NCBI RefSeq assembly: GCF_036172515.1 | Contig: NZ_JAXKVW010000010.1 | Span: 1-64,000, forward strand | Source of the DNA: Flexistipes sp. | Lineage (GTDB): Bacteria; Chrysiogenota; Deferribacteres; Deferribacterales; Flexistipitaceae | Reading direction: 5' to 3' | Length of the DNA stretch: 64,000 bases | Part shown: positions 1-64,000 of the stretch, piece by piece | Layout of the letters: each line of letters starts with the position of its first letter | Position numbering within the stretch: position 1 is the first letter of the stretch | Notes under the pieces: model-generated | The model's input: the letters and a program-made list of their open reading frames with translations, nothing else | What the model was told of the DNA's origin: nothing | Database searches by the model: none | Translations under genes and position numbers: made by a program

Positions 1-185
1 TCAATATCTTCCACGGATGAAGTTTTTACGAGAAGGTGAAAATGGTTGTCCATTATACAATAACCGATAATGTTTACAAAATACAATGAGTTGAACTGCT
101 TTATAACAGAAAGAAGCTTTTTTTTTTCAACATCACGCAATAAAAACTCTCCGCCAACTGTCCGGGAAGTATTATTTATCTGTCC
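1..185 (-). pseudogene. RAYT (REP-associated Y1 tyrosine transposase) remnant
   Basis: Reading the minus strand downward from 185 gives an open frame containing TSRTVGGEFLLRDVEKKK, then GYCIMDNHFHLLVKTS near position 30. The H-F-H pair is the HUH metal-binding motif of Y1/IS200-type transposases, and the whole segment looks like the N-terminal third of a RAYT protein. An in-frame stop lies at 186-188 and no start codon precedes the frame, so the 5' end is missing. The frame runs off the left edge of the window, so the state of the C-terminus is unknown. The lost 5' end is replaced by sequence carrying a hairpin repeat (190-218). RAYTs act on REP hairpins, which this window contains in number. 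Confidence 0.7.
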
Positions 186-189
186 CTAT

Positions 190-218
190 TTTTCACCAAC
201 CTGTTAGGTTGGTGCTAC
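190..218 (+). repeat. REP-like hairpin, copy 1 (divergent stem)
   Basis: A perfect 9-bp stem CACCAACCT/AGGTTGGTG (194-202 with 206-214) has a 3-nt loop and is followed by CTA. The TTTCACC...GGTGCTA edges resemble the other hairpin repeats in the window, but the stem bases differ on both arms. It abuts the broken 5' end of the RAYT remnant. Confidence 0.55.
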
Positions 219-326
219 AGGGCATTATACCCCATTAATAATACAAGATGCTGAAATAGACTGGTATCACCATTTTTTTTACATCACAAATATTTTACCA
301 TTCGAAATATTTTTGATGTAAAAAAC

Positions 327-355
327 TTGACAAGCGATAAACACTAAATTAAAAT
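327..355 (+). promoter_or_regulatory. Promoter of the cytochrome c peroxidase gene
   Basis: TTGACA at 327-332 is a perfect -35 hexamer. It is followed by a 17-nt spacer and TAAAAT at 350-355 as the -10. The predicted transcript would start near 362, about 50 nt before the ATG, and include the inverted repeat at 367-392. A TATAAT-like string slightly further downstream (356-361) is an alternative -10 but has too long a spacer. Confidence 0.6.
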
Positions 356-366
356 TATAATAATTT

Positions 367-392
367 AGGTTACCGATTTTTTTAGGTAACCT
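367..392 (+). promoter_or_regulatory. Leader inverted repeat or operator
   Basis: AGGTTACC (367-374) and GGTAACCT (385-392) are exact reverse complements separated by 10 nt. The repeat lies between the predicted transcription start and the Shine-Dalgarno sequence (AAGGAGG near 403). It could be a transcription-factor operator or an mRNA hairpin near the ribosome site. Nothing in the sequence decides between these. Confidence 0.45.
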
Positions 393-414
393 CAAAAATT
401 TTAAGGAGGTCAAG

Positions 415-1452
415 ATGAAGAAACACAGTATTTTTATTATGCTTGCTTGTGTCCTTACTGCAAGCATAGGGTTTGCTCAAAGTTCTCTTATGGAGCAGGC
501 AAGAGAATATTTTGAGCCGGTTCCAATGGGTGCACCAGAATTAAAAGATAACCCTCTAACTTATGAAAAGATTGAGCTTGGGAAATTATTATATTTTGAC
601 CCAAGGCTCTCCAAAAGTGGATTGATAAGCTGCAATACCTGCCACAATATTGGTCTTGGTGGCGATGATGATCAGGAAGTTTCAACGGGACACGGATGGC
701 AAAAAGGTCCGAGAAATGCACCAACGGTCTTTAACTCTGTTTTTAATGTAGCGCAGTTCTGGGACGGAAGAGCTGAGGATCTAGCCGAGCAAGCCAAAGG
801 CCCTGTACAGGCAAGTGTTGAAATGAACAATACTCCAGAAAGAGTTGTTAAAACACTAAAAAGCATTCCTGAATACGTTGAATATTTCAAAAAAGCGTTC
901 CCGGAGGATTCTGATCCTGTAACATTTGATAATATGGCTGATGCCATTGAAGCATTTGAAGCAACACTCTTAACACCTGGTTCACGTTTTGATAAATATC
1001 TCAAAGGTCAGGAAAACGCATTAAATAAGAAAGAAAAAGAAGGCTTACAGGCCTTTATGAATAATGGCTGCGCAGAATGCCATAAAGGTGTCAATATGGG
1101 AGGACATGATTACTATCCTTTTGGCGTGGTTGAGATGCCTGATGAGGAAATTATACAGAATGATGTGGGCAGGTTTGCGGTCACAGACACCTCCGAAGAT
1201 AAGTATGTATTCAAATCTCCTTCACTCAGAAATATTGCAATTACTGAGCCTTATTTCCACTCAGGCAAGGTATGGAGTTTAAAAGAAGCTGTAAAAATAA
1301 TGGGTTCAGCCCAGTTAGGTATAGAGCTTTCCGAAAATGACGTGGAAGCTATTTTAGCCTTTTTAAAAACAACAACGGGTGTGCAACCTAAGATTGAATA
1401 TCCTATTATGCCACCTTCAACCGAAGATACCCCAAAGCCTGCCTTGGATTAA
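415..1452 (+). CDS. Di-haem cytochrome c peroxidase, periplasmic
   Basis: 345 aa. An N-terminal Sec signal peptide (about residues 1-21, ending GFA-Q) directs export to the periplasm. Two CxxCH haem sites are present, CNTCH at 73-77 and CAECH at 219-223, in the spacing expected for the CcpA/MauG family. WDGRAEDLAEQA and PYFHSGKVWSLKEAV are typical family stretches. Length matches bacterial CCPs, which reduce H2O2 to water with electrons from small c-type cytochromes or quinol. A strong AAGGAGG precedes the ATG, and promoter, leader repeat and terminator make it monocistronic. The flanks are mobile-element debris, so the gene may sit in an accessory spot. Whether it is a classical peroxidase or a MauG-like oxidase cannot be told from sequence alone. 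Confidence 0.93.
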   Translation: MKKHSIFIMLACVLTASIGFAQSSLMEQAREYFEPVPMGAPELKDNPLTYEKIELGKLLYFDPRLSKSGLISCNTCHNIGLGGDDDQEVSTGHGWQKGPRNAPTVFNSVFNVAQFWDGRAEDLAEQAKGPVQASVEMNNTPERVVKTLKSIPEYVEYFKKAFPEDSDPVTFDNMADAIEAFEATLLTPGSRFDKYLKGQENALNKKEKEGLQAFMNNGCAECHKGVNMGGHDYYPFGVVEMPDEEIIQNDVGRFAVTDTSEDKYVFKSPSLRNIAITEPYFHSGKVWSLKEAVKIMGSAQLGIELSENDVEAILAFLKTTTGVQPKIEYPIMPPSTEDTPKPALD

Positions 1453-1482
1453 AAAAAGCCCCCTTATCACGGGGGCTTTTTT
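1451..1482 (+). terminator. Rho-independent terminator after the peroxidase gene
   Basis: Stem AGCCCCC/GGGGGCT (1457-1463 with 1471-1477) has a 7-nt loop. It is flanked by A7 on the left and T6 on the right, so it could work in both directions. It begins at the stop codon of the peroxidase gene. Confidence 0.88.
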
Positions 1483-1571
1483 ATATCAAATATAACTTTA
1501 TCTCCACAAACTGGCGTCACCCCCATTTTATTGCAAAAGATATTGTATGACATGCATTTAGAGTTGAGAAG

Positions 1572-1633
1572 TCCTCCAGGATCGTGTATAGTTATTTTCG
1601 AGAAAAAAGCAACAAATACAACGACCTGGAGGA
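1572..1633 (+). promoter_or_regulatory. Long-range stem that would mask a Shine-Dalgarno site
   Basis: TCCTCCAGG-A-TCGT (1572-1585) pairs with ACGA-CCTGGAGGA (1621-1633) over 13 bp with one bulged A, enclosing about 35 nt. The right arm contains the GGAGGA ribosome site of the small reading frame starting at 1639. Such fold-back structures are known to limit transposase translation from read-through transcripts; applying that here is inference. Confidence 0.45.
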
Positions 1634-1638
1634 ATTTT

Positions 1639-1755
1639 ATGATAAGTGAAACCGTGGAAAATGTGAAGGGAAAAATTAGAAAAATTGTGCACGATCTCAA
1701 TGAACATATTTCAAAGCCTCAGCAAAAAAAGTATTATTTACCTGATAATCATTAA
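1639..1755 (+). pseudogene. Short frame, probable 5' fragment of a lost insertion-sequence gene
   Basis: 38 codons from an ATG with a good ribosome site (CTGGAGGA, 6 nt upstream). The product is charged and helical (ETVENVKGKIRKIVHDLNEH) and ends just before the upstream end of the IS110-type remnant. The ribosome site is buried in a potential stem, and the region is full of mobile-element debris, so I read it as the start of a transposase truncated when the next element arrived. The family is not recognisable and it could be a free small protein. Confidence 0.3.
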
Positions 1756-1850
1756 CAAGTTGAGATTAAGTAGGCACCTCCTTCACTTATGCACATAAAG
1801 TGCTATGCTACTGGTAAGGAACCAAACATAAAAGTTAAAGGAGGTACCCT

Positions 1851-2144
1851 ATGGCACTATACGGAGGTTTTGACTTGCATTCAAGCAATAATTATTTAGC
1901 AATTATTGATGTGTTCCACATATTTACCAGCCTCCGGCTGGTGCTAGATGAAAATGACAAACGTATTCTCAAAAAGAAGCTGGACAACGATCCTGATTTA
2001 ATTATTTCAACATTAAAGCCGTACCAAAATGAGCTTAAAGGTGTCGTTGTTGAATCTACTTTCAATTGGTAATGGCTTATAGATCTCTTGATGGACAATG
2101 ATTTCAAAACACATCTGGCAAACCCTTCCGCTGTTAAAAGATAA
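1851..2144 (+). pseudogene. IS110-family transposase, 5' fragment, disrupted
   Basis: The frame begins with AAAGGAGG and ATG and reads GGFDLHSSNNYLAIID, then VVVESTFNW and WLIDLLMDNDFKTHLANPSAVKR. This is the N-terminal DEDD (RuvC-like) domain of IS110 recombinases, with the first Asp and the VEST Glu present. Three lesions are visible: a hairpin repeat adding 13 codons after residue 20, a TAA at 2070-2072 where the family has Tyr in the NWYW motif, and loss of everything after codon 97. The upstream segment 1756-1850 would correspond to the left end, where IS110 elements encode a bridge RNA; here it is a relic at best. Confidence 0.8.
1911..1947 (+). repeat. REP-like hairpin, copy 2, inside the IS110 transposase
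   Basis: GTGTTCCACATATTTACC begins the unit. Stem ACCAGCC (1926-1932), loop TCC, stem GGCTGGT (1936-1942), then GCTAG. It interrupts the transposase reading frame between IID and ENDKR. Together with the AT after CTAG it adds 39 nt, which keeps the frame open as 13 extra codons. The same unit occurs at 18891, 30911 and 31034 outside any gene, so it is an insertion rather than part of the transposase. Confidence 0.8.
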
Positions 2145-2146
2145 AC

Positions 2147-2174
2147 GTTGAACCTTGAACCATGAACGTTAAAC
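2147..2174 (+). repeat. Degenerate 7-bp tandem tract
   Basis: Four consecutive heptamers: GTTGAAC, CTTGAAC, CATGAAC, GTTAAAC. The tract begins three bases after the broken transposase frame ends. The same word family recurs at 7209, 29918 and 35617. Confidence 0.6.
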
Positions 2175-2189
2175 TAACCCTTCACGATT

Positions 2190-2759
2190 TTATGAAATCG
2201 ACATATTAACATAGTGGGCTATCATTCCCAATGTTGTAAACCTTATTACTCTTGGAACAAGACCAAACAGGATAAATTTATATATTTTCACATTAAACAA
2301 ACCGGCAATCCAACACATGGGCACATATGGTACCGGAGTAAGCGCTCCTATACTCAGACTTATAAGCCCGTATCTGGCATAAATCCTTCTCCATTTATGA
2401 TATTTTGCAGAAGAATTCAGTTTATGCATTCCGTATGATCTGAACATTCGCCCAAAAAAATAACTTAAGAAACTTGCTAAAACACTCCCCAATGAGGCAA
2501 AGAATACGGAATAAAGAAATTCCTTATAAATCAGGACACCGCCGATTACTGCCACATCAGGCCCTATAGGCTGAAAAAGAACATCAGTAAAAAAACTTAT
2601 CAGAAATATGGCAAACAACCCGTAATCTTTTACAAAATCAAGGAGCTCGTGCTCAATTTTGTAGTAATTAAGAAATACTAAAACTGTTAAAAGAAGCATA
2701 AACGAAATTATAAGAGCAAGAAAAACTTTACTGAAGGGTTTTAATACAGGTTTTCTCAC
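2190..2759 (-). CDS. VTT/DedA-like (YqaA-type) inner-membrane protein
   Basis: 189 aa. One membrane segment lies near residues 13-31, then a VTT-type core follows (about 40-185) with FQPIGPDVAVIGGVLI, a basic FFGRMFRSYG loop and a late PVPYVPMCWIAGLF helix, the conserved proline-rich re-entrant motif of the superfamily. DedA/VTT proteins are linked to membrane homeostasis and lipid-carrier flipping. The exact substrate of YqaA-like members is unknown. Its ATG overlaps the stop of the upstream transporter by 4 nt (ATGA), so the two are translationally coupled. Confidence 0.75.
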   Translation of the reverse strand: MRKPVLKPFSKVFLALIISFMLLLTVLVFLNYYKIEHELLDFVKDYGLFAIFLISFFTDVLFQPIGPDVAVIGGVLIYKEFLYSVFFASLGSVLASFLSYFFGRMFRSYGMHKLNSSAKYHKWRRIYARYGLISLSIGALTPVPYVPMCWIAGLFNVKIYKFILFGLVPRVIRFTTLGMIAHYVNMSIS

Positions 2760-4330
2760 AGTATCGCCTGTGCAAGAAAAATTGTAATTATGAGAGCAAA
2801 GGGATAAACCGCAGCATAAGCAACGGAAGGTCTGCCCGAATCACATACTTCGGTGGCCATGGAAAGTGCTGGCGTTGAAGTCATACTGCCGGAAAAGACG
2901 CCAAGGATATCCAGTACATTGTATTTTAACATTTTAAACATGACAAAAGTAAAAGCACTATACGTAATCAATAATATTCCCAATGCAATATAAATTGATG
3001 TAAAGCCCAGCGTATTAATCGATTGCAGAAGATAAGCACCGGCATTTGTACCTATAGTAGCCATAAAAATCAGCTGTCCCAATGTTTTCATCAGACTTGT
3101 AGAATGAGGTGAAAGCTGCCAGACAAGTTTTCCTGTACGCCCTATTCTGCCCAGAACCAAAGCCGTAAGCAAAATACCTCCGACAAAACTTAACTTAAAA
3201 TATCCGAATCCCGGAATATTCAACGGAATAAAACCGATACTCATACCAATTAAAATCCCCATGGAAATAGGCAGAAAATCACCTGCCGGAAAATTAAGAA
3301 GGTTATTGCCGATAAAATTTGTTACCCTTTTCTCAAACTTTTCAGGAACAGTAATGTACAACTTATCTCCCAACATAAGCGTGAGATTAGGTGTCGGGTT
3401 AATGTCAATACCGGCTCTCCTTACCTTTGAGATGCTTGCTCCTACAGCAGTGAGCTCTTTAAGTTCGGATATTTTTTTGCCGACAACTTTTTTTGTTGTA
3501 ACAAGCAGTCTAAGAACCTTAAGGTTGTCATGAAACGTGACGCTGTCACTCACTTCTTCTCCGAGAATTACTTTAACCTTGTCCATTTGGTCTTTTGTAC
3601 CGGTAACCCTCACAATATCTCCGAAATGCATTGTGTGATCCATTTCCGTATCTTCAATCGGATATTCTGATTCGATTCTTTCGATAATTGTGTTGGTCAT
3701 CTCCTGAACTTCGGATTTGGTTATATGCTGGTTTTTGAAATTCTCATTGGTTATTCTGAAGTTTTTTGTCGCAATAGACGGATAACGCTGTCTGACACTT
3801 TCTTCATATCTCCTTCTCTCCTCGCTCATGTCCACCTTCAGAAGGCCGGGAATAATCTTAGGATAAAGTATTGTCAGGACAATACAAAAAGGATATACAA
3901 GACCGAAAACAACGGATATTGAAGGAGAACTGCTTGCCTCCAGACTGGCAGCAAGTGCCGGAGCATTTGTCATAACCCCGGTAAAAAGGCCGGCCTGAAC
4001 ATCCTTTGTAAACCCCAGCATTTTAGAAACAATCATAATTTCCAGGAAAATTGTTCCGACAAGACATGCAGCTATAATGTTAAGTTTTAATCCCTTGTTT
4101 CTAATAGTTTCGAAAAAGCCGGGGCCGGACTGCAAACCGATGGAATAAATAAAAATAGCAAGGCCAAAATATTTAAATTCTTCCGGAAGGCGAACTCCGA
4201 AATGGCCTGCAACAAGCGCCACAATAAGTATTGCTGAAATATCAAGAGAAAAACCTTTGATTTTTATGCTGCCAACAATGTAGCCCAGTGTAATAATCAA
4301 AAACAGTTGAAATATTATCTCTAAATGCAT
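2756..4330 (-). CDS. AspT/YidE/YbjL-type antiporter with central RCK_C domains
   Basis: 524 aa. Two membrane halves (about 1-155 and 350-524) flank a soluble centre (about 190-345) with two TrkA-C (RCK_C) domains. Each half carries the family hallmark, MTNAPALAASLEA in the first and MTSTPALSMATEV in the second, and GLQSGPGFF is also typical. The family includes the aspartate:alanine exchanger AspT, but most members have unknown substrates and the RCK_C pair suggests ligand gating. It lies 8 nt after the TetR gene and overlaps the VTT gene, so it is probably regulated with them. Confidence 0.82.
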   Translation of the reverse strand: MHLEIIFQLFLIITLGYIVGSIKIKGFSLDISAILIVALVAGHFGVRLPEEFKYFGLAIFIYSIGLQSGPGFFETIRNKGLKLNIIAACLVGTIFLEIMIVSKMLGFTKDVQAGLFTGVMTNAPALAASLEASSSPSISVVFGLVYPFCIVLTILYPKIIPGLLKVDMSEERRRYEESVRQRYPSIATKNFRITNENFKNQHITKSEVQEMTNTIIERIESEYPIEDTEMDHTMHFGDIVRVTGTKDQMDKVKVILGEEVSDSVTFHDNLKVLRLLVTTKKVVGKKISELKELTAVGASISKVRRAGIDINPTPNLTLMLGDKLYITVPEKFEKRVTNFIGNNLLNFPAGDFLPISMGILIGMSIGFIPLNIPGFGYFKLSFVGGILLTALVLGRIGRTGKLVWQLSPHSTSLMKTLGQLIFMATIGTNAGAYLLQSINTLGFTSIYIALGILLITYSAFTFVMFKMLKYNVLDILGVFSGSMTSTPALSMATEVCDSGRPSVAYAAVYPFALIITIFLAQAIL

Positions 4331-4338
4331 AAAAATGT

Positions 4339-4917
4339 TTAATTAAAAGCTTTAAAAAACATTCCGGTCAGCTCATCAACATGGCCCATTAACTCCCAGT
4401 GCTGTCCTGAAAACACCCATGTGGAAACTACCTCATCCAATGTTCCGAAATACATCTCCCGGGCAAGATATATATGTAAATCTTTTTTGAACACACCCTT
4501 TTCTATTCCGTCGTTAATCACATTTTCAATTACATTAAAATAATTTTTAAGATGTTTTCTGACCTTCATGCGCATATCTTTGCTGGGCTGCCTCAGTTCG
4601 ATCTGTAAAACGTTGGCAAGATCAGGGTTTTCACTCATTACTTTAAGATGATATCTGATAAGTATACGGAGTTTTTCAACGGTATCGTCAATGCCCTCAA
4701 TTTCCTGTTGGGCTTTATTGACATAATCTTCCAATTTTATCCTGAAAATTGTAACTAAAATGTCTTCCTTGTTACTGAAATAGTTATAAATAGTCCCATC
4801 TGCAACATCAGCTTCATTTGAAATATCCTTGATTTTGGCGTTGTGATATCCCTTCTGCCCTATGACTTTTACGGCGGCCTTTAAAATAACATCAAACTTA
4901 GGTGTTTTATCTTCCAT
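4339..4917 (-). CDS. TetR/AcrR-family transcriptional regulator
   Basis: 192 aa from the ATG at 4917 (MEDKTPKFDVILKAA). An in-frame ATG at 4965 lies inside proC and would add an unlikely tail. The N-terminal helix-turn-helix (about residues 10-55) contains IKDISNEADVADGTIYNYF and NKEDIL, the standard TetR signature. The C-terminal half is a variable ligand-binding and dimerisation domain whose effector cannot be read from sequence. It overlaps the end of proC by 11 nt and precedes the AspT-like transporter by 8 nt, making the transporter a plausible target. Confidence 0.88.
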   Translation of the reverse strand: MEDKTPKFDVILKAAVKVIGQKGYHNAKIKDISNEADVADGTIYNYFSNKEDILVTIFRIKLEDYVNKAQQEIEGIDDTVEKLRILIRYHLKVMSENPDLANVLQIELRQPSKDMRMKVRKHLKNYFNVIENVINDGIEKGVFKKDLHIYLAREMYFGTLDEVVSTWVFSGQHWELMGHVDELTGMFFKAFN

Positions 4918-5734
4918 TTTTCTTTCCCAGTTCTTTTGACCTAAGGGTGGCATTTTCCACAGCATTGATCAGAGTAGTTCTTAATGCACCCTGCTCAAGG
5001 GTATGTATGCCCGCTATTGCAGTTCCGCCTGGAGATGTAACCATATCCTTTAGTCTTCCGGGATGCATTCCCGTCTCTATCTGAAGTTTTGCGGCACCCA
5101 TTACAGTCTGGGCTGCCAGCTTCATTGAAACATTTCTTGAAAGCCCCATTTTAACACCGGCATCACTGAGAGCCTCTATCATCATAAAAATATAAGCAGG
5201 GCCGCTTCCGGACAAACCTGTAACAGCATCCATCTGAGTTTCATCAACAACCACCACTACGCCAACTGCGCTGAATATTTCCCGTGCAAGCTTCAAATCA
5301 TCTTCTGAAACATTCTCACCGGGGCATATTGCAGTGGCACCTTCCATAATTAAAGCCGGGGTGTTCGGCATTGCTCTGATTATTTTCAGATCATTGCTGG
5401 TAAGGCTGTCAATGTACTCTGTTGAAATACCGGCAGCTATTGAGATTACCAGCTTACTTGAGTCAAGTTTCTCATCAATTTCGGATAATATTCTGCTCAT
5501 TATCTGCGGCTTTACAGCCAGTACAATTATATCGCTATCTTCTACAACTTTTTTGTTATCTTTAAATACCGTATTAATACCGTATTCAGATTTTAAACTT
5601 TCAAGCTTCTCTGGATCGATATCACTTGCAAAAACGGACTTTTCCTCCACAAGGCCGGCTTTTAATATACCTTTGATTAAAACCGAAGCCATATTCCCGG
5701 AACCTATGAAACCTATTTTTTTACCGCTGAACAT
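4907..5734 (-). CDS. proC: Pyrroline-5-carboxylate reductase
   Basis: 275 aa, full length. It reduces 1-pyrroline-5-carboxylate to L-proline with NAD(P)H, the last step of proline synthesis. The Rossmann motif GFIGSGNMASVLIKG is at the N-terminus, AVKPQIM and RAMPNTPALI follow, and the conserved C-terminal stretch includes SGSGPAYIF and TSPGGTAIAGIH. A strong AAAGGAG precedes the ATG. The start overlaps the end of the upstream hydrolase gene by 14 nt. Confidence 0.95.
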   Translation of the reverse strand: MFSGKKIGFIGSGNMASVLIKGILKAGLVEEKSVFASDIDPEKLESLKSEYGINTVFKDNKKVVEDSDIIVLAVKPQIMSRILSEIDEKLDSSKLVISIAAGISTEYIDSLTSNDLKIIRAMPNTPALIMEGATAICPGENVSEDDLKLAREIFSAVGVVVVVDETQMDAVTGLSGSGPAYIFMMIEALSDAGVKMGLSRNVSMKLAAQTVMGAAKLQIETGMHPGRLKDMVTSPGGTAIAGIHTLEQGALRTTLINAVENATLRSKELGKKNGR

Positions 5735-6674
5735 TTGACTTCTCCTTTATCCAATTACTGATAGCTTCAAAGACAAATTGCTGCTTTGAGTTTTTATTGA
5801 GGGTAAGTACATGCATATCTTCTTTGCCCTCAACCAGAATTTTTTTCTTATCTTTTGCCTTGATTTTTTCAAAATATCTTAAAACGCCTTTGTAGTCAAC
5901 AACTTCATCTTCTATAGCCTGCACCAGGAGAACGGGCGAGTCATAGTCGTGTAATTTCTTTTTCACATATTTCTGTGTCAAATAAAGCTGATACATGCCT
6001 TTTAAAGGCCAGACATCGTAAAAGTAACCTGCATAATTTGCATCAAAATCTGATTTTTTGGAAATACTATTAAATAATTGCATTAAAGGGATAAACTGAA
6101 ACCTCCAGTCCTTGATTTTAAAAGCAGGATTCAACATTATTATCCCTGAAACTTCGTTATAGTAACCCACAGCAGAAGCCAGAAGACCACCTAGGGACTG
6201 CCCCGCCACATAAACCTGATTGCAACTGTTTTTCAATGCGAAATAACCGAATTTCAGAGATTCATACCAGTCTGCATAACTGAATTCGTTAAGATTTTCA
6301 GGAGTGGTACCGCTTCCGGGCAGCCGAACAGAATAAGTAGTGTATCCTAAACTGTTCAGATATGCTGAAAGTTCGTGCATTTCATAAGGGGAGCCTGTAA
6401 AACCGTGTATCAAAAGGATTCCGACAGAATTATCGGTTCCTTCAGTATAAAGAGGAAGATTCTCATCCAACCTCACACCTTCGGCATAACTTCTTTTAAG
6501 ATCAAGCTGGTACAATTCCTCGGAACTCACGTTATCCAAAGCAACAAAAGGTTTTAGTTTTTTATCCATATCAGTAACCAAACCAACAGCCAGAAATATT
6601 AAAAGTAAACCGATAATCCAGGGGAGTATAAACCACCTGAAAATCGTCTTTTTTTTGTTCGTATAAATATTCAA
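5721..6674 (-). CDS. Membrane-anchored alpha/beta hydrolase, carboxylesterase/lysophospholipase-like
   Basis: 317 aa. A TTG start at 6674 overlaps the previous stop (TTGA), and this is the only reasonable start. One membrane anchor lies at about residues 12-32. The alpha/beta hydrolase fold shows the oxyanion motif LLIHGFTGSP, the nucleophile elbow AGQSLGGLLA, an acidic residue in AIEDEVVDY and a late histidine in KEDMHVLTL. It probably cleaves acyl esters such as lysophospholipid or monoglyceride at the membrane; substrate unknown. It is coupled to the dtxR-like gene upstream and proC downstream. Confidence 0.75.
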   Translation of the reverse strand: MNIYTNKKKTIFRWFILPWIIGLLLIFLAVGLVTDMDKKLKPFVALDNVSSEELYQLDLKRSYAEGVRLDENLPLYTEGTDNSVGILLIHGFTGSPYEMHELSAYLNSLGYTTYSVRLPGSGTTPENLNEFSYADWYESLKFGYFALKNSCNQVYVAGQSLGGLLASAVGYYNEVSGIIMLNPAFKIKDWRFQFIPLMQLFNSISKKSDFDANYAGYFYDVWPLKGMYQLYLTQKYVKKKLHDYDSPVLLVQAIEDEVVDYKGVLRYFEKIKAKDKKKILVEGKEDMHVLTLNKNSKQQFVFEAISNWIKEKSNVQR

Positions 6675-7108
6675 TTTTCTTCACATACCTGCCTGAATTT
6701 TTCAATATTCACACAAGTAATATCACTTTGCATTATAAACTCAAGGAAACAGGATAGTTTATCAAAAACTTTTTTGTCTATAACATGCTCAATTTTACAG
6801 GCATTTTCTTCGGCCAGCTCTGAATCCACCTGCAGTACATGCTCAAAAAATTCTTTTATGGTTTCATGCCTTTTGTATACTTCACGGGCATATTTCATCC
6901 CTTTATCCGTCAGCGTTACCTCACTGTATTTGTTATAATTTATATATCCCCCTTCGGAAAGCAGCTGCAATGCATTGGTGACAGATGATTTTTTCACACT
7001 AAGTTTTTCGGAAATATCTTTAGATCTGGCGGATTTTCCTTCATTTTGTAAAATGAAAATAGTCTCCAGATAATCTTCCATGCTTGTTGAGAGTTTTCTG
7101 TTTTGCAT
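6671..7108 (-). CDS. DtxR/MntR-family metal-dependent repressor
   Basis: 145 aa. A winged HTH (residues 5-70) begins TSMEDYLETIFILQ and includes DISEKLSVKKSSVTNALQLL, followed by a dimerisation and metal-binding region with RHETIKEFFEHVL and E-x2-A-CKIEHVID, which supplies Cys, Glu and His ligands as in DtxR/MntR. There is no C-terminal SH3-like domain, as in MntR. Such proteins repress metal uptake genes when Fe(II) or Mn(II) is plentiful. AGGAG precedes the ATG, and a palindrome resembling DtxR-family operators lies just upstream, suggesting autoregulation. Confidence 0.87.
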   Translation of the reverse strand: MQNRKLSTSMEDYLETIFILQNEGKSARSKDISEKLSVKKSSVTNALQLLSEGGYINYNKYSEVTLTDKGMKYAREVYKRHETIKEFFEHVLQVDSELAEENACKIEHVIDKKVFDKLSCFLEFIMQSDITCVNIEKFRQVCEEN

Positions 7109-7126
7109 AATATCTCCTGAAATATT

Positions 7127-7142
7127 GTTAGCATACTCTAAC
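7127..7142 (-). promoter_or_regulatory. Palindrome upstream of the dtxR-like gene, candidate operator
   Basis: GTTAG-N6-CTAAC reads as a palindrome, 19 bp before the ATG. DtxR/IdeR operators (consensus half TTAGG...CCTAA) have closely related arms. Position over the expected promoter fits autoregulation. The link is inference from similarity. Confidence 0.45.
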
Positions 7143-7208
7143 TCATTTTAATTTCAAAAACAATGAAATTTCACTTAAAAACCGTAATGCGGGATGTGTG
7201 TGAGACAA

Positions 7209-7309
7209 GTTCAAAGTTCAATGTTCAACATTCAATGTTGAATTCCCTCCCTGCCTCACTATCTCTCTACTTCACTACCTCTCCATGTCACTATCCCCTT
7301 ATTTCACCA
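7209..7309. repeat. Degenerate 7-bp then 8-bp tandem tract
   Basis: 7209-7243 reads as five heptamers (GTTCAAA, GTTCAAT, GTTCAAC, ATTCAAT, GTTGAAT). From 7246 to 7309 the period changes to eight: CCTCCCTG, CCTCACTA, TCTCTCTA, CTTCACTA, CCTCTCCA, TGTCACTA, TCCCCTTA, TTTCACCA. It fills most of the gap between the dtxR-like gene and mutS2. No coding frame is seen. Confidence 0.6.
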
Positions 7310-7312
7310 ATA

Positions 7313-7351
7313 AGTTGAGATAGCTCTTTAAAAAAGTGAAGGTGCCAAAAC
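7313..7351 (-). repeat. Short dispersed repeat (TTGGCACC...AGAGCTAT), copy A
   Basis: On the minus strand the segment reads TTTTGGCACC, a C/T-rich block with six T, then AAAGAGCTATCTCAACTT. Nearly the same order of blocks occurs at 18762-18793. It starts 5 nt beyond the mutS2 stop codon. A weaker match lies at about 1777, just before the IS110 remnant, so it may be a solo end of that or a related element. Confidence 0.4.
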
Positions 7352-7356
7352 CCCTC

Positions 7357-9654
7357 TTATAAGTTCACAACTGTAACCGCTGACCCACCTTCTTTAGGGG
7401 AGGCTTCCTTATAAGAGTTAATACGAACATCATCTTTCAAATAGTCACGAAGTCCCCTTTTAAGGGCTCCCGAACCCCTGCCATGTATTATAAAAATCTC
7501 TGAAATATTCGCCAGAATAGCTTCATCTATGAATTTATCAACCCTGTCCCATGCTTCATCAACCGTTTTTCCCACCACTACTATTTCCCTTTTAACCGCT
7601 GTATTTGGCGGAGTACTTACCTTCACCTTTTCTGAACTTTTTACGCTTTCTTTAGCGTTTTTATTTATTTTCCTGCCAATAATGTCATTTTTATTCATTT
7701 TCACTTTAATCCCGCCCATATCAACATACACTCTGTCCTTGTCAACATCGAGTATTTCCGCTTCTTTATTATACTTTTCCAAGAAGACAGTATCGCCCTT
7801 ACTGATATTTTCAACAGGCTTATCGTGTTTTTTTACATTATTTAACTTTTCCTCTGTAGCTTTTATATCTTCATCCAGCTGCTTTTCCGGGTAAACCGGC
7901 TTTTTGCTTCTCACTTTTCTTTTTAATTTTTGAAGCAGCGAATAGGATTCTTCGAGAATTTCTGATTCTTTCATTCTAAGTTTTCTGTTTATCTCTTTCT
8001 CCCTTCTTTCAACGTCTTCTTTTTGTTCAAGAACATTTTGTTCATGTTGTCTCAGCTCAAAAATCCGGCGCTCAAGTGCAGCTTTTTGTTCATTCAGTTC
8101 ATCCAGTTTAAATTCAGCCTGACTGGAATTTCTGGCAATAATATTTTCAGCATTTTTTATAACAGTTTCATTAAAACCAAGCTTTCCGGCTATAACAAGA
8201 GGATTTGATTTTCCTACCACCCCTGAAAGCAGCCGGTACTTTGGCAGAAAATTTTCATAATCGAAATCCACCGAATAGATAATTGCTTCTTTATGTTTCA
8301 ATGCATATTTTTTAACTTCTGAAAAATGGGTTGTAACCACAACTTTTGCATCTTTTTCAAGCAGGTATTCTATTATCGATACCGCAAGAGCAGCACCTTC
8401 TTTGGGTTCGGTACCTGTACCCAGTTCATCCAAAAGAACCAGGCTGTTTTTATCTGCTTCATCCAGAATATTCTTTATATTCAACATATGAGAAGAAAAC
8501 GTGCTCAAGTCCAGAATAAGTGACTGTTTGTCACCTATATCTGCAAACACAGAGTAAAAATCGGTCATTTTAAGAGCCTTACCAAACACTGGTAGTCCGC
8601 ATTTAGCTATAATACAGTTTAAACCGGCTGATTTCAGTGCAGCGGTTTTACCGCCTGTGTTAGGTCCGGTTATAACGGCCAGATCATTATCCCTTCTCAA
8701 CACAAAGTCTATTGGTACAGACTCAGCTCCTTTTAACAGATAAATAAGGGGGTGATGCACACTATCAAAAATAACATCCTCACCAAATTCAGGGAATGTA
8801 TACATTTTGTTTTTGTAAAATTTTGCTATTTCAAAATAATATGCAAAATCGGTGTAGGCATTTACAGTCGTCGTGACTTCATATATGTGAGACTTAATGG
8901 CATCAAGCAGCATCCTGAGTATTTTATAAACCTCATCACTTTCCCTGCTTTTAAGATTCTCGAAATCGTTATTAAGATCAATAACAGCAGTTGGCTCAAC
9001 ATAAAGGGTTTGACCGGTATTGGAGGATGAATAAACCACCCCGGAAAAATACTGCCTGAAATTTGATTTGACAGGGATAACAAATCTACCTTTTATTTCC
9101 TTTATCACTTGTTCCTGTACAAATTTATCGGAATTTCTGCCAAACATTAATTTATTCAGGCTGTCTATCAGACGCTGTCTTGTAGTTTTCAAGGATGACC
9201 TTATCTTCTTGAGCTCTGGAGTGGCACTGTCTTTGACCTTGCAGTCATGCGTTACTTTTTTATCGATTGTTTCAATCAGATCGGAGAGAGAAAACATGTT
9301 TTTTAAGATATCTCTCAGACTAACAACATTATCACTTTCAATAAGAGTTTTTTTAAGCTCGGAAACGTCCTTATGAAAATCCCGGAATTTTCCTATATCC
9401 TCCACCATAAACGATGCATAAGGGTCTTTCAGCCTGTAGTAAAATTCATGATATCCGGAATCATCCGGGAGGGTTATTTTTAAAATCTCACGAATGGTTA
9501 ATGTTTCTCCAAGCAGTTTTTGCTTTTCTTCGATCTTTCTTAGATTATTTTCAGGATGTAAAGATGAAAGTTTCTCTTTGGCAAATAAAGAGGTGAATTC
9601 GCTATCCGCTATCTCTTTAAACTTTTCAAACTCAAGGCTATCGGAATATTTCAT
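7357..9654 (-). CDS. mutS2: MutS2, DNA mismatch-like ATPase with Smr nuclease domain
   Basis: 765 aa, near the usual 780. MutS core and lever domains (about 1-300) are followed by the ABC-type ATPase with Walker A GPNTGGKT at 330-337 and Walker B LVLLDELGTGTEP. A long coiled coil (about 510-610) precedes a KOW-like stretch, and the C-terminal Smr domain has IFIIHGRGSGALKRGLRDY. MutS2 proteins suppress recombination and, in Bacillus, act at collided ribosomes. They lack the mismatch-binding domain of MutS1, as here. Placement directly after cvpA is a classic arrangement. Confidence 0.95.
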   Translation of the reverse strand: MKYSDSLEFEKFKEIADSEFTSLFAKEKLSSLHPENNLRKIEEKQKLLGETLTIREILKITLPDDSGYHEFYYRLKDPYASFMVEDIGKFRDFHKDVSELKKTLIESDNVVSLRDILKNMFSLSDLIETIDKKVTHDCKVKDSATPELKKIRSSLKTTRQRLIDSLNKLMFGRNSDKFVQEQVIKEIKGRFVIPVKSNFRQYFSGVVYSSSNTGQTLYVEPTAVIDLNNDFENLKSRESDEVYKILRMLLDAIKSHIYEVTTTVNAYTDFAYYFEIAKFYKNKMYTFPEFGEDVIFDSVHHPLIYLLKGAESVPIDFVLRRDNDLAVITGPNTGGKTAALKSAGLNCIIAKCGLPVFGKALKMTDFYSVFADIGDKQSLILDLSTFSSHMLNIKNILDEADKNSLVLLDELGTGTEPKEGAALAVSIIEYLLEKDAKVVVTTHFSEVKKYALKHKEAIIYSVDFDYENFLPKYRLLSGVVGKSNPLVIAGKLGFNETVIKNAENIIARNSSQAEFKLDELNEQKAALERRIFELRQHEQNVLEQKEDVERREKEINRKLRMKESEILEESYSLLQKLKRKVRSKKPVYPEKQLDEDIKATEEKLNNVKKHDKPVENISKGDTVFLEKYNKEAEILDVDKDRVYVDMGGIKVKMNKNDIIGRKINKNAKESVKSSEKVKVSTPPNTAVKREIVVVGKTVDEAWDRVDKFIDEAILANISEIFIIHGRGSGALKRGLRDYLKDDVRINSYKEASPKEGGSAVTVVNL

Positions 9655-9664
9655 AAATCTTTAG

Positions 9665-10177
9665 CTATTCTCTATTGAAAGGGTTTTCTTTACGGACTTC
9701 AGGTAATTTATTAAGCATATCAAAGACATAGGGTGTAATTTTTATAAGTCTTTTTGATATTGCTGAATTTCTGACATTCTTGCTGAATGCCGAATTATCC
9801 GGAGTTAATGTCAGTAAAAAAGAAAGAGCGAGTCCCGTAATAACAGCTGATTTAAAAGCCCCAAACGCAAATCCACCGCTTTTGTCAGCCCATCCTAGCT
9901 GTATGGCTTTAAAAAATCGTGCAAGCAGTTTACCTGAAAGAAAAATGACAATATAGATTAATAGGAAAGCCGTTACAAAACCCAATCCCATTGATACTTC
10001 TTCCGATATCCCCAGATAGATATAAATTTTGGATAACGGGATATAAAACTGGAAAGAGAGTATATAACCGAGAATAAGTCCAAGCAGTCCAAAAACTTCA
10101 TTAATCAAGCCTTTAAACAATCCTTTCACTGCAAAAAATCCTATGACAATGAGAATTACAATATCAGTTATTGGCAT
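9665..10177 (-). CDS. cvpA: CvpA-family membrane protein
   Basis: 170 aa from the ATG at 10177; a TTG one codon upstream is less likely. Four hydrophobic helices, the opening ITDIVILIVIGFFAVKGLFKG, and GLGFVTAFLLIYIVIFLSGKL match the CvpA (colicin V production) family. The family's molecular role is unresolved, with links to envelope stress and cell division. It overlaps the yqeY end by 14 nt and lies 10 nt before mutS2. Confidence 0.85.
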   Translation of the reverse strand: MPITDIVILIVIGFFAVKGLFKGLINEVFGLLGLILGYILSFQFYIPLSKIYIYLGISEEVSMGLGFVTAFLLIYIVIFLSGKLLARFFKAIQLGWADKSGGFAFGAFKSAVITGLALSFLLTLTPDNSAFSKNVRNSAISKRLIKITPYVFDMLNKLPEVRKENPFNRE

Positions 10178-10616
10178 CAAAAGCCTCTTTCACTATTCTG
10201 TTAACCACCTTTCCATCCGCCTTGTTTCCTACTTCTGCCATAACCGCTTTCATTACCTGACCGAAATATTTTTTATCCGGGGAGTCAAGCTTTGAAATTT
10301 CATTTTTAACAATGCTGCGGATTTCATCTTCTGAAAGCTGCTCCGGCATATATTTTTCAAGTACTTTGATCTCCTCCAGCTCTTTGGAAGCCAAATCTTC
10401 CCTGCCCGCCTCTTTGTACTGACTTGCGGAATCCTTTCTTTTCTTAACGGCGGTTGAGACCAATTTAACAATTTCATCATCGTTAAGATCGCCGGATTTC
10501 TCTATTTCAGCATTTCTGATTTCTGATCTAAGCATTCTCACAGCCCCGAGAGCAATTTGATTTTTATCCTTCATAAACTGTTTCATATCTTCAAGTATCT
10601 GTTCTTTTAAAGCCAT
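10164..10616 (-). CDS. yqeY: GatB/YqeY domain protein
   Basis: 150 aa, the usual size for stand-alone YqeY. It starts LKEQILEDMKQFMKDK, has GAVRMLRSEIRNAEIEK, and ends with the helical tail KADGKVVNRIVKEAF that in GatB contacts tRNA. The function of the free domain is unclear. The ribosome site AAGGAGGAA lies inside the end of the upstream adenosyltransferase gene, within its conserved REGGTTYG coding stretch, and the two frames overlap by 26 nt. Confidence 0.88.
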   Translation of the reverse strand: MALKEQILEDMKQFMKDKNQIALGAVRMLRSEIRNAEIEKSGDLNDDEIVKLVSTAVKKRKDSASQYKEAGREDLASKELEEIKVLEKYMPEQLSEDEIRSIVKNEISKLDSPDKKYFGQVMKAVMAEVGNKADGKVVNRIVKEAFDANN

Positions 10617-11139
10617 AGGTTGTTCCTCCTTCTCTTTTTGCCATCACACGTGCCATCATGAACAGCACATCGGACAATCTATTTATAAAAATTAATATCT
10701 CTTTGTCAATCTTTTCATGGGCTGATAGTGATATCACCCTTCTTTCAAATCTCCTGCAGATACTTCTGCAAATATCCGCCTTTGATGATGGAGGTGTTTC
10801 CGACGGTATAATAAAACCATCCAATCTGCCGTATTCCTTTTCCAGCTCTGATAGAAAAAAATCAAGTGAATACTGTTTGTCCTCTTCGAAATTATCAACA
10901 CATTCATTCTTTTTTGTTTCAGCAGAAGAAGCCAAAACTGCATTCAATTTGTATAACTTAATCTGAACCCACTCTATAAAATCAGCAAAATATTTTGCAT
11001 CATGTTTCAGCCATCCCAAAAATGATATCAACTCATCACCTGTGCCGTATGTTTCAACCTTGAGATCAGCTTTGGAAATTTTTTCCCCAGTGAACAGATT
11101 TGTGCTCCCGTAATCACCTTTTCCTGTAGCTATGCTCAT
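10591..11139 (-). CDS. PduO-type cob(I)alamin adenosyltransferase
   Basis: 182 aa from ATG 11139, which has AAGGAG at proper distance; the GTG at 11145 lies within the ribosome site. The enzyme transfers adenosyl from ATP to Co(I) of cobalamin to make coenzyme B12. Visible family features are ATGKGDYGSTNLFTGE for ATP binding, RSICRRFERRVISL, and FINRLSDVLFMMARVMAK. Its spacing to pfkA is broken by a MITE-like element, so an earlier operon with queC-pfkA is possible. Confidence 0.88.
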   Translation of the reverse strand: MSIATGKGDYGSTNLFTGEKISKADLKVETYGTGDELISFLGWLKHDAKYFADFIEWVQIKLYKLNAVLASSAETKKNECVDNFEEDKQYSLDFFLSELEKEYGRLDGFIIPSETPPSSKADICRSICRRFERRVISLSAHEKIDKEILIFINRLSDVLFMMARVMAKREGGTTYGFKRTDT

Positions 11140-11170
11140 TTTCACTCCTTATTTACAACATAATATAATT

Positions 11171-11371
11171 CAAGTTTCGCACTTAGTTCCGTATAATATT
11201 TGCCTGGGGCGAATATATATGCCCTTTGCCCGTCATTGCGAGGAGTGCTAACGACGAAGCAATCTCCTTTACGGCATTTGAGATTACTTCGGGACTCCGT
11301 CCCTCGTAATGACGTCGTTTGTCCGTCATTGGGCGAGCAAAGACGTGTAAAAAGTGCAAGTGCGAAACTTG
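11171..11371. mobile_element. MITE-like palindromic element, copy 1
   Basis: Terminal inverted repeats CAAGTTTCGCACTT (11171-11184) and its complement (11358-11371) bound 201 bp. The core contains GTCATTGCGAGGAGTG and GACGAAGCAATCTC, a word set also in the copies at 15090 and 61003. The right end stops two bases before the pfkA stop codon. No coding capacity and no clear target duplication are seen. Confidence 0.75.
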
Positions 11372-11373
11372 AT

Positions 11374-12336
11374 TCATTTACTTAACACCTCTGCAATTTC
11401 CAAAAGTTTTTTATCCATTTTACGTTTGTTGTTAAGAACCTCTCCCAGAAGAACAAGTTCTATTTTTCTCTCCTGCAAAGCGGTCATCACCCCACTTTCG
11501 CCCTTAAGCAGCGAATCCACTGCAGAAGCACCCATTCTGGTTGCAAGAATCCTGTCAAAATGTGTGGGGCTGCCACCCCTCTGGATATGACCCAATACGG
11601 TAATTCTCGTTTCAAAACCGCCTATCATATCGAATGTTTTTCCGAAATCGCCGGCAGAACCCACTCCTTCTGCCAAAATTATAACACTTCGGGTTTTTCC
11701 CTCTTCGTATCTCTCTTTTATTTTCTTGATTATATTTTCAATTTTAAAAGGTACTTCCGGGATAAGAGCTGCTTCCGCACCTCCGCTTATTGCAGACATA
11801 AGGGCGAGATAGCCGCAGTTTCGGCCCATAACTTCTATTATAAATGTTCTGTCATGTGAACTTGCCGTATCGTTAATAGTATCTATGCACCACAAAATGG
11901 TGTTTAAAGCAGTATCCACTCCGATAGACATATCTGTTCCGTATATGTCGTTATCTATTGAACCGGGAATACCTATCACCGGAAAATGATATTTATCATG
12001 TATGACCTTGGCACCAGCCAGAGAACCATCTCCCCCTATAACAATAAGTCCTTCTATACCCTGATTTTTAAGATTCTCCATTGCTTTCAGCTGTCCTTCT
12101 TCTTCTTTGAATTCAGGAGCCCGGGCACTTCTCAGAAAAGTCCCCCCTCTCTGTATCATATTGGCTACACTTTTGCTTTCGAGTTTAATAAACTGATTCT
12201 CCATCAATCCACTGTAACCCTGCTCTATACCGTATACTTCCATCTCATAGTTCAAAGCAGTTCTTACGACACTTCTAATAGCGGCATTCATTCCCGGGCA
12301 ATCACCACCGCTTGTCATTACTGCAATTCTTTTCAC
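11374..12336 (-). CDS. pfkA: ATP-dependent 6-phosphofructokinase
   Basis: 320 aa, the exact size of bacterial PfkA. It phosphorylates fructose 6-phosphate in glycolysis. AVMTSGGDCPGMNAAIRS binds nucleotide, and IGGDGSLAGA with Gly in the GGDGS position marks ATP rather than pyrophosphate use. GIPGSIDNDI is the catalytic loop (usually PGTIDND, here Ser for Thr), and MGRNCGYLAL and GHIQRGGSPTHFDR complete the active site. It starts 1 nt after the queC stop. Its stop abuts a MITE-like element, which did not alter the C-terminus length. Confidence 0.95.
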   Translation of the reverse strand: MKRIAVMTSGGDCPGMNAAIRSVVRTALNYEMEVYGIEQGYSGLMENQFIKLESKSVANMIQRGGTFLRSARAPEFKEEEGQLKAMENLKNQGIEGLIVIGGDGSLAGAKVIHDKYHFPVIGIPGSIDNDIYGTDMSIGVDTALNTILWCIDTINDTASSHDRTFIIEVMGRNCGYLALMSAISGGAEAALIPEVPFKIENIIKKIKERYEEGKTRSVIILAEGVGSAGDFGKTFDMIGGFETRITVLGHIQRGGSPTHFDRILATRMGASAVDSLLKGESGVMTALQERKIELVLLGEVLNNKRKMDKKLLEIAEVLSK

Positions 12337-12337
12337 T

Positions 12338-13024
12338 TTAATCCTCCACTGAAGAATTAGCTTTATAGTAAGGAATTGGATCTTTTATTCCGGCTTTCTC
12401 AAAACCTCTTAGGCGCAAAAGGCAGCTGTCACATACTCCACATGCTTTGATTTCGTTTTTATAACACGACCAGGTAAGGTGAAAAGGGACATTCAGCTCG
12501 CTGCCGAATTTAACTATCTCACTTTTAGTCATATCAATTATAGGTGTCTCTATGGAGAGTTCAGTCTCAGGCTTCAACCCCACTTTTAGCACTTCATTAA
12601 AAGCATCATAAAACTCTTTCCTGCAGTCCGGATAGCCGCTGCTGTCCTCAGCAACTGCCCCGATAAATATTTTTTGTGCGCCGATAACTTCAGCCCAGCT
12701 GACACCAATGGATAATATGTTCCCGTTTCTGAAAGGCACATATGTTCGCGGGATGTCTTTCCTTTCGACATTACCTGCTTCTATATTTTCTTTATCATCC
12801 ACAAGAGAAGAGCCTCCGATCTTTTTTAAATAACCTATATCCACGGTAAGTTTATCCCTGCCGTTGAAGTGTTTGTAAAGGTCATTGAAAGACTTAAGCT
12901 CTCTCTTTTCCGTTTTTTGGCCATAATTAACATGCAGGAAATATAATTCATAATCCAGGGAAGCTATTCCTGCTGTCACACAGCTGTCCAACCCTCCGCT
13001 CATTAAAACCACAGCTTTTTTCAT
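12338..13024 (-). CDS. queC: 7-cyano-7-deazaguanine (preQ0) synthase
   Basis: 228 aa from ATG 13024 (MKKAVVLMSGGLDSCVTAG) with ACGGAG upstream; a longer frame to 13120 has no support. QueC converts 7-carboxy-7-deazaguanine to preQ0 using ATP and ammonia, in queuosine biosynthesis. The PP-loop SGGLDS is at the N-terminus, and the C-terminal zinc site has the four cysteines of TWSCYKNEIKACGVCDSC. The other que genes are not in this window. Confidence 0.94.
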   Translation of the reverse strand: MKKAVVLMSGGLDSCVTAGIASLDYELYFLHVNYGQKTEKRELKSFNDLYKHFNGRDKLTVDIGYLKKIGGSSLVDDKENIEAGNVERKDIPRTYVPFRNGNILSIGVSWAEVIGAQKIFIGAVAEDSSGYPDCRKEFYDAFNEVLKVGLKPETELSIETPIIDMTKSEIVKFGSELNVPFHLTWSCYKNEIKACGVCDSCLLRLRGFEKAGIKDPIPYYKANSSVED

Positions 13025-13109
13025 AAAAACTCCGTAAAATTGATAAATGTCAATTTTTTTTGATTCTCTTATCATTATAACCACTTTGGATTTATTCAAC
13101 AAGGAGTTA

Positions 13110-14078
13110 ATGGTGAGCATAAGAAAAATTATTCAGACAATATTTTTTATCTACACCATCTTTGCAGGCATATGGTTCTATGTCTATATCAATGAGCTTA
13201 AAAACGAAAATTATAGTATTTTAAAACCCTCCTCAGTTGAAGGTTTTCTGCCAATCAGCGCCCTTTTGGGTTTAAAAAGGTTCCTTCTTACCGGTACATA
13301 CGACCCTGTTCATCCGGCAGGCCTAACCATCCTGATTGCTGCAGTTGTAATGAGCATATTTGTTAAAAAAAGTTTCTGCAGTCATATATGTCCTGTGGGT
13401 TTTCTTTCGGAACTTATTTCAAATGCCGGTTTCAGATTCACAATTAACAGATGGATATCAGGTTTTCTTGGAAGCGTGAAATATATACTGCTCCTGTTTT
13501 TTCTGTATGTCATTTTTTATCAGATGAGCCTGCAGCAGATAATCTTTTTTCAAAACAGCTCTTACAATAAAATAGCAGATGCAAAAATGCTTTATTTTTT
13601 CCTGGACATCTCAACAACGGGATTTATAGTTATTATAAGTTTGATTTTACTGACTTATCTTTTTAAAAATTTTTGGTGCAGGTTTCTCTGCCCTTACGGT
13701 GCTCTGCTGGGTATTTTATCCTGGCTGTCACCTTTTAAAATAAAAAGGGAAAAAGCCAACTGTATCGATTGCAAAAAATGCCGGGAATCCTGCCCTTCTG
13801 ATATAAAGGTATACAACAAAGAAAGTATCTTTGCCGTAAACTGTATAGGCTGCAGAGAATGCGCACAGAATGAAACGGCTGTAAAGCAGCATTGTCTCAG
13901 AATGATTAACAAAGACAGGTATTTTGGAAAATATGAAAACTTATTATCAATAGCAGCGACCTTGATATTCTTGCTTATATTTATTGCTGCATACTTTACA
14001 GGGCACTGGAATTCTCCTGTTTCTAATGAAGAATATGCTCGCTTTCTGGATTCAATCAGAAGCCTCTCACACCCTTGA
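13110..14078 (+). CDS. NapH/CcoG-like polyferredoxin membrane protein
   Basis: 322 aa from ATG 13110; a GTG at 13113 is an equally spaced alternative after AAGGAG. Membrane helices alternate with conserved cysteine loops SFCSHICPVGF and FWCRFLCPYGALLG, then two 4Fe-4S sites appear as CIDCKKCRESCP and CIGCRECAQN...HC. This is the NapH/RdxA-type layout, in which the protein passes electrons across or along the inner membrane. No partner oxidoreductase gene is adjacent. It diverges from queC across a short shared promoter region and converges on the GGDEF gene. Confidence 0.82.
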   Translation: MVSIRKIIQTIFFIYTIFAGIWFYVYINELKNENYSILKPSSVEGFLPISALLGLKRFLLTGTYDPVHPAGLTILIAAVVMSIFVKKSFCSHICPVGFLSELISNAGFRFTINRWISGFLGSVKYILLLFFLYVIFYQMSLQQIIFFQNSSYNKIADAKMLYFFLDISTTGFIVIISLILLTYLFKNFWCRFLCPYGALLGILSWLSPFKIKREKANCIDCKKCRESCPSDIKVYNKESIFAVNCIGCRECAQNETAVKQHCLRMINKDRYFGKYENLLSIAATLIFLLIFIAAYFTGHWNSPVSNEEYARFLDSIRSLSHP

Positions 14079-14088
14079 TTACAGCAGT

Positions 14089-15054
14089 TTATTCTTTCTC
14101 AATAACCAATTTGTTCCTGCCTTCCCTTTTCGCCTGATACATTAATGAATCTGCATTTGCCAGCAGCGTATTCATTTCGTCATTTCTGATTTTAACTGCA
14201 CCGATGGATATTGTATAATTAATGTTTTTAGCCCCGTTTAAGTTCAGCTTTTGATTTTCAATTTTCTGTCTTAGCCCTTCCAAAAGCCTCACAGCATCTT
14301 TATAGTCAACATTGATTAATATAATCCCAAATTCTTCTCCTCCCAAACGGCCAACAAGGTCACTCGACCTGAAACTGGCTTCAAGCATACGGGCAAAATG
14401 TTTTAGTACTTCATCACCAATACCATGCCCGTATTCATCATTTATAATTTTAAAGTGGTCTATATCCAGCATTGCAAAGTAAGCCGGTATATCCCTCTGC
14501 CTTATAATGTTTGAAATGAGTTTACTTCCAATTTCCTGGAAATATCTTCTGTTATAAAGACCTGTAAGATAATCTTTCTCAGACATATCTTTTGCCTTTT
14601 CATACATTTCATGTAAAAGGGCATTTTTTGATTCCAGTTCCCTGGATTGAAGCATAAGATTTGCATGGGCTTCAGCCAGTTTGTTCTGTGATTCTTTCTC
14701 ATTACTTATGTCTATGGCAAAAGAATATTTAGCAATTTTATCCCCGGGCCAGTATATAGCACGCTCTTCAAGTCTGTACCACCTTTCGTCAACATCATTG
14801 AACTCTTCATGAACAACAGTTTTCCCGCTTTCTGCTGCTTCTTTACTATACAGTTCACCAATTTTGCAAAAAATACATGGCTTATCATACCCATACAGAA
14901 CCTCATAACATTTACCGTTAACATTAGTCCCGATTTTTTCTTTCAATTTCGTATTCATATACAAAATTTCATATGATTCCATATCCACCACATAAGCGTA
15001 AAACGGAATCAGATCAAAAAGTTTCTTAAAAACACCGTTTTCCACAGAACTCAT
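14089..15054 (-). CDS. PAS-GGDEF diguanylate cyclase
   Basis: 321 aa from ATG 15054, chosen because GGAG lies 6 nt upstream; an ATG at 15060 touches the ribosome site. An N-terminal PAS domain (about 8-125) carries a cysteine cluster, KCYEVLYGYDKPCIFCKIGE, which suggests redox or metal sensing. A coiled coil leads to a GGDEF domain starting DYLTGLYNRRYF. The active site reads GGEEF, and RSSD five residues before it is an intact inhibitory I-site, so it should make c-di-GMP under product feedback. It is soluble. A MITE-like element separates it from the CheY gene upstream. Confidence 0.88.
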   Translation of the reverse strand: MSSVENGVFKKLFDLIPFYAYVVDMESYEILYMNTKLKEKIGTNVNGKCYEVLYGYDKPCIFCKIGELYSKEAAESGKTVVHEEFNDVDERWYRLEERAIYWPGDKIAKYSFAIDISNEKESQNKLAEAHANLMLQSRELESKNALLHEMYEKAKDMSEKDYLTGLYNRRYFQEIGSKLISNIIRQRDIPAYFAMLDIDHFKIINDEYGHGIGDEVLKHFARMLEASFRSSDLVGRLGGEEFGIILINVDYKDAVRLLEGLRQKIENQKLNLNGAKNINYTISIGAVKIRNDEMNTLLANADSLMYQAKREGRNKLVIEKE

Positions 15055-15089
15055 AGACATCTCCGAACTTTTTTAATAAATATAGTATT

Positions 15090-15283
15090 CAAGTTTCACA
15101 CTTACCCTTTCAGCACGTCTTTGTTCACCCTGTTAAATATCAGCTTTGCTGATTGCCAGTGGCATTTAACAGGGCAGGGAGTGAAAACGACGAAGCAATC
15201 TCACTTTTCTTTTTAGAGATTGCCACCCGCCCACTTAAGGTGTTAAGTGGGCGGCCTCAATTACAAAGCCAAGTGCAAAACTT
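15090..15283. mobile_element. MITE-like palindromic element, copy 2, with nested hairpins
   Basis: Ends CAAGTTTCACACTT (15090-15103) and AAGTGCAAAACTT (15271-15283) match the other two copies. An exact 12-bp direct repeat AAATATAGTATT flanks it (15078-15089 and 15284-15295), as expected of a target duplication. Inside are two extra hairpins: CCCTGTTAAAT/ATTTAACAGGG (15128-15174) enclosing ATCAGC/GCTGAT, and CCGCCCACTTAA/TTAAGTGGGCGG (15227-15254). The core GACGAAGCAATCTC is present. No coding capacity. Confidence 0.82.
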
Positions 15284-15320
15284 AAATATAGTATTTAATA
15301 TTTTCGCATTAATAATTCAG

Positions 15321-15698
15321 CTAATCTCCAATGTTGCCCAAAATTTTTTCAATCATGGCATTTATACGTTCTTTATTAAAGGGCTTTAAAATATAGCCGA
15401 CAGCCCCCGCCTCGATAGCACTAACAATCATCTGCTCCTGACCGTGTGAAGTAACAACCATCACAAGTGCCTTCGGGTTTTTATCCAAAATTTTCTTTGT
15501 GGCTTCAATACCGTCCATATCCGGCATTGTAATATCCATACTGACCAAATCAATTTTGTTCGAATCATATTTTTCGATTGACTCTTCACCTGTTTTTGCA
15601 GTGTCAACCACTTTATGCCCCAGTGATTCGTAAATTTGTATCAGCTTTTTATTAATAATCGAAGAATCATCAACGACCAGAATTTTTAATTTCTTCAT
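15321..15698 (-). CDS. CheY-like single-domain response regulator
   Basis: 125 aa, a lone receiver domain. Acidic pair D10-D11, phospho-acceptor D55 in SMDITMPDMDG, Thr83 and Lys105 in GYILKPF are all present, so it should be phosphorylated. There is no output domain. Its ribosome site AGGAG lies in the end of cheX, and the genes overlap by 29 nt. It is the likely target of the CheA-like kinase two genes upstream, with CheX as its phosphatase. The ultimate output is not visible; no flagellar genes are in the window. Confidence 0.92.
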   Translation of the reverse strand: MKKLKILVVDDSSIINKKLIQIYESLGHKVVDTAKTGEESIEKYDSNKIDLVSMDITMPDMDGIEATKKILDKNPKALVMVVTSHGQEQMIVSAIEAGAVGYILKPFNKERINAMIEKILGNIGD

Positions 15699-16194
15699 AA
15701 CTAACTCCTGTCATCGGTCTGATTAACAAATAAATGTGAAGTTTGCCTCGGGATGTTACGATTTTTGAGCTGTAAAATTCAGTATCCTCTTTATTTATTA
15801 AATTTCTGCTGCCTCTGTGGACAACAGGAGGTGAAAGTTTAATAGGAGATTTTACACTTTTAAAATCTCTCAGAGAATTACCTATAGTCATATTCATTAT
15901 CTCCCCTGCACTTTCCTCTTTATACAATTCAAGCTCGGTGGCATCAACATCAATTCCGTTAACAAATTTTTTAAAGATAAACTCGATAAGTGTTTTTTCA
16001 TAGCTGAACGCAAATACGGACGGAACATATCCCCTTAATACGATAAAGGAATTAAGGTAATCCGGATTTATTTTCACTACATCTTTCATATAAGTTGTGG
16101 TTTTGAAAACCTCCAAACCGAATTCCCCTTCCAGCAGCCTAACACAATTTTCTGTAACCAGATCAATAATTTTCATAAACCCCACATTAACCAT
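15670..16194 (-). CDS. cheX: CheX-like chemotaxis phosphatase
   Basis: 174 aa. The C-terminal two thirds match the CheC/CheX/FliY phosphatase fold, with a single active-site helix GEIMNMTIGNSLRDF carrying the E-x2-N motif (E98, N101) that removes phosphate from CheY-P. GGAG precedes the ATG at 16194 by 5 nt. It sits between the CheA-like kinase (2-nt gap) and CheY (29-nt overlap), giving a compact kinase-phosphatase-regulator unit. Confidence 0.8.
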   Translation of the reverse strand: MVNVGFMKIIDLVTENCVRLLEGEFGLEVFKTTTYMKDVVKINPDYLNSFIVLRGYVPSVFAFSYEKTLIEFIFKKFVNGIDVDATELELYKEESAGEIMNMTIGNSLRDFKSVKSPIKLSPPVVHRGSRNLINKEDTEFYSSKIVTSRGKLHIYLLIRPMTGVSYEEIKNSGR

Positions 16195-16196
16195 GT

Positions 16197-18719
16197 TTAC
16201 TCCTTCATGGGTACTTTTATAAAAACTTTTGTGCCCACATCCTTTTTACTGTCAATGGCAACAGAGCCTTTCAGTTTCACCACTTCCGTTTTCACCGCAC
16301 CAAGTCCGGCTCCTCTTCCGGTATAGCTGTCAACCATTTCACTTGAGGTTATACCGTTCTCAAATAGTATATCATATTCATTGGCACGTAATCTTCTGCC
16401 GATTTTTCTGCCCAGATAATTCAAATCCACACCTTTACCATCGTCCGCCACTTCTATCACAAGAAAGCTTTCTATCTTTGCTGCCTTGCAGTGAATCTTA
16501 CCAGTCTCACTTTTACCTTTCGAAACACGTATTTCTGGTTTTTCTATACCGTGGACTACTGCATTTACAATAATATGATAAAAAACATTAAAAAAATCCC
16601 TGAAATCTTCGGGATAAATTTTCAAATCAGGATCACAGGCAATATTATAGTCTACCATTTTTTCTTCCTTTTTAGCCACCATATCCACAACTTTTCTGAA
16701 TCCTTCAAGATACCCGGATAAAGATACTTTTAAAAGCTCGGAAAGTTCTCTGTATAAATCAGTGTCCACCCGCTTTGCTTTCTGTTGAATTAATTTAAGT
16801 TTTTCCATATCAACTTTAATCATTGCATTATCAAGCACGTTTTCCCCGAGATTTTCCCTGAGAATATCCGTGTCTTTTTTCAGTGCGTTGCACAATCTCG
16901 AGGTGTTGATATTGAGTTTATTCTGCTGTTTGCGAAAGAAATTCTGTACATATGTTTCTTCATCATGAATAAAATCAGGAATGTTAATAAAACCTTTCTG
17001 CAAAAAATTTCCTTTAAACGTATGAAGCTTTCTGTAGACAACTTCAACACTGTATGAGTCAATATTTTTGCAAAAATTTAGGAAATCATGAATAAGCTCC
17101 CTGACTCCATACTCATCCTTTACATATTCAACAACGAGATTAAGTTTCCTTCTTTCATCTTCCACTTCACGGCTTAGATTTTTCTGCTCAGTAATATCTC
17201 TCATTATTAACACTATAGTATTGTTTTTACCCAATCTGAATCTCAATGCATAGTGTTTGCCGTTAATCTCAGTTTCTGCCGGAAGCAGATCTATCATAAT
17301 CTCCTTCAAGAATTTCTTTTCCTGATTAAAAATACTATTGACAACCCTTTGGAAGAATTGTCTCTTTTCCCTGTCCTCAGGAAATAACAGCTTATGAATG
17401 TCTTTATCACTTATATCCTCACCAAATATATCAAAACATTCTTTAGAAAATTCACTGTCAATCCTCATGTCAGGGTTGAACCTGAGAAAACCTTCGCCGG
17501 CACTGTTTAATAAAAAGGAAATTTTCTCTTTACTTATTATAAGATCCCGGGATTTTTGCCGCATTCGGTCTTCCAAATCCTTGATATATGATTTTAACTT
17601 TATCTCCGTTGACATCCTGTTAAATATTCTCTTGAGAGTTCCTATTTCATCATTTTCATCAATCACAAATTTTGTATCGTAGTTTCCCTCTCCTATCCTG
17701 AGAGCTCCTTTCGTCAGATCCCTGACCGGTTTTATAATACTTCTGTCTATATACAGAGCAAAGAACGAAAAAATTAAAATTGTTCCTATGACAATAAAGC
17801 TAATGGGAATTATTAAATCATTTAAAGCAAATATTCCGTTTAAATCTATTATGGATAAGAGAAACCAGCCGGTATCAGGCATAAAAGACAGTGCAATGGT
17901 TTTGGATTCGGCACCGATTCTTACAGATTTGGTAAGACTACTATCCGGATTTGATGAAGTTTCGGCCATAATATTTTTTAATGCAAGCTGGGCATTTGAG
18001 GAAAGGGATGAAAAAATATTCTTATTCATCGGAATATTTGTTTTATTATCGACTGCTCCTGCAAAAATGCTCCCTTCTCTATTTAATATAAAAGTAGAAA
18101 CCCCTTTTTTCGATGTATCAATAATCTCTGTCAGATAATCAGCGGCCTGTATTTTTGTGCCCACCACCCCTTCAGGTTTTCCATTATATAAAACAGCTGC
18201 ACTTATCCACAGATCAGCTTTTTCATCACCAGATTCATTATTAACTCTAATGTCGTAACTTTTATTACCCTTAAACAAATCAAAGTATTTTTCATATTCC
18301 CGGCTTCCCGGACTAATGGACTTTGTATAGCCAACAGAAGTGCCGGTTGTCTGCTTATTAATTAAATAATAGTGCCCCGAGTCACGGGATATTATATAAA
18401 CACTGCCGGATTTGAAAAATCCTCTGTATCTTTTCAGCTCCTTTACTGCAGAAATTTTAAGAGATGCATTATATTCGTATTTAAGCCAGTCAATTATATT
18501 TTCAGAAGATGCAAGTGATTTTACCAGAATCAATTCACTGCCGATAAATTTACTGATTTTTTCTTTTTGCAGAGAAATATGTTGTTTGATATAATCTGAG
18601 CTGAATTTATTAGCAATTGTACCCCGGGTTTCTTTCAACAGAAAATATCCCAGGAGACACAAAAGAGAAATAGCCAGAATAAAAAAAATGAGAAATCTTT
18701 TTCTTATACCCTTCAACAT
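16197..18719 (-). CDS. Membrane CheA-like hybrid kinase: Cache-HAMP-PAS-Hpt-HATPase
   Basis: 840 aa. Membrane helix at about 8-28, periplasmic Cache-type sensor (about 30-295), second helix 301-324, HAMP (325-375) beginning RSIIKPVRDLTKGALRIGEG, PAS (about 398-515) ending in MRDITEQ, then an Hpt-type helix with LHTFKG where H566 is the likely phosphorylation site. The ATPase has N-box IIVNAVVHGIEKPEI (N719), G1 DDGKGV and G2 GRGAGLGAV. The HGIE motif and H-T-x-K-G are CheA hallmarks, not ordinary HisKA. It lacks CheA's CheW-like C-terminal domain and has its own transmembrane sensor, so it combines receptor and kinase. Downstream CheX and CheY are its probable partners. Confidence 0.82.
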   Translation of the reverse strand: MLKGIRKRFLIFFILAISLLCLLGYFLLKETRGTIANKFSSDYIKQHISLQKEKISKFIGSELILVKSLASSENIIDWLKYEYNASLKISAVKELKRYRGFFKSGSVYIISRDSGHYYLINKQTTGTSVGYTKSISPGSREYEKYFDLFKGNKSYDIRVNNESGDEKADLWISAAVLYNGKPEGVVGTKIQAADYLTEIIDTSKKGVSTFILNREGSIFAGAVDNKTNIPMNKNIFSSLSSNAQLALKNIMAETSSNPDSSLTKSVRIGAESKTIALSFMPDTGWFLLSIIDLNGIFALNDLIIPISFIVIGTILIFSFFALYIDRSIIKPVRDLTKGALRIGEGNYDTKFVIDENDEIGTLKRIFNRMSTEIKLKSYIKDLEDRMRQKSRDLIISKEKISFLLNSAGEGFLRFNPDMRIDSEFSKECFDIFGEDISDKDIHKLLFPEDREKRQFFQRVVNSIFNQEKKFLKEIMIDLLPAETEINGKHYALRFRLGKNNTIVLIMRDITEQKNLSREVEDERRKLNLVVEYVKDEYGVRELIHDFLNFCKNIDSYSVEVVYRKLHTFKGNFLQKGFINIPDFIHDEETYVQNFFRKQQNKLNINTSRLCNALKKDTDILRENLGENVLDNAMIKVDMEKLKLIQQKAKRVDTDLYRELSELLKVSLSGYLEGFRKVVDMVAKKEEKMVDYNIACDPDLKIYPEDFRDFFNVFYHIIVNAVVHGIEKPEIRVSKGKSETGKIHCKAAKIESFLVIEVADDGKGVDLNYLGRKIGRRLRANEYDILFENGITSSEMVDSYTGRGAGLGAVKTEVVKLKGSVAIDSKKDVGTKVFIKVPMKE

Positions 18720-18761
18720 GTTTCAGAATACCAGCAAAAGTTAAATTGGTCAAATTGAAAG

Positions 18762-18793
18762 AATTGGCACCCTCCCATTTTTTAGAGCTATGA
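18762..18793 (+). repeat. Short dispersed repeat (TTGGCACC...AGAGCTAT), copy B
   Basis: TTGGCACC, a short C-rich block, six T, then AGAGCTATGACAA. This matches the reverse strand of 7313-7351 block by block. It lies about 43 bp upstream of the kinase start codon, so it may also sit in that gene's promoter region. Confidence 0.4.
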
Positions 18794-18890
18794 CAATACG
18801 CAGATATTGTTAGTACATAGATAGAGATCCCTCGGCTTCGCTCGAGGTGACAATTACATGCATACTGTCTATCAGCGATAGCTAAATAGG

Positions 18891-18929
18891 GTGTTACACA
18901 TATTTACCAGTCTAAAAGACTGGCGCTAG
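18891..18929 (+). repeat. REP-like hairpin, copy 3
   Basis: GTGTTACACATATTTA leads into stem CCAGTCT (18907-18913), loop AAA, stem AGACTGG (18917-18923), then CGCTAG. Compared with copy 2 the stem has a C-to-T change on the left arm answered by G-to-A on the right, so pairing is kept. Confidence 0.75.
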
Positions 18930-19159
18930 CCGCAGGCATCCTTTCGAACAAAGTGAGAAATCTCTGCCATATGAAACGACATAACGAATAAATATACAAC
19001 TGTGCTTAATATTGGGATATCTTCATGCGTGAAAATCCCGATATTTAGATAAAGTATTGTCAAATAGCACAAGTACAAAAATTTTGGGAGGTTGCTAATG
19101 AAAGAATAGTTGAATTATTATATTTATTAGATTATTTTGCACCTTTTAAGGAGGTATCG

Positions 19160-21100
19160 ATGGATTACACATTGTTAAACGAAAACGAAATTGAAAGTTT
19201 TCCGGTAAATTTTAACAAAAAACTGCAGAATGCAAAAAATGCTCTAGAAAATCTTAAAAATACTGATGATTTATCATACAAAAATTTCATAAGACCATTT
19301 GCAGATATAGTCCATGATTTGCATAAAGAATTTACAAAGTTATCCCACCTGAATTCAGTCAACAATACAAATAAGACTCAGGAAGCTTATAAAAAGACAT
19401 TGCCGATGGTGACTGAGTTTTTTACCGACGTCTCCCTCGATAGCAAAATTTATCAAATATATGAAAAAATAAATTCAGAAAATAATCTTAGCAAAGTTCA
19501 GAAAGTCGTTCTTGAAAAGGGGATTAAAGATTTCAGGCTCGCAGGTGTTCATCTACCGGAAAAAGAAAAAAAGCGTGTCAGGCAGATAAACCTTCGTCTG
19601 AGTGAACTGGGCAACAGTTTCTTTCAAAACATACTTGATGATACAGACAAATTCAGTTTAGAAGCTGAAGAATCGGTACTCTCTGAAATGCCGGAATCAG
19701 AAAAGCAGGCTGCAAAGAAAGGCGATAAATACATATTTACTCTTCAGATGCCAAGTTTCATAGCATTTATGACATACTGCTCAGACCGTAAATTAAGAGA
19801 AAAGATGTACAGAGCATTTATGACAAGGGCTCCTAAAAATGAGGAAATCATAGAGGACATTTTAACTCTCAGATATGAATTATCGCAAATTCTCGGATTT
19901 AATAATTATGCAGAATTATCCATTTATGACAAAGCTGCAGACACTGCCGAAGAAGTTATCGGGTTTCAGGAGGACTTAGTAGCAAAATGCAGGCAAAAAG
20001 CAGAAAATGATTTTACAGAATTACAGTCGTTTGCACAGAAATATAATGTAAAAAACCTCCAGTCATACGATTTAATGTATTTTTCAGAAAAACTGAAAAA
20101 GGAGAAACTGAACTTCAGCGAGGAAGAATTAAGACCGTATTTTGAAAAGAATGCTGTAATTGAAGGACTTTTCACTTTTTTGCAAAAACTTTTCAACATT
20201 GAATTTAAACCGGAAAAAGCTGTTCTTTGGCATGAAAAAGCCCGCTGCTACAAGTTATATATTGACGGTGTTGAGCAGGGCACTCTTTTCATGGATATTG
20301 AAGCAAGAAAAGGGAAAAAAGACGGAGCGTGGATGAATGACTGGATGACAAAATATATAACAAACAGCGGTGATGTTGTTTTGCCGAAGGCTTTTGTTGT
20401 TGCCAACTTCCCCCCTTCTTCCGAAAACAGTCCCTCTCTGCTGAGGCACAGAGATGTGGAAACCCTGTTTCATGAAACAGGGCACGCTTTACACCACCTT
20501 TTGAGTAACGTAAAAGAATTTTTCGTAAGCGGAGTAAACGGCATCGAGTGGGATCTGGTGGAATTTCCTTCCCAACTGTTGGAAAATTTTGCTTTTGAAC
20601 CCGAAATATTAAAAATGTTTGCCAGACATTACAAAACAGGTGAAATTATTCCTGAAAAGCTTATTGAAAAAATTGTAGATAATAAAAACTTTCACTCCGG
20701 CATGGGTTTTGTCAGACATTTGGAATTTGGCCTTTTTGATATGTACATTCACATGCGTAAAATGTCAGCGGAAGAAGTGGAAAAAACTCTGGATGAAGTC
20801 AGAGACAGAGTTGCCGTAATAAAGCCGCCTGAATATACAAAATTTCAGAATCAGTTTGCCCACATTTTTGCAGGCGGATACGCCGCAGGATACTACAGCT
20901 ACAAATGGGCGGAAAGACTGAGTGCAAACGCATTTTATGATTTTGTAAATAACAATATATTTGACAATGGTTTTGCTCAAAAATTCTTAGACGAAGTTTT
21001 ATCTCTGGGCGGCTCAGCTAATTTTGAAAATGTTTATGAGAAATTCTCAGGCAAAGAAATAGATAATGAATCACTTCTCAAACTGCATGGAATTATATGA
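19160..21100 (+). CDS. M3-family oligopeptidase (OpdA/PrlC-like)
   Basis: 646 aa zinc metallopeptidase. The zinc motif HETGH is at residues 438-442 within ETLFHETGHALHHLL, and the third ligand Glu lies in VEFPSQLLENF. Other family blocks are GTLFMDIEARKGKKDGAW and the late YAAGYYSYKWAERLSANAF. OpdA-type enzymes degrade short peptides in the cytosol, including cleaved signal peptides. No signal peptide is present. AAGGAGG precedes the ATG. The gene stands alone on the plus strand and converges on the formate dehydrogenase operon. Confidence 0.93.
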   Translation: MDYTLLNENEIESFPVNFNKKLQNAKNALENLKNTDDLSYKNFIRPFADIVHDLHKEFTKLSHLNSVNNTNKTQEAYKKTLPMVTEFFTDVSLDSKIYQIYEKINSENNLSKVQKVVLEKGIKDFRLAGVHLPEKEKKRVRQINLRLSELGNSFFQNILDDTDKFSLEAEESVLSEMPESEKQAAKKGDKYIFTLQMPSFIAFMTYCSDRKLREKMYRAFMTRAPKNEEIIEDILTLRYELSQILGFNNYAELSIYDKAADTAEEVIGFQEDLVAKCRQKAENDFTELQSFAQKYNVKNLQSYDLMYFSEKLKKEKLNFSEEELRPYFEKNAVIEGLFTFLQKLFNIEFKPEKAVLWHEKARCYKLYIDGVEQGTLFMDIEARKGKKDGAWMNDWMTKYITNSGDVVLPKAFVVANFPPSSENSPSLLRHRDVETLFHETGHALHHLLSNVKEFFVSGVNGIEWDLVEFPSQLLENFAFEPEILKMFARHYKTGEIIPEKLIEKIVDNKNFHSGMGFVRHLEFGLFDMYIHMRKMSAEEVEKTLDEVRDRVAVIKPPEYTKFQNQFAHIFAGGYAAGYYSYKWAERLSANAFYDFVNNNIFDNGFAQKFLDEVLSLGGSANFENVYEKFSGKEIDNESLLKLHGII

Positions 21101-21113
21101 AAGAAAGGTAATT

Positions 21114-21270
21114 GAGGTAGTTAAGGTATTTGAGGCAGGTAGAGGTAGTAGAGGTTATATAAATTTTGTAGGTTATTTGTGCTGTGCTTTTCTTTTACAA
21201 AATTTCAAGTTCGATTAAAGATTAATTCAAGTTTATCAGCCCTCTCTACCTCTACCTTAACCTAAACCTT
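21114..21270. terminator. 9-bp word tract and its inverted partner between convergent genes
   Basis: 21114-21158 reads as 9-mers GAGGTAGTT, AAGGTATTT, GAGGCAGGT, AGAGGTAGT, AGAGGTTAT. About 85 bp later (21241-21269) CCTCTCTACCTCTACCTTAA is close to its reverse complement. The two could pair as a long imperfect hairpin between the peptidase and the cytochrome b gene and act as a bidirectional terminator. It lacks a compact GC stem, so this role is tentative. Confidence 0.4.
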
Positions 21271-21286
21271 GGTTCTCAGCACTGAT

Positions 21287-22189
21287 TTACTCAGAAATAT
21301 ATCCTTCATTTTTAAGTTTTTCATAGTGCGCATTGTGAAGTACCTTTGCCTCTTCGGCATCTTTATAACCGTAGATCATACTTTTAAGGGATCCCTTAAT
21401 TGCAAAGGCGCCCATGTAAATATGCACAAAAAACATAGCAAGCAGCGCCATCCCAAGAAAAGTATGTATCATTGCTGAAATGCGCAGTGTATCTGTTGTG
21501 CCGGCAAAAAAGTACATAATATAGCCGGTTACAGCCATAACAATTCCACCTATAGTGGCAAGCCAGAACCATACCTTCTGACCGGCATTAAATTTATCAG
21601 CCTTGATAATTTTTTTGGATTTGCTCAAATATCCGCCCATCACCAAAAACCATTTTATGTCGTAAATTTTAGGTATAGCATCTTTTACCCATAATACAAA
21701 AAGAATCAGGGCATCCACGGCAAATATAATGGCTACAAGACCATGAGTATATCTTAAGAATCGTATGAAAGCCCCGCCTCCGAAGAGATTTCCGTAAATC
21801 ATGGCCAGCCCCGATAAAAGCATAATCACAAAAGTTACAGCAGCTATCCAGTGGATTACCCTTCCCAAAAGGCTGTACCATGGGATTTTCTCTCCACTAT
21901 GTGCAAATTTGAACGCACCTATTACCAAAAAATGAAGCAGAAAAATCAGAGGGATGGCTATGATAAGCACAGTATAAATATTCTTGAAATATTTTTCCTG
22001 TAAAACAGTAAAGGTCTGCCCGTATTTCTGCCAGTCCCCTGTAAAAACTTTATTGAATTCTTTAAAATAAGCTGTACTGGATACAGCACCGTATGATTTA
22101 GTAATAGCCGGCTGCTGAGTCTCAGCAAATATAACCATTGCTCCGGCAAGAAAAAGCACAATGAATAAAGCTGTAAATATTTTTTTCAT
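21287..22189 (-). CDS. fdhI: Formate dehydrogenase gamma subunit, cytochrome b556
   Basis: 300 aa. A signal-like first helix (1-22) precedes a periplasmic stretch, then four membrane helices form a cytochrome b561-type haem protein. Histidines expected to bind haem b lie in LGRVIHWIAA, YTHGLVAII, MIHTFLGMAL and FVHIYMGAF. It takes electrons from the iron-sulfur subunit and reduces quinone in the membrane. Last gene of the formate dehydrogenase operon. The FdnI/FdhI symbol is used by family; subunit naming differs between species. Confidence 0.87.
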   Translation of the reverse strand: MKKIFTALFIVLFLAGAMVIFAETQQPAITKSYGAVSSTAYFKEFNKVFTGDWQKYGQTFTVLQEKYFKNIYTVLIIAIPLIFLLHFLVIGAFKFAHSGEKIPWYSLLGRVIHWIAAVTFVIMLLSGLAMIYGNLFGGGAFIRFLRYTHGLVAIIFAVDALILFVLWVKDAIPKIYDIKWFLVMGGYLSKSKKIIKADKFNAGQKVWFWLATIGGIVMAVTGYIMYFFAGTTDTLRISAMIHTFLGMALLAMFFVHIYMGAFAIKGSLKSMIYGYKDAEEAKVLHNAHYEKLKNEGYISE

Positions 22190-22260
22190 TTTAACGCCCC
22201 TTAATTGGTATTACAGAGCAGCATAAAAAAGGAAGACGGCTTAAGCCGCCGCCTTCCTTA

Positions 22261-22848
22261 CTATTTCCTGTCATAAGCTCTGGACCAACCCCAGGCATTC
22301 GCTCCTGAACCTCGCTTAAACACCCTTTCTCTGAAAATATTTGCCACTTTGTCACCGTCACCAGCCAAAAGGGCCTTGGTTGCGCACATTCCGGCACAAA
22401 GGGGGACTTTACCTTCGGCTATCCTGTTCTGACCGTATAATTGCATTTCTTTGTCACTGAAGTTTTCCACAGGTCCTCCGGCGCAGAATGTGCATTTATC
22501 CATAACACCTCTTGCTCCAAAACTGTTCCCCTCAGGGAATTGAGGAGCACCAAAGGGGCAGGCAAAAAAGCAGTAACCACAACCGATACAAGTATCTTTA
22601 CTCAAATTAACTATGCCGTCGTCCCTCTGATAAAGTGCGTCCACCGGACAAACAGCTATGCAAGGTGCATCAGAGCAGTGCATGCAGGCAACGGAAATAC
22701 TCTTTTCCCCGGGCTCGCCTTCATTAATGGGTATAACGCGCCTTCTGTTGATACCAACAGGTACGTTATGACCTTCTTTACATGCTATCGAGCAACCGGC
22801 GCAATCTATACATCTTTCCACATCACATAAAAATCTCATACGTGCCAT
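22261..22848 (-). CDS. fdhB: Formate dehydrogenase iron-sulfur (beta) subunit
   Basis: 195 aa ferredoxin-type subunit with four 4Fe-4S sites: CIDCAGCSIAC, CMHCSDAPCIAVCP, CIGCGYCFFACPFGAP and CTFCAGGP with later Cys in PLCAGMCATKAL. It conducts electrons from the molybdenum subunit to the cytochrome b. It has no membrane anchor or signal of its own, so it would be exported with the Tat-bearing large subunit. 15 nt after fdhA, 71 nt before fdhI. Confidence 0.92.
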   Translation of the reverse strand: MARMRFLCDVERCIDCAGCSIACKEGHNVPVGINRRRVIPINEGEPGEKSISVACMHCSDAPCIAVCPVDALYQRDDGIVNLSKDTCIGCGYCFFACPFGAPQFPEGNSFGARGVMDKCTFCAGGPVENFSDKEMQLYGQNRIAEGKVPLCAGMCATKALLAGDGDKVANIFRERVFKRGSGANAWGWSRAYDRK

Positions 22849-22863
22849 AATACCCTCCTAATC

Positions 22864-25704
22864 CTACGCTTTACTCATTTTGCAAAGACCGGTTTTGGTC
22901 TCCTGCATCTGAGTCACAATGTCATAACCGTAATTAGTCACCACATTAGCAGCCTCACCGAGAGCATACGGTTTGGTTCCCTCGGGATATTTACCTGCCC
23001 ATGAATCACCCATGAAAAAGCCTCCAAAATGAAAAGGCAGAAATATAGTGTACTTATCCACTCTGGATGAAATTTTGGTTTGAACTTTAACTCTTCCGCC
23101 ATTGGGTGATTCAATCCAGATCATATCTCCATCCCTGAGGCCGTAATTATTAGCGGTCTCTACATTTACTTCAGCATACATTGTCGGCTGAAGTTCAGCC
23201 AGATATTTATTGCTCCGGGTTTCAGCACCGCCGCCCATATATTCAACCATACGGCCTGTGGTAAGAATGAGAGGGAACTCTTTGTGCCAGTCGAGTTTTT
23301 GCTCACTCTTATACTTCGTAAATACACGGTAGTGATCCGGTTTGTCATCGTATGTGGGATATTTTTTAATCATTTCAGGACTCGGTGAGTGCAGCGGCTC
23401 TCTGTGAATCGGCACCGCATCGGGGAAATTCCATACATAGCACCGCGCTCTTGCATTACCAAAAGGTGCCATACCTTTATCAAGAGCATCTTTTATTGTT
23501 TTTTGGCTTAAGTCTGTTTTCCAGTTAGTACCAGCAACAACATATTCGAAATAATAATCACCACTAAAATCCGGCTCTTCAGGTGAAACTTCACCTTCTA
23601 ACTTAAACTCGGCATATCCTCCGTCAGCTTCACTTCCCGGCATAGTTGTACCAGGAGCAGCAAGCTGATTCTCTTTTTTGCCGTCAGGATAGGTGTATTC
23701 TGTTCCAAACCTTGCTCTAAAAGGAAGACCGCCTTTTTTAACCGGCTTTGACATATCGTACAGTATAGGAGTTCCGGGGTGCTCCTCCGTCCAGCACGGC
23801 CAGGGAAGTCCATAGTACTCACCGTCGCACGGGCCGCCTCTTGCTTCAAGTGTTACTACGTCAAAGGTATGCCAGTTATCCGTATGTTTCTTAATCCTTT
23901 CAGGCGTCTGACCGTTGTAACCTATTGTCAATGAGCCTTTATTGAGCTCCCTTGTGGCATCTTCAGGTACCGTTTTAATGTTTTTGTAAAACTTATCTGC
24001 AAAACCGAATCTGTCCACCAGTTCAGCCAAAATTGTATAGTCATCCTTTGAGTCGTATACCGGATCTACAACTTTATAGCGCCATTGGATGCCTCTCTGG
24101 CTGCTGGTAACACTTCCACTGGTTTCAAACTGACTGGTTGTCGGAAGCAGATAAACGTTATCTTTGTCCGATGCCACGGCTGTCATTGTGGGGAAAGGGT
24201 CAATAATAACTACCATATCAAGTTTATCCAGAGCTTTCTTAAGTTTATGATACTGTGACTGAGAGTTTGACGAGCATCCCCAGAAAACAACCGCCTTCAA
24301 CGGCGTATACTGGGTAATTTCATCATCCTGAATTGCTCCTTCGTACCACCTGGATAGAGTAAATCCCGGTTTACCCATATATTCATCATTGTGAAAACGG
24401 GATTTTATCCATTCATAATCCACATCCCACACTCTGCTCCAGTGCTTCCATGCACCGTCCGAAAGACCGTAATAAGCAGGAAGTGAATGGGAGAGCACAC
24501 ACATATCCGTGGCACCCTGAACATTGTCATGACCGCGGAAGATATTGGCACCGCCGCCTGCAACTCCCATGTTTCCAAGAACAAGCTGCAGTATACAATA
24601 CGCTCTTGTATTGCTGCTTCCTATTGAATGCTGGGTACCACCCATGCACCATATGATAGTACCGGGTCTGTTTTGTGCCAGGATTTTGGCGACCCTTTTT
24701 ATATCTTCTGCCGGCACCCCTGTAACTTCTGATACAACTTCAGGTGGATAGTTTTTTGCCTCCTTCTTGAGCTGCTCAAATCCGGAAACTCTTCTTCTGA
24801 TAAAATCTTTATCTTCCCATCCGTTTTCAAGTATAACATTTATCAGCCCCATTACGTAAGCTGTGTCTGTTCCCGATCTTATTTGAACAAAATCAGTGGC
24901 TTTGGCAGCAGTTTTTGTAAATCTTGGATCGACAACAATTACCGGGGCATTGTTTACCTCTTTTGCATATAAGATATGCTGCATCGATATGGGGTGGGCT
25001 TCAGCTGCATTGGAGCCTATCATGAAGATGCATTTGGAATTGCGTATATCATTCATACTGTTTGTCATAGCTCCGTAACCCCAGGTATTTGCAACACCGG
25101 CAACAGTTGTGGAGTGGCAGATTCTGGCCTGATGGTCAATATTGTTTGTTCCCCAGAACGCAGCCAGTTTTCTCTGGAGATAGGCCATTTCATTTGAGAC
25201 CTTGGCACTTCCGATCCACATAACGGAATCCGGACCGTTTTCTTTTCTGAGTTTCATCAGTTTTTCAGAAACTTCATCGAGAACCTGTTTCCAGGATATT
25301 TTCTGCCATTTTCCGTTAACTTTTTTCAGAGGGCGCTTAAGTCGTTTTTCACTTTTCACCATATCGATGGCGCTTGCTCCTTTGCAACAGTGTCCGCCTC
25401 TTGATATGGGGTGATCCTGCGCTATCTCCTGCCTTAGCCATACACCGTTCTGTACTTCGGCATACACGCCGCATGCCACAGCACAGTGAGTGCATACTGT
25501 CCTGATAATTTCAGATTTCGGATAAGGTGATTTTGCGTTTGCAGCGCTGGATTTTTTTACAACACTCGGCATAGTGGATAAACCGGCTAAAGCTGCCGTT
25601 GCCGTTGAAAACTTCAGGAATGTTCTCCTGTCAAAATTATAATTTATCGTTTTGGTGGAACTTCCGCTGAAATCCCCTTTTTTAAGTAATTTTTTGCTTG
25701 GCAT
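22864..25704 (-). CDS. fdhA: Formate dehydrogenase catalytic subunit, Cys form, Tat-exported
   Basis: 946 aa molybdopterin oxidoreductase that oxidises formate to CO2. A Tat signal is visible with RRTFLKF (R26-R27) after an unusually long N-region, placing the enzyme in the periplasm. A 4Fe-4S site follows (C71, C74, C78, C106 or C107). The metal ligand is Cys196 in [11 protein letters not shown], where many homologues use selenocysteine; there is no internal UGA. The C-terminal molybdopterin-dinucleotide domain starts near [15 protein letters not shown] and ends with [18 protein letters not shown] overlaps the preceding small Tat gene's end. Confidence 0.94.
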
Positions 25705-25714
25705 AGAGACCTCC

Positions 25715-25894
25715 TTAATCCCTTAGAGATTTATAATACTTCTTAAAATGTTCCGTCTCTCTGTAGAGATTTTCATTTACAATTTCACCGTCTTTTGCCA
25801 TAGCCGGCTTCACAATGGCAGCCACCCCCAGAGTAGCCCCGGTTACAGCCATCCCTTTCAAAAATTTTCTTCTGTCAAAAAACTCATTTTTCAT
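25715..25894 (-). CDS. Formate dehydrogenase region Tat-target small protein (FdhX-like)
   Basis: 59 aa. It begins [20 protein letters not shown], a clear twin-arginine signal, followed by a short mature part of about 26 residues ending [11 protein letters not shown]. An AGGAGG ribosome site precedes the ATG. Proteins of this shape are known immediately upstream of fdhA in many bacteria and appear to be a small accessory or electron-transfer-associated subunit of unresolved function. It lies between the TorD-like chaperone (24-nt gap) and fdhA (10-nt gap). Confidence 0.85.
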
Positions 25895-25918
25895 AACAGA
25901 CCTCCTGCTGATATAATC

Positions 25919-26524
25919 TTAAGTTAAAGACTTAATACCTTCCAAAAATTTCATATCCATTTCCAGGTAATCCCTGGAAAACAAACCGGCTGTTGCATAA
26001 AAGTAAGCCTTTTCGTTTGTTTTCAATATTTCAGCAAGCCTTTCAAAAGACGGGTATAAAAACTTCTTCAAAAAATTTTGCTGCACATCGGCACAATCAC
26101 CGCTGTCTATTAAGTATAACATAAGATCGATCATAAAGAGTACCGAATCCTCTGTATCCTTATAATCCGTATCCTTAACTACTTTCAAATCTTCAAGGAA
26201 ATCCCTTATTTCCACCAAAGGCTCCCCAAAGTTTTTACCCTCGAGGAGAAAAGACGCATTAAGGTTGGACAGACCTTCACCGAAGGGATTTTCGAAAAGC
26301 TCATAATACTCATTTTTTATGCTTTCTAAATCAGAATTATCCAAAGCTTCTTTCATAAACGAAACGGTTTTATCAAATTCTCTGTTAATGCTGTCCTCAT
26401 TAAGATTTGCAACAAAAGCCCGCCAGGCTTTGATATCTTCTTCCTTTGGGGGTTCCCAGAAAAAACTCTTTATCAGATTATAAACCCCGTTTCTCATACT
26501 GTTCAAAGACTCTATATCCATCAA
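25919..26524 (-). CDS. TorD-family chaperone for the formate dehydrogenase
   Basis: 201 aa all-helical protein. The FENPFGEGL stretch in the middle with preceding YYELF is the TorD/DmsD family pattern, and ASFLLEGKNFGEPL follows. Such proteins hold the Tat precursor of a molybdoenzyme until cofactor insertion is finished. Overlapping the upstream ferredoxin gene by 4 nt and lying just before the two Tat-signal genes, its client is almost certainly FdhA. Confidence 0.82.
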   Translation of the reverse strand: MMDIESLNSMRNGVYNLIKSFFWEPPKEEDIKAWRAFVANLNEDSINREFDKTVSFMKEALDNSDLESIKNEYYELFENPFGEGLSNLNASFLLEGKNFGEPLVEIRDFLEDLKVVKDTDYKDTEDSVLFMIDLMLYLIDSGDCADVQQNFLKKFLYPSFERLAEILKTNEKAYFYATAGLFSRDYLEMDMKFLEGIKSLT

Positions 26525-28173
26525 CCCACCTCTAACTGTTTTTTAACCCGGCATTTGTCGCAATAATCCAACAGCTCCAGTTCATCCTCAAACCTGCCGG
26601 CAGATTTTAATTTATTTCTAACCTGCTCAAGGCTTTTTCTGTTACCGAAAACTTTGCCGCACTCAGCACAGGCAACAGGCTCATCTTTGGCAAGTATCCT
26701 CGGTTGAAAGAATTCTTCATCAAGAAGCAGCCCGGCTACCAGCTCCAATGCATTTTCGGGACAGACGTTCAGACATATCCCGCACTGGATACAGTTTGCA
26801 GCAATATGGGAAAGTGTATAGTTAGAGGAATCGGCCATAAGGGAGCCTATCTTGCAATGGTTAAGGCAGGCCAAACAAAGACTGCACTTCTTCTCGTCAC
26901 AGACCACACTGCCAAATGTATTCAGTATACTTTCCTGCAGAAGTACTCTCTTGTTTTCAGATTTTTTATAAATATCCCTGAATATGGGTGTAAGAAATTT
27001 GCGCTTGTTTTTATATTCCGGAAATGTAAAGTCAGAAGTAAAAAGTTTATCCATCTCATCACTGAATTCCGGATTATGCCCTTCTGATACAAGCTTTCTG
27101 CCGGAGAAAGCATACGCTGTTAATGCATTGGTAAACTGTATATGTTTATACAAATTTGACTCTTTGAAAACATCCTGAAAAACGTGAACGTTTGTAATGC
27201 CCAGTCTTAACAGCAAAAGAAAATGAAAACTGTTCAGAATATAAACATTCGGGATTATTATCACCAAAACATTATCATCAATCTTATTGTTATAATTTTT
27301 GTAAAAGTTAACTGTATCGCTTTCCTGCACAAAAACAACGTGGGTATAATTTATTTCTTGACTTTGCAGCTTTTCGTAAATTAAATCCGCAAAACTTTCA
27401 TCACTGACATCCTCCGACTGCATGGCTCCTGTGGGACAGACGGAGATACATTGACCGCAGTCTTCACATGCAAAATGATCCACTTCTATTCCGTTTGAAC
27501 TTTTACGCACTGCTTTATATTCACAGGATTCTATACAGCGCTGGCAGCCCAAATCAAGCCTGCCGTTATACTGGCAAATCTCTCTGTTATGACTCACAGA
27601 TTGCTCTATTTGAAATGTACCTATGTTGGCAAACAATTCTTCTTTTTCATCTATATGATAAATACCGTTAATTTCAGAATATTCGTTTATTTTTTTATTA
27701 TCATCCAGAAAAAGTACCTGCGGAGCGTCAAAAATGTGATTTTCGTACCGGTAAAGATCAATGGCATTTTCCGGACAAGCATCAACACATTTGCCGCAGT
27801 AATCGCATTTGGTAAAATCAATACTGATTTCCTCATCTATTGCATCAAGCGGACAGGCAATAACACATTCGCCGCACAGTGTACATAAATCTTCGTTCAG
27901 AGGATATCTGCATTCGCATTTCACCTGAATTTCGGGGAATGAGCCTGAAAGTTCATGATTTACTGCCGAATAAAATTCACCGCCGCTTTTGGTTTTTCCG
28001 GTTACAATGGGGATAATATCAAGGACACCGCTGTAAACAGTCGTAAACTTTTCCAGCATTTCCTCATTTTCAGCCATAACGGCAACTTTAGGTGGAATCT
28101 CCAGCGTTGTCGCTTTTCTTTCAGCCGGAAAATGAATGTAATTAAAATTTTTAAACAGCGTTTTCGGAAACAT
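26521..28173 (-). CDS. Multi-cluster 4Fe-4S ferredoxin protein of the formate dehydrogenase operon
   Basis: 550 aa from ATG 28173, preferred over 28209 because AGGGA lies upstream and the extended -10 (28198-28206) would start transcription between the two codons. Ferredoxin sites include CTLCGECVIACP, CDYCGKCVDACP, CEDCGQCISVCP, CSLCLACLNHC, CIQCGICLNVCP and a CQRCIESC site. The tail (CAECGKVFGNRKSLEQV ... LDYCDKCRVKK) resembles a zinc finger rather than a cluster site. No signal peptide or membrane segment: a cytosolic electron carrier, possibly linking formate oxidation or cofactor maturation to other pathways. First gene of the operon. Confidence 0.75.
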   Translation of the reverse strand: MFPKTLFKNFNYIHFPAERKATTLEIPPKVAVMAENEEMLEKFTTVYSGVLDIIPIVTGKTKSGGEFYSAVNHELSGSFPEIQVKCECRYPLNEDLCTLCGECVIACPLDAIDEEISIDFTKCDYCGKCVDACPENAIDLYRYENHIFDAPQVLFLDDNKKINEYSEINGIYHIDEKEELFANIGTFQIEQSVSHNREICQYNGRLDLGCQRCIESCEYKAVRKSSNGIEVDHFACEDCGQCISVCPTGAMQSEDVSDESFADLIYEKLQSQEINYTHVVFVQESDTVNFYKNYNNKIDDNVLVIIIPNVYILNSFHFLLLLRLGITNVHVFQDVFKESNLYKHIQFTNALTAYAFSGRKLVSEGHNPEFSDEMDKLFTSDFTFPEYKNKRKFLTPIFRDIYKKSENKRVLLQESILNTFGSVVCDEKKCSLCLACLNHCKIGSLMADSSNYTLSHIAANCIQCGICLNVCPENALELVAGLLLDEEFFQPRILAKDEPVACAECGKVFGNRKSLEQVRNKLKSAGRFEDELELLDYCDKCRVKKQLEVG

Positions 28174-28197
28174 CCCCACATCCCTGAAAAATTGCAG

Positions 28198-28252
28198 ATT
28201 ATACCACATTTATTTTTCGTATTATCTGTTATTAGCTGACTTACCAGTAAGT
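28198..28252 (-). promoter_or_regulatory. Formate dehydrogenase operon promoter with upstream palindrome
   Basis: On the minus strand TGGTATAAT (28206-28198) is a perfect extended -10 box 25 bp before the ATG at 28173. The -35 region is weak (GATAAT at 17 nt), typical of extended -10 or activated promoters. An interrupted palindrome ACTTAC-CA-GTAAGT at 28239-28252 lies about 36 bp upstream of the -10, a usual place for an activator. Confidence 0.5.
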
Positions 28253-28433
28253 GTGATCATGATAATCCAAAAAACTTCCTTATATTTTAATTATAAGACC
28301 TTTTTTTATTTTGTCAAACGGAATATAAAGTTTTTTAGATATATTCGAAATATAAAAACAATATTTTATCAGATACTTAAAAAAATAGTTACTAATAATA
28401 ACCTATAATAACAACGCATACTGCGGCCAAAGC

Positions 28434-28457
28434 AAAACGATGTTTCATAAAACATCG
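28434..28457 (-). terminator. Terminator overlapping the end of the DNA polymerase IV gene
   Basis: On the minus strand stem CGATGTTT, loop TATG, stem AAACATCG is followed by TTTT. The left arm contains the last codons and the stop codon of the polymerase gene. Confidence 0.7.
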
Positions 28458-29650
28458 ACTTTTCTCAAACCTTTTGGTTTCCATGCTGGGGATATCGTCC
28501 GCGCTCCTTTTCGCCTGCAATTCAGGATGGAAGCAAAAGAAACGGTAAAACCGCCGTATTTTTCATTTATAGCATCCATTGCTTTATATACATTTTCCAT
28601 ATCCCTTCCATCGAAAACAGAACACAGCTCCTGGGTATCATGTATCAAATTTGACAGAGTGACGCCTATAAGCCTGATTCCATTTTCGAGAAAATTTTCA
28701 GGAAACATTGTTGTTATATATCTGCTTACATCATAAATATGATGAGTGGCACAGGTGAAATAATTAACGGTATGTCTTTTACTGAGGGTACTCATATCGG
28801 GAAACCTTATACTGAGGGTAACCGTCTTTCCCGAAACATTATGACTTCTGGCTCTTCCGGAAACCATTTCACAAAGCTGAAGGAGATACGCATTAAACAT
28901 CCTGGCATCCCTTACATCTTCGGGAAAAGTCATACTGTGACCAATCGATTTCACAGCCTCATCTTCAACGCGGATGCCCTCCCTATCATCGCCACGTGCC
29001 ATCATATGGTAATAATAGCCGTTTTTGCCGAATATGTTACAAAGCTTATCTCTGCCGAGCTTCCTCATATCGGCAGTATTGAAAACACCCATATTGTAAA
29101 AACGCTCCGAAAGTTTCTTGCCGATTCCCCAGATATCTTCAAGCTTAAATGAATCCAGAAAATCAATAGTCTCACCATCACTTATCACAAGGAATCCGTC
29201 AGGCTTATTTATCCCGCTTGCCATTTTCGCCACAAGCTTACTTTTACCTGCACCGACGGAACAGGTGATACCGAAACGCTTTTTCACATAATTTTTAATA
29301 TCCGAAATAACATCTGCTGCTTTTTCACCCGGAATCTGCAAAAAAGCTTCATCTACAGAATATACTTCCACTTTATCGGAGAGTGTTTTGAGAAAATCCA
29401 TGATTTGGGAGGAAATATATGTGTATTTTCTGTTATTGCCCTCCACAATTGTGATAAAAGGGCACATTCGTTTTGCTTCATATTTACTCATCCCCGTTTT
29501 TACACCATATTTTCTTGCAATATAGCAGGCCGTTGTTACAACTGTTCGCTCCTTTGCCCCTATTACCGCCACAGGCTTGTCTTTCAAATGGGGTTTACTC
29601 GCTTTCTCCACCGAAGCAAAGAAAGCATCCATATCCACACAAAGAATCAT
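28445..29650 (-). CDS. dinB: DNA polymerase IV (Y-family translesion polymerase)
   Basis: 401 aa from ATG 29650, which has GGGAGGAG upstream; a longer frame adds nine residues read from the neighbouring gene. Catalytic acids are D6/D8 in CVDMDAFFASVE and D100-E101 in YSVDEAF. TTACYIARKYGVKTGM and the HhH block IWGIGKKLSERFYNMGV are diagnostic. It copies damaged DNA with low fidelity. The end (LRKVDVL) is where a sliding-clamp peptide would lie but is not an obvious one. It overlaps an 82-aa partner gene by 4 nt. LexA lies nearby but no SOS box was seen before this operon. Confidence 0.93.
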   Translation of the reverse strand: MILCVDMDAFFASVEKASKPHLKDKPVAVIGAKERTVVTTACYIARKYGVKTGMSKYEAKRMCPFITIVEGNNRKYTYISSQIMDFLKTLSDKVEVYSVDEAFLQIPGEKAADVISDIKNYVKKRFGITCSVGAGKSKLVAKMASGINKPDGFLVISDGETIDFLDSFKLEDIWGIGKKLSERFYNMGVFNTADMRKLGRDKLCNIFGKNGYYYHMMARGDDREGIRVEDEAVKSIGHSMTFPEDVRDARMFNAYLLQLCEMVSGRARSHNVSGKTVTLSIRFPDMSTLSKRHTVNYFTCATHHIYDVSRYITTMFPENFLENGIRLIGVTLSNLIHDTQELCSVFDGRDMENVYKAMDAINEKYGGFTVSFASILNCRRKGARTISPAWKPKGLRKVDVL

Positions 29651-29895
29651 AACTCCTCCCTGGCTATCAAAAACCATTTCATGGAAAGAGAATTTAAGGC
29701 TATCTCATAAGCATCAAAACCATCTGTAAATGTGTATTTATAAACAAGGTAATGCCCTTTTCTTTCAGTCCAGCTGTAAAAAATCTCTTTTACAGAGACC
29801 TTCTCTCCATTGCTCTCAATCCATACGGGCAGTGGATTTCCATATTTGAAAACCACTCCTGCCCTGCTGATTTCCACATCCGATGTAAAAATCAT
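29647..29895 (-). CDS. Small protein coupled to DNA polymerase IV
   Basis: 82 aa. The central part reads IFYSWTERKGHYLVYKYTF and the end NSLSMKWFLIAREEL, a beta-rich domain with conserved Trp positions resembling the DUF6504-like proteins found beside or fused to Y-family polymerases; that match is from memory and tentative. AGAGGAG lies upstream at a rather long distance. The stop overlaps the dinB start by 4 nt, so both are made from one message. Confidence 0.65.
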   Translation of the reverse strand: MIFTSDVEISRAGVVFKYGNPLPVWIESNGEKVSVKEIFYSWTERKGHYLVYKYTFTDGFDAYEIALNSLSMKWFLIAREEL

Positions 29896-29917
29896 AATAA
29901 AAAAACTCCTCTGTAAA

Positions 29918-29966
29918 GTTCAACGTTCAAGGTTCAAAACGTAAGACGTAAAACGTGAGACGCACT
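29918..29966 (+). repeat. Degenerate 7-bp tandem tract
   Basis: GTTCAAC, GTTCAAG, GTTCAAA, ACGTAAG, ACGTAAA, ACGTGAG, ACGCACT in strict 7-bp phase. It lies just upstream of the ribosome site of the 82-aa gene, so it occupies that operon's promoter region. Confidence 0.6.
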
Positions 29967-30003
29967 GACTCCTCCACTCTTCCAAACTCTACCTTAACAC
30001 TTA

Positions 30004-30055
30004 GCACCCTGTTAAATCCGGCTACGTCGGGCTGTAAAGCAGTATTCAACAGTGC
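30004..30055. repeat. Hairpin of the CCCTGTTAAAT family
   Basis: GCACCCTGTTAAAT (30004-30017) pairs imperfectly with AGTATTCAACAGTGC (30041-30055), around an inner CCG...CGG hairpin. The same outer stem occurs as an exact repeat inside MITE-like copy 2 (15128-15174). It lies 3' of lexA and could help terminate that transcript. Confidence 0.5.
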
Positions 30056-30085
30056 CTAACATTGCGAATAATACTCGTAATTCTA

Positions 30086-30673
30086 TTAAAAATCTTTTAT
30101 AACAAATTTAAGTTTCCCTATAACTTCAAAAGAATCTACGGAAGTAACCCTGATAATTTTATATCTTTTATTAGCCGGGATAAGGAGAATGTATCCTTCT
30201 TTCCTGGCAAATGTTTTCAAAGTAACCTCATCATTTATACGAAAAGCCCCTGTTTCTCCTTCATTTATATCCGGCTGTTTTTTTATTACAGCTGTATCAC
30301 CTTCAAATATCCCTTTATCTATCATACTGTCGCCCTCAACTTTGAGACAGAACAGGTTTTCCGTATTTTTAAATTTCTCAGCAAGGTCAACATAACCTTC
30401 GATATTTTCTTCAGAAAAAACGGGAGTACCGGCCTTAATTCTTCCCAGCAAAGGAACTCCCTTATGATATATAAGCTCAATCCCTCTGGCTTTGGATGAA
30501 TCTTTTTTTATAACACCGGCTTCGACCAGTCTGTCCAGCATCTTCTTCACACTTGATATGGAAGCAATTCCCATACCTTTTGCAATATCTCTCACCGACG
30601 GAGGATATCCGTATTCGTCCAGAAAATTTTTTATAAACAGAAAAAATTCCTTTTGCCTGCCGGTTAATCCCAT
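30086..30673 (-). CDS. lexA: LexA repressor of the SOS response
   Basis: 195 aa. The N-terminal winged helix (1-65) starts LTGRQKEFFLFIKNFLDEYGYPPSVRDIA. The self-cleavage site is A81-G82 in RIKAGTPV, and the Ser-Lys dyad is S116 (EGDSM) and K153 (VTLKTF), spaced as in E. coli LexA. DNA damage with RecA should trigger cleavage. GAGG precedes the ATG by 6 nt. The upstream region has a strong promoter overlapped by a GAAC-N4-GTT box, consistent with autoregulation. Confidence 0.95.
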   Translation of the reverse strand: MGLTGRQKEFFLFIKNFLDEYGYPPSVRDIAKGMGIASISSVKKMLDRLVEAGVIKKDSSKARGIELIYHKGVPLLGRIKAGTPVFSEENIEGYVDLAEKFKNTENLFCLKVEGDSMIDKGIFEGDTAVIKKQPDINEGETGAFRINDEVTLKTFARKEGYILLIPANKRYKIIRVTSVDSFEVIGKLKFVIKDF

Positions 30674-30695
30674 AAGCTGCCTCGTATTTTAAATG

Positions 30696-30743
30696 GTAAC
30701 ATTTGTTCTCCTGAGTATAGATATCAACCCATGCCTTTGTCAA
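30696..30743 (-). promoter_or_regulatory. lexA promoter and SOS-box-like operator
   Basis: On the minus strand TTGACA (30743-30738), an 18-nt spacer, and TATACT (30719-30714) form the promoter. GAACAAATGTTAC at 30708-30696 overlaps the expected start point. It resembles the GAAC-N4-GTTC LexA box of Gram-positive and several other phyla, with one change in the second half-site, rather than the CTGT-N8-ACAG box of E. coli. Confidence 0.65.
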
Positions 30744-30873
30744 CAAAAAAAGAAGTTTACTGGCATCACCCCAAAAATCATATAAAAGTATTGTTTTACA
30801 TATACTTAGCTAACATGACACTGATTTCAATGTAATTTGCACAAATGAAGCAGCCGATGTCGAATGTGTTCCT

Positions 30874-30910
30874 CTAGCATCGATCAAAGACCGATAAATT
30901 TGTGTATACA
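30874..30910 (-). repeat. REP-like hairpin, copy 4, reverse orientation
   Basis: CTAGC then stem ATCGATC, loop AAA, stem GACCGAT and TAAATTTGTGTATACA: the reverse complement layout of copy 2 with a different stem and one mismatch. It appears inserted into copy 5, since GTGTTCC before it and ACATATTTACC after it are the two parts of one forward unit. Confidence 0.7.
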
Positions 30911-30945
30911 ACATATTTACCAGTCTTTCGGCTGGTGATAGAGAA
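30911..30945 (+). repeat. REP-like hairpin, copy 5
   Basis: ACATATTTACCAGTC, loop TTTC, GGCTGGT, then GATAG. The stem uses one G-T pair. Its expected leader GTGTTCC lies at 30866-30872, on the other side of copy 4. Confidence 0.7.
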
Positions 30946-31033
30946 ACGTACTGCCGATTAGCGGTCACACCCTGTGTTGGAATGTAAAATGGATAAATAT
31001 TTGCAAATAAAAACAATTATGAGAGGAGGGGGA

Positions 31034-31072
31034 TGTGTTCCACATATTTACCAGCCTTACGGCTGGTGCTAG
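31034..31072 (+). repeat. REP-like hairpin, copy 6
   Basis: TGTGTTCCACATATTT, stem ACCAGCC (31050-31056), loop TTAC, stem GGCTGGT (31061-31067), GCTAG. It is almost identical to copy 2 inside the IS110 gene apart from the loop. Confidence 0.8.
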
Positions 31073-31147
31073 TAGACGGTTAGCGGCAGTAGTTTCGAGT
31101 TTCGGCTGCGAAATGCGTGCAAATTACATTGAAAAATATTTGCACTG

Positions 31148-31184
31148 CTAGCATCGGTCGAAGACCGATAAATTTGTGTACACA
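31148..31184 (-). repeat. REP-like hairpin, copy 7, reverse orientation
   Basis: CTAGC, stem ATCGGTC (31153-31159), loop GAA, stem GACCGAT (31163-31169), AAATTTGTGTACACA. Facing copy 6 across about 75 bp, it makes an inverted pair. The stem ATCGGTC/GACCGAT differs from ACCAGCC/GGCTGGT at several places, always with matching changes. Confidence 0.8.
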
Positions 31185-31232
31185 ATAAAAAATGGGGTGA
31201 CTTCAGAAAAAGAAGTTTAGAGGTTGTTAGAG

Positions 31233-31295
31233 GTATTATGGGTATTATGGGTATTATGGGTATTATGGGTATTATGGGTATTATGGGTATTATGG
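31233..31295 (+). repeat. 9-bp tandem repeat array, seven exact units
   Basis: Seven head-to-tail copies of GTATTATGG, preceded by related words (GAGGTTGTT, AGAGGTATT). Exact identity between units suggests recent slippage, so the copy number may vary between strains. It lies 58 bp beyond the ilvA stop codon. Confidence 0.9.
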
Positions 31296-31352
31296 GCAGT
31301 TGAGGCACCAACCGCGCACACAACTTTATCAAAATACATATAAAACTATCTT

Positions 31353-32561
31353 TTAAAATATCTGACTGTTTACGTTGACATCGTAGCCGTGTTGCCGCAA
31401 GGTTTCCACGACATTTCTTATATGCTCCAGCCCTTTGGTTTCCAAGCTGAATGTAACCCTGGTAAATCCCACAGGCAGAGTGTTGTCAAAACGGAAATGT
31501 TCAATATTCAGAATATTAGCCCCTGTTTCGGCGATAACCCCGGTTATGCCGGCCAGGGCACCGGGTCTGTCCCTTAAACTGATCGTAAGCTCAACAAAAC
31601 GGCCTGTACTTATGAGCCCCTTATTGATAATCCTCGTTATGAGATTAACATCAATATTTCCTCCAGAAATTACAAGCACAGTCCGCAAATCTTTCACATC
31701 AACCAGCGAAGCATAAACTGCCGCCAGAGGAACAGCACCGGCTCCCTCCACAACGAGTTTGGATAGTTCTATAAAATCAAGAACAGCTCTGGCAATATCA
31801 TTTTCCGAAACAGTCACCATTTCATCCACAACATTTTTACATATTTCAGATGTCCGTTTTCCCGGTTTTTTAACAGCAATCCCTTCAGCCAGAGTAGGAG
31901 CTGCCATATTGTCTGAAAAACTGCGGCCCTGCAAGAACCTGGTCATACCGCAGACATTCTCGGCCTGTACACCGATAATCTTTGCGGAAGGGCTGATTTC
32001 CTTTACAAATGAACCTATACCGGCAATCAAACCTCCGCCTCCCACAGGAACAATAATCTGATCTATCTTTTTGTTTTCACTGAAAATCTCTTCTCCTATG
32101 GTCCCCTGACCGCAAATAACATCATTGTTGTCAAATGGATGTATAAAAAAAAGTTTCTCATCTTCCGCAATTTCAGAAGCCTTTTTATATGCTTCATCAT
32201 AGTTTTCCCCGTATAAAATAACTTCGGCTCCGTAAAATTCTGTACTTTTTATCTTAACAAGCGGGGTATCCACAGGCATAACGATTTTTGCAGAAATATC
32301 CAATAGTTGTGCACCGTAAGCCACCCCCTGAGCATGGTTGCCGGCAGAAGCTGCAATAACACCGGAAGAACATTTATCCTTATTCTTTAAAAGGGAATTT
32401 AAAGCTCCTCTGATTTTGAACGATCCCGTTTTTTGAAGATTTTCAAGTTTTAAAAAAATATCTCCTTCGTACAGCTCTGAAATTCTGTTGGAGTAATACA
32501 GCGGTATATGTTTTATATATTTACCTATTCTTGTGCTCGCATTTTTTATCTCTTCAAACAT
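31353..32561 (-). CDS. ilvA: Threonine ammonia-lyase with ACT domain
   Basis: 402 aa from ATG 32561, with AAGGTG upstream; the GTG at 32570 is inside the ribosome site. The PLP enzyme deaminates threonine to 2-oxobutanoate for isoleucine synthesis. The PLP lysine is in KTGSFKIRGAL, the phosphate loop is VGGGGLIAGIG, and ASAGNHAQGVAYGA is characteristic. One C-terminal ACT domain (about 325-402, LSLRDRPGALAGITGVIAE) suggests amino-acid feedback. The size and single ACT domain fit the short TdcB/IlvA group. It lies 11 nt after the Kef-like gene. Confidence 0.92.
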   Translation of the reverse strand: MFEEIKNASTRIGKYIKHIPLYYSNRISELYEGDIFLKLENLQKTGSFKIRGALNSLLKNKDKCSSGVIAASAGNHAQGVAYGAQLLDISAKIVMPVDTPLVKIKSTEFYGAEVILYGENYDEAYKKASEIAEDEKLFFIHPFDNNDVICGQGTIGEEIFSENKKIDQIIVPVGGGGLIAGIGSFVKEISPSAKIIGVQAENVCGMTRFLQGRSFSDNMAAPTLAEGIAVKKPGKRTSEICKNVVDEMVTVSENDIARAVLDFIELSKLVVEGAGAVPLAAVYASLVDVKDLRTVLVISGGNIDVNLITRIINKGLISTGRFVELTISLRDRPGALAGITGVIAETGANILNIEHFRFDNTLPVGFTRVTFSLETKGLEHIRNVVETLRQHGYDVNVNSQIF

Positions 32562-32572
32562 GACACCCACCT

Positions 32573-34546
32573 TTATTTTTTCTTCTGCTCGCCGAAAAGT
32601 TTTTTAATTCCGTCGCTCCGGCCGAAAACAACAAGCTGATCACCGCTTTCCAAAACCCTGTCCGCCAAAGGATTAGCGATAAGCTCATCGCCTTTCTTAA
32701 CTGCCAGCACCAATATATCAAATTTTCTGATAAGCTGTAAATCCTCAAATGTTTTACCCACAAAAGAGGGCAGATTTTTCAGTGACAGTGTCTGAATCTC
32801 ATATTCAGGAATGTTGTTTAAAAGATCGTGAAATGTATCCGTTTCTGAGTAATCCCCAAAAGCCTGATAAGAATTTTTCCGCAGAAGTTTCTCAAATTTG
32901 TCAATATCATCACCGGAAATAAGATACTTGTTCAATACAATATTGAAAATCCTTATCGATGCCTCATACTCTTCAGCTACAACATAGTCTGCACCTAAGC
33001 TGCGCAGCCCGTTAACTTCCTGATAAAATCTGGTTCTGGCAATGATATCAATGGAAGGAGCAATCTCCCTGATTTTATAGACAGTTCGTCTTGTGGCAAC
33101 CGGGTCGGAAATTGCAAGGGAAACAAGTTTAGCTTCCTCTATATTCGCCTCTTTTAAAACGTGTTCCTGGGAAGCATCACCAAAAAATATATTTTCCTCC
33201 TTTATGGAATAGTATCTTACAGTTTTAGGGTTAAACTCAATTATTACATAAGGAATGTTGAACGTTTTGCAGCTTTTGACCAAATTTTTACCACTTATGC
33301 CATACCCTATTATTATGACATGATTTTTCAGATTGCTGGCAGGTTTTCTCTCACCCTTCTCAAGTGCATCAAATGAGATAAACCTGTCCAGCCAGCCGAC
33401 AACAGCATGCATCTCCTTTATCAAAAGAATACTCAGCATCATTGTAATTATTGTGCTTGAAATCAGATACTGGAATATGGCATCACTCAGAATTCCGTTT
33501 TCATAAGCAAATCTGGTAAGCAGAAAGGAAAATTCACCGATCTGTGACAATGAAATACCGGCAAGAAATGCAGCCTTAAGAGGAATCTTGATAATACGCA
33601 TTCCTAAAATCACAATTATACATTTAAAAAACATTATCAGAAGGGCTAATAAAATAATAACAAACGGTCTTTGTAAAAAGAAATTAATGTTAAGCAGCAT
33701 TCCGATTGAAATAAAGAAAAAACTGACAAAAACCTCTTTAAAAGGCATGATATTTTCAAAAACATGATGCGAATACTCGGATTCTGAAATTATAATTCCA
33801 GCCAAAAAAGCTCCAAACGCAAGTGAAAGACCCGCTTTATTGGCAATGAATGCAATGATAAAGCATATGGAAAGACTGAATATCAAAAAAAGCTCGTTAT
33901 TCTGCAATTTCAGAACTTCATATATAAGTTTAGGAACAATCTTCCGGGCAACAAGAAAAAAGCCCAAAATTATCAAAGCACTTTTTAAAAGAGCATATGT
34001 AATACCTGCAAAATCAGCCTGTGCTCCGGCACTAAGATACGGGATAAGCAGCAGCATTATTACCACTGTAATATCCTGAAATATCAATATCCCGACACTT
34101 ATATTTCCGTGGGGAGTCTGTGTTTCCCCCTGCTCCTGAAAAATTTTCAAGACAATGGCAGTACTGCTAAGCGAAATGATAAAGCTTATAACAAGAGAGA
34201 GTTTTGCAGGAAAATCCAAAATAAAATGAGCGGCTGCAAAAGTAAGTATAATCGTCCCGAAAACCTGGAGCGAACCTCCATAAAAGAATATATCTTTTAT
34301 TTTATTCAGTCTTTTGAGGGAAAATTCCAACCCTATGGTAAAGAGAAGAAGAATAATACCAATTTCGGAAATCAGATTAACCTGTTCAACTTCACTGACA
34401 AGTTTGAATCCGTAAGGGCCGGCCAGCAAACCAGTGATTATAAATCCAAGAATGGAAGGCAGTTTCATCTTGTTAAAAAGAAATATAACAAATGATGAAA
34501 GTATAAAAACAATCGTTATTTCCTGCAAAAAGGAAAAATGCTCCAT
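32573..34546 (-). CDS. Kef-type monovalent cation:proton antiporter with TrkA-N and TrkA-C domains
   Basis: 657 aa. About twelve membrane helices (1-385) form the CPA2 exchanger fold, including FTIGLEFSLKRLNKI and SLSSTAIVLKIFQEQGE. A Rossmann RCK domain starts VIIIGYGISGKNL (about 410), and a TrkA-C domain closes the protein (about 560-650, with FDILVLAVKKGDEL and SGDQLVVFGR). Such proteins exchange K+ or Na+ for protons under nucleotide control. It is expressed towards ilvA and diverges from the ROK kinase gene. Confidence 0.88.
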   Translation of the reverse strand: MEHFSFLQEITIVFILSSFVIFLFNKMKLPSILGFIITGLLAGPYGFKLVSEVEQVNLISEIGIILLLFTIGLEFSLKRLNKIKDIFFYGGSLQVFGTIILTFAAAHFILDFPAKLSLVISFIISLSSTAIVLKIFQEQGETQTPHGNISVGILIFQDITVVIMLLLIPYLSAGAQADFAGITYALLKSALIILGFFLVARKIVPKLIYEVLKLQNNELFLIFSLSICFIIAFIANKAGLSLAFGAFLAGIIISESEYSHHVFENIMPFKEVFVSFFFISIGMLLNINFFLQRPFVIILLALLIMFFKCIIVILGMRIIKIPLKAAFLAGISLSQIGEFSFLLTRFAYENGILSDAIFQYLISSTIITMMLSILLIKEMHAVVGWLDRFISFDALEKGERKPASNLKNHVIIIGYGISGKNLVKSCKTFNIPYVIIEFNPKTVRYYSIKEENIFFGDASQEHVLKEANIEEAKLVSLAISDPVATRRTVYKIREIAPSIDIIARTRFYQEVNGLRSLGADYVVAEEYEASIRIFNIVLNKYLISGDDIDKFEKLLRKNSYQAFGDYSETDTFHDLLNNIPEYEIQTLSLKNLPSFVGKTFEDLQLIRKFDILVLAVKKGDELIANPLADRVLESGDQLVVFGRSDGIKKLFGEQKKK

Positions 34547-34691
34547 TGGGTCAAAAACTCTCCTGATATTTTTGTTTGAAAAATTAGTATAACATAAAAA
34601 AATATTTTTGCATTATGCTTATTTTTGTGCAAACTTAATAAATACTTTAATATTAACAAATGCAACCCATAACTGGCAAAAAGGATGAAAA

Positions 34692-35591
34692 ATGGATTTT
34701 CTGTGTATTGACATCGGAGGAACCACAATAAAATACGGAGTAATCTCCAAAGATATGTTACTGAAGGAACTTTACACCGTTCGGACCCCTAAAAACTATA
34801 AAGACTTTCTTGAGGAAATCAAAAACATCTCAAGCGGCTTTTCTTACACAAAAGCCGTTGGAGTGGGGTATCCCGGAGCTTACGATTTTATGAATGATTT
34901 AATGCTTTATGCACCGAATCTTGATTTTTTAAATGGCAGAAAGCTCCATGCAGAAATTGCCAAATTTATTGATAACCCCGTTTTTATAGAAAATGATGCA
35001 AACCTTGCCGCCTTAGGAGAATACACCATCATTGAACAAGGAGCCGTTGACAATATGCTGTTTATAACACTTGGAACAGGAGTGGGCGGCGGTGCTATAG
35101 TTAACAGACAGCTTTTTACTGGCAGCATTACAGCTTTTGAGGCCGGTCATACAACAATTGATTACAGCGGAAGGCAATGCAACTGCGGCAGATTGGGCTG
35201 CCTTGAAACTTACTGCTGCGAAAACGGAATTCTAACAACTTTTGAAGAGATATCCCAAAACCGAAAATCCGATATAAGTAAATTGACTCAATTGGCTGAA
35301 TGTGGAGATATGTCTGCCGTAAAAACGTTTGATTTGTTTTCAAAGCACTTGGCTGCCGGTATAGCCGATTGTATAAATCTCCTGGCACCGGAAAAGGTAA
35401 AAATAGGCGGAGGCCTGTCACATCTGCATAGATTTTTTCTTGATATTACAGAACAGAATCTGAAAGAGCTTGTTTATCCGGCATACAGAAATAAGTTCAA
35501 GCTGCTCCCGGCTGAGCTGGACAACAAAGCCGGTGTATATGGAGCAGCTGCTTTGTGTAGACAAAGATACCGTGATGGGCAAAAGCCGTGA
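34692..35591 (+). CDS. ROK-family sugar kinase, probable glucokinase
   Basis: 299 aa. The ATP motif DIGGTTIKYGVI is at the N-terminus. ENDANLAALGEY contains the catalytic Asp, TLGTGVGGGAI follows, and the ROK zinc site is visible as CNCGRLGCLETYC. Glucose or another hexose is the likely substrate; the family also phosphorylates N-acyl sugars. AAGGATG precedes the ATG. The last codons run into a 7-bp tandem tract, so the C-terminal RDGQKP may be shaped by it. Confidence 0.85.
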   Translation: MDFLCIDIGGTTIKYGVISKDMLLKELYTVRTPKNYKDFLEEIKNISSGFSYTKAVGVGYPGAYDFMNDLMLYAPNLDFLNGRKLHAEIAKFIDNPVFIENDANLAALGEYTIIEQGAVDNMLFITLGTGVGGGAIVNRQLFTGSITAFEAGHTTIDYSGRQCNCGRLGCLETYCCENGILTTFEEISQNRKSDISKLTQLAECGDMSAVKTFDLFSKHLAAGIADCINLLAPEKVKIGGGLSHLHRFFLDITEQNLKELVYPAYRNKFKLLPAELDNKAGVYGAAALCRQRYRDGQKP

Positions 35592-35644
35592 TGGGTTATG
35601 GGTGATGGGTTATAGGTTCGAGGTTCAGCGCTCAATGTTGAATA
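35589..35644 (+). repeat. Degenerate 7-bp tandem tract at the end of the ROK gene
   Basis: TGATGGG, TTATGGG, TGATGGG, TTATAGG, TTCGAGG, TTCAGCG, CTCAATG, TTGAATA in phase. The first unit supplies the TGA stop codon, and a further CGTGATGGG occurs inside the last codons. The word family overlaps that at 2147, 7209 and 29918. Confidence 0.6.
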
Positions 35645-35698
35645 ATCAATTTACCAATAGACAAATTAATAAATATACCAAAAATAAATCCGGGCTGA

Positions 35699-36097
35699 TT
35701 ACAGCGGCTGGAGAAAATTGAGGTATACTTTTCTCGTTCTGGGACCGTCAAATTCACAAAAATAAATTCCCTGCCAGGTGCCTGTCATCAGTTTACCGTT
35801 TTGCACCGGAATTAATTCGCTGCACCCTATTAGAGATGACATAAGGTGTGCATCCGAATTGCCTTCCATATGAGCAAACGGATAACTTTTGGGAATAAGT
35901 TTAGTTAAAAAACCCACAATATCCCTGCTGACATCCGGATCGGCATTTTCATTAATTGTTATTCCGGCTGTTGTATGAGGTGTATATACAAAAACAGCAC
36001 CTTCAAGAAACCCAGCTTTATCAACAATCGACGTAACTTTGGAAGTTATATCGATCAGCTGCTTGTTTTCAGTAGAGTTTATTTTAAATATTTCCAT
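35699..36097 (-). CDS. YjbQ/UPF0047 family protein
   Basis: 132 aa. The family signature HTTAGITINENADPDV and the second block HMEGNSDAHLMSSLIG, plus a WQGIYFCEFDGPR tail, are complete. Members have a single beta-sandwich domain with His/Glu metal-binding residues; weak thiamine-phosphate synthase activity is reported for some. GGAG precedes the ATG, which overlaps the serA stop by 1 nt (TAATG), so the two are co-translated. Confidence 0.9.
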   Translation of the reverse strand: MEIFKINSTENKQLIDITSKVTSIVDKAGFLEGAVFVYTPHTTAGITINENADPDVSRDIVGFLTKLIPKSYPFAHMEGNSDAHLMSSLIGCSELIPVQNGKLMTGTWQGIYFCEFDGPRTRKVYLNFLQPL

Positions 36098-37719
36098 TAT
36101 ATCTCCACAATCTTGGCCTCAATCATACCTTCTATCTGCTTTATCTCTTCAAGAATTTTTTTGTTTATTTTATTATCAACAGAAACAAAAGCCATAGCCT
36201 GACCTTCATTCTGCCGGGACAGATCAAAGCCGCCAATGTTAATCCCGTGATTCCCGAGGATAGTACCCACCTTGCCGATTACACCGGGTTTGTCATAATT
36301 TCTGAAATAAAGATAGATGCCGAACGGCTCCATATCGATATGAAAATCGTCGATAAATACAACACGCCCTTCATTATTAGTAAATACCGTTCCCCCCAGT
36401 ACTTTAGTTTCTTTATCCGTCTTAACCTCAAGTACTATCAGATCGCTGTAATGCTCATAATACTCATATTTGGATTCAGAAACGTGTATATCTCTGTCTT
36501 TGGCAAAATAGGGGGCATTAATATAGGAAATGCTTTCCATGAGACTTACCTGCAAAAACCCTTTCAATGCTGCAACCGTATACGGCTGATAACTAAAAGG
36601 GGTATCAAAAGTTTTTTCACAAACATCCTCTTCAAAATTTTTGCCCACAAGTTTGACATTGATAGCCTCTGCCCGTCCTTTGGTAATCTGGGCTGCAAGT
36701 CTGCCCATTTTTTCCATGGTGTTGAAATATAACTGAAGTTCTTCAGGCAGCTGGGATTTCATAAAAGGAATGTTGACTGCATTAATATACGACTTGCCCT
36801 TCAATGCGTTGATAACCTGCTCAGCAATGATTACTGCCACACCCTTTTGCCCTTCCGAGGTGTTTGCACCTATATGGGGTGTCACAAACACATTATCCAG
36901 CTCAAGAAGTTTGTTTTCAGTTGCCGGTTCTTTTTCAAAAACATCTATTCCCACACTGAATATTTTGCCGTTTTTAGCGTTTTCATAAAGTGCACTTTCA
37001 TTTACAATTCCACCTCTGGCGCAATTTATTATTATAACATTATCCTTCATTAAGGAAAAATGTTCTGCTCTGATCATATCATGCGTTTCTTTCGTGAGAG
37101 GGGTATGAAAGGTAAGTACATCCGAATCAGCCAGCAACTTTTCCATATCATCATATAATTTAACGTTCAAAGAATCGGCTTTTTCCTTTTTTATATAGGG
37201 ATCGTAAGCTATTACTTTCATACCGAAGCTCTTTGCCCTTACCGCAACATTGCTTCCTATTCTTCCCAGACCGACAATTCCAAGGGTTTTGTTATACAAC
37301 TGTATCCCCATGAATTTTTTACGGTTCCACTCTCCGTTTTTCAGTGAAAAGTTTGCAGCCGGTATTCTCCTCGCTGCAGCCAACATCATACCCATTGTAA
37401 GCTCTGTCGCAGCAAGTGTATTGCCGGTGGGAGCGTTCATAACGATGATTCCTTTTTTGCTCGCTGCTTCTATATCAACATTATCCAGCCCTACACCAGC
37501 GCGCCCTATAACTTTCAGTTTACCGGGGTTCTCAATCAAATCTTCGGTTACTGTGGTTCCGCTTCTGGTAATTATAGCATCATAGTTACCTATGATGGGT
37601 TTTAGCTCTTTGTTGGAAATGCCTGCTTTCAGTTCATATTCAACATCAGGGTCATCTCCAAGAATATTCATCCCTTCTTCGGCTATATGATCCGTAATAA
37701 GAATTTTATATTTAGGCAT
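36097..37719 (-). CDS. serA: D-3-phosphoglycerate dehydrogenase
   Basis: 540 aa, the long SerA type. It oxidises 3-phosphoglycerate in the first step of serine synthesis. Substrate domain (1-100 and 285-320), NAD domain with GIVGLGRIGSNVAVRA, catalytic ARGGIVNE and HIGANT, then the allosteric substrate-binding domain (about 320-450) and a C-terminal ACT domain (FRNYDKPGVIGKVGTILGNH) for serine feedback. GGAG-type site before the ATG is modest. 274 bp of upstream spacer contain no gene but hold an AGAAT microsatellite. Confidence 0.95.
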   Translation of the reverse strand: MPKYKILITDHIAEEGMNILGDDPDVEYELKAGISNKELKPIIGNYDAIITRSGTTVTEDLIENPGKLKVIGRAGVGLDNVDIEAASKKGIIVMNAPTGNTLAATELTMGMMLAAARRIPAANFSLKNGEWNRKKFMGIQLYNKTLGIVGLGRIGSNVAVRAKSFGMKVIAYDPYIKKEKADSLNVKLYDDMEKLLADSDVLTFHTPLTKETHDMIRAEHFSLMKDNVIIINCARGGIVNESALYENAKNGKIFSVGIDVFEKEPATENKLLELDNVFVTPHIGANTSEGQKGVAVIIAEQVINALKGKSYINAVNIPFMKSQLPEELQLYFNTMEKMGRLAAQITKGRAEAINVKLVGKNFEEDVCEKTFDTPFSYQPYTVAALKGFLQVSLMESISYINAPYFAKDRDIHVSESKYEYYEHYSDLIVLEVKTDKETKVLGGTVFTNNEGRVVFIDDFHIDMEPFGIYLYFRNYDKPGVIGKVGTILGNHGINIGGFDLSRQNEGQAMAFVSVDNKINKKILEEIKQIEGMIEAKIVEI

Positions 37720-37837
37720 AGCAACTCCTTGGTAAAAATTTAAATTTGCTGTTTATCACAAAATCTGAAAAAACAGTAGTAACAATAACAAAATATTTAC
37801 AAATAATCAATTAAAAGACCGATTTAATATTAAATTC

Positions 37838-37861
37838 AGAATAGAATAGAATAGAATAGAA
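37838..37861 (+). repeat. AGAAT microsatellite
   Basis: Four exact AGAAT units followed by AGAAC, in the divergent spacer between serA and the NSS transporter. Too few copies to infer function. Confidence 0.7.
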
Positions 37862-37993
37862 CAGACCAGTCAAAATTCCCAATTAAAGGTTGACGAAAAA
37901 TCAAAGATACTATAATCAAAAACTGCCGTTTTCTTAATTCGGTAAATATCAAAAGAAGTTAGCGCTTTTATTTATTAAACAAAGGAGGTATCC

Positions 37994-39505
37994 ATGCAAA
38001 GAGAAAACTGGGGCAGCAGAGTTGGATTCATACTGGCTGCTGTCGGCTCCGCAATAGGGCTGGGAAATATCTGGAGATTTCCCTATATGGCGTATGATAA
38101 CGGCGGCGGTGCTTTCTTAATCCCTTATTTTTTTGCACTTGTAACCGCAGGTATTCCAATACTGATAATGGAATTTTCCATGGGTCACAAGATGAAAGGC
38201 GGAGCACCGTTAACAATGGCAAAATTAAACAGGAAATGGGAATGGCTGGGTTGGTGGCAAATACTTATCAGTTTTATAATAACAGTATACTATGTTGTTG
38301 TTATATCCTGGGCCATTAATTATGTTGGCTTCTCAATGACGCTGGCATGGGGTAATGAAACCATAAGTTTCTTCACCGGCGATTATCTCGGGCTTACAGG
38401 CGGGCCTTTTGAGTTTGGCGGTTTTCAGCTTACAATTCTGATCACTACAATTTCAGCCTGGATCATTAATTTTATCGTTATTTATTCAGGTGTTAGATCC
38501 GGCATAGAAAGGGCAAATAAAATTTTTATACCTGTCTTAATTGTTATACTTTTGATAATCCTTTTAAGAGGTATAACATTACCGGGCGCAGCAGAGGGTT
38601 TAAACATGCTTTTCCAGCCTGATTTCAGCAAAATTGCTGATGGTAAGGTTTGGGTAGCAGCATACGGACAGATATTTTTCAGCCTGAGCATTGCTTTTGC
38701 AATAATGATTACTTATTCCAGTTATCTGCCCAAAAAATCAGATATTGTAAACAATGCTTTTATTACCGGTTTTATCAATTGCGGTTTCAGTGTTCTGGCT
38801 GGAATAGCAATATTCAGTATTTTGGGTTTCATAATGCATCAGTCCGGCGGAGAATTACCTGCCAAACTGAGTGGAGTGTTTCTTGCATTTGCCACAATTC
38901 CCGAGGCAATAAACGAACTGCCCGCTTTCCAGAAAACTATAGGGGTGCTGTTCTTTATATCACTTACTTTTGCAGGACTCTCTTCTTTTATTTCAATAAA
39001 CGAAGCGGCAATAGCCGGTATAACGGAAAAACTTTACAAACCGAGAAAAAAAGTGGCTGCATGGTATACACTGATTGCCATGATTATCAGCCTTATCTTT
39101 ACAACGGGTTCAGGGCTCTACATCCTGGACATTGTGGATCATTTTATTAACAGCTTCGGGGTTGCAATGTCGGGGCTTGTTGAAGTAATTCTGATCGGAT
39201 GGTTTTTTAAAACAAAAATTTTAAAAGACCATTTTCAGCCCATTTCAGATTTCAAAGTTGGAATATGGTGGGATATAGCCATTAAAGTAATAACACCGGC
39301 TGCTCTGGGAATCACGGCAATTATGAATTTTGCAAATGAATTCAGCAAGCCTTATGGCGGATACGATAAAACAGCTCTGATTTTATTCGGCTGGAGTATA
39401 GTTGTTGGAATCATTTTTCTCGGCATATATATTTCAACAAGAAAATGGAAAAATGTTCATATTTTTGACTATTATGACAACGATGATAACGGTGAGGAGG
39501 TCTAA
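37994..39505 (+). CDS. Sodium-dependent NSS-family amino-acid transporter
   Basis: 503 aa with about eleven membrane helices. The neurotransmitter:sodium symporter signature is intact at the N-terminus: WGSRVGFILAAVGSAIG and LGNIWRFPYMAYDNGG, which hold sodium- and substrate-binding unwound helix 1. SLSIAFAIMITYSSYL is the matching helix 6 region. AAAGGAGG precedes the ATG. A 33-aa membrane protein gene follows directly, marking it as a two-component MetPS-like importer of methionine, alanine or similar neutral amino acids. Confidence 0.9.
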   Translation: MQRENWGSRVGFILAAVGSAIGLGNIWRFPYMAYDNGGGAFLIPYFFALVTAGIPILIMEFSMGHKMKGGAPLTMAKLNRKWEWLGWWQILISFIITVYYVVVISWAINYVGFSMTLAWGNETISFFTGDYLGLTGGPFEFGGFQLTILITTISAWIINFIVIYSGVRSGIERANKIFIPVLIVILLIILLRGITLPGAAEGLNMLFQPDFSKIADGKVWVAAYGQIFFSLSIAFAIMITYSSYLPKKSDIVNNAFITGFINCGFSVLAGIAIFSILGFIMHQSGGELPAKLSGVFLAFATIPEAINELPAFQKTIGVLFFISLTFAGLSSFISINEAAIAGITEKLYKPRKKVAAWYTLIAMIISLIFTTGSGLYILDIVDHFINSFGVAMSGLVEVILIGWFFKTKILKDHFQPISDFKVGIWWDIAIKVITPAALGITAIMNFANEFSKPYGGYDKTALILFGWSIVVGIIFLGIYISTRKWKNVHIFDYYDNDDNGEEV

Positions 39506-39607
39506 ATGACAACAGGTGCCGTATTGATGATGATATTTGGATTACTGCTGACATGGGGCGGTGCAGCTGTCTGCATTTTTATAGCTCTTAAAAAAAGAGG
39601 TCTATGA
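39506..39607 (+). CDS. NSS transporter small subunit (MetS-like)
   Basis: 33 aa: one membrane helix (GAVLMMIFGLLLTWGGAAVC) followed by a basic cytoplasmic tail LKKRGL. The ATG follows the transporter stop without a gap (TAAATG), and GGTGAGGAGG inside the transporter end is the ribosome site. Such small partners (methionine/alanine import family small subunit) are required for the activity of bacterial NSS importers. Easily missed because of its size. Confidence 0.87.
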   Translation: MTTGAVLMMIFGLLLTWGGAAVCIFIALKKRGL

Positions 39608-39613
39608 TTTTTT

Positions 39614-39646
39614 CAGCGGGGGTATAGTCTGCCTCCGCTGTTTTTT
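39614..39646 (+). terminator. Terminator after the NSS transporter pair
   Basis: Stem CAGCGGGGG (39614-39622) and CCTCCGCTG (39632-39640) pairs over 9 bp with one G-T pair, followed by six T. Confidence 0.88.
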
Positions 39647-39681
39647 GTTTACTATTCAGCTGTTATATATTAATAAAACTG

Positions 39682-40824
39682 ATGAACATAAAACAGATTG
39701 GCATAATAATTTATGTTACGGTTTTGGCTTTTTCCGTTCTTTATTCACCTCAGCCCATACTTCCTACACTGATAAGAGAATTTCACATAACTTCTTCACA
39801 AGCAGCACTGTTAACATCTGTTACAATGATTCCGCTAAGCTTCTCACCGATTTTTTTCGGATTCATACTGGAATCCTTTACAGCCAAAAAACTACTTAGA
39901 CTCGCCCTTTTAGGCCTGACAGTCACGGAACTCGGAATTTATATGGTGTCAAGTTTTAAAATTTTTCTTCTCCTCAGGTTTCTTCAGGGGTTCATGCTTC
40001 CTGCCATTCTCACTTCAATAATGACTTATATCTCAGTGGGTTCTGAAAAAGGACTTATCCAAAAAATCATGTCAATTTATATAGCATCAACCATTCTGGG
40101 CGGATTTTTGGGCAGATTTGTTTCCGGTGGAATTTCCCACTATTTTGGATGGAGATACAGCTTTCTCGTTCTTTTTATAAGTCTTGTAATAAGTCTTGTT
40201 TTGACATTCTTTTTAGAATCCGACTCTAAACTGAAAAAGTCAAAGTTTATATTTTCAGATGCACTTAAGCTTATAAAAACGCCTCCCTATGTTAACATGT
40301 ATATTACAATATTCTGCACTTTTTTCACTTTTGCATCTATGCTCAATTTTCTACCGTTCAGACTTACAGAAATTTCTTCAGCAATAGATGAGTTTCAGAT
40401 AGGTATGATTTACTCAGGATATATTATGGGAATACTCGTTTCATTAACTTCCCCAAAAATAATAAAACTTCTGGGCTCGGAAAAGAGAGCCATACTTACA
40501 GGTTTGGCAGTCTTCCTCTTTTCGATTCCGCTTTTTTCCCTGTATTCAATAAAACTGCTTTTTTTCTCCATGTTTATATTCTGTGCCGGGATGTTCACTG
40601 TGCATTCTGTCGAATCAGGCTATTTGAACAAAATTGCCCGCAACAATAAGGGAGTGGTAAACGGTGTCTACGTCTCAGCATACTACACCGGAGGAGTACT
40701 CGGAACTTATTTCCCCGGGTTTATTTACAAAGCTTTCGGATGGAATTTTTTCCTGGCGGCTTTATCTTTTGTTATAATCTCCGGAATTCTCTCCATTTTA
40801 CTAATAAATTCAAGCAGCCTTTAG
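39682..40824 (+). CDS. MFS-family transporter (YnfM-like)
   Basis: 380 aa with about twelve membrane helices. It begins IGIIIYVTVLAFSVLYSPQPILPTL without a signal. The motif A-like loop is weak, but GFLGRFVSGGISHYFGWRYSF is typical of the YnfM/arabinose-efflux-like branch, and VNGVYVSAYYTGGVLGTYFPG mirrors it in the second half. Substrate unknown. It has no clear Shine-Dalgarno sequence and follows the terminator of the NSS pair, so it needs its own promoter. Confidence 0.82.
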   Translation: MNIKQIGIIIYVTVLAFSVLYSPQPILPTLIREFHITSSQAALLTSVTMIPLSFSPIFFGFILESFTAKKLLRLALLGLTVTELGIYMVSSFKIFLLLRFLQGFMLPAILTSIMTYISVGSEKGLIQKIMSIYIASTILGGFLGRFVSGGISHYFGWRYSFLVLFISLVISLVLTFFLESDSKLKKSKFIFSDALKLIKTPPYVNMYITIFCTFFTFASMLNFLPFRLTEISSAIDEFQIGMIYSGYIMGILVSLTSPKIIKLLGSEKRAILTGLAVFLFSIPLFSLYSIKLLFFSMFIFCAGMFTVHSVESGYLNKIARNNKGVVNGVYVSAYYTGGVLGTYFPGFIYKAFGWNFFLAALSFVIISGILSILLINSSSL

Positions 40825-40852
40825 TTTTCGATATTTAAAGGCGGTATTAACT

Positions 40853-41488
40853 TTATTTGGTTCCAAAAAGCCTGTCTCCGGCATCACCTAAACCGGGAAC
40901 AATATAACCATGCTCATTTAGTTTTTCATCAAGACCGGCTGCATAAACCTTAACATCAGGATGGGCTTTGCAGAACTTTTCCACCCCTTCAGGAGCGGCA
41001 ATCAGACACATAAACTTTATGTTCTTTGCTCCGGCTTTTTTAAGCATATTGGCGGCAGCAACGGCAGATCCACCGGTGGCAAGCATCGGATCCACCAGAA
41101 TAAATTCTCTGTCTTCACAGTTTGAAGGTATTTTAAAATAATAGGAAACGGGCTTCAGTGTTTTTTCATCCCTATATAAACCGATATGTCCCACTCTGGC
41201 TGATGGGATAAGTTTTAATATACCATCCACCATCCCAAGGCCTGCCCTAAGAATCGGGACAAGGACAACCTTCTTTCCCGAAACAACTTTTGACCTGGTT
41301 TTACATATTGGTGTTGAGATTTCTATCTCCTGCAGAGAAAAGTCTTTTGTTATCTCATAAGCCATCAGGAGGGCCACTTCATCAACCAGCTCTTTAAATT
41401 CCTTTTTTGAGGTGTGTTTTTCTCGGATATAAGTAAGCTTATGTTCAATCAAAGGATGTTTGATAATGTGAAAATTTTCAAAATTCAT
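40853..41488 (-). CDS. upp: Uracil phosphoribosyltransferase
   Basis: 211 aa. It makes UMP from uracil and PRPP (pyrimidine salvage). The PRPP loop is [14 protein letters not shown], and the uracil pocket is formed by the C-terminal [34 protein letters not shown] is a third family block. Its start overlaps the uraA stop by 1 nt, so uptake and salvage genes are coupled. Confidence 0.96.
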
Positions 41489-42720
41489 TATTTACCCTCC
41501 GGCAAAACAAGATTCAAAATCACACCGACAACACCGGCAAGTCCTATACCGCCCAAACTTATGTTGCCTACACCTATAACCATATTTCCAATCCCCATAA
41601 CCAGAATTACAGACACAATTACAAGATTTCTTGATTTAGACATGTCTACTTTATTTCTAACAAGAGAACCTATACCGATAGCCGCTATCATTCCAAAAAG
41701 CAAAATCATTATACCCCCCATAACCGGTACGGGAATGGTTTTGAGAATAGCGCCAAGTTTTCCCGCGAAAGCAAGAATTATAGCTGTAATTGCGGCAATA
41801 CGCATGTAAACTATATCGGTGGCTTTGGTCAATGCCACAGCACCTGTCACTTCGGAATAAGTTGTATTGGGAGGACCACCTATCAATCCTGCACAAGCGG
41901 TTGCAACGCCGTCGCCTAAAAGTGTTCTGTGAAGTCCCGGATCCTTTAAGTAATTTTTACCTGTAACAGAGGAGATAGCTAAAACGTCACCCACATGCTC
42001 AATGGCAGGCGCTATTGCAACCGGAACAATATACAAAATTGCCGCCAAATCAAACACAGGTATTTCAAAACTGCCTTCCTGCATTGCAACAATCCATGGA
42101 ATGCTGAACCACTCCGCATTGGCTATCGGAGCAAAATCCACAACACCGAGAAGCATTGCAAAAACATAACCTAATACAATTCCGGATAAAATCGGTATGA
42201 GACTGAAAATTCTTTTTCCGTACATAACAACTATAATTGACACTACAAGTGTAAAAACTGAAATAATAACAGCTTTCGGGTCGTAATTACCGGAGCCGTC
42301 AAAACTTTTAGCCATTTTAACAGCCGTGGGAGCAAGTGTCAGCCCTATTGTCATAATCACCGGCCCGGTAACCACTGAGGGCAGATATCTGTCGATTGCC
42401 TCTACTCCGCCTTTTTTTACTAACAGACTGAAAATCAGATATGTAAGTCCGGCGAAAACCAACCCGCCAAGTGTTTCACCAAGCCCAAAATTTTTAACTC
42501 CATACTGAATCGGGGCTATAAAAGCGAATGAGCTTGCTAAAAAAACAGGAACTTTCGATTTGGTAATAAACTGAAAAATTAATGTGCCCAACCCTGCGGT
42601 AAATAGTGCTATAGACGGATCAAAACCGGTAAGTAAAGGAACCAGAACAAGTGCACCAAATGCCACGAAAAGCATTTGCACACCTGTGAGAAGCTTTTTT
42701 GCGTTCAAAGTTTCATCCAT
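41488..42720 (-). CDS. uraA: Uracil permease (NCS2 family)
   Basis: 410 aa with about fourteen membrane helices. It imports uracil by proton symport. Family stretches include [19 protein letters not shown] with the substrate-binding Glu, and [20 protein letters not shown] with the NCS2 hallmark asparagine. GGAGGGAG precedes the ATG. The direct coupling to upp supports uracil over xanthine as substrate. Confidence 0.93.
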
Positions 42721-42774
42721 TTCTCCCTCCGTTGTTTGATAAATTAAAAAACAAATTTCCAGTCGCCGATAAAC

Positions 42775-43692
42775 TTAGCTGTGGCGGTAAAGCTGTCTCT
42801 CAAGGAGCCTGTCGTATGAACTCCATCCTTCCTGCACTTCCTCTTTCTCAAAAATAGAATTAAATGTGTTAACCTTGGCATCCATATCATCTATATGATG
42901 AAGGATTATAGCTTCCGTAGTTTTGGGTTTTTTGGGGGAACCGAACTCAAGCAGCCCATGGTGGCTGGCTATCATATGATCAATAATATATTTATAATTT
43001 TCAGGGAAATCTTCCACTTGTGCTATGTAATTGTTGATAAGCTCGATTCCCAGCAGCAGGTGCCCCACAAGTTTGCCCGAATCTGTATAATCAAAGCCCT
43101 TTTCAGCATTAAGTTCAAAAATTTTTCCGATATCGTGAAAAAGAGCACCAACCATCAGCAAATCCGGGTTAACATATTCTTTGTAATACCCGCACATTTT
43201 TTCAGCCAACTTTGCAACAGAGAGCGTATGCTCCAGAAGTCCGCCCACATAAGCATGATGCACATTTTTAGCTGCAGGCATGTATTTAAACAATTTTACA
43301 GTTTTGCTGTCTCCGAAAAACAGATTTAAAAGTTTTTTAAGCGGCTGTTCTTTTACATTTTTATCCATAATCTCTTTTAGCTCATCAAACATATCCTGTA
43401 TGTTAAATTGGGTTTTGGGAAGAAAATCAAGTCTGCTCTCTTCTCCAAGTTTTTCCATATTGGATATTTTCAGCTGAATCTGACCGTTATAATTCTGCAC
43501 CACTGCTTCAACGGAAACTATATCCCCCTTTTCAGGAGTAAAATCAAGTTTATTGCTGTCAAACATTATCCCATTATGACGTTTTCCGTCTTTATCTGTT
43601 AAAATAACCCTTATGTAAGGTCTGCTGTCTTTAGTAACATTATGATTTATTTCAAAAATCATATATTTTTCACCGCTTACGTTTAAATTCAT
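42775..43692 (-). CDS. YhaM-like 3'-5' exoribonuclease (OB-fold plus HD domain)
   Basis: 305 aa. An N-terminal OB-fold (about 10-85, nucleic-acid binding) is joined to an HD phosphohydrolase domain: HHAYVGGLLEHTLSVA, then ALFHDIGKIFEL with the metal-binding HD pair, and later DHMIASHHGLLEFGSP. YhaM/CBF1 proteins trim RNA 3' ends. AAAGGGTG precedes the ATG. The gene is 54 nt from uraA on the downstream side. Confidence 0.85.
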   Translation of the reverse strand: MNLNVSGEKYMIFEINHNVTKDSRPYIRVILTDKDGKRHNGIMFDSNKLDFTPEKGDIVSVEAVVQNYNGQIQLKISNMEKLGEESRLDFLPKTQFNIQDMFDELKEIMDKNVKEQPLKKLLNLFFGDSKTVKLFKYMPAAKNVHHAYVGGLLEHTLSVAKLAEKMCGYYKEYVNPDLLMVGALFHDIGKIFELNAEKGFDYTDSGKLVGHLLLGIELINNYIAQVEDFPENYKYIIDHMIASHHGLLEFGSPKKPKTTEAIILHHIDDMDAKVNTFNSIFEKEEVQEGWSSYDRLLERQLYRHS

Positions 43693-43733
43693 AAAACACC
43701 CTTTTTCAATATTCAGAGACTAACAAACAGGTC

Positions 43734-43994
43734 TCAGTAAGAATCCACTTCTTCACTCTCTTCCACAATTATACTTTTTATATTAAGACCTTCGTCCTTT
43801 AAGCTCTCCAGGACATTCCTCGCATATCTGCACATACCTGAAGATGTAAATATAACAACTTTACCCTTTGCGCTGTCGATTGTTCTAACTATTCCCACAC
43901 CTTCGTACGAGTCAATTATGCTGTTAATATACAGCACATCATTAATATCTGTTATAAACTTTATTTTAACGCACTTACTGTTCAAAGAACTCAC
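43734..43994 (-). CDS. DUF4911-type small protein
   Basis: 86 aa if begun at GTG 43994; a TTG at 43985 with AGGGTGAG upstream is as likely, and the open frame to 44048 overlaps the previous gene. KIKFITDINDVLYINSIIDSYE and GVGIVRTIDSAKGKVVIF, then a C-terminal helix, fit the DUF4911 pattern. Function unknown. It follows the unknown 148-aa gene by a few bases. Confidence 0.6.
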   Translation of the reverse strand: MSSLNSKCVKIKFITDINDVLYINSIIDSYEGVGIVRTIDSAKGKVVIFTSSGMCRYARNVLESLKDEGLNIKSIIVEESEEVDSY

Positions 43995-43998
43995 CCTA

Positions 43999-44445
43999 TC
44001 ATATAAACTCAACAAAAAACACACCCACTTCATCCAGTTTGTTCTCAAAAAGCTGCGGTTCTAAAAATTCTGATTTTTCCAGATAAATTTTATCAAATCT
44101 AAGATTATGAATATTTTCCGTAAATAAATCATAATTGGCATTCAGGTGCTTGAAATCCATCAAAAAAAAACCGTTAACAAAATAAAAATCAGATTTCTTA
44201 ATATAAACTATAGAATTTATTTTATCAGTGTTCTCAAGAAATTCCGTAAGCTTACCCAGTGAAAAAAAATCTATGCGCGTACTAAGCCCGCGGGGACGGA
44301 GAAGTTCAAAATCATAGTCAACAAAAAGGGGAAAAATATTAAGGTTATTTTTGTTATCGGAAACACCCGTCTTCGGGTTACTTAAAAGAGGCGGGAAAGG
44401 TATTTTAATCTCTTTGTACTCTGTCTCTGTCAATATCAAACTCAC
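43999..44445 (-). CDS. Hypothetical protein between nusB and the DUF4911 gene
   Basis: 148 aa from a GTG at 44445 that overlaps the nusB end by 41 nt; a later start is possible since no clear ribosome site is seen. I recognise no family. It is soluble, rich in Phe, Leu and Asn, with a segment FPPLLSNPKTG near the start. The open frame, codon use like its neighbours and tight coupling on both sides argue that it is expressed. Confidence 0.55.
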   Translation of the reverse strand: MSLILTETEYKEIKIPFPPLLSNPKTGVSDNKNNLNIFPLFVDYDFELLRPRGLSTRIDFFSLGKLTEFLENTDKINSIVYIKKSDFYFVNGFFLMDFKHLNANYDLFTENIHNLRFDKIYLEKSEFLEPQLFENKLDEVGVFFVEFI

Positions 44446-44842
44446 TTTTTATTTTGTCCAAAATTCCGTTGACAAGTGATGCCGATTTTTCATCCATATA
44501 ACTGCTTGCTATGCTGACATAATCATCCAGGATAGCGTAAACAGGCGCATCTCCTTCAAAAAGCTCTGCCAGTGCAACTCTGAATACAGCTTTCTCAACT
44601 TCGCCCAACCGGTCATACGACCAGCCTTTTTTTAAATACTTTCTCACAAGCTCATCGTTATAATTCATATTCCTGTAAGCTTTGTGAAAAAGATCCTCTG
44701 CAAAATCTTTAACAAACTTTTCATCTTCCCCGTGACTTAACCAAAAAAAGTGCAAAACTTCATCCGATGAAGCATCACCCACTGAAACGTGGTACATCAT
44801 CTGCACAGCATACTCTCTTGAAAGCAGCCTTTTTGTTTTCAT
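44405..44842 (-). CDS. nusB: Transcription antitermination factor NusB
   Basis: 145 aa all-helical RNA-binding protein needed for antitermination at rRNA operons. RLLSREYAVQMMYHVSVG opens with the Arg-rich box-A contact, and GWSYDRLGEVEKAVFRVALAEL and AILDDYVSIASSYMDEKSASLVNGILDKI are conserved. It follows ribH by 3 nt, the common ribH-nusB pairing. Confidence 0.93.
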   Translation of the reverse strand: MKTKRLLSREYAVQMMYHVSVGDASSDEVLHFFWLSHGEDEKFVKDFAEDLFHKAYRNMNYNDELVRKYLKKGWSYDRLGEVEKAVFRVALAELFEGDAPVYAILDDYVSIASSYMDEKSASLVNGILDKIKSEFDIDRDRVQRD

Positions 44843-44845
44843 AAA

Positions 44846-45316
44846 TCAATCAGTCTGTTTTAGCAGATTTACGGACTCAATTGCCACCATTGCAGCTTCG
44901 GCCCCTTTATTACCGCCCTTAGTTCCGGCTCTTTCGATAGCCTGTTCAATTGTATCCGTAGTCAAAACACCGAAAATAACCGGAACGCCCGTGTCATATG
45001 TGGACTTTGCAACACCTTTGGCAACTTCTGCTGAAACATAGTCAAAATGAGGTGTGGAGCCCCTAATCACCGCACCCACTGCAATTACGGCATCATATCT
45101 GCCGCTTTGGGCAAGTTTTCTGCAGAACAAAGGCATTTCAAACGCACCGGGTACTTTGTACACTTCAATATCACTTTCCTGTACATTGTGCCTTACCAAT
45201 GCATCTGTTGCACCTGAAGTCAGGCTCTTAACTATAAAATCATTAAATCTTGTGGCAACAATTGCAAATTTTAAGCCTGATCCGTCATACTTTCCTTCAA
45301 AAAATTTAACACCCAT
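44846..45316 (-). CDS. ribH: 6,7-dimethyl-8-ribityllumazine synthase
   Basis: 156 aa. It condenses ribitylaminopyrimidine with dihydroxybutanone phosphate. [47 protein letters not shown] and [23 protein letters not shown] are all present, including the catalytic His in the HFDYV stretch. CGGAG precedes the ATG. Penultimate step of the riboflavin pathway encoded by the four rib genes here. Confidence 0.96.
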
Positions 45317-45337
45317 TATAATCTCCGCAATATTTTA

Positions 45338-46558
45338 TTAATCTTTTATCTGAAAAACATGTCCCATTTTTTCTTTTTTGGCTTTGAGATACTTTTCATT
45401 CTCAGGTCTGATATGACACACAGTAGGTACCCTTTCCACAACTTCAAGCCCGTAGCCTGAGAGACACCTTATTTTTTTAGGATTATTGGTTATCAATCTC
45501 AGTTTTTTTAAACCGAGATTTCTTAGAATCTGGGCGCCGAAACCGTAATCCCTCAGATCGTCTTTAAATCCAAGATGAAGGTTTGCATCAACGGTATCCA
45601 TTCCCTCTTCCTGAAGTTTATAGGCTTTTATCTTGTTAAGAAGTCCTATACCTCTGCCCTCCTGGAACATGTACAAAAGAACACCTTTGCCCTCTTTTTC
45701 AATCATATCCATAGAACAGTGCAGCTGATCCCTGCAGTCACACCTCAAAGAACCGAAAACATCCCCGGTCAAACATTGAGAGTGTACCCTGACAAGAACC
45801 GGCTCCTCACCGGAAATATCGCCCTTCACTAAAGCAATAGCTTCCTGGTTATCAATTTTATTTTCAAAACCCTCTATTTTAAAATCTCCGAAAACTGTTG
45901 GCAAACTTGCATCGGCAATCTTTTCTATAATATTTTCTTTCTCCACTCTGTAGGAAATCAAATCAGCTATGGTAAGAATCTTAAGTCCGTGCTCTTGGGC
46001 AAATTCTTCCAGCTGAGGCATCCTGGCCATACTGCCGTCGTCATTCATCACTTCGCAAATCACTGCAGCCGGCGTAAGTCCGGCAAGCTTCGTCAGATCC
46101 ATGGAACCTTCGGTTTGACCTGCTCTCACAAGAACTCCGCCGTCTTTGGCTCTCAGGGGAAAAACATGCCCCGGTCTTGCAATATCATCAGCAGATTTTT
46201 CAGGATCAGAAGCCACCTTTATCGTATGTGCTCTGTCAAAAGCTGATATCCCTGTGGTCACACCTTCTTTTGCTTCAATGGAAACTGTGAAGGCGGTTCC
46301 GAATTTTGCCGAATTACCTTTTTCATCCACCATCAGAGGTAGATTAAGTTCGTCACATCTCTTATTGGTTAAGCTTAGACAGATAAGTCCCCTTCCGTGT
46401 TTCGCCATGAAATTAATAGCTTCAGGAGTAACATGATCAGCTGCTATCATAAGGTCACCCTCGTTTTCCCTGTCTTCATCATCAACGAGAATGATCATTT
46501 TTCCGTTTTTTATATCCTCAATGGCTTCTTCAACCGTTGCTCTTACTTCTTTTTTCAT
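45338..46558 (-). CDS. ribBA: Bifunctional DHBP synthase / GTP cyclohydrolase II
   Basis: 406 aa fusion. Residues 1-205 are 3,4-dihydroxy-2-butanone 4-phosphate synthase (DDEDRENEGDLMIAADHVTP, RAGQTEGSMDL). Residues 206-406 are GTP cyclohydrolase II, with the zinc cysteines of CLTGDVFGSLRCDC, YMFQEGRGIGLLNKIKAY and ITNNPKKI. It supplies both entry precursors of riboflavin. The start overlaps the ribE stop by 1 nt (TAATG). Confidence 0.96.
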   Translation of the reverse strand: MKKEVRATVEEAIEDIKNGKMIILVDDEDRENEGDLMIAADHVTPEAINFMAKHGRGLICLSLTNKRCDELNLPLMVDEKGNSAKFGTAFTVSIEAKEGVTTGISAFDRAHTIKVASDPEKSADDIARPGHVFPLRAKDGGVLVRAGQTEGSMDLTKLAGLTPAAVICEVMNDDGSMARMPQLEEFAQEHGLKILTIADLISYRVEKENIIEKIADASLPTVFGDFKIEGFENKIDNQEAIALVKGDISGEEPVLVRVHSQCLTGDVFGSLRCDCRDQLHCSMDMIEKEGKGVLLYMFQEGRGIGLLNKIKAYKLQEEGMDTVDANLHLGFKDDLRDYGFGAQILRNLGLKKLRLITNNPKKIRCLSGYGLEVVERVPTVCHIRPENEKYLKAKKEKMGHVFQIKD

Positions 46559-47211
46559 TATAAAAAATCCTCCAGTTGCTGCATTTTTAATATACTTTCT
46601 TTCAATTTATCTGCTTTTGTTTCTTTTTTCAACAACTTCTCGATATATCTGGCAATCATGTCCACTTCAACATTAAGATAATCCCCGGCCTTTTTGTATT
46701 TTAAAACTGTATTCTCAAAAGTATGCGGAATAACAGCAACTTCGCAAACTCTCTCAGCCGGAATATCGGAAACAGTAAGGCTTATTCCATCTAAAGAGAT
46801 AGAGCCTTTCACGGTAACATACCGGTCAATGTCACTGGAATACTGAATTCGCAGTCGATAGGCTCCGGATTCTTTTTTTATCTCCAGAATCTTTGCCAGG
46901 CAGTCCACATGACCTGAAATAAGGTGTCCGCCTAATCTTGTGGAGAGTGTCAGTGCCCTTTCAAGATTTAAGGGGTCTCCGTAGGAAGTATAAGCGAGAG
47001 AAGATTTCTCAAGCGTTTCATATGAAATGTCAACATTAAAAGATTTTTCACCACACTTTGTTACTGTAAGACAAACTCCGTTTACCGAAACTGAATCCCC
47101 TGTGGCTATATCATCCAGAATTTTACAGCACTCTATTTGCAGCACTGCAAAATTCCCCGTTTTTTTAAAGGCGGATACCTTTCCCACTTCCTCAATTATT
47201 CCGGTGAACAT
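46558..47211 (-). CDS. ribE: Riboflavin synthase alpha subunit
   Basis: 217 aa made of two lumazine-binding repeats: MFTGIIEEVGKV with DSVSVNGVCLTV in the first, and GHVDCLAKI with GSISLDGISLTV in the second. It dismutates two lumazines to riboflavin. GAGGAACAG precedes the ATG, inside the ribD end (16-nt overlap). Confidence 0.95.
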   Translation of the reverse strand: MFTGIIEEVGKVSAFKKTGNFAVLQIECCKILDDIATGDSVSVNGVCLTVTKCGEKSFNVDISYETLEKSSLAYTSYGDPLNLERALTLSTRLGGHLISGHVDCLAKILEIKKESGAYRLRIQYSSDIDRYVTVKGSISLDGISLTVSDIPAERVCEVAVIPHTFENTVLKYKKAGDYLNVEVDMIARYIEKLLKKETKADKLKESILKMQQLEDFL

Positions 47212-48353
47212 CTGTTCCTCACTCTTTCCGTAAGATTTATTATGTCTTTTGCGTAATCATAAAATTTACCGGTAAAAAGGAAATCATTTTTCAGCCTTGT
47301 TACATTCAAATCACTGAGTGTCTTGCACCCTTCAATATTATTAATATTAAGAGAGGCCAATGAATCAATCCCTTCAGCACCCAAAATTTTACCCGCCATA
47401 AAAATATACGCTTTATCAGCCAAATTTTTCTTTATGAAAGAAGCGTGGATTTTGCCGCCGCCCTCAACAAGAACATTTAAAACACCTCTTTTAACAAGCT
47501 CATCAGAAACATTCTGTAAATCCAGGCCGTCATTCAATTGATTGCAGGGTACAACCTCAGCCCCTGTCTTGCGAATATTATCAATTTTAGCCGTCTTCTC
47601 ATCAAAATTAGAACTTGATGTAAAAATAATACATTTTTCAGGTTTTTCGGCAAAAACTTCCCGTTCGGCAGATATTTTTAATGATGAATCCAGAATAATC
47701 TTATAAGGGTATTTTTTTAACCCCAGAAATCTGGCGCTGAGCGCAGGATCATCCGCCTGGACAGTTCCTATACCGGTTAAAATACCATCTGATACACTTC
47801 TTATATAATGAGCATGCTGTCTCGAGGTTTCGTCGGTAATCCATTTGGAGGAGCCGTCTTTTGCAGCAATCTTTCCGTCGAGCGTCTGGGCTATTTTCAG
47901 GCTGTAAAAGGGTTGTTTTTTATAAATATATTTGGCAAATTCCTCAATAATTTCGGCACAGGCTTTTTCAGCAAAGCCGACATATACCTCCACTCCGTTT
48001 TTCAAAAGATATTCTATCCCGTTGCCGGCATTCACCGGATTAGGGTCAACAACGCCCACGAATACTCTTTTAATGCCCTTTTTAACTATTGTATCAACAC
48101 AAGGAGGGGTCTTGCCAAAATGAGAACATGGTTCCAGGGTAACATATAAATCTGAGCCGCTGATCTCCTCCTCGCAGTCATTTATCGCTTCAATCTCCGC
48201 ATGGTCACCACCGAAACTTTTATGAAATCCTTTTCCGATAACCCTGCCGTTTCGCAATATCATAGCACCCACCACGGGATTCGTTTTCGTGTGTCCTTTA
48301 CCGGCGAGTGCCAAATTTACACATTCAAGCATTACTTTATGCGGATCAGCCAA
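47196..48353 (-). CDS. ribD: Bifunctional pyrimidine deaminase/reductase
   Basis: 385 aa from a TTG at 48353 preceded by GGAGAAAAAG; the first ATG (48332) would remove part of the conserved N-terminal helix. Deaminase domain: GDHAEIEAIND with zinc His-Ala-Glu and PCSHFGKTPPC with the zinc cysteines. Reductase domain: TLDGKIAAKDGSSKWIT and VLVEGGGKIHASF. It carries out the second and third riboflavin steps. Overlaps plsY by 8 nt. Confidence 0.93.
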   Translation of the reverse strand: MADPHKVMLECVNLALAGKGHTKTNPVVGAMILRNGRVIGKGFHKSFGGDHAEIEAINDCEEEISGSDLYVTLEPCSHFGKTPPCVDTIVKKGIKRVFVGVVDPNPVNAGNGIEYLLKNGVEVYVGFAEKACAEIIEEFAKYIYKKQPFYSLKIAQTLDGKIAAKDGSSKWITDETSRQHAHYIRSVSDGILTGIGTVQADDPALSARFLGLKKYPYKIILDSSLKISAEREVFAEKPEKCIIFTSSSNFDEKTAKIDNIRKTGAEVVPCNQLNDGLDLQNVSDELVKRGVLNVLVEGGGKIHASFIKKNLADKAYIFMAGKILGAEGIDSLASLNINNIEGCKTLSDLNVTRLKNDFLFTGKFYDYAKDIINLTERVRNRCSPE

Positions 48354-48945
48354 CTTTTTCTCCTATTTTGCTTTCTTTACCTTCTATTATTCTTTTGATA
48401 TTCGACCTGTGCTTAAAGATAACAAACAGAACCACAAGTGTGGTAAAAACCTGCAAACCCAGCCAATCAGTCCTCAGCCACACCAGGACGGCAAGACTTA
48501 TCGCTGCAGTTACAGAGCCCAGAGAAACCATCCTGAATGCTCCTATTACAACAAGAAAAACAATCAGAGCAATAAAAAGGTTGAGCGGACTCAATGCAAG
48601 AAAGATGCCCACTCCGGTGGCAACGCCTTTGCCTCCTTTAAAACGCAGAAAAACAGTATATGTATGCCCTATAATTATACAGACCGCTGAAACAAGTGTG
48701 AGTGTATTGTTAATCGGCAAATAATTAAGAAAGATAAAAAGCGGGATAAAAGCTTTTGACATATCCAGGAGGAATGCTGCAATGAAACCCCATTTCCCCA
48801 GAACACGTCCGGCATTTGTGGCTCCTACATTACCACTTCCAACATCTCTGATGTCAACATCCTTTATCCATTTCACAAGCAGATAAGAAAAAGGAACAGC
48901 TCCGCAGAAATAAGAAATAACAGGTATAAGAATATAATAAATCAT
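48346..48945 (-). CDS. plsY: Acyl-phosphate:glycerol-3-phosphate acyltransferase
   Basis: 199 aa with five or more membrane helices. Motifs of the PlsY family: DVGSGNVGATNAGRVLG, RFKGGKGVATGVG, and a loop ending HRSNIKRIIEGKE. It acylates glycerol 3-phosphate in phospholipid synthesis. The start overlaps the DUF362 stop by 4 nt (ATGA). Confidence 0.95.
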   Translation of the reverse strand: MIYYILIPVISYFCGAVPFSYLLVKWIKDVDIRDVGSGNVGATNAGRVLGKWGFIAAFLLDMSKAFIPLFIFLNYLPINNTLTLVSAVCIIIGHTYTVFLRFKGGKGVATGVGIFLALSPLNLFIALIVFLVVIGAFRMVSLGSVTAAISLAVLVWLRTDWLGLQVFTTLVVLFVIFKHRSNIKRIIEGKESKIGEKVG

Positions 48946-50024
48946 CGAACAAAAATCCTGTGCATAATTGACCGTTTCAATTTAATCGCATCCGATTCAC
49001 AAACTTCATGACAGCAAAAACATTCTTTGCAGGCATCTTTGTTAATTTCAACAACACCGCTGTCAAAAGTTATAGCATCTGCATAGCAACTCTTCAAGCA
49101 TAATAGACATTTTATGCATTTCTCCTGTATAATCTCCGGCTTCACATAAATCTTCTCAGCAGCATATTTTTTAATAAAATCCGGAAGATGCACACGCCTT
49201 GCAGCAACAGGTTTTTTCAGGGTTATATTAAATTTTAATTCCGGGATAAGTTTTATCTTACTCTCGGATAAATCCTTTAAAGCCTCTATATTTGTGGTAC
49301 AAAACTCAGGCTCAAATCCCAGAATCTTTGCAACTGCAATATCCACTGCACCTGCATCGGCACCTGCTGCTAAAATTCCTGCCATAACGGGTTTTCCTCT
49401 GGAAGGGCCTTCTCCTTCATGTGCAATTATGCCGTCAAGCAAATTCAGCGATTTTCCCGCAAACTGTTTATAAAGCCCGTAAACTGCAGATCCCAAATCG
49501 GACCCGTCCGGGTATCGCCTGTGATAGCCCACTTTGGATGTTCCTGGAATGAGGCCGAAAAAGTTTTTTACACACATAGTCAGGCCTGTAAGAGAATGGG
49601 TTTTTAACTTGGCAAGGTTGATAATCAGATCCACCTCATCAGCTATTCCGGAGTAAACAAAACCATTTTTTTCCACCGGAGGAAAAGATTCCACTCTGTA
49701 AATGCCGATATTTTCCTCATCGCAAACCTGTCCGATACCGCTTATTTCAAGGATTTTTCCAAAGTTTTCAAAATTTGCACCGGGACTGTCTGCCAGCAGC
49801 AGTTTTGCATCTGTATGTTTTTTTAACGACTTGACTACAAACCTCAGAAATTCCGGATGTGTGGTCACACCTTTTTCAGGAGGAGCTGACTGCAGCAGAT
49901 TGGGTTTAAGAAGTATTTTTTCGCAATCGTTGAATTTTTCTGAATTACGGCTGAAAAAATTATCGACAAAAAACTCTATATCTGAAGAATATTTATAAAT
50001 TTTCTCTAAAAAAACTTCAGCCAT
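48942..50024 (-). CDS. DUF362 protein with C-terminal 2x[4Fe-4S] ferredoxin domain
   Basis: 360 aa. The DUF362 part (about 1-240) includes LLKPNLLQSAPPEKGVTTHP and LINLAKLKTHSLTGLTMCVKN followed by GLIPGTSKVGYH. The C-terminus carries CIKCLLCLKSCYADAI and CKECFCCHEVCESDAI, a bacterial-type ferredoxin domain. DUF362 proteins are common in anaerobes and have no firmly assigned reaction. It overlaps pgsA by 8 nt and plsY by 4 nt, so it is sandwiched between two phospholipid genes, which may or may not be meaningful. Confidence 0.85.
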   Translation of the reverse strand: MAEVFLEKIYKYSSDIEFFVDNFFSRNSEKFNDCEKILLKPNLLQSAPPEKGVTTHPEFLRFVVKSLKKHTDAKLLLADSPGANFENFGKILEISGIGQVCDEENIGIYRVESFPPVEKNGFVYSGIADEVDLIINLAKLKTHSLTGLTMCVKNFFGLIPGTSKVGYHRRYPDGSDLGSAVYGLYKQFAGKSLNLLDGIIAHEGEGPSRGKPVMAGILAAGADAGAVDIAVAKILGFEPEFCTTNIEALKDLSESKIKLIPELKFNITLKKPVAARRVHLPDFIKKYAAEKIYVKPEIIQEKCIKCLLCLKSCYADAITFDSGVVEINKDACKECFCCHEVCESDAIKLKRSIMHRIFVR

Positions 50025-50562
50025 TGCTCTCTTTTAGTCTGAAAAAATTTCTGTAATATACAAAGCCTGAATAGACCGAAATGATAACCGAAAGATAAAT
50101 CAGAACTTTCCCTATAACAAAGACATTTATGCCATAAAGTTCATTTTTGTATATAAGCAGAGCAAGGGCAGTCATCTGAAAAGCTGTCTTTATTTTACCG
50201 AAAAACCCTGCAGGAATAATTATTCTTCTGCTGGATGCGAAATCCCGCAGAGCGCCTACAGCAAACTCCCTGCTAAGCAGAATAATAACAACAATTGAAC
50301 TGAGCCTGTCCAGTTGAACAAGAGAAATCATAGCAGATGCCACCAAAATTTTATCGGCTATAGGGTCAAGAATTTTCCCGAAATCAGAAACAACCGAATA
50401 TTTCCGGGCGATAAACCCGTCAACAAAATCCGTTACTGACGCGAAAATAAAAATAACTGCAGCCAATATATTTGTAATGTTCTTATCGAAGAAGATAAGA
50501 ATGAGGAATACCGGCACCAGAATCACTCGCAGAATTGTCAGTTGATTGGGAAGTTTTTCCAT
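50017..50562 (-). CDS. pgsA: CDP-diacylglycerol-glycerol-3-phosphate 3-phosphatidyltransferase
   Basis: 181 aa membrane enzyme of phosphatidylglycerol synthesis. The CDP-alcohol phosphatidyltransferase motif DG-x2-AR-x8-G-x3-D-x3-D is intact (DFVDGFIARKY ... GKILDPIADK). LPNQLTILRVILVPVFLIL is the standard first helix. 4 nt after the NtrC-type regulator gene. Confidence 0.94.
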   Translation of the reverse strand: MEKLPNQLTILRVILVPVFLILIFFDKNITNILAAVIFIFASVTDFVDGFIARKYSVVSDFGKILDPIADKILVASAMISLVQLDRLSSIVVIILLSREFAVGALRDFASSRRIIIPAGFFGKIKTAFQMTALALLIYKNELYGINVFVIGKVLIYLSVIISVYSGFVYYRNFFRLKESNG

Positions 50563-50566
50563 ATTT

Positions 50567-51919
50567 TCACCGAATATTATATTTTTCCATTTTATACCTG
50601 AATACTCTGCCCGAAAGCCCGAGTAGTTTAGCAGATTTACTCTGGTTGCCGCCTGTCTTTTCCAGTGCTGTCATTATATATTTTTTCTCAATATTTTCCA
50701 CAATTTTTTCCAAATCCACAGGTTTTTCCAGATCCGGTGTTTGATTATCCCAAAAATTTTCATAATTACCAAAGAAATGGGCTGGAAAACTGGAAGGAAG
50801 AAGCCTGTTGGTCTTTTCCATAGCCACAGCCCTTTCTATCAGGTTTTCCAGTTCTCTTACATTACCTTTAAACGGATAGGTTTTAAAAGCCTCCATTACA
50901 GCAAAGGATATCTGAGAAATATTTTTATCCATCAAAACTGCATATTTTTTCAGGAAATGTTTCGCCAGCTCTTCCACATCCTCTTTTCTTTCCCTTAATG
51001 GAGGGATATTAATATTAACAACGTTTAACCTGTAGTAGAGATCACTCCTGAAATTGCCTTTTTTCGTTTCCTCTTCCAGGTTTTTATTTGTAGCGGCAAT
51101 TATCCTGAAATCCGTTTTAATTTCAGTGCCTGCACCCAGAGGCTGAACCATTTTATCCTGTATTACCCTGAGAAGTTTGGACTGCAGAAAAAGCGGCATT
51201 TCACCTATTTCATCAAGAAATATGGAGCCGCCGTTCGCCAGTTCAAATATCCCTTTCTTATCATATGATGCACCGGTAAAAGCACCTCTTTTGTATCCGA
51301 AAAGTTCCGATTCTAGCAAATCATAGGGTATGGCGCTGCAATTTATCGTCTTAAAGGGTTTCAAGGCCCTGTGGCTCAACCTGTGTACAGCCCTTGCGAC
51401 GAGTTCTTTACCTGTACCGGATTCACCGGTAATTAAAATGGTTGAATCCGTTTTTGCAATATCCATAATATATTTTTTAACATTTTTAATGGCATTGCTT
51501 TTACCCTTAATTTCATCAAGCTCAGTGTAAAACTCAGAATCTTCATTTTTCCTGGAGGTTATAACCTCCCTGACCATGGTGGCAAGATGATCCATGTCAA
51601 AAGGCTTGGTTATATAATCCACAACTCCCAGCTTCACAGACTCCAAAGCTGTTGCACTGCTGGCATAGGCTGTCATAAGAATAAAAGGGATATTATATGA
51701 ATTTTCACGGCACCATTTTACGACATCCAACCCATCCTCTTTACCCAGGACTAAATCGCAGATAATAATGTCGATCTTTTTTTCTGAAATGATACGCTGT
51801 GATCCGGCAATATCAGCAGCCATAAAAACATTGTAGCCTTCATTGGAAAAAAGAATTTCCAGAAGCTCCCTGAAAGATCTTTCGTCATCAATTATCAGCA
51901 CATTGTATTGGTTACCCAT
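50567..51919 (-). CDS. Sigma54-dependent response regulator (NtrC family)
   Basis: 450 aa. Receiver domain (1-120) with DD and a phosphorylatable Asp in IIICDLVLGKEDG, a Lys in YITKPFD, AAA+ domain with Walker A GESGTGKE, the sigma54-contact GAFTGA loop, GSIFLDEIGEMP and FRIIAATNKNLEEE, and a C-terminal Fis-type HTH (GGNQSKSAKLLGLSGRVFRYKM). It should activate sigma54 promoters when phosphorylated. No cognate kinase gene is adjacent. It follows greA by 5 nt. Confidence 0.93.
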   Translation of the reverse strand: MGNQYNVLIIDDERSFRELLEILFSNEGYNVFMAADIAGSQRIISEKKIDIIICDLVLGKEDGLDVVKWCRENSYNIPFILMTAYASSATALESVKLGVVDYITKPFDMDHLATMVREVITSRKNEDSEFYTELDEIKGKSNAIKNVKKYIMDIAKTDSTILITGESGTGKELVARAVHRLSHRALKPFKTINCSAIPYDLLESELFGYKRGAFTGASYDKKGIFELANGGSIFLDEIGEMPLFLQSKLLRVIQDKMVQPLGAGTEIKTDFRIIAATNKNLEEETKKGNFRSDLYYRLNVVNINIPPLRERKEDVEELAKHFLKKYAVLMDKNISQISFAVMEAFKTYPFKGNVRELENLIERAVAMEKTNRLLPSSFPAHFFGNYENFWDNQTPDLEKPVDLEKIVENIEKKYIMTALEKTGGNQSKSAKLLGLSGRVFRYKMEKYNIR

Positions 51920-51924
51920 AGAAA

Positions 51925-52398
51925 TTATTCAAAATTTATTTCTACTATTTCATATTCAATTTCCCCGCCGGGGGCGTTTACTACTGTCTCATCACCGACT
52001 TTTTTCCCTACCAACGCCCTTGCAAGGGGGGAAAGGACTGAAATATCACCCTTGGAAATATCGGATTCATCAGGGCCGACAATCCGGTATTCTTTTATTT
52101 CATCGGTTTCGACATTTTCAATTTTAACCGTTGCACCGAATACTACCTTATCACCTTTAAGGTTTTTCGTATCAATGACCTCAAACTTAGACATTTTCGA
52201 TTCAAGTTCAGCAATTTTAGCTTCCAGCATACCCTGGCGGTCTTTTGCCGCATCATATTCCGCATTTTCACTAAGATCGCCGTGGGCTCTCGCTTCTTTT
52301 ATAGCCTCAACAACATCTTTACGCTCTTTCGTCTTAAGTCTTTCAAGTTCTTCCTTTATTTTTTGAAAACCTTCTTTTGTAATAGGAATTCTATCCAT
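51925..52398 (-). CDS. greA: Transcript cleavage factor GreA
   Basis: 157 aa from ATG 52398, with TTGGAGGA upstream; a longer frame to 52449 runs through xseA. N-terminal coiled coil starting PITKEGFQKIKEELERL, the acidic tip in DLSENAEYDAAKDRQG, and the FKBP-like C-terminal domain ending SPLARALVGKKVGDE. It restarts backtracked RNA polymerase. Overlaps the xseA stop by 8 nt. Confidence 0.95.
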   Translation of the reverse strand: MDRIPITKEGFQKIKEELERLKTKERKDVVEAIKEARAHGDLSENAEYDAAKDRQGMLEAKIAELESKMSKFEVIDTKNLKGDKVVFGATVKIENVETDEIKEYRIVGPDESDISKGDISVLSPLARALVGKKVGDETVVNAPGGEIEYEIVEINFE

Positions 52399-53740
52399 TG
52401 GTATCCTCCAAATGTTTTTTACCTGTGACAAAGGCGTTAATATATCCACCTTTCATGCGAATTTCAACCTCATCATCAAGTTTTATCGAGTTTAAAGACT
52501 CAACAACAAATCCCTCTTTATACACCAGAGCATAACCCCTGGAAATAACGTTTTCCGGATTCATTGTTTTCAGTCTTCCGAAAACACCTTTTAAGCGTTC
52601 ATTATCATAGTTTAACCTATTTGTTACACTTCTCAACAGATAATTTTTAAATCTTTCAACTTCACTTCTCTTTTCCCTCACAACATTTGCAGGTTTTTTT
52701 GATGCAAGAAAAACATCGCAGAGTTTTAAACGGCTGTATCCATCCTGCACCTTATTTCTGAGATTGTTTATCATTAATTGTCTGCTTCTTTCCAGTTCAC
52801 TTCGATATAGACTAATCCTGTTATACGGAGAGTTTTTATTCAAAACAGCCATATAGTTGTCTAATTTCTGACTGCGGGAGATAATGACCTGCTCCATATA
52901 TCTTGAAAGACGTTTATAAAATTCCGTTAAATTCTTATTATAATAGATATACCCCTCGGATAAATAGGAAGCTGCTGCAGTCGGTGTTGCAACCCTTAAA
53001 TCAGCGGTAAAATCACAAATGGTAAAATCACGTTGATGACCTATAGCTGAGATCGTTGGAACCTCAATTTTTCTCAACGCTCTGGCGACATTCTCTTCAT
53101 TAAAAACAGCCAAATCTTCCAATGACCCGCCTCCTCTCATCAAAACCAGAGCATCATACTCATCGCCCCGGCTGCCGGCTTTGAGGATATTTTTTTCAAT
53201 CTCACCTGCAGCTGAAGCGCCCTGCACAGTAGTCGGCCAAACATCTATTTCAAAAGCAGCGTTATTACGTTTTGTCGTTATGATGAAATCTCTGATAGCT
53301 GCTCCGGAGGGAGATGTAACAACAGCTATTTTCTTTACAAAAGTAGGAACAGGTTTTTTCAAATCTTCATGGAAAAGACCTTCCTGCTCAAGTTTTTTCT
53401 TGGTTTCCTCAAATTTTTTATAAAACTCCCCTTCGGAGCTGTATTCAATCTTTTTGGCAACAATCTGATAATTCCCGCCTGCTTCAAAAACACTTAAATC
53501 ACCATAAACAGAAACCTTATCGCCGTTTTTTATCGAATAATCCCTGTTCAGCAAATTGTAACGTTTGAAGAATACACATTTGATCTGTGAGCTTTCGTCC
53601 TTAAGAATAAAATACTGATGCCCTGCAGGTGAAATGCTGAAATTGGATACTTCACCTGTAACGATTACAGGGGAGCTAAATGTCTGTTGGATGAGATTTT
53701 TAATTGCTTTTGTTATCTCTGTTACTGTGTAAGTCTTCAT
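52391..53740 (-). CDS. xseA: Exodeoxyribonuclease VII large subunit
   Basis: 449 aa. OB-fold N-terminus (VTEITKAIKNLIQQTF, GEVSNFSISPAGHQYF), catalytic core with VVTSPSGAAIRDFI, LMRGGGSLEDLAVFNEE and PTISAIGHQRDFTICDFTADLRVATPTAA (shown here in two parts of the same block), then a coiled-coil tail and a final beta barrel with ISRGYALVYKEG. It degrades single-stranded DNA with XseB; no xseB is seen in this window. Overlaps ftsB by 41 nt. Confidence 0.94.
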   Translation of the reverse strand: MKTYTVTEITKAIKNLIQQTFSSPVIVTGEVSNFSISPAGHQYFILKDESSQIKCVFFKRYNLLNRDYSIKNGDKVSVYGDLSVFEAGGNYQIVAKKIEYSSEGEFYKKFEETKKKLEQEGLFHEDLKKPVPTFVKKIAVVTSPSGAAIRDFIITTKRNNAAFEIDVWPTTVQGASAAGEIEKNILKAGSRGDEYDALVLMRGGGSLEDLAVFNEENVARALRKIEVPTISAIGHQRDFTICDFTADLRVATPTAAASYLSEGYIYYNKNLTEFYKRLSRYMEQVIISRSQKLDNYMAVLNKNSPYNRISLYRSELERSRQLMINNLRNKVQDGYSRLKLCDVFLASKKPANVVREKRSEVERFKNYLLRSVTNRLNYDNERLKGVFGRLKTMNPENVISRGYALVYKEGFVVESLNSIKLDDEVEIRMKGGYINAFVTGKKHLEDTNG

Positions 53741-54008
53741 TCTTATCCTTCAGAATATACAAATCTTCTCCGGGTTTTTTCATATTAAGTTCCCGTCTGA
53801 TCAATGCTTCCAAATACTCTTCGTCCTGCCTGATAAGCATAAGCTCACGTTCCAGTGACTTTATACTTTCAGTCAGATTATCAACCTTCTGCTGGTACCT
53901 GTTTCTAATTTCGAGCAAATTGTGATATTCGATTATCCCTCTGTTACCAAAGAAAAGATATAACAGCAGGGCAGCCACAAGGCCGAAATATAATATATTA
54001 TGTTTCAT
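53700..54008 (-). CDS. ftsB: FtsB/DivIC-type septum formation initiator
   Basis: 102 aa bitopic protein: a short cytoplasmic start, one membrane helix (about 5-21), a coiled coil (28-75, LTESIKSLERELMLIRQDEEYLEALIRREL), and the family end RRELNMKKPGEDLYILK. It belongs to the divisome FtsB-FtsL-FtsQ subcomplex. The start overlaps the unknown 389-aa gene's stop by 4 nt and its end overlaps xseA. Confidence 0.85.
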   Translation of the reverse strand: MKHNILYFGLVAALLLYLFFGNRGIIEYHNLLEIRNRYQQKVDNLTESIKSLERELMLIRQDEEYLEALIRRELNMKKPGEDLYILKDKNEDLHSNRDNKSN

Positions 54009-55174
54009 TTTTTAGCTCCGGATTTTGTCATGAACAGCCTGAGAGCCTGATTTTTAAGTGCAGAAGGAACTTCGCGCGATTTGGATATTTGCTCAATGTC
54101 TTTTACATAAAGATGATTTATCAGTCTCATACTAATCTCAAGGGGCGTTTTGGGATGCATTACCATCCCCTTTTTTATATCATATTCCTGCATAAAATTT
54201 CTATTTCTTGAAATTTCCCTAATCAGATGCTCCGGCGTAGACTTACTCTTTACAAGTGATTCAATTTCATCTTCAGTAATTCTTGGGTTTTTTAGCACAG
54301 TTAAAGAAATTTGCTTATTGGAATCCTTAAGCAATAGTCCCCGTGCTGATTTATTACCTTTTAGTGCAAGCTTTATTTTTTCAACAGGCTTCATATTTAA
54401 TATTTTCTGATATAGATTTTCTTCTATTTCTTTATTTTCACCTTCAACTCTTTTTTCCACTTCTTTTTTCAGTGTTTCAGGAACTTTCTTCTTTTCCTCT
54501 TCCGTCTCATCCATTTCCTCTGTTTCAACAGCACTTTTCAAAGCTTCATTGAGGCTCAACTCATATTTAATCTGCTTAAGATAAACAAGTGAATCATCCG
54601 GTGTATAAGGATTCATCAAAAGTTCATTAATAATATCCCGGTTATTTTCAAGTATAATTTTCAGATTGGCAATACGAAAAAGCACATCTGAATTTGTGGA
54701 TTTAGCCAGTTGTTTCACAAGAACTTCATTAATTTTACCCTGGGAAATCAGCACGGAAACAAATGCATCATTATTTTTCATCAATCTGGTTAAATATTGT
54801 ATATATTTACCTTCAAAATAAGGGCTCGTTATAATATCTTTTAAAATATCACCCTTAAGCCTGTTTAAAAAATCGTAAAGCTCTTTCAGCTGGTTTCGGT
54901 AATTCCTTAAAACAAGGAAAACCACAACAGGATAATAATCATAGTGAATGGGAATATCGCCGGTCAAAATTGATCTCACCTGATTTTCAGTGGACTTGCC
55001 TGAGTACATTTCTGCGGTAATATTATCCAAAATATGAAACTTCTTAAAAATATGAATATGGGCGGAAAGGTCAGTTTTAAGGGTGAGCATACTTTTTAAA
55101 AGATGCATTTCATCGTCATTCAGATTTTTCTTGTTTTTCAGCTGATTTAACAGCTCCGTATATTCAACAGCCAC
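54005..55174 (-). CDS. Conserved-looking hypothetical, helical-repeat protein
   Basis: 389 aa, soluble, nearly all helical. An N-terminal repeat-like region (1-205), an acidic/basic linker (about 213-250, rich in Glu and Lys), and a C-terminal region of short helix pairs (KIKLALKGNKSARGLLLKDS, SLTVLKNPRITEDEIESL, HPKTPLEISMRLINHL) that resembles proteins of unknown function I associate with delta-proteobacteria and relatives. No enzyme motif is seen. It is coupled to ftsB, so a link to division or envelope is conceivable but not shown. Confidence 0.6.
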   Translation of the reverse strand: MAVEYTELLNQLKNKKNLNDDEMHLLKSMLTLKTDLSAHIHIFKKFHILDNITAEMYSGKSTENQVRSILTGDIPIHYDYYPVVVFLVLRNYRNQLKELYDFLNRLKGDILKDIITSPYFEGKYIQYLTRLMKNNDAFVSVLISQGKINEVLVKQLAKSTNSDVLFRIANLKIILENNRDIINELLMNPYTPDDSLVYLKQIKYELSLNEALKSAVETEEMDETEEEKKKVPETLKKEVEKRVEGENKEIEENLYQKILNMKPVEKIKLALKGNKSARGLLLKDSNKQISLTVLKNPRITEDEIESLVKSKSTPEHLIREISRNRNFMQEYDIKKGMVMHPKTPLEISMRLINHLYVKDIEQISKSREVPSALKNQALRLFMTKSGAKK

Positions 55175-55374
55175 AAATCATACCACCTGATATATTCATA
55201 AACTCACACCTTTGAATAATTCCATGACTCAAAGATCTCATAACTGATTTTAACACGCATCAAAACCTGATTCATATTCTTATCTTTTCCGCTCAACGTA
55301 AAACACACTTATCTTTCATTAGGTTAGATTATGAATAATTTATTCCTTTTGATAAGCAATATCAATGAAAGAGA

Positions 55375-55890
55375 TTATAACAGATTAAGACGCATATTAT
55401 CAAAAAATTTTAACACAAAATCAAGTTTATAGTCAAAAAAAGTCCACGGTAAACTTCGGTATTTCCCTTTTTTTCTGAAAAGCTGCAAGTCAGCATAAAT
55501 ATTAGAGCCTATGTATATACGGTGTGAAAAATTTTTTGTGCTGGCAGCCACAATTTTTTCCAGGGCAACATAACCGGGATCTACATTCAGTAACCTTTTG
55601 CCGTCAACCATAAAAGATCTTTCCAAATCCACTGATGAAATTTTCAGATTCTTTATTTCATCGGGATAAATAAAGAAATCATATCCTGCAAAATATTTTT
55701 TAAGATTTTCACCCATTTCAGGGGTGTAATAGGATGTGTGGTCAAAGGAAAATGTATCACTTTTACAAACCGGATTTCCAAAAAGGGTATCTAAGTGTTT
55801 ATCAGGCTCTTTGATATAATCTTCATTATAAAGTACTGCATTAAAAACGACAACTTTCAGAGGTTTGCGCACCCCCCCTCCATATACCAT
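55375..55890 (-). CDS. DUF4416 family protein
   Basis: 171 aa. The DUF4416 pattern is clear: LFGNPVCKSDTFSFDHTSYY, then EMGENLKKYFAGYDFFI, RLLNVDPGYVALEKIVAAST and SLPWTFFDYK. Function unknown. A GTG at 55872 just after GGAGGGGG is an alternative start. It lies 15 nt after hfq and is followed by a 200-bp spacer in which I see no gene. Confidence 0.78.
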   Translation of the reverse strand: MVYGGGVRKPLKVVVFNAVLYNEDYIKEPDKHLDTLFGNPVCKSDTFSFDHTSYYTPEMGENLKKYFAGYDFFIYPDEIKNLKISSVDLERSFMVDGKRLLNVDPGYVALEKIVAASTKNFSHRIYIGSNIYADLQLFRKKGKYRSLPWTFFDYKLDFVLKFFDNMRLNLL

Positions 55891-55905
55891 TATCCGCCTG
55901 CAAAG

Positions 55906-56130
55906 TTACTCAATTTCAATATCTTCAATCTCAACTGAAGGGGTTATCGTTGATATTGCGTGCTTATAAATCATCTTTTGTGAATCATCTTTTATTATTA
56001 TCACAAAATTATCAAAGCCTTTTACCACGCCCTCAAGCTTAACACCATTAATCAAATAAACGGTCACGGTAATTCTTTTTTTCCTAACATAATTAAGAAA
56101 TACGTCCTGAATATTCACTTTTTTACCCAT
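55906..56130 (-). CDS. hfq: RNA chaperone Hfq
   Basis: 74 aa. The Sm1 motif ([21 protein letters not shown]) and the Sm2 motif YKHAISTI are complete; family Hfq usually has a Lys-His pair there, as here. The N-terminal [14 protein letters not shown] is typical. It forms a hexamer pairing small RNAs with mRNAs. AGGGGATC precedes the ATG. Downstream of miaA, as in many bacteria, across a 206-bp AT-rich gap. Confidence 0.95.
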
Positions 56131-56336
56131 CAGATCCCCTCACAACATTTTATATCCTTAAAAATAAAGGATTGTTTATCTCTCATTGCTTTAATATTTA
56201 AACATTTCCGGATATTTTTTCAATAAAAAAACATCGCCTGGCTATTAATAATCATAAACTATTAATAAATAACCTTCAATACTTTTTTCTTCACAACCCT
56301 GTAAAATTTTCACATTTATAAAAATTTTATAACTGT

Positions 56337-57260
56337 TTAAAACTGTTGATAATTTTCCGCAATATAATCTTCCAGCTCTTTCATCGCCAATCTGTCCAAT
56401 ACGTCGATATATTTCAGATCCCTCATATGCCTGAACCATGTCAGCTGTCTTTTCGCAAAATTTCTCGTCCGTTTCTTTATTGTTTTTAACAACTCATCAA
56501 AAGATATTTCTCCATCGAGATATCTGACTGTTTCTCTGTATCCTATTGCACAGAACGACTGCATATCGGTCGAATAGCCCAAGTCAAGCAGTTTTTGCAC
56601 CTCTTCAACCCAGCCTCTTTCAAACATTTTATCAACGCGGTTATTAATACGCTCATAAAGTACGCTTCTTTCAGTTGTAAAAACTAAAACGTCGTATTCG
56701 AACTTCGGCGGCTGATGAAAAAGTTCGTGGGAGCGTGTAAAATTCAAACCGCTGAGATCGTAAACTTCCAGAGCCCGGATAATTTTGTTCTTATCATTGG
56801 CGGAAATTCTGGCTGCATAATCCGGATCAATCATTTCAAGTCTTTTGTACAAACTACTTATTCCGCTTTTTTTAATCTCTGTTTGATAATCTTCTCTAAG
56901 CTTGGTATTTTTTCCGGGACCGTTAAAAATACCGTTAATCAGCGTTTCCACATACAAACCGGTTCCTCCGATTATAACAGGGATCTTCCCTCTGTTAATA
57001 ATCTCAGCAATAAGCTGTTGGGCTTTCTGAAAGAAAATTCCGGCGGAATAATGCTCATCGGGATACAAAATGTCAATGAGATGGTGCTTCACTTCGGACA
57101 GCTCTTTTTTGGCAGGTTTTGCCGTACCTATATCCATATATTTATACACCTGGAAGGCATCCGCATTAATTACCTCAACAGGAATCCTCTCTCCCAGCTT
57201 GCTTACAAAGGCTGTTTTTCCGGTGGCTGTTACACCTGTGATTATAGGGATTCTTTTCAT
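56337..57260 (-). CDS. miaA: tRNA dimethylallyltransferase
   Basis: 307 aa. It transfers a dimethylallyl group to A37 of tRNAs reading UNN codons. P-loop GVTATGKTAFVSKLGE, INADAFQVYKYMDIGTAKP, VIIGGTGLYVETLINGI and the late KKRTRNFAKRQLTWFRH are family hallmarks. Its start overlaps the mutL stop by 4 nt. Confidence 0.95.
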   Translation of the reverse strand: MKRIPIITGVTATGKTAFVSKLGERIPVEVINADAFQVYKYMDIGTAKPAKKELSEVKHHLIDILYPDEHYSAGIFFQKAQQLIAEIINRGKIPVIIGGTGLYVETLINGIFNGPGKNTKLREDYQTEIKKSGISSLYKRLEMIDPDYAARISANDKNKIIRALEVYDLSGLNFTRSHELFHQPPKFEYDVLVFTTERSVLYERINNRVDKMFERGWVEEVQKLLDLGYSTDMQSFCAIGYRETVRYLDGEISFDELLKTIKKRTRNFAKRQLTWFRHMRDLKYIDVLDRLAMKELEDYIAENYQQF

Positions 57261-58981
57261 CGGTGAAAGTTTTTGAACAATTCCTCTTTATTCTGTTTTA
57301 CGATAATGGGCCTGCCATGAGGACATGTGAATGGATTTTTTGTCTTTAGCAGCTCATTAACAAGATGACTCATTTCATACCTGCTCAATTTCTCCCCGGC
57401 CTTTATTGCGGATTTACAAGACATTACCACAAGACTGGAATCTTTAAGCCCCTTTCTGCTCAACCGGCTTGTTTCTTCCAGTATAGTCTTTATTTCTGAA
57501 ACCACATCTTTGTTTAAAATTTCCGACGGAAGTTTGTTGAATTTTACTGTTTCTCCGCCAAAGCTCTCAAAATCAAAACCAAAATCACACAATACGTGCT
57601 TATTATTATTCAGTATTTCCAACTCCTCTTCACCCAGATTCATAACCAGTGGTTCTGACAAAACTACGGATGCTGTGTCAACGGAAGACTCCGATTTATA
57701 TTTCTCATATAATATCCGCTCATGGGCAATATGCTGGTCTATCATATAAAAGAAATCGTCAAATTCACATATTATCACAGTATTAAAAAGCTGTCCGATT
57801 ATTCTGAAATCATAACCGTAAACTTCTTCCATATTGTCAGATTCATCTGAGCTGACAGAAGTATCCGCAGCAGTAAGAAAATCTGACACACTTACCTGCT
57901 CCTCAGGGTTATAGCTGTATTGGAAAGATTTTATCCTGTTCTCATCTGTGTCTGATAAATTTGTGTAATTATCAGAATCGTAACTATGCGGAGTTAAAGA
58001 TTCCAGTTTCTCAAGTATACTGTCATATACGAATGAAAAAATCTCTCCGGAATTCAAAAACTTTACAAACAGCTTCGCCGGATGGACATTAACATCCATG
58101 TAACTCGGAGAAATGTCCAACCGAATTGCAGCTAAAGGAAATTTACCCTCCGGAATAAGTCTTTTATAAGCCTGAATTACAGCCTGAGTCAGCATGTTAT
58201 CTTTAATAACCCGTCCGTTCACACTTAATACGATGTTATCTCTGCGAAACTTCTGCACTTCCGGTGTAGATATTACGGCCTCTATCTTTAAGTTTTCATA
58301 TTTGTTTGTCAAATGGACGATTTTTTTTTCTTTGAAAATTTTTCTAGCTCTATCTAACATTGACTCATTCTTCGGGAAAAGAAAGAATTCCTTTTCATCC
58401 ACAATTAAACGCAGAGACAGATGATAATTGGTAAGCATAAAATGGCGGATAAACTTAACAATTTCCCTTTGTTCAGCACTGGATGATTTAAGAAATTTAC
58501 GTCTTGCGGGAAGATTACCGAAAAGATTTTTGACGGTAACAATAGTTCCTTCAATTCCGGCTGCCGGTTTCACCACCGGCTGTCCTCCAAAGCTGCTTTT
58601 AAGCTCCAGACAGTCATGTCCTTTTCTTTTAGAAATAAGGGAAAAATCGCAAACGGAACTTATTGCAGCAAGAGCCTCTCCTCTGAAACCAAATGAAGAA
58701 AGTTCATAGACATCGTTAATATCTCTTATTTTACTGGTGGCAAATCTGTCTATAGTTTTTTCGATATCTTCCGGGAAAATGCCTTTCCCGTCGTCCATAA
58801 CCTTTATTAGATTTAATCCGCCTTCAGCAATCTCAACTGTAATCTTTTCAGCTGAGGCATCAACAGCATTCTCAACAAGCTCTTTAACAACATTTACCGG
58901 TCTTTCTACAACCTCGCCGGCAGCTATTTTGTTGGATACATCCCCGGAGAGCTGAAAAATCTCGCTGCTATTGTTCAGCAA
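57257..58981 (-). CDS. mutL: DNA mismatch repair protein MutL
   Basis: About 574 aa if begun at the TTG at 58981 (GGGGG upstream). The open frame reaches an ATG at 59020, but that part lies inside accA and looks like a read-through of its last codons; the true start is uncertain. GHKL ATPase motifs: NKIAAGEVVERP, MDDGKGI, FGFRGEALAAISSV. The C-terminal metal site DQHIAHERILYE (family DQHAxxE) and CPHGRPI show an endonuclease-type MutL, as in bacteria lacking MutH. Confidence 0.93.
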   Translation of the reverse strand: MLNNSSEIFQLSGDVSNKIAAGEVVERPVNVVKELVENAVDASAEKITVEIAEGGLNLIKVMDDGKGIFPEDIEKTIDRFATSKIRDINDVYELSSFGFRGEALAAISSVCDFSLISKRKGHDCLELKSSFGGQPVVKPAAGIEGTIVTVKNLFGNLPARRKFLKSSSAEQREIVKFIRHFMLTNYHLSLRLIVDEKEFFLFPKNESMLDRARKIFKEKKIVHLTNKYENLKIEAVISTPEVQKFRRDNIVLSVNGRVIKDNMLTQAVIQAYKRLIPEGKFPLAAIRLDISPSYMDVNVHPAKLFVKFLNSGEIFSFVYDSILEKLESLTPHSYDSDNYTNLSDTDENRIKSFQYSYNPEEQVSVSDFLTAADTSVSSDESDNMEEVYGYDFRIIGQLFNTVIICEFDDFFYMIDQHIAHERILYEKYKSESSVDTASVVLSEPLVMNLGEEELEILNNNKHVLCDFGFDFESFGGETVKFNKLPSEILNKDVVSEIKTILEETSRLSRKGLKDSSLVVMSCKSAIKAGEKLSRYEMSHLVNELLKTKNPFTCPHGRPIIVKQNKEELFKNFHR

Positions 58982-59927
58982 ATACCCCCATTGCCATATA
59001 TTTTTCACATCGGTATTCAAACAGTCTTTCAGGCGAAAGCTGTTTGAGTTCTCCCAAATGTTTGATTAAAGCCTGTCTCACATTTTCTGCCGTAGTTATA
59101 TAATCTCTGTGTGCACCACCAAGAGGTTCCTGTATAATTTCATCGATAACATTTAGTTTTTTTAAATCCTGAGCAGTCAGTTTCAAAGCCTCTGCTGCTT
59201 TTCCGGAATAACTCGCGTCCTTCCAAAGTATAGATGCGCACCCTTCAGGACTTATCACGGCGTAAATTGAATGCTCAAACATAAGCACCCGATTTCCCAT
59301 GGCTATACCAAGAGCACCTCCACTGCCCCCTTCACCGGAAATAACAGAAATAAAAGGAACAGTTAGCCCGGCCATCTCTTTTAAGTTCCTGGCGATTGCC
59401 TCTGCCTGTCCTCTCTCTTCAGCACCTATACCGGGGAAAGCTCCGGGTGTATCGATAAAAGATATGATAGGCCGGTTATATTTTTCAGCCATTTCAAAAA
59501 TTCTCAATGCTTTGCGGTAACCTTCCGGATGTGCCATCCCAAAATTTCTGTGTATATTTTCCTTGGTGTTTCTACCTTTCTGATGCCCCACAACAACAAC
59601 CGGTTCTCCTTCAAACTTAGCCATACCGCTAATGATTGCAGGATCATCACGAAAATTTCTGTCTCCGTGAAGTTCTACAAAATCTGTAAAAAGCATTTTA
59701 ATATAATCCAGCAGATAAGGTCTTTGGGGGTGTCTTGCCACCAAAACCTTTTGCGGAGCCGTCAGAGATTTATATATATTGCTTTTAACCTTTTCCAGCT
59801 TCTTTTCCAGGCTGTTAAGCTCATGCTTCATATCCTGATCTGACAGCGATGACATATTTTTCAGTTCATCAATCTTCTTTTCAAGCTCAAAAATAGGTGT
59901 TTCAAATTCCAACGGTTGTACTGCCAT
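58968..59927 (-). CDS. accA: Acetyl-CoA carboxylase carboxyltransferase alpha subunit
   Basis: 319 aa, full length. It transfers carboxyl from biotin to acetyl-CoA with AccD, starting fatty-acid synthesis. PLEFETPIFELEKKIDEL opens the protein; HQKGRNTKENIHRNFGMA, FIDTPGAFPGIGAEERGQ, SVISGEGGSGGALGI and SPEGCASILWKD are diagnostic. accD is not in this window. Confidence 0.96.
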   Translation of the reverse strand: MAVQPLEFETPIFELEKKIDELKNMSSLSDQDMKHELNSLEKKLEKVKSNIYKSLTAPQKVLVARHPQRPYLLDYIKMLFTDFVELHGDRNFRDDPAIISGMAKFEGEPVVVVGHQKGRNTKENIHRNFGMAHPEGYRKALRIFEMAEKYNRPIISFIDTPGAFPGIGAEERGQAEAIARNLKEMAGLTVPFISVISGEGGSGGALGIAMGNRVLMFEHSIYAVISPEGCASILWKDASYSGKAAEALKLTAQDLKKLNVIDEIIQEPLGGAHRDYITTAENVRQALIKHLGELKQLSPERLFEYRCEKYMAMGVFAEQ

Positions 59928-59964
59928 AAATCACCCCGACTTGTTCAAAATAAATGTTACGAGA

Positions 59965-60906
59965 TTAATTGTTGTTTTTAAAAAGCTCAAGCCCTTTATC
60001 CATCAGGTCAGTGTTATAACCCTCAACTTTTCTTCCGTTAAAAAACAGTACCGGCGTTGAGTTTACCCCCATTTTACGGGCAATCTCCTTACCACGGTTA
60101 AGCTTTTGCTGTACCTGCTCAGAATCCAATAATTTCTTAAATCTCTTTTTGTCGCCGCTTTTTTCGGCAAAAGTTTCAATGATTTTATCCTTTGTCATAC
60201 TATCATATTTCCCGCTGTAAAGCTCATCGGAGAAATTTTTACCCATTATTTTACCGGCTTCAAATATTTTCGCATAAATTACTGCCTTATCGTGAATTTT
60301 AAGCGGCATATGTGCTACATAAATTGCCACATCATCCATTCCCTTTACCTTTTCCTTAATATAGTCATGTGCCTTTCTGCAATAGGGACACTGAAAATCG
60401 CTTATATCGACAATGACATTTTTGGCATCCCTGCTTCCGTATATCAGGGAAAGGCCTTTCGTCGGAACATCATATGTATCATAGAGAAAAGCCATATTGG
60501 ATTTTAAACTTTTTCCTTCACTTATGTTAATTACATCAGGGAGAAGATATGTGCCGTTGGTTATTATATAATCCGTGGCTTTTTTGCCTCTCGCTTCGTC
60601 GTTAATGTTTACTTTTACAAAATAAAAACCATCCAGCATTTCCAGCTGTTTCAGTATTTCAACATCCAGTTTGATACCACTCATTCCTCTTTTCTGCAAA
60701 TTTTCACTGAAATTATTCTCAATAGTGTTTTTTAGCTTATCCAATTCAGAGGCATTGGCATTTGCAATGGCAATGCTGGCAAAGAATGCCGCAGCAAGTA
60801 CAATGGTAATCAGTCTCCTTATTTTAAATATTCCAAAGATTTTGGTAAAACGTCCCTCTGATTTGACATAATCATTATTATTTGACCTAACAGTTTTTTG
60901 TGACAT
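59965..60906 (-). CDS. DsbC/G-like periplasmic thiol-disulfide protein
   Basis: 313 aa. A long N-terminal region precedes one hydrophobic helix (about 31-50), followed by ANA, so export by signal peptide or membrane anchoring are both possible. The thioredoxin fold has CPYC in DISDFQCPYCRKAHD and the cis-proline loop STPVLFFNGRKVEGY. The N-terminal part of the mature protein (55-165) resembles the dimerisation domain of disulfide isomerases. Likely disulfide isomerase or reductase. AGAGGAG precedes the ATG; it lies 37 nt before accA. Confidence 0.8.
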   Translation of the reverse strand: MSQKTVRSNNNDYVKSEGRFTKIFGIFKIRRLITIVLAAAFFASIAIANANASELDKLKNTIENNFSENLQKRGMSGIKLDVEILKQLEMLDGFYFVKVNINDEARGKKATDYIITNGTYLLPDVINISEGKSLKSNMAFLYDTYDVPTKGLSLIYGSRDAKNVIVDISDFQCPYCRKAHDYIKEKVKGMDDVAIYVAHMPLKIHDKAVIYAKIFEAGKIMGKNFSDELYSGKYDSMTKDKIIETFAEKSGDKKRFKKLLDSEQVQQKLNRGKEIARKMGVNSTPVLFFNGRKVEGYNTDLMDKGLELFKNNN

Positions 60907-61268
60907 AAAAACTCCTCTTTTTGTTTTTTATTAAGATAGCAATTATAATCATTAGTTCAGCAACTATTTATGATTATTTAAAAAAAATTACAACCTTTAA
61001 CTCAAGTTTCGCACTTCGTTTTGTCATTGCGAAACCCTGTGGAAACAGGGTTGTGGCAATCTCAAAACAAGAAAAGTAGAGAGATTGCTTCGTCGTTTTC
61101 ACTCCTCGCAAAGACGTGAAAACAGTGTAAGTGCGAAGCTTGAATCTTTAATATTATCATAACTTACCGGATTTGCAAAGAAATTCATTTGCGTGCTTGT
61201 AAGTAACAAATAATGCGTAATTAATGATGGGTGTGAAGTGGTTTCAATGTTCAAAATCAAAAACTATT
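60907..61268. other. Gene-free spacer containing MITE-like copy 3
   Basis: The left 90 bp are AT-rich and should contain the dsbC-like promoter. The centre is the MITE-like element. The right 123 bp to the tadA stop show no gene and no strong terminator. Confidence 0.6.
61003..61142. mobile_element. MITE-like palindromic element, copy 3
   Basis: Ends CAAGTTTCGCACTT (61003-61016) and AAGTGCGAAGCTTG (61129-61142) bound 140 bp. Reversed, it is colinear with copy 2: GAGTGAAAACGACGAAGC and then GAGATTGCCAC occur in the same order. Where copy 2 has its right-hand hairpin this copy has AACCCTGT/ACAGGGTT (61032-61051). CTTTAA occurs just outside both ends and may be a short target duplication. Confidence 0.78.
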
Positions 61269-61739
61269 TCAGCTGTCTCGTATTTTCCTGAAAAAATCCT
61301 TCATTAACTTTGTGATTGTCTCCGATTCAAGACCATAGCGGTATTTTACACTATGATTCAGTGTATCCAGATCAAACAAATTGACATTACTCAACACGCC
61401 CCCGAATTTAGGCTCACTGATTCCGAAGACAACCTCACTTATTCTGAAATGCAGAATAGCACCGGCACACATGATACAAGGCTCTGTGGTTGAGTATAAT
61501 ACACACGAATTCAACCTCCAGTCACCGAGATATCTTGCAGACTCCTGAAGTGCAAGCATTTCAGCGTGAGCCGAAGCATCACTTGTCAGTTCTTTCTTAT
61601 TAAAGCCTCTGCCGATAATTTCACCCTCTTTTACCACAACCGCACCTACAGGTACATCTCCTGAGCGAAAAGCTTTAAAGGCAAGTTTCACTGCTTCATC
61701 CATAAATTTTTTATCATTTAAATCGAAATTTTCAGACAC
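61269..61739 (-). CDS. tadA: tRNA-specific adenosine deaminase
   Basis: 156 aa. It converts A34 to inosine in tRNA-Arg(ACG). The zinc site is HAEMLAL (His and catalytic Glu) and TTEPCIMCAGAI (two Cys). Surrounding blocks GDVPVGAVVVKEGEIIGRG and VVFGISEPKFGG are typical. Its start overlaps the rsmE stop by 8 nt. Confidence 0.94.
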   Translation of the reverse strand: MSENFDLNDKKFMDEAVKLAFKAFRSGDVPVGAVVVKEGEIIGRGFNKKELTSDASAHAEMLALQESARYLGDWRLNSCVLYSTTEPCIMCAGAILHFRISEVVFGISEPKFGGVLSNVNLFDLDTLNHSVKYRYGLESETITKLMKDFFRKIRDS

Positions 61740-62436
61740 ATGTATTCTCCATCAAAATCTTAACCATACCGGTAAAGACAACAGCTGCCGTTTCAGCTTT
61801 TAATACAGAAGATGCAGGAGATACTATTGAGAAACCTTTCTCAGACAAAAACTTCATTTCCCTTTCAGTAAAACCGCCTTCGGGTCCCAAAAAAAGAGAT
61901 ACGCTTTTTGATGTAATCACGGGAATTTCCGTTTCTGCTCTTCTGGCAGCAAACAGTAAATTCGTCTCGCACTCAGGATTTATCTGATGAATTTCAACGG
62001 CATTTTCCAGAGCGGGAAGAAAATCTAATTCAGCCTGCAGAGCCCCTTTAATTAAAAGGTCCTTATATCTTGAATAAGTTTTATCATTAACTCTGGCAGT
62101 TGAGTTCTCCGTATACACCGGAATAAGTTTTGTAATGCCAATCTCACCGAGCTTCTGGATTATGTTGTCCATATACCTGTTTTTCATGACTGCCAGATAA
62201 ACATGCAGAATGAAATCAGGATTAATTTGCGTTTTTTTTTCAAGAAGATGGGCACTAATTCTTCTCTTATTAAGCGAATCTACCCTGTATCTTGCGATAT
62301 TTTTATCATTATACACTAAAATCTCTTCACCGGCAGAACATCTTAAAACATTTTTTAAATGATTGAAAATTTCACCCTCGAGAGCAAGCTCATCAGAAAA
62401 AGGGACATTATAATAAAACCTTTTTAATCCCTGCAT
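61732..62436 (-). CDS. rsmE: 16S rRNA (uracil1498-N3)-methyltransferase
   Basis: 234 aa SPOUT-family methyltransferase. The knot signature is LFLGPEGGFTEREMKFL, with AVMKNRYMDNIIQKLGEIGI before it and SSVLKAETAAVV after it. An N-terminal PUA-like domain (1-70) binds rRNA. Overlaps the phosphatase gene by 13 nt. Confidence 0.93.
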   Translation of the reverse strand: MQGLKRFYYNVPFSDELALEGEIFNHLKNVLRCSAGEEILVYNDKNIARYRVDSLNKRRISAHLLEKKTQINPDFILHVYLAVMKNRYMDNIIQKLGEIGITKLIPVYTENSTARVNDKTYSRYKDLLIKGALQAELDFLPALENAVEIHQINPECETNLLFAARRAETEIPVITSKSVSLFLGPEGGFTEREMKFLSEKGFSIVSPASSVLKAETAAVVFTGMVKILMENTCV

Positions 62437-63200
62437 GCAACAGCCTCAAAATCAAAAGTTTTCCCATCATCTGTCACAAGTGCCGAAAGACTGCCTCCAT
62501 ATACACACCCGGTATCTATATTAATACTCACAATTTCATCATCCATGTCTTTATTGAAAAAAGGTTTACCTGATTCTGCGTATCCCGTCAATTTAAGGAC
62601 GGGCGTATGACCGTGAACCACTATATAATCAAAATATTTTTCCCTTTTGGAGTCAACACTTCTGTCCCATATAAAGGGATATTTTACTAGCCGCAGATCT
62701 TCAGGGAGATAATCCATCTGCCTTTCAGGAGGCAGAGAAAAATCACTCACTCCGGCATGGCTGAGAAGAAGCTTATTTTCTTTCAGCTCTACCACCAAGT
62801 AATTTTTTATTGAAGACAGCAGGTATTCGAATTTTTGCAAGTGGAGGGAAAATTCCTCAAATATATACTCACCATTTGAAAATTTTTCAAAAAGAATTTC
62901 TCCGGAGATTGATTTGATTGCCTCAATCCCCCCGTTATTTAACCAGTCTGTGTTTCCGTAATGCTTAACTCCGGCAGCAAAATCCAGCATCATATCCTCA
63001 TGATTGCCTCTGAGCAGCTCAAGAGGATATTCTCTTTTTAAATTCTGCACAAACATCAACACTTCAGATGAAGCAGGCCCTCTGTCGATCAGATCACCTA
63101 TAAAGATAAATTTATTTATATCATATTTTTTTAGTAACCTCTCAGTCAGTTCACTGAGAGTCTTTATACAACCGTGTACATCCCCGATTACAGCTATCAT
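62424..63200 (-). CDS. PPP-family serine/threonine phosphatase or diadenosine-tetraphosphatase-like
   Basis: 258 aa calcineurin-fold metallophosphatase. The three metal motifs are IGDVHGCIKTL, FIGDLIDRGP and LLRGNHEDMML; HAGVSDFSLP and VHGHTPVLK supply further ligands. The family (PrpE, PrpA/B, bacteriophage lambda phosphatase) removes phosphate from proteins or nucleotides, and the target cannot be read from sequence. Its ATG overlaps the prmA stop by 4 nt. Confidence 0.88.
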   Translation of the reverse strand: MIAVIGDVHGCIKTLSELTERLLKKYDINKFIFIGDLIDRGPASSEVLMFVQNLKREYPLELLRGNHEDMMLDFAAGVKHYGNTDWLNNGGIEAIKSISGEILFEKFSNGEYIFEEFSLHLQKFEYLLSSIKNYLVVELKENKLLLSHAGVSDFSLPPERQMDYLPEDLRLVKYPFIWDRSVDSKREKYFDYIVVHGHTPVLKLTGYAESGKPFFNKDMDDEIVSINIDTGCVYGGSLSALVTDDGKTFDFEAVACRD

Positions 63201-63976
63201 TTTTTAATCCTCAATGCCGCCCAGTTGCCTTCAAAAATTATATTTTCCACATTATAATCACCGAAATTAAAAGTATTAATAAATTCATCGATTTCATCTT
63301 TCATAATACCTGACAATATAATATCAGATTTTGCATGTTCAAGCAGACTTTGGTTGATTTCATAAAGTACAGAGGAAATAATGTTTGCACACACAACGTC
63401 AAAACATACGTTCTTTTGCAAAGAACGAAAATCACCGCACCATAAACTATCACAACACATTCCATTCAGCTGCATATTAATTTTTACATTTAAGACAGCT
63501 GCAGGATCGTTGTCAAAAGAATATATTGTTCTCGCTCCCGATACGAAAGCAAGAATTGAAAGTATACCGCTTCCGCAGCCAACATCCAGAAAGCTCCGTC
63601 CATCAGCTAAATCTCTGATAAGGGCTGCTGAAAGTCTTGTAGTAGGATGGGTGCCGGTTCCGAAAGCCATAGCCGGTACCAGCTTTATTGATTGAGAAGC
63701 CGGAATTTTTTCATTTTCATCATAATAACAGCTGACCCCTTCCGTCAACAGGGACGGTTTAAGAAACTTTTTCCAGTAATTCTGCCAGTCAGCATCTTCT
63801 AATATTTCAACATTAAAATCTACATTCATCCCTTTTAAAAAATCGTCTATTCTTTCATCAGTATAAATATAAAAGGAAGGTTCACCGTCGAAATTGTCCT
63901 CAACTACTGTTAAATTTTTATTTTCAAGCTCCTCATACAAATCATCACTTATAATCTTTAAAATATATTTGTACAC
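63197..63976 (-). CDS. prmA: Ribosomal protein L11 methyltransferase
   Basis: 259 aa from GTG 63976, with AGGAG 6 nt upstream, so the gene appears complete at the window edge. It methylates L11 lysines with S-adenosylmethionine. FLDVGCGSGILSILAF is the SAM motif, PAMAFGTGTHPTTRL and CANIISSVLYEI are the PrmA-specific blocks, and the N-terminal ferredoxin-like domain binds L11. Confidence 0.92.
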   Translation of the reverse strand: MYKYILKIISDDLYEELENKNLTVVEDNFDGEPSFYIYTDERIDDFLKGMNVDFNVEILEDADWQNYWKKFLKPSLLTEGVSCYYDENEKIPASQSIKLVPAMAFGTGTHPTTRLSAALIRDLADGRSFLDVGCGSGILSILAFVSGARTIYSFDNDPAAVLNVKINMQLNGMCCDSLWCGDFRSLQKNVCFDVVCANIISSVLYEINQSLLEHAKSDIILSGIMKDEIDEFINTFNFGDYNVENIIFEGNWAALRIKK

Positions 63977-64000
63977 GCACCGCTCCTATAGAAAGCTTCC

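Follow-up and report, generated by a model that had tools for sequence, protein, structure and literature searches.

A dispersed hairpin family in the window

The window analysed here comprises 64,000 nucleotides of contig C10 of a 2.47-Mb, 31-contig Flexistipes genome (G000). It carries a RAYT gene remnant, a fragment of an IS110-family transposase gene and two MITEs (M3 and M1), and in or beside these elements lie the seven short hairpins noted in a preliminary description of this DNA. The closest relative compared was F. sinusarabici (G001; a single contig of 2,526,590 bp), in which orthologous DNA is ~92-96% identical. The features are the following, with matches of a covariance model (see below) given last where they apply:

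1-186, minus strand: RAYT remnant of a 294-aa family, subclass 2.1-like
190-217, minus strand: truncated class A unit (GTAGC-ACCAACCT-AAC-AGGTTGGT); model match 180-218 (+)
1851-2141, plus strand: fragment of an IS110-family transposase gene carrying a unit; truncated, with a TAC to TAA change creating a stop
1908-1946, minus strand: class A unit of 39 nt in the IS110 transposase gene; model match 1911-1947 (+)
18765-19098, unstranded: MITE M3, ends TGGCACCCTCCC...; absent from G001
18870-18899, plus strand: degenerate left partner (TATC-AGC-GATA-GCTAAATA) of a head-to-head pair in M3
18891-18928, minus strand: class A unit completing this pair in M3 (CCAGTCT/AGACTGG); model match 18891-18929 (+)
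30760-31206, unstranded: MITE M1, 447 bp, ends CTGGCATCACCCC / GGGGTGACTTCAG; absent at the orthologous G001 site
30861-30941, minus strand: M1 site B, class A unit whose hairpin 2 contains a nested class B unit; model match 30904-30941 (+)
30874-30912, plus strand: class B unit (CTAGCATCGATC..GACCGATAAATTTGTGTATACAAC) nested in the class A unit; model match 30874-30909 (-)
31032-31071, minus strand: M1 site A, one class A unit, with 5 other copies empty here; model match 31035-31072 (+)
31149-31186, plus strand: M1 site D, one class B unit, with 8 other copies empty here; model match 31148-31183 (-)

All seven hairpins were recovered at the places previously reported, each is matched by the covariance model, and the earlier observation was confirmed. 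Read on the strand that puts TAG first, they share the layout TAGC-A-stem-loop-stem-T-AAAT. Five of them lie within MITEs, one in M3 and four in M1; as these four share a single MITE, the seven are not independent of each other. The unit underlying the hairpin at 194 calls for a correction, as it is truncated and lacks hairpin 2, the place of which is taken by the end of the RAYT element. The RAYT remnant itself is truncated by the contig end and, at the gene's 5' end, internally deleted.

M3 is flanked by a target duplication, TGAAAGAAT, at 18756-18764 and 19099-19107, and G001 contains the exact empty site. M1, whose inverted ends may also be written CTGGCATCACCCC/CTGAAGTCACCCC, lies between 13-bp direct repeats (AAAAAGAAGTTTA; 30747-30759 and 31207-31219). 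It has the hallmarks of a MITE, with inverted CTGRMRTCACCCC ends, target duplications of ~8-13 bp in several copies, and no transposase gene. An autonomous parent IS of M1 was not found, because the CTGGCGTCACCCCC end at 1508 is single-copy.

Architecture and distribution of the two-hairpin unit

The hairpin originally described is real but represents one arm only, and thus half of the unit, a second hairpin on its ATTTA side having been overlooked. The whole unit of 37-41 nt reads TAGC-hairpin 1-AAAT-hairpin 2. As single-stranded DNA it is predicted to form a pair of adjoining hairpins, both of which have 4 unpaired nt at the 5' foot (TAGC and AAAT; ....(((((((...)))))))....(((((...)))))., z about -3.1 to -4.7). 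Hairpin 2 reads ATGTG-GAA-CACAT in class A, TTGTG-TA-CACAA in class B and ATTGAC-GAA-GTCAAT in class C. The stems listed earlier (CCAGCC, CCAGTCT, TCGGTC, CCAACCT) are joined by TCCGCC, TTCGC, CCGGCC, TCGGCC and GCTAT. Part of this stem variation separates subfamilies rather than representing single mutations.

The claim that stem changes are compensated was borne out, also in a set gathered without any stem requirement. The 27 distinct sequences that the outer motif retrieved on its own contain 189 stem positions, of which 168 form Watson-Crick pairs, compared to 136 +/- 5 (maximum 155 in 1000) when the arms were re-dealt. A first alignment of hairpin 1 sequences showed two-sided changes in 6/7 pairs and a covariation score of 0.545, versus 0.223 for shuffled and at most 0.131 for slid alignments; as these sequences had been gathered with a stem filter, re-dealing of arms in the outer-motif set is the fairer test. 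In an alignment of both hairpins in 19 chosen unit types (12 pairs), 92.8% of cells are paired, 9/12 pairs exhibit two-sided changes, and the covariation score is 0.463 (0.177 shuffled, at most 0.129 slid). Hairpin 2 also covaries but, taken alone, is less regular, with 85.7% of cells paired. G-T stem intermediates exist as well (CCAGTC..GGCTGG). The stem is thus kept by compensatory change, as in REP elements.

A tight motif with up to 3 mismatches gave 59 matches in the 2.47-Mb genome and none in the reversed control, while the outer motif alone (ATTTA-N13-20-TGCTAG, no stem requirement) gave 64 matches versus 7 for its control. The covariance model that had been proposed for a genome search returned 143 matches at E<=1, far beyond the initial seven copies; in both copy number and unit length, the family resembles REPs, which are palindromes of 20-40 bp usually present in more than 100 copies. 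At the foot of the hairpin, where REPs carry GT[AG]G, TAGC is present in 110 of the 143 matches, and the preceding base is C (104 matches), G (18), A (13) or T (8). The conserved foot tag of the preliminary description therefore takes the form xTAG, with x mostly C and sometimes G, as in GTAG. A broad hairpin scan under loose rules gave only chance numbers, so all our claims rest on the tight motif or the covariance model.

The model was positive in 3 of 60 relatives, and two sister Flexistipes genomes contain 87 and 33 matches. A second pattern was positive in 3 of 46 genomes of the order, all Flexistipes, and the same pattern search revealed no units in the other 43. Across the genomes searched, the family is confined to the genus Flexistipes. 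An exact 24-mer found no match in viral contigs. Within G000, flanking sequence is multi-copy for ~118 of the 143 copies and unique on the TAG side for 25, with 39 contexts overall. When 165 kb of contig C1 were compared with G001, the REP-bearing sites mostly differed between the species, mostly by whole MITEs, and one old unit was common to both.

Single-unit insertion, nesting and spread with MITEs

Individual sites were found empty, with one unit and with nested units. The IS110 transposase gene provides such a series, with no extra bases in F. sinusarabici (empty site G001:C1:465051-465291), +39 in the window and, on contig C3, a second copy of the gene with +76, corresponding to two nested units. 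The insertion in the window is in frame, adding exactly 39 bases or 13 codons. The G001 gene is intact (Pfam PF01548 and PF02371), and its domain runs uninterrupted across the empty site, providing evidence for the polarity of the change.

Copies of M1 display the same behavior at three sites. Site A (0/+40/+78 nt) is empty in 5 contexts and holds one unit in 7 and two nested units in 1; site B (0/+40-41/+78 nt) is empty in 8, with one unit in 6 and two in 3; site D (0/+38/+76/+118 nt) is empty in 8, with one unit in 3, two in 1 and a larger nest (+118) in 1. MITE sites thus overall contain 0, 1, 2 and 3-4 units. In a further repeat, M4 (0/+78 nt), one copy is empty and others bear a pair.

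Single units therefore insert precisely, usually just 5' of an A and often at C|A, and no convincing target duplication accompanies them. Judged from the empty sites, the target is C|A in four cases (IS110, sites A and B, and the insertion of a unit into a unit), whereas M4 gives G|A and site D gives C|G; C|A is consequently a preference at most. Likewise, at single insertions with unique flanks the following base is mostly A and the base preceding TAG varies, which indicates that the element's own end is TAG, not CTAG, and that the first base of the tag derives from the target flank. Empty and filled copies of sites A, B and D are not identical next to the unit but differ there by one or two bases, leaving the exact boundary and the repair step uncertain by 1-2 nt; these differences may reflect either mutation or part of the reaction.

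Units also insert into each other, stepwise. Hairpin 2 of class A receives class B units in inverted orientation (GTTCCAC|ATATTTA), which creates a head-to-head pair; class B units receive class C, and class C units receive class A in their hairpin 2. Without exception, the 40 close inverted pairs are arranged head-to-head, with TAG ends outward and fixed spacing, an arrangement that matches the alternating orientation and conserved spacers of BIMEs. They clearly join class A with class B in 36/40 cases, and the other 4 are, by eye, degenerate forms of the same. REPINs, defined by a near-identical inverted pair that moves as a pair, differ in that here class A is joined with class B and single units insert. 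We tentatively suggest that this 39-nt dumbbell constitutes a minimal single-strand transposable unit with two ends, and that head-to-head REP heterodimers may arise when one singlet inserts into hairpin 2 of a second.

Given the ~118 of 143 copies in multi-copy flanks, the units spread mainly with MITEs: after insertion, most copies multiply as passengers of DDE-type MITEs.

Candidate enzymes and relation to REP systems

The preliminary description had regarded the hairpins as a REP-like dispersed family with a foot tag and compensated stems, which stands, and had tied them to the RAYT remnant, which does not. A 294-aa Y1 protein with a GGGGACAG flank and the motifs NHFH/WG/YIDLNP exists in several copies in the genus, and the remnant (window 1-168, minus strand) is one such copy that has undergone internal deletion. 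By their sequence features, the remnant and the 294-aa copies appear to fit subclass 2.1 (RAYT group 1, 'TIRYT'), for which no REP association has been found (PMC6006769). None of the intact 294-aa copies (contigs C4, C14 and C18, and G001) has these hairpins alongside. The remnant was therefore rejected as the partner.

A single Y1 protein contains WQ, the motif for REP recognition: a 215-aa RAYT (C25:921-1619; in G001, the C1:2043402 region), which also possesses the HUH motif. It is flanked by different hairpins (CTCACACTT..AAGTGTGAG), and hairpins related to these flank some of its relatives in other phyla (Thermodesulfovibrio, Nealsonbacteria). In view of its own, different hairpins it was rejected for now as a proven partner but kept as a candidate. 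An intact RAYT gene flanked by the same hairpins was looked for, as previously proposed, and no unit adjoins any intact Y1 gene identified in G000 or G001.

The best explanation takes each hairpin as one arm of a mobile REP-like unit, 5'-TAGC-(hairpin 1)-AAAT-(hairpin 2)-Y-3', of 37-41 nt. We consider it probable that this unit inserts singly and nested, subsequently travels as a MITE passenger, and is moved in trans by a Y1 (HUH) RAYT-like transposase. Acting on the folded single strand, such an enzyme would cut at the TAG foot and at the 3' end and paste the excised unit at C|A; the enzyme may be the 215-aa RAYT or may have been lost. TnpA-REP enzymes cut CT or CA, and the choice of CA is explained by T2 and G4 of GTAG (PMC8266576); both the T and the G are kept here in TAG. 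Recognition as a folded single strand would account for conservation of the fold despite drift of the stem sequence. Movement of the unit is read from comparison of sequences rather than from a living population, and among the mechanisms considered, trans-mobilization by a Y1 (HUH) enzyme appears to account best for it.

Mobility by another route, i.e. via a DDE or a serine/tyrosine recombinase or by template switching at hairpins during replication, seems unlikely. Counting against a Y1 enzyme and in favor of such a route, no partner gene carries the same hairpins, and a third Flexistipes genome (88% complete) has 33 units but no confident Y1 gene; the lack of a convincing target duplication also speaks for it. 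However, the foot tag, the conserved fold of a single-strand DNA type and insertion at C|A match TnpA-REP biology (PMC8266576, PMC6006769), and template switching would not be expected to produce identical ends each time. Less probable still is that the hairpins are ordinary internal parts of MITEs that spread only with them, with site polymorphism arising by deletion or gene conversion. This idea would accommodate the predominance of multi-copy flanks, the recent insertion of both window MITEs with target duplications, and the whole-MITE nature of most polymorphic sites between the two species. Yet the unit occurs in unrelated MITEs, in IS110 and in ~25 unique flanks; the IS110 site, the one non-MITE empty/filled case, is empty, +39 and +76 in three copies; units lie inside units; and no MITE explains the insertion of exactly one unit. 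Finally, REPs elsewhere affect mRNA ends and many of these stable hairpins are intergenic, but selection on the transcript for a role as transcription terminators or mRNA stabilizers is very improbable as the cause of stem compensation, given that no T-run follows the hairpins, both orientations are used, and units interrupt coding sequence and one another. A structured RNA was also rejected upon finding no Rfam match.

The family lies close to several known systems. Like GTAG-type REPs (Di Nocera et al. 2013, PMC3733652), it consists of short hairpins with a foot tag at one end in more than 100 copies, forms head-to-head dimers of two different elements and has some copies in genes. Unlike these, it has an xTAG tag whose first base is flank-derived, a second covarying hairpin in the unit, single-unit insertions with empty sites, no RAYT flanked by the unit, and a host in another phylum; neither Flexistipes nor Deferribacter is mentioned in the text of PMC3733652. 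REPINs of Pseudomonas fluorescens (Bertels and Rainey 2011, PMC3116915) are likewise mobile miniature DNA built from inverted REP pairs. Their near-identical pairs, with a one-hairpin fold, were proposed as the moving unit and singlets as defunct remnants (PMC3116915), whereas Flexistipes pairs join two different classes and the inserting entity is the single unit. The REPtron of Marinomonas (TnpA-REP, RAYT group 3; PMC8266576) shares the short, perfect, tagged hairpin and tag-selected CA/CT cutting, but the enzyme is demonstrated there and only proposed here. IS200/IS605 elements and their miniature derivatives similarly have two hairpins with a short 5' single strand (a possible guide) and no target duplication; the Flexistipes unit, in contrast, totals ~40 nt, its hairpins are adjacent, and in place of insertion 3' to a fixed tetranucleotide it shows no more than a weak preference for C|A or N|A. 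TIRYT (RAYT group 1, subclass 2.1) resembles the remnant and the 294-aa copies but has no known REP association (PMC6006769). The family works like REP/BIME DNA but does not fit the definition of a REPIN; it falls short of full REP membership in its cognate RAYT, and its xTAG tag may or may not qualify.

The moving unit of REP DNA and the origin of REP pairs are unsettled questions, and the preference for heterodimers has been stated to lack an obvious explanation (PMC3733652). A literature search that missed most subscription journals found no record of nested, single-unit REP insertion; the new element of this work is such a record, for which priority is not established. With the same sites empty, holding one unit and holding nested units, both questions become readable from sequence and amenable to bench tests with a 39-nt substrate. 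The findings add a REP-like family in Flexistipes (Deferribacterota), show REPs multiplying as passengers of DDE MITEs, and provide a rare stepwise record of how such repeats spread and pair.

The M1 insertion site and a possible parent element

In the F. sinusarabici type strain (G001; L119-L120), the site of MITE M1 is occupied by ~2 kb of unrelated DNA, lying opposite window 30757-31347, that looks like a transposase gene. As M1 in the window and this other, transposase-like DNA share the same intergenic site, the region is an insertion target used repeatedly. Just beyond the right target duplication of M1, window 31232-31296 holds 7.2 copies of the 9-bp unit GGTATTATG in a perfect tandem array. 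At window 1508-1755, an end similar to those of M1, CTGGCGTCACCCCC, is followed by a short ORF; this end, present in one copy only in the genome, may be one end of the lost parent IS of M1.

Copies of the 294-aa Y1 protein

Several copies encode a 294-aa Y1 protein, with GGGGACAG on the left flank:

Window 1-186: copy with an internal deletion, located where the contig ends and directly adjoining a REP unit that is itself truncated
Flexistipes sp. (G000) contigs C4, C14 and C18: further copies
G001:C1:617763 and 1008754: copies in F. sinusarabici

MITE M2 and a class A unit in F. sinusarabici

The REP-carrying MITE family M2 ends in TCAAGTTTCGCACTT and harbors internal GTCATTGCGAGGAG..CGACGAAGCAATCTC-type repeats, found at window 11170-11380 and in the M2 copy in L131 and of a kind known from numerous unrelated bacteria. 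In F. sinusarabici (L196, L197, L200), a class A unit (TAGCACCAGCCAGAGGCTGGTAAATATGTGGTACACATT) occupies one fixed position in a multi-copy element.

The 215-aa RAYT and its hairpins

A 215-aa RAYT is flanked by hairpins of its own, CTCACACTT..AAGTGTGAG:

L125 (G000:C25) 823-1646: 215-aa RAYT with flanking hairpins
L149 and L151: further stretches bearing on this RAYT and the hairpins

Similar hairpins lie alongside its relatives in Thermodesulfovibrio and Nealsonbacteria, suggesting that this RAYT and its hairpins constitute a separate REP-RAYT pair, distributed across phyla.

Follow-up and report, generated by a model that had tools for sequence, protein, structure and literature searches.

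A receptor kinase with a CheA-type core and no CheW domain, encoded with CheX, CheY and very probably a diguanylate cyclase in Flexistipes

We analyzed a 64,000-nucleotide stretch of DNA (the window) from Flexistipes sp. (NCBI RefSeq assembly GCF_036172515.1, contig NZ_JAXKVW010000010.1, positions 1 to 64,000), in which genes for a receptor histidine kinase, a CheX-family protein and a CheY-like protein lie in a row on the minus strand. The open reading frame coordinates, with a gap of 2 nt between the kinase and CheX genes and an overlap of 29 nt between the CheX and CheY genes, are the same as those in a preliminary description of this DNA, whose residue numbering for H566 of the kinase, E98 and N101 of CheX, and D55 of CheY was also correct. 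The genes and features are as follows.

16197..18719, minus strand: receptor histidine kinase, 840 aa (dCache, HAMP, PAS-like, Hpt and CheA-type ATPase, without a CheW domain)
17856..18563, minus strand: periplasmic dCache sensor of the kinase, residues 53-288 (PF02743, E 4e-10)
17601..17744, minus strand: HAMP domain of the kinase, residues 326-373 (PF00672, 45.8 bits)
17160..17543, minus strand: PAS-like domain of the kinase, about residues 393-520 (weak matches)
16911..17048, minus strand: Hpt (CheA P1-like) core of the kinase, residues 558-603, with the H566 codon at 17022-17024 (hhalign and orthologue profile)
16203..16592, minus strand: CheA-type HATPase of the kinase, residues 710-839 (PF02518, 42 bits; NAVVHGIE N box, DDGKG and TGRGAG)
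15670..16194, minus strand: predicted CheX-family phosphatase, 174 aa (PF13690; E98-x2-N101 at 15892-15903)
15321..15698, minus strand: CheY-like single-domain response regulator, 125 aa (PF00072; D55 at 15534-15536)
15090..15282, no strand assigned: repeat element of about 193 nt, inserted between the CheY and cyclase genes and absent in Flexistipes sinusarabici
14089..15060, minus strand: diguanylate cyclase, 323 aa (PF00990), very probably the fourth gene of the conserved unit

The N-terminal half of the kinase had been read as Cache-HAMP-PAS, and the dCache and HAMP parts of this reading held, while the PAS domain was recognized weakly and is called PAS-like here. The Pfam dCache_1 match scored 40.1 bits, slightly below the family cut-off of 45 bits, and this generic score was far exceeded by that of the SiaA model (NF038263), which matched residues 4 to 399 with 209 bits over positions 1 to 403 of 658. 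The equivalog cut-off of this model is 700 bits, and the kinase, in which the PP2C part is missing, matches it with the sensor half alone. A SiaA-like protein in another genome of the phylum (G001) aligned with the kinase over residues 6 to 391; its C-terminal half reads as PP2C by eye, and a SiaB-sized gene lies behind it. The PAS-like region weakly matched the HAMP and PAS parts of the WalK/PnpS models; profile comparison linked it to a protein of 937 aa in G009, a genome from another family of the order (E 1.5e-5), and Pfam found PAS_9 in one of the three kinase orthologues (E 0.07).

The CheA-like Hpt that the preliminary description had placed at H566 was not detectable by Pfam alone, as no Hpt was found in the kinase at E ≤ 1 and only chance families appeared at E ≤ 10, but it was recovered by profile comparison with the P1 domain of CheA. 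A profile of the PAS-Hpt stretch from the three orthologues matched P1 of many CheAs of the phylum with E values of 1e-4 to 1e-2, and these matches sit at the expected place, ahead of the ATPase of those CheAs. Alignment of the Hpt stretch with CheA P1 by hhalign (E 5.8e-5) put H566 on the phospho-histidine column and H585 and E588 (+19 and +22 from H566) at the conserved H and E positions, the same offsets as those of H67 and E70 in Escherichia coli CheA. Pfam Hpt scored 38.8 bits in a related Burkholderiales kinase of the same layout (the Caballeronia protein scanned). These three lines of evidence support an Hpt domain in the window kinase. An ordinary HisKA dimer domain around residue 566 would have refuted the preliminary reading; a Pfam search gave no match to a HisKA-type DHp domain in the kinase at E ≤ 1, and this candidate was rejected.

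The CheA-like ATPase, earlier recognized by its VVHGIE motif, was supported by the Pfam HATPase_c match, by a sequence search against solved structures and by phylogeny: among solved kinase structures the region matched CheA only (4xiv, residues 620 to 838, E 1.6e-21), and in the ATPase tree the window kinase grouped with CheA, away from the HisKA kinases. The P3 domain (H-kinase_dim) had no Pfam match, and the phmmer alignment with CheA structures begins within P3, at residue 620. Since the kinase stops directly after the ATPase, ending at residue 840, two residues past the CheA-structure alignment, the CheW/P5 domain is absent. Structure prediction without an alignment gave pLDDT values of 39 for the C-terminal part of the kinase and 37 for CheX, both uninterpretably low. 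Domain searches agreed that receptor and CheA-type kinase form one protein without CheW, encoded alongside CheX and CheY, and we consider this protein very likely a working Hpt-CheA-type kinase.

The CheX protein matched PF13690 with 33.2 bits (Pfam cut-off, 27), and its E98, N101 and G105 are invariant across the orthologues and the Burkholderiales CheX-like proteins, while comparison with the PDB gave no meaningful match. Like known CheX/CheC proteins working with CheY, it has the E-x2-N motif, scores above the Pfam cut-off and adjoins a CheY gene; unlike them, it lies far from the phylum's canonical CheX (about 34 bits versus 75 to 105) and is kept in a genome without FliG. It is the sole CheX in its genome, whereas in most relatives there is a canonical CheX with a much higher score. 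The CheY protein is a full receiver domain (PF00072, 102.7 bits), in which D10, D11, D55, T83 and K105 are conserved. We consider it likely that the predicted phosphatase CheX resets the neighboring CheY.

Orthologues were searched for in 51 genomes of the phylum, and full-length kinase orthologues were found only in F. sinusarabici (96% identity) and in G009 (37%). The kinase-CheX-CheY order is the same in both, with protein identities of 36 to 62% in G009, and a three-gene order kept at such identity in another family is not due to chance; conservation in two families ruled out this explanation. The unit is thus present in 3 of the 51 genomes, the window's included, a rarity that counts against the explanation we consider best.

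The preliminary description had confined the unit to three genes and mentioned the GGDEF gene as next in line. This has to be amended, as the diguanylate cyclase very probably belongs to the unit as its fourth member. In F. sinusarabici, a PAS-GGDEF gene follows CheY after 60 nt; in G009, a PAS-histidine kinase gene lies between those for CheY and PAS-GGDEF, and the genes abut or overlap; and the 260 nt separating the two genes in the window can be explained by insertion. The repeat element found there, with a 13-nt direct repeat on each side (AATACTATATTTA in minus-strand orientation), is absent in F. sinusarabici and occurs at at least 40 scored places in the window's genome. We therefore attribute the long gap to insertion of this element with a 13-nt target duplication, the ancestral spacing being 60 nt. 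Mobile elements have inserted on both sides of the unit. The cyclase itself (PF00990, 147 bits) carries RSSD-x5-GGEEF, that is, the I-site and the active site, and an N-terminal PAS-like domain with C51, C62 and C65. It is 50% identical to the G009 cyclase in an orthologous layout, and the N-terminal cysteines, the RxxD I-site and GGEEF are conserved across the cyclases.

We next consider the genome context. Neither the window's genome nor that of F. sinusarabici contains FliG, which is present in 46 of the 51 genomes of the phylum; F. sinusarabici has been described as non-motile (PMC3236037). The window's genome encodes ten GGDEF domains as well as a PilZ protein. A non-swimming output is likely, and the earlier guess of c-di-GMP was a good one. 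The lack of FliG in both Flexistipes genomes carrying the unit, when most relatives have it, and the mobile elements inserted on either side could also point to a unit left over from a lost motility system and now decaying, with a kinase that is inactive as a sensor or acts mainly as a phosphatase. We regard this as very improbable, because the catalytic residues are all intact, the reading frames are open, and identities of 96% with F. sinusarabici and 36 to 62% with G009 are maintained. Furthermore, a genome of the same genus (G016) has FliG and canonical CheX but no match to the window kinase, which argues that the unit is not a flagellar leftover.

The same genome has a separate chemosensory cluster on another contig (C1), with a single MCP, CheW proteins and a protein that combines CheA, CheW and a receiver, and a profile scan of the genome contigs with the kinase alignment gave one ordinary CheA. 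No CheR was found anywhere in the genome. The claim that receptor, CheW and CheR are lacking therefore holds for the unit, and for CheR genome-wide, but not for the genome as regards MCP, CheW and CheA-CheW. The genome paper of F. sinusarabici reported cheB, cheR, cheV and cheW as missing (PMC3236037), and the CheW domains detected here differ from that published absence of cheW. CheX and CheY of the unit might serve, or cross-talk with, the C1 cluster as its missing output, given that the genome's only CheX lies in the unit, that C1 has a single MCP and that CheR is absent. We consider this improbable: the CheX-CheY operon with the receptor kinase is conserved over a large distance, C1 is equipped with receiver domains of its own, and G009 has a canonical CheX alongside that of the unit.

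Because the bacterium does not swim and a cyclase stands in the same conserved gene row, we reasoned that a switch of the chemotaxis type was probably redirected from swimming to the control of c-di-GMP. In the scheme that we favor, with a confidence somewhat above even, the periplasmic dCache domain would bind a ligand, and the HAMP and PAS-like domains would relay the signal to the CheA-type core, whose ATPase domain is expected to phosphorylate H566 on the fused Hpt without CheW, a receptor array or methylation. The phosphoryl group would then pass from H566 to D55 of the stand-alone CheY, and CheX, made from the same transcript, would strip it off through E98 and N101, as family knowledge suggests, and so set the speed of reset. 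HisKA kinases often dephosphorylate their partners themselves, while CheA-type kinases are not known to. Finally, CheY would act on the unit's cyclase, probably through binding to the N-terminal PAS/coiled-coil region of this enzyme, and the sensed signal would alter c-di-GMP. This link from CheY to the cyclase is drawn from gene order, and we give the cyclase an even or slightly better chance of being the CheY target. Here a sensor similar to that of SiaA is attached to a different transmitter, again with a cyclase as the last element, which favors the c-di-GMP reading but does not prove it.

A different target for CheY is, in our view, less probable. The kinase, CheX and CheY could work as proposed, with phosphorylated CheY acting on type IV pili, on a distant partner or on the flagellar switch of G009, and with the cyclase a neighbor that has its own PAS input. 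Such a reading would suit the PAS-like domain of the cyclase, which with its conserved cysteines could sense alone, and the face GQ..M..AI.AGA..KPF retained by CheY, which is typical of chemotaxis CheYs. It would also suit three relatives in which the phosphatase precedes PAS-histidine kinases: in G022 and G003 such a kinase comes after a receiver-CheC/X pair, and in G023 it comes after a CheC/CheX-type phosphatase. However, in two families the cyclase has kept its place downstream of CheY (60 nt apart in F. sinusarabici, coupled in G009), and FliG is absent from both Flexistipes genomes carrying the unit, so that action of CheY on the cyclase remains our preferred reading. As for the individual relatives, the pairs of G022 and G003 lead to a histidine kinase in place of a cyclase, which counts against a cyclase output. 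The PAS-histidine kinase between CheY and the cyclase in G009 is a possible alternative partner of CheY, and since G009 is flagellated, CheY could act on motility there. In favor of a cyclase output, in G019, from another family of the phylum, genes for a receiver, a CheC/CheX-type protein and a PAS-GGDEF protein are adjacent without a kinase of the window type.

By its usual definition CheA, a class II histidine kinase, acts via CheW and receptors that are separate proteins. A naturally occurring fusion that does without both and keeps an external phosphatase and CheY would separate the parts of the chemotaxis machinery that signaling requires from those that serve only arrays and adaptation. 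The window kinase resembles CheA in its Hpt, with the HTxKG...H..E signature, and in its CheA-type P4 ATPase; unlike CheA, it is membrane-bound, has its own dCache sensor and lacks CheW/P5, and P2 and P3 were unrecognized. CheW was present in every one of 13,673 surveyed CheAs (PMC10542144), and by this survey definition the kinase is not a CheA, as its CheW domain is absent. The preliminary term "minimal chemosensory circuit" is half right at most, as CheW, methylation enzymes and any sign of an array are missing. No MCP signaling hairpin and no CheW coupling were found in the kinase-CheX-CheY-cyclase unit, and as CheR is also lacking, the unit is not chemosensory in the defining sense. The more fitting name for it is a two-component system that uses CheA/CheX chemistry, with a CheA-type core and CheX as the predicted external phosphatase.

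Two known systems end at c-di-GMP. Wsp, with WspE and WspR, comprises an MCP, CheW, CheR, CheB and a receiver fused to GGDEF. The window unit shares with Wsp/ACF a CheA-type kinase, here predicted to govern c-di-GMP; unlike Wsp/ACF, it has no MCP, CheW, CheR or CheB, and its receiver and cyclase are separate proteins. The Sia pathway of Pseudomonas aeruginosa leads to the diguanylate cyclase SiaD, whose control lies with the Sia proteins (PMC8457831). SiaABCD has a homologous N-terminal Cache-HAMP half and a diguanylate cyclase in the operon, but SiaA has PP2C and signals via Thr phosphorylation of SiaC, whereas the window unit has a CheA-type kinase, CheX and CheY. A SiaA-type sensor would thus be joined to two different output chemistries, each ending at a diguanylate cyclase, and the unit would offer a compact and testable way for a sensor to reach c-di-GMP in an anaerobic genus that is not motile.

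Spread outside the Deferribacterota was judged from plasmid and chromid records, with the domain scan made on the Caballeronia protein. Burkholderiales receptor kinases from Caballeronia (L111), Burkholderia (L110 and L112) and Ideonella (L113) have the same sensor-HAMP-PAS-Hpt-CheA-type ATPase order without CheW, followed by CheX-like genes; they differ in their 4HB_MCP sensor and in the presence of a second CheX-domain protein, and those of Ideonella and Burkholderia arboris also in the presence of a small MCP-like protein. In Caballeronia, the kinase gene is followed by one for a CheX-like protein with E-x2-N (15.8 bits, below the cut-off) and then by one for a CheX-domain protein above the cut-off, while Ideonella has the small MCP-like protein together with one that carries E-x2-N. 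We found no previous description of this kinase type in the open-access literature. Tentatively, and with less than even confidence, we suggest that CheW-less receptor-CheA kinases with CheX-type phosphatases might form a distinct, undescribed class between two-component and chemosensory systems, with at least two origins (dCache in Deferribacterota and 4HB_MCP in Burkholderiales) and with some members wired to diguanylate cyclases. Vibrio matches in the plasmid and chromid records were CheAs with CheW, hence not kinases of the window type. In the ATPase tree, the window-type and the Burkholderiales kinases formed two separate long-branched clades, both joining CheA and not the HisKA kinases, a pattern compatible with one origin as well as with two.

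Comparison of the two Flexistipes loci revealed that an element of about 193 nt, with internal inverted repeats and 13-nt direct repeats at its flanks, lies between cheY and the cyclase gene in the window and is absent from the corresponding F. sinusarabici position. Since at least 40 places in the window's genome resemble it (40 being the number scored), the sequence suggests membership of an abundant MITE-like family. A second insertion, about 334 nt long and unlike the first, has imperfect terminal inverted repeats of 15 nt. A stretch of 9 nt (ATTCTTTCA, minus strand) is duplicated with it, and F. sinusarabici lacks this insertion as well.

15077-15298: ~193-nt element with flanking repeats
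18725-18753: promoter-like site of the extended -10 kind (TG present), TTGACC-17-TATTCT
18756-19107: ~334-nt insertion upstream of the kinase gene

Five bases separate the end of the promoter-like site, which is identical in F. sinusarabici, from the start codon (ATG) of the kinase gene, and no ribosome-binding site is visible; the kinase transcript may be leaderless.

In G009, from another family of the order, a PAS-histidine kinase and a PAS-GGDEF protein (L068, 4302-5468 and 3352-4305) share a cysteine-bearing N-terminal domain (CIFCK/CPHCK), as if a single input domain had been duplicated onto kinase and cyclase. Receiver, CheC/CheX-type phosphatase and PAS-GGDEF frames adjoin in G019, from another family of the phylum (L071, 5385-7314), with no receptor kinase beside them and the GGDEF frame broken into two.

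Receptor kinase genes of Burkholderiales (Burkholderia L110, 9418-10335, and Ideonella L113, 9787-10521) overlap a short gene whose product has a signalling hairpin like that of MCPs (NASIEAAR...GRGF) and is possibly an accessory of the kinase. Near the operon on the Ideonella plasmid are reverse transcriptases and two Avd genes (L113, 12719-16118), apparently diversity-generating retroelements.

Finally, while cheW was listed as missing in the F. sinusarabici genome paper (PMC3236037), the window's genome does encode CheW-domain proteins (G000:C1:323698-329011, on another contig).
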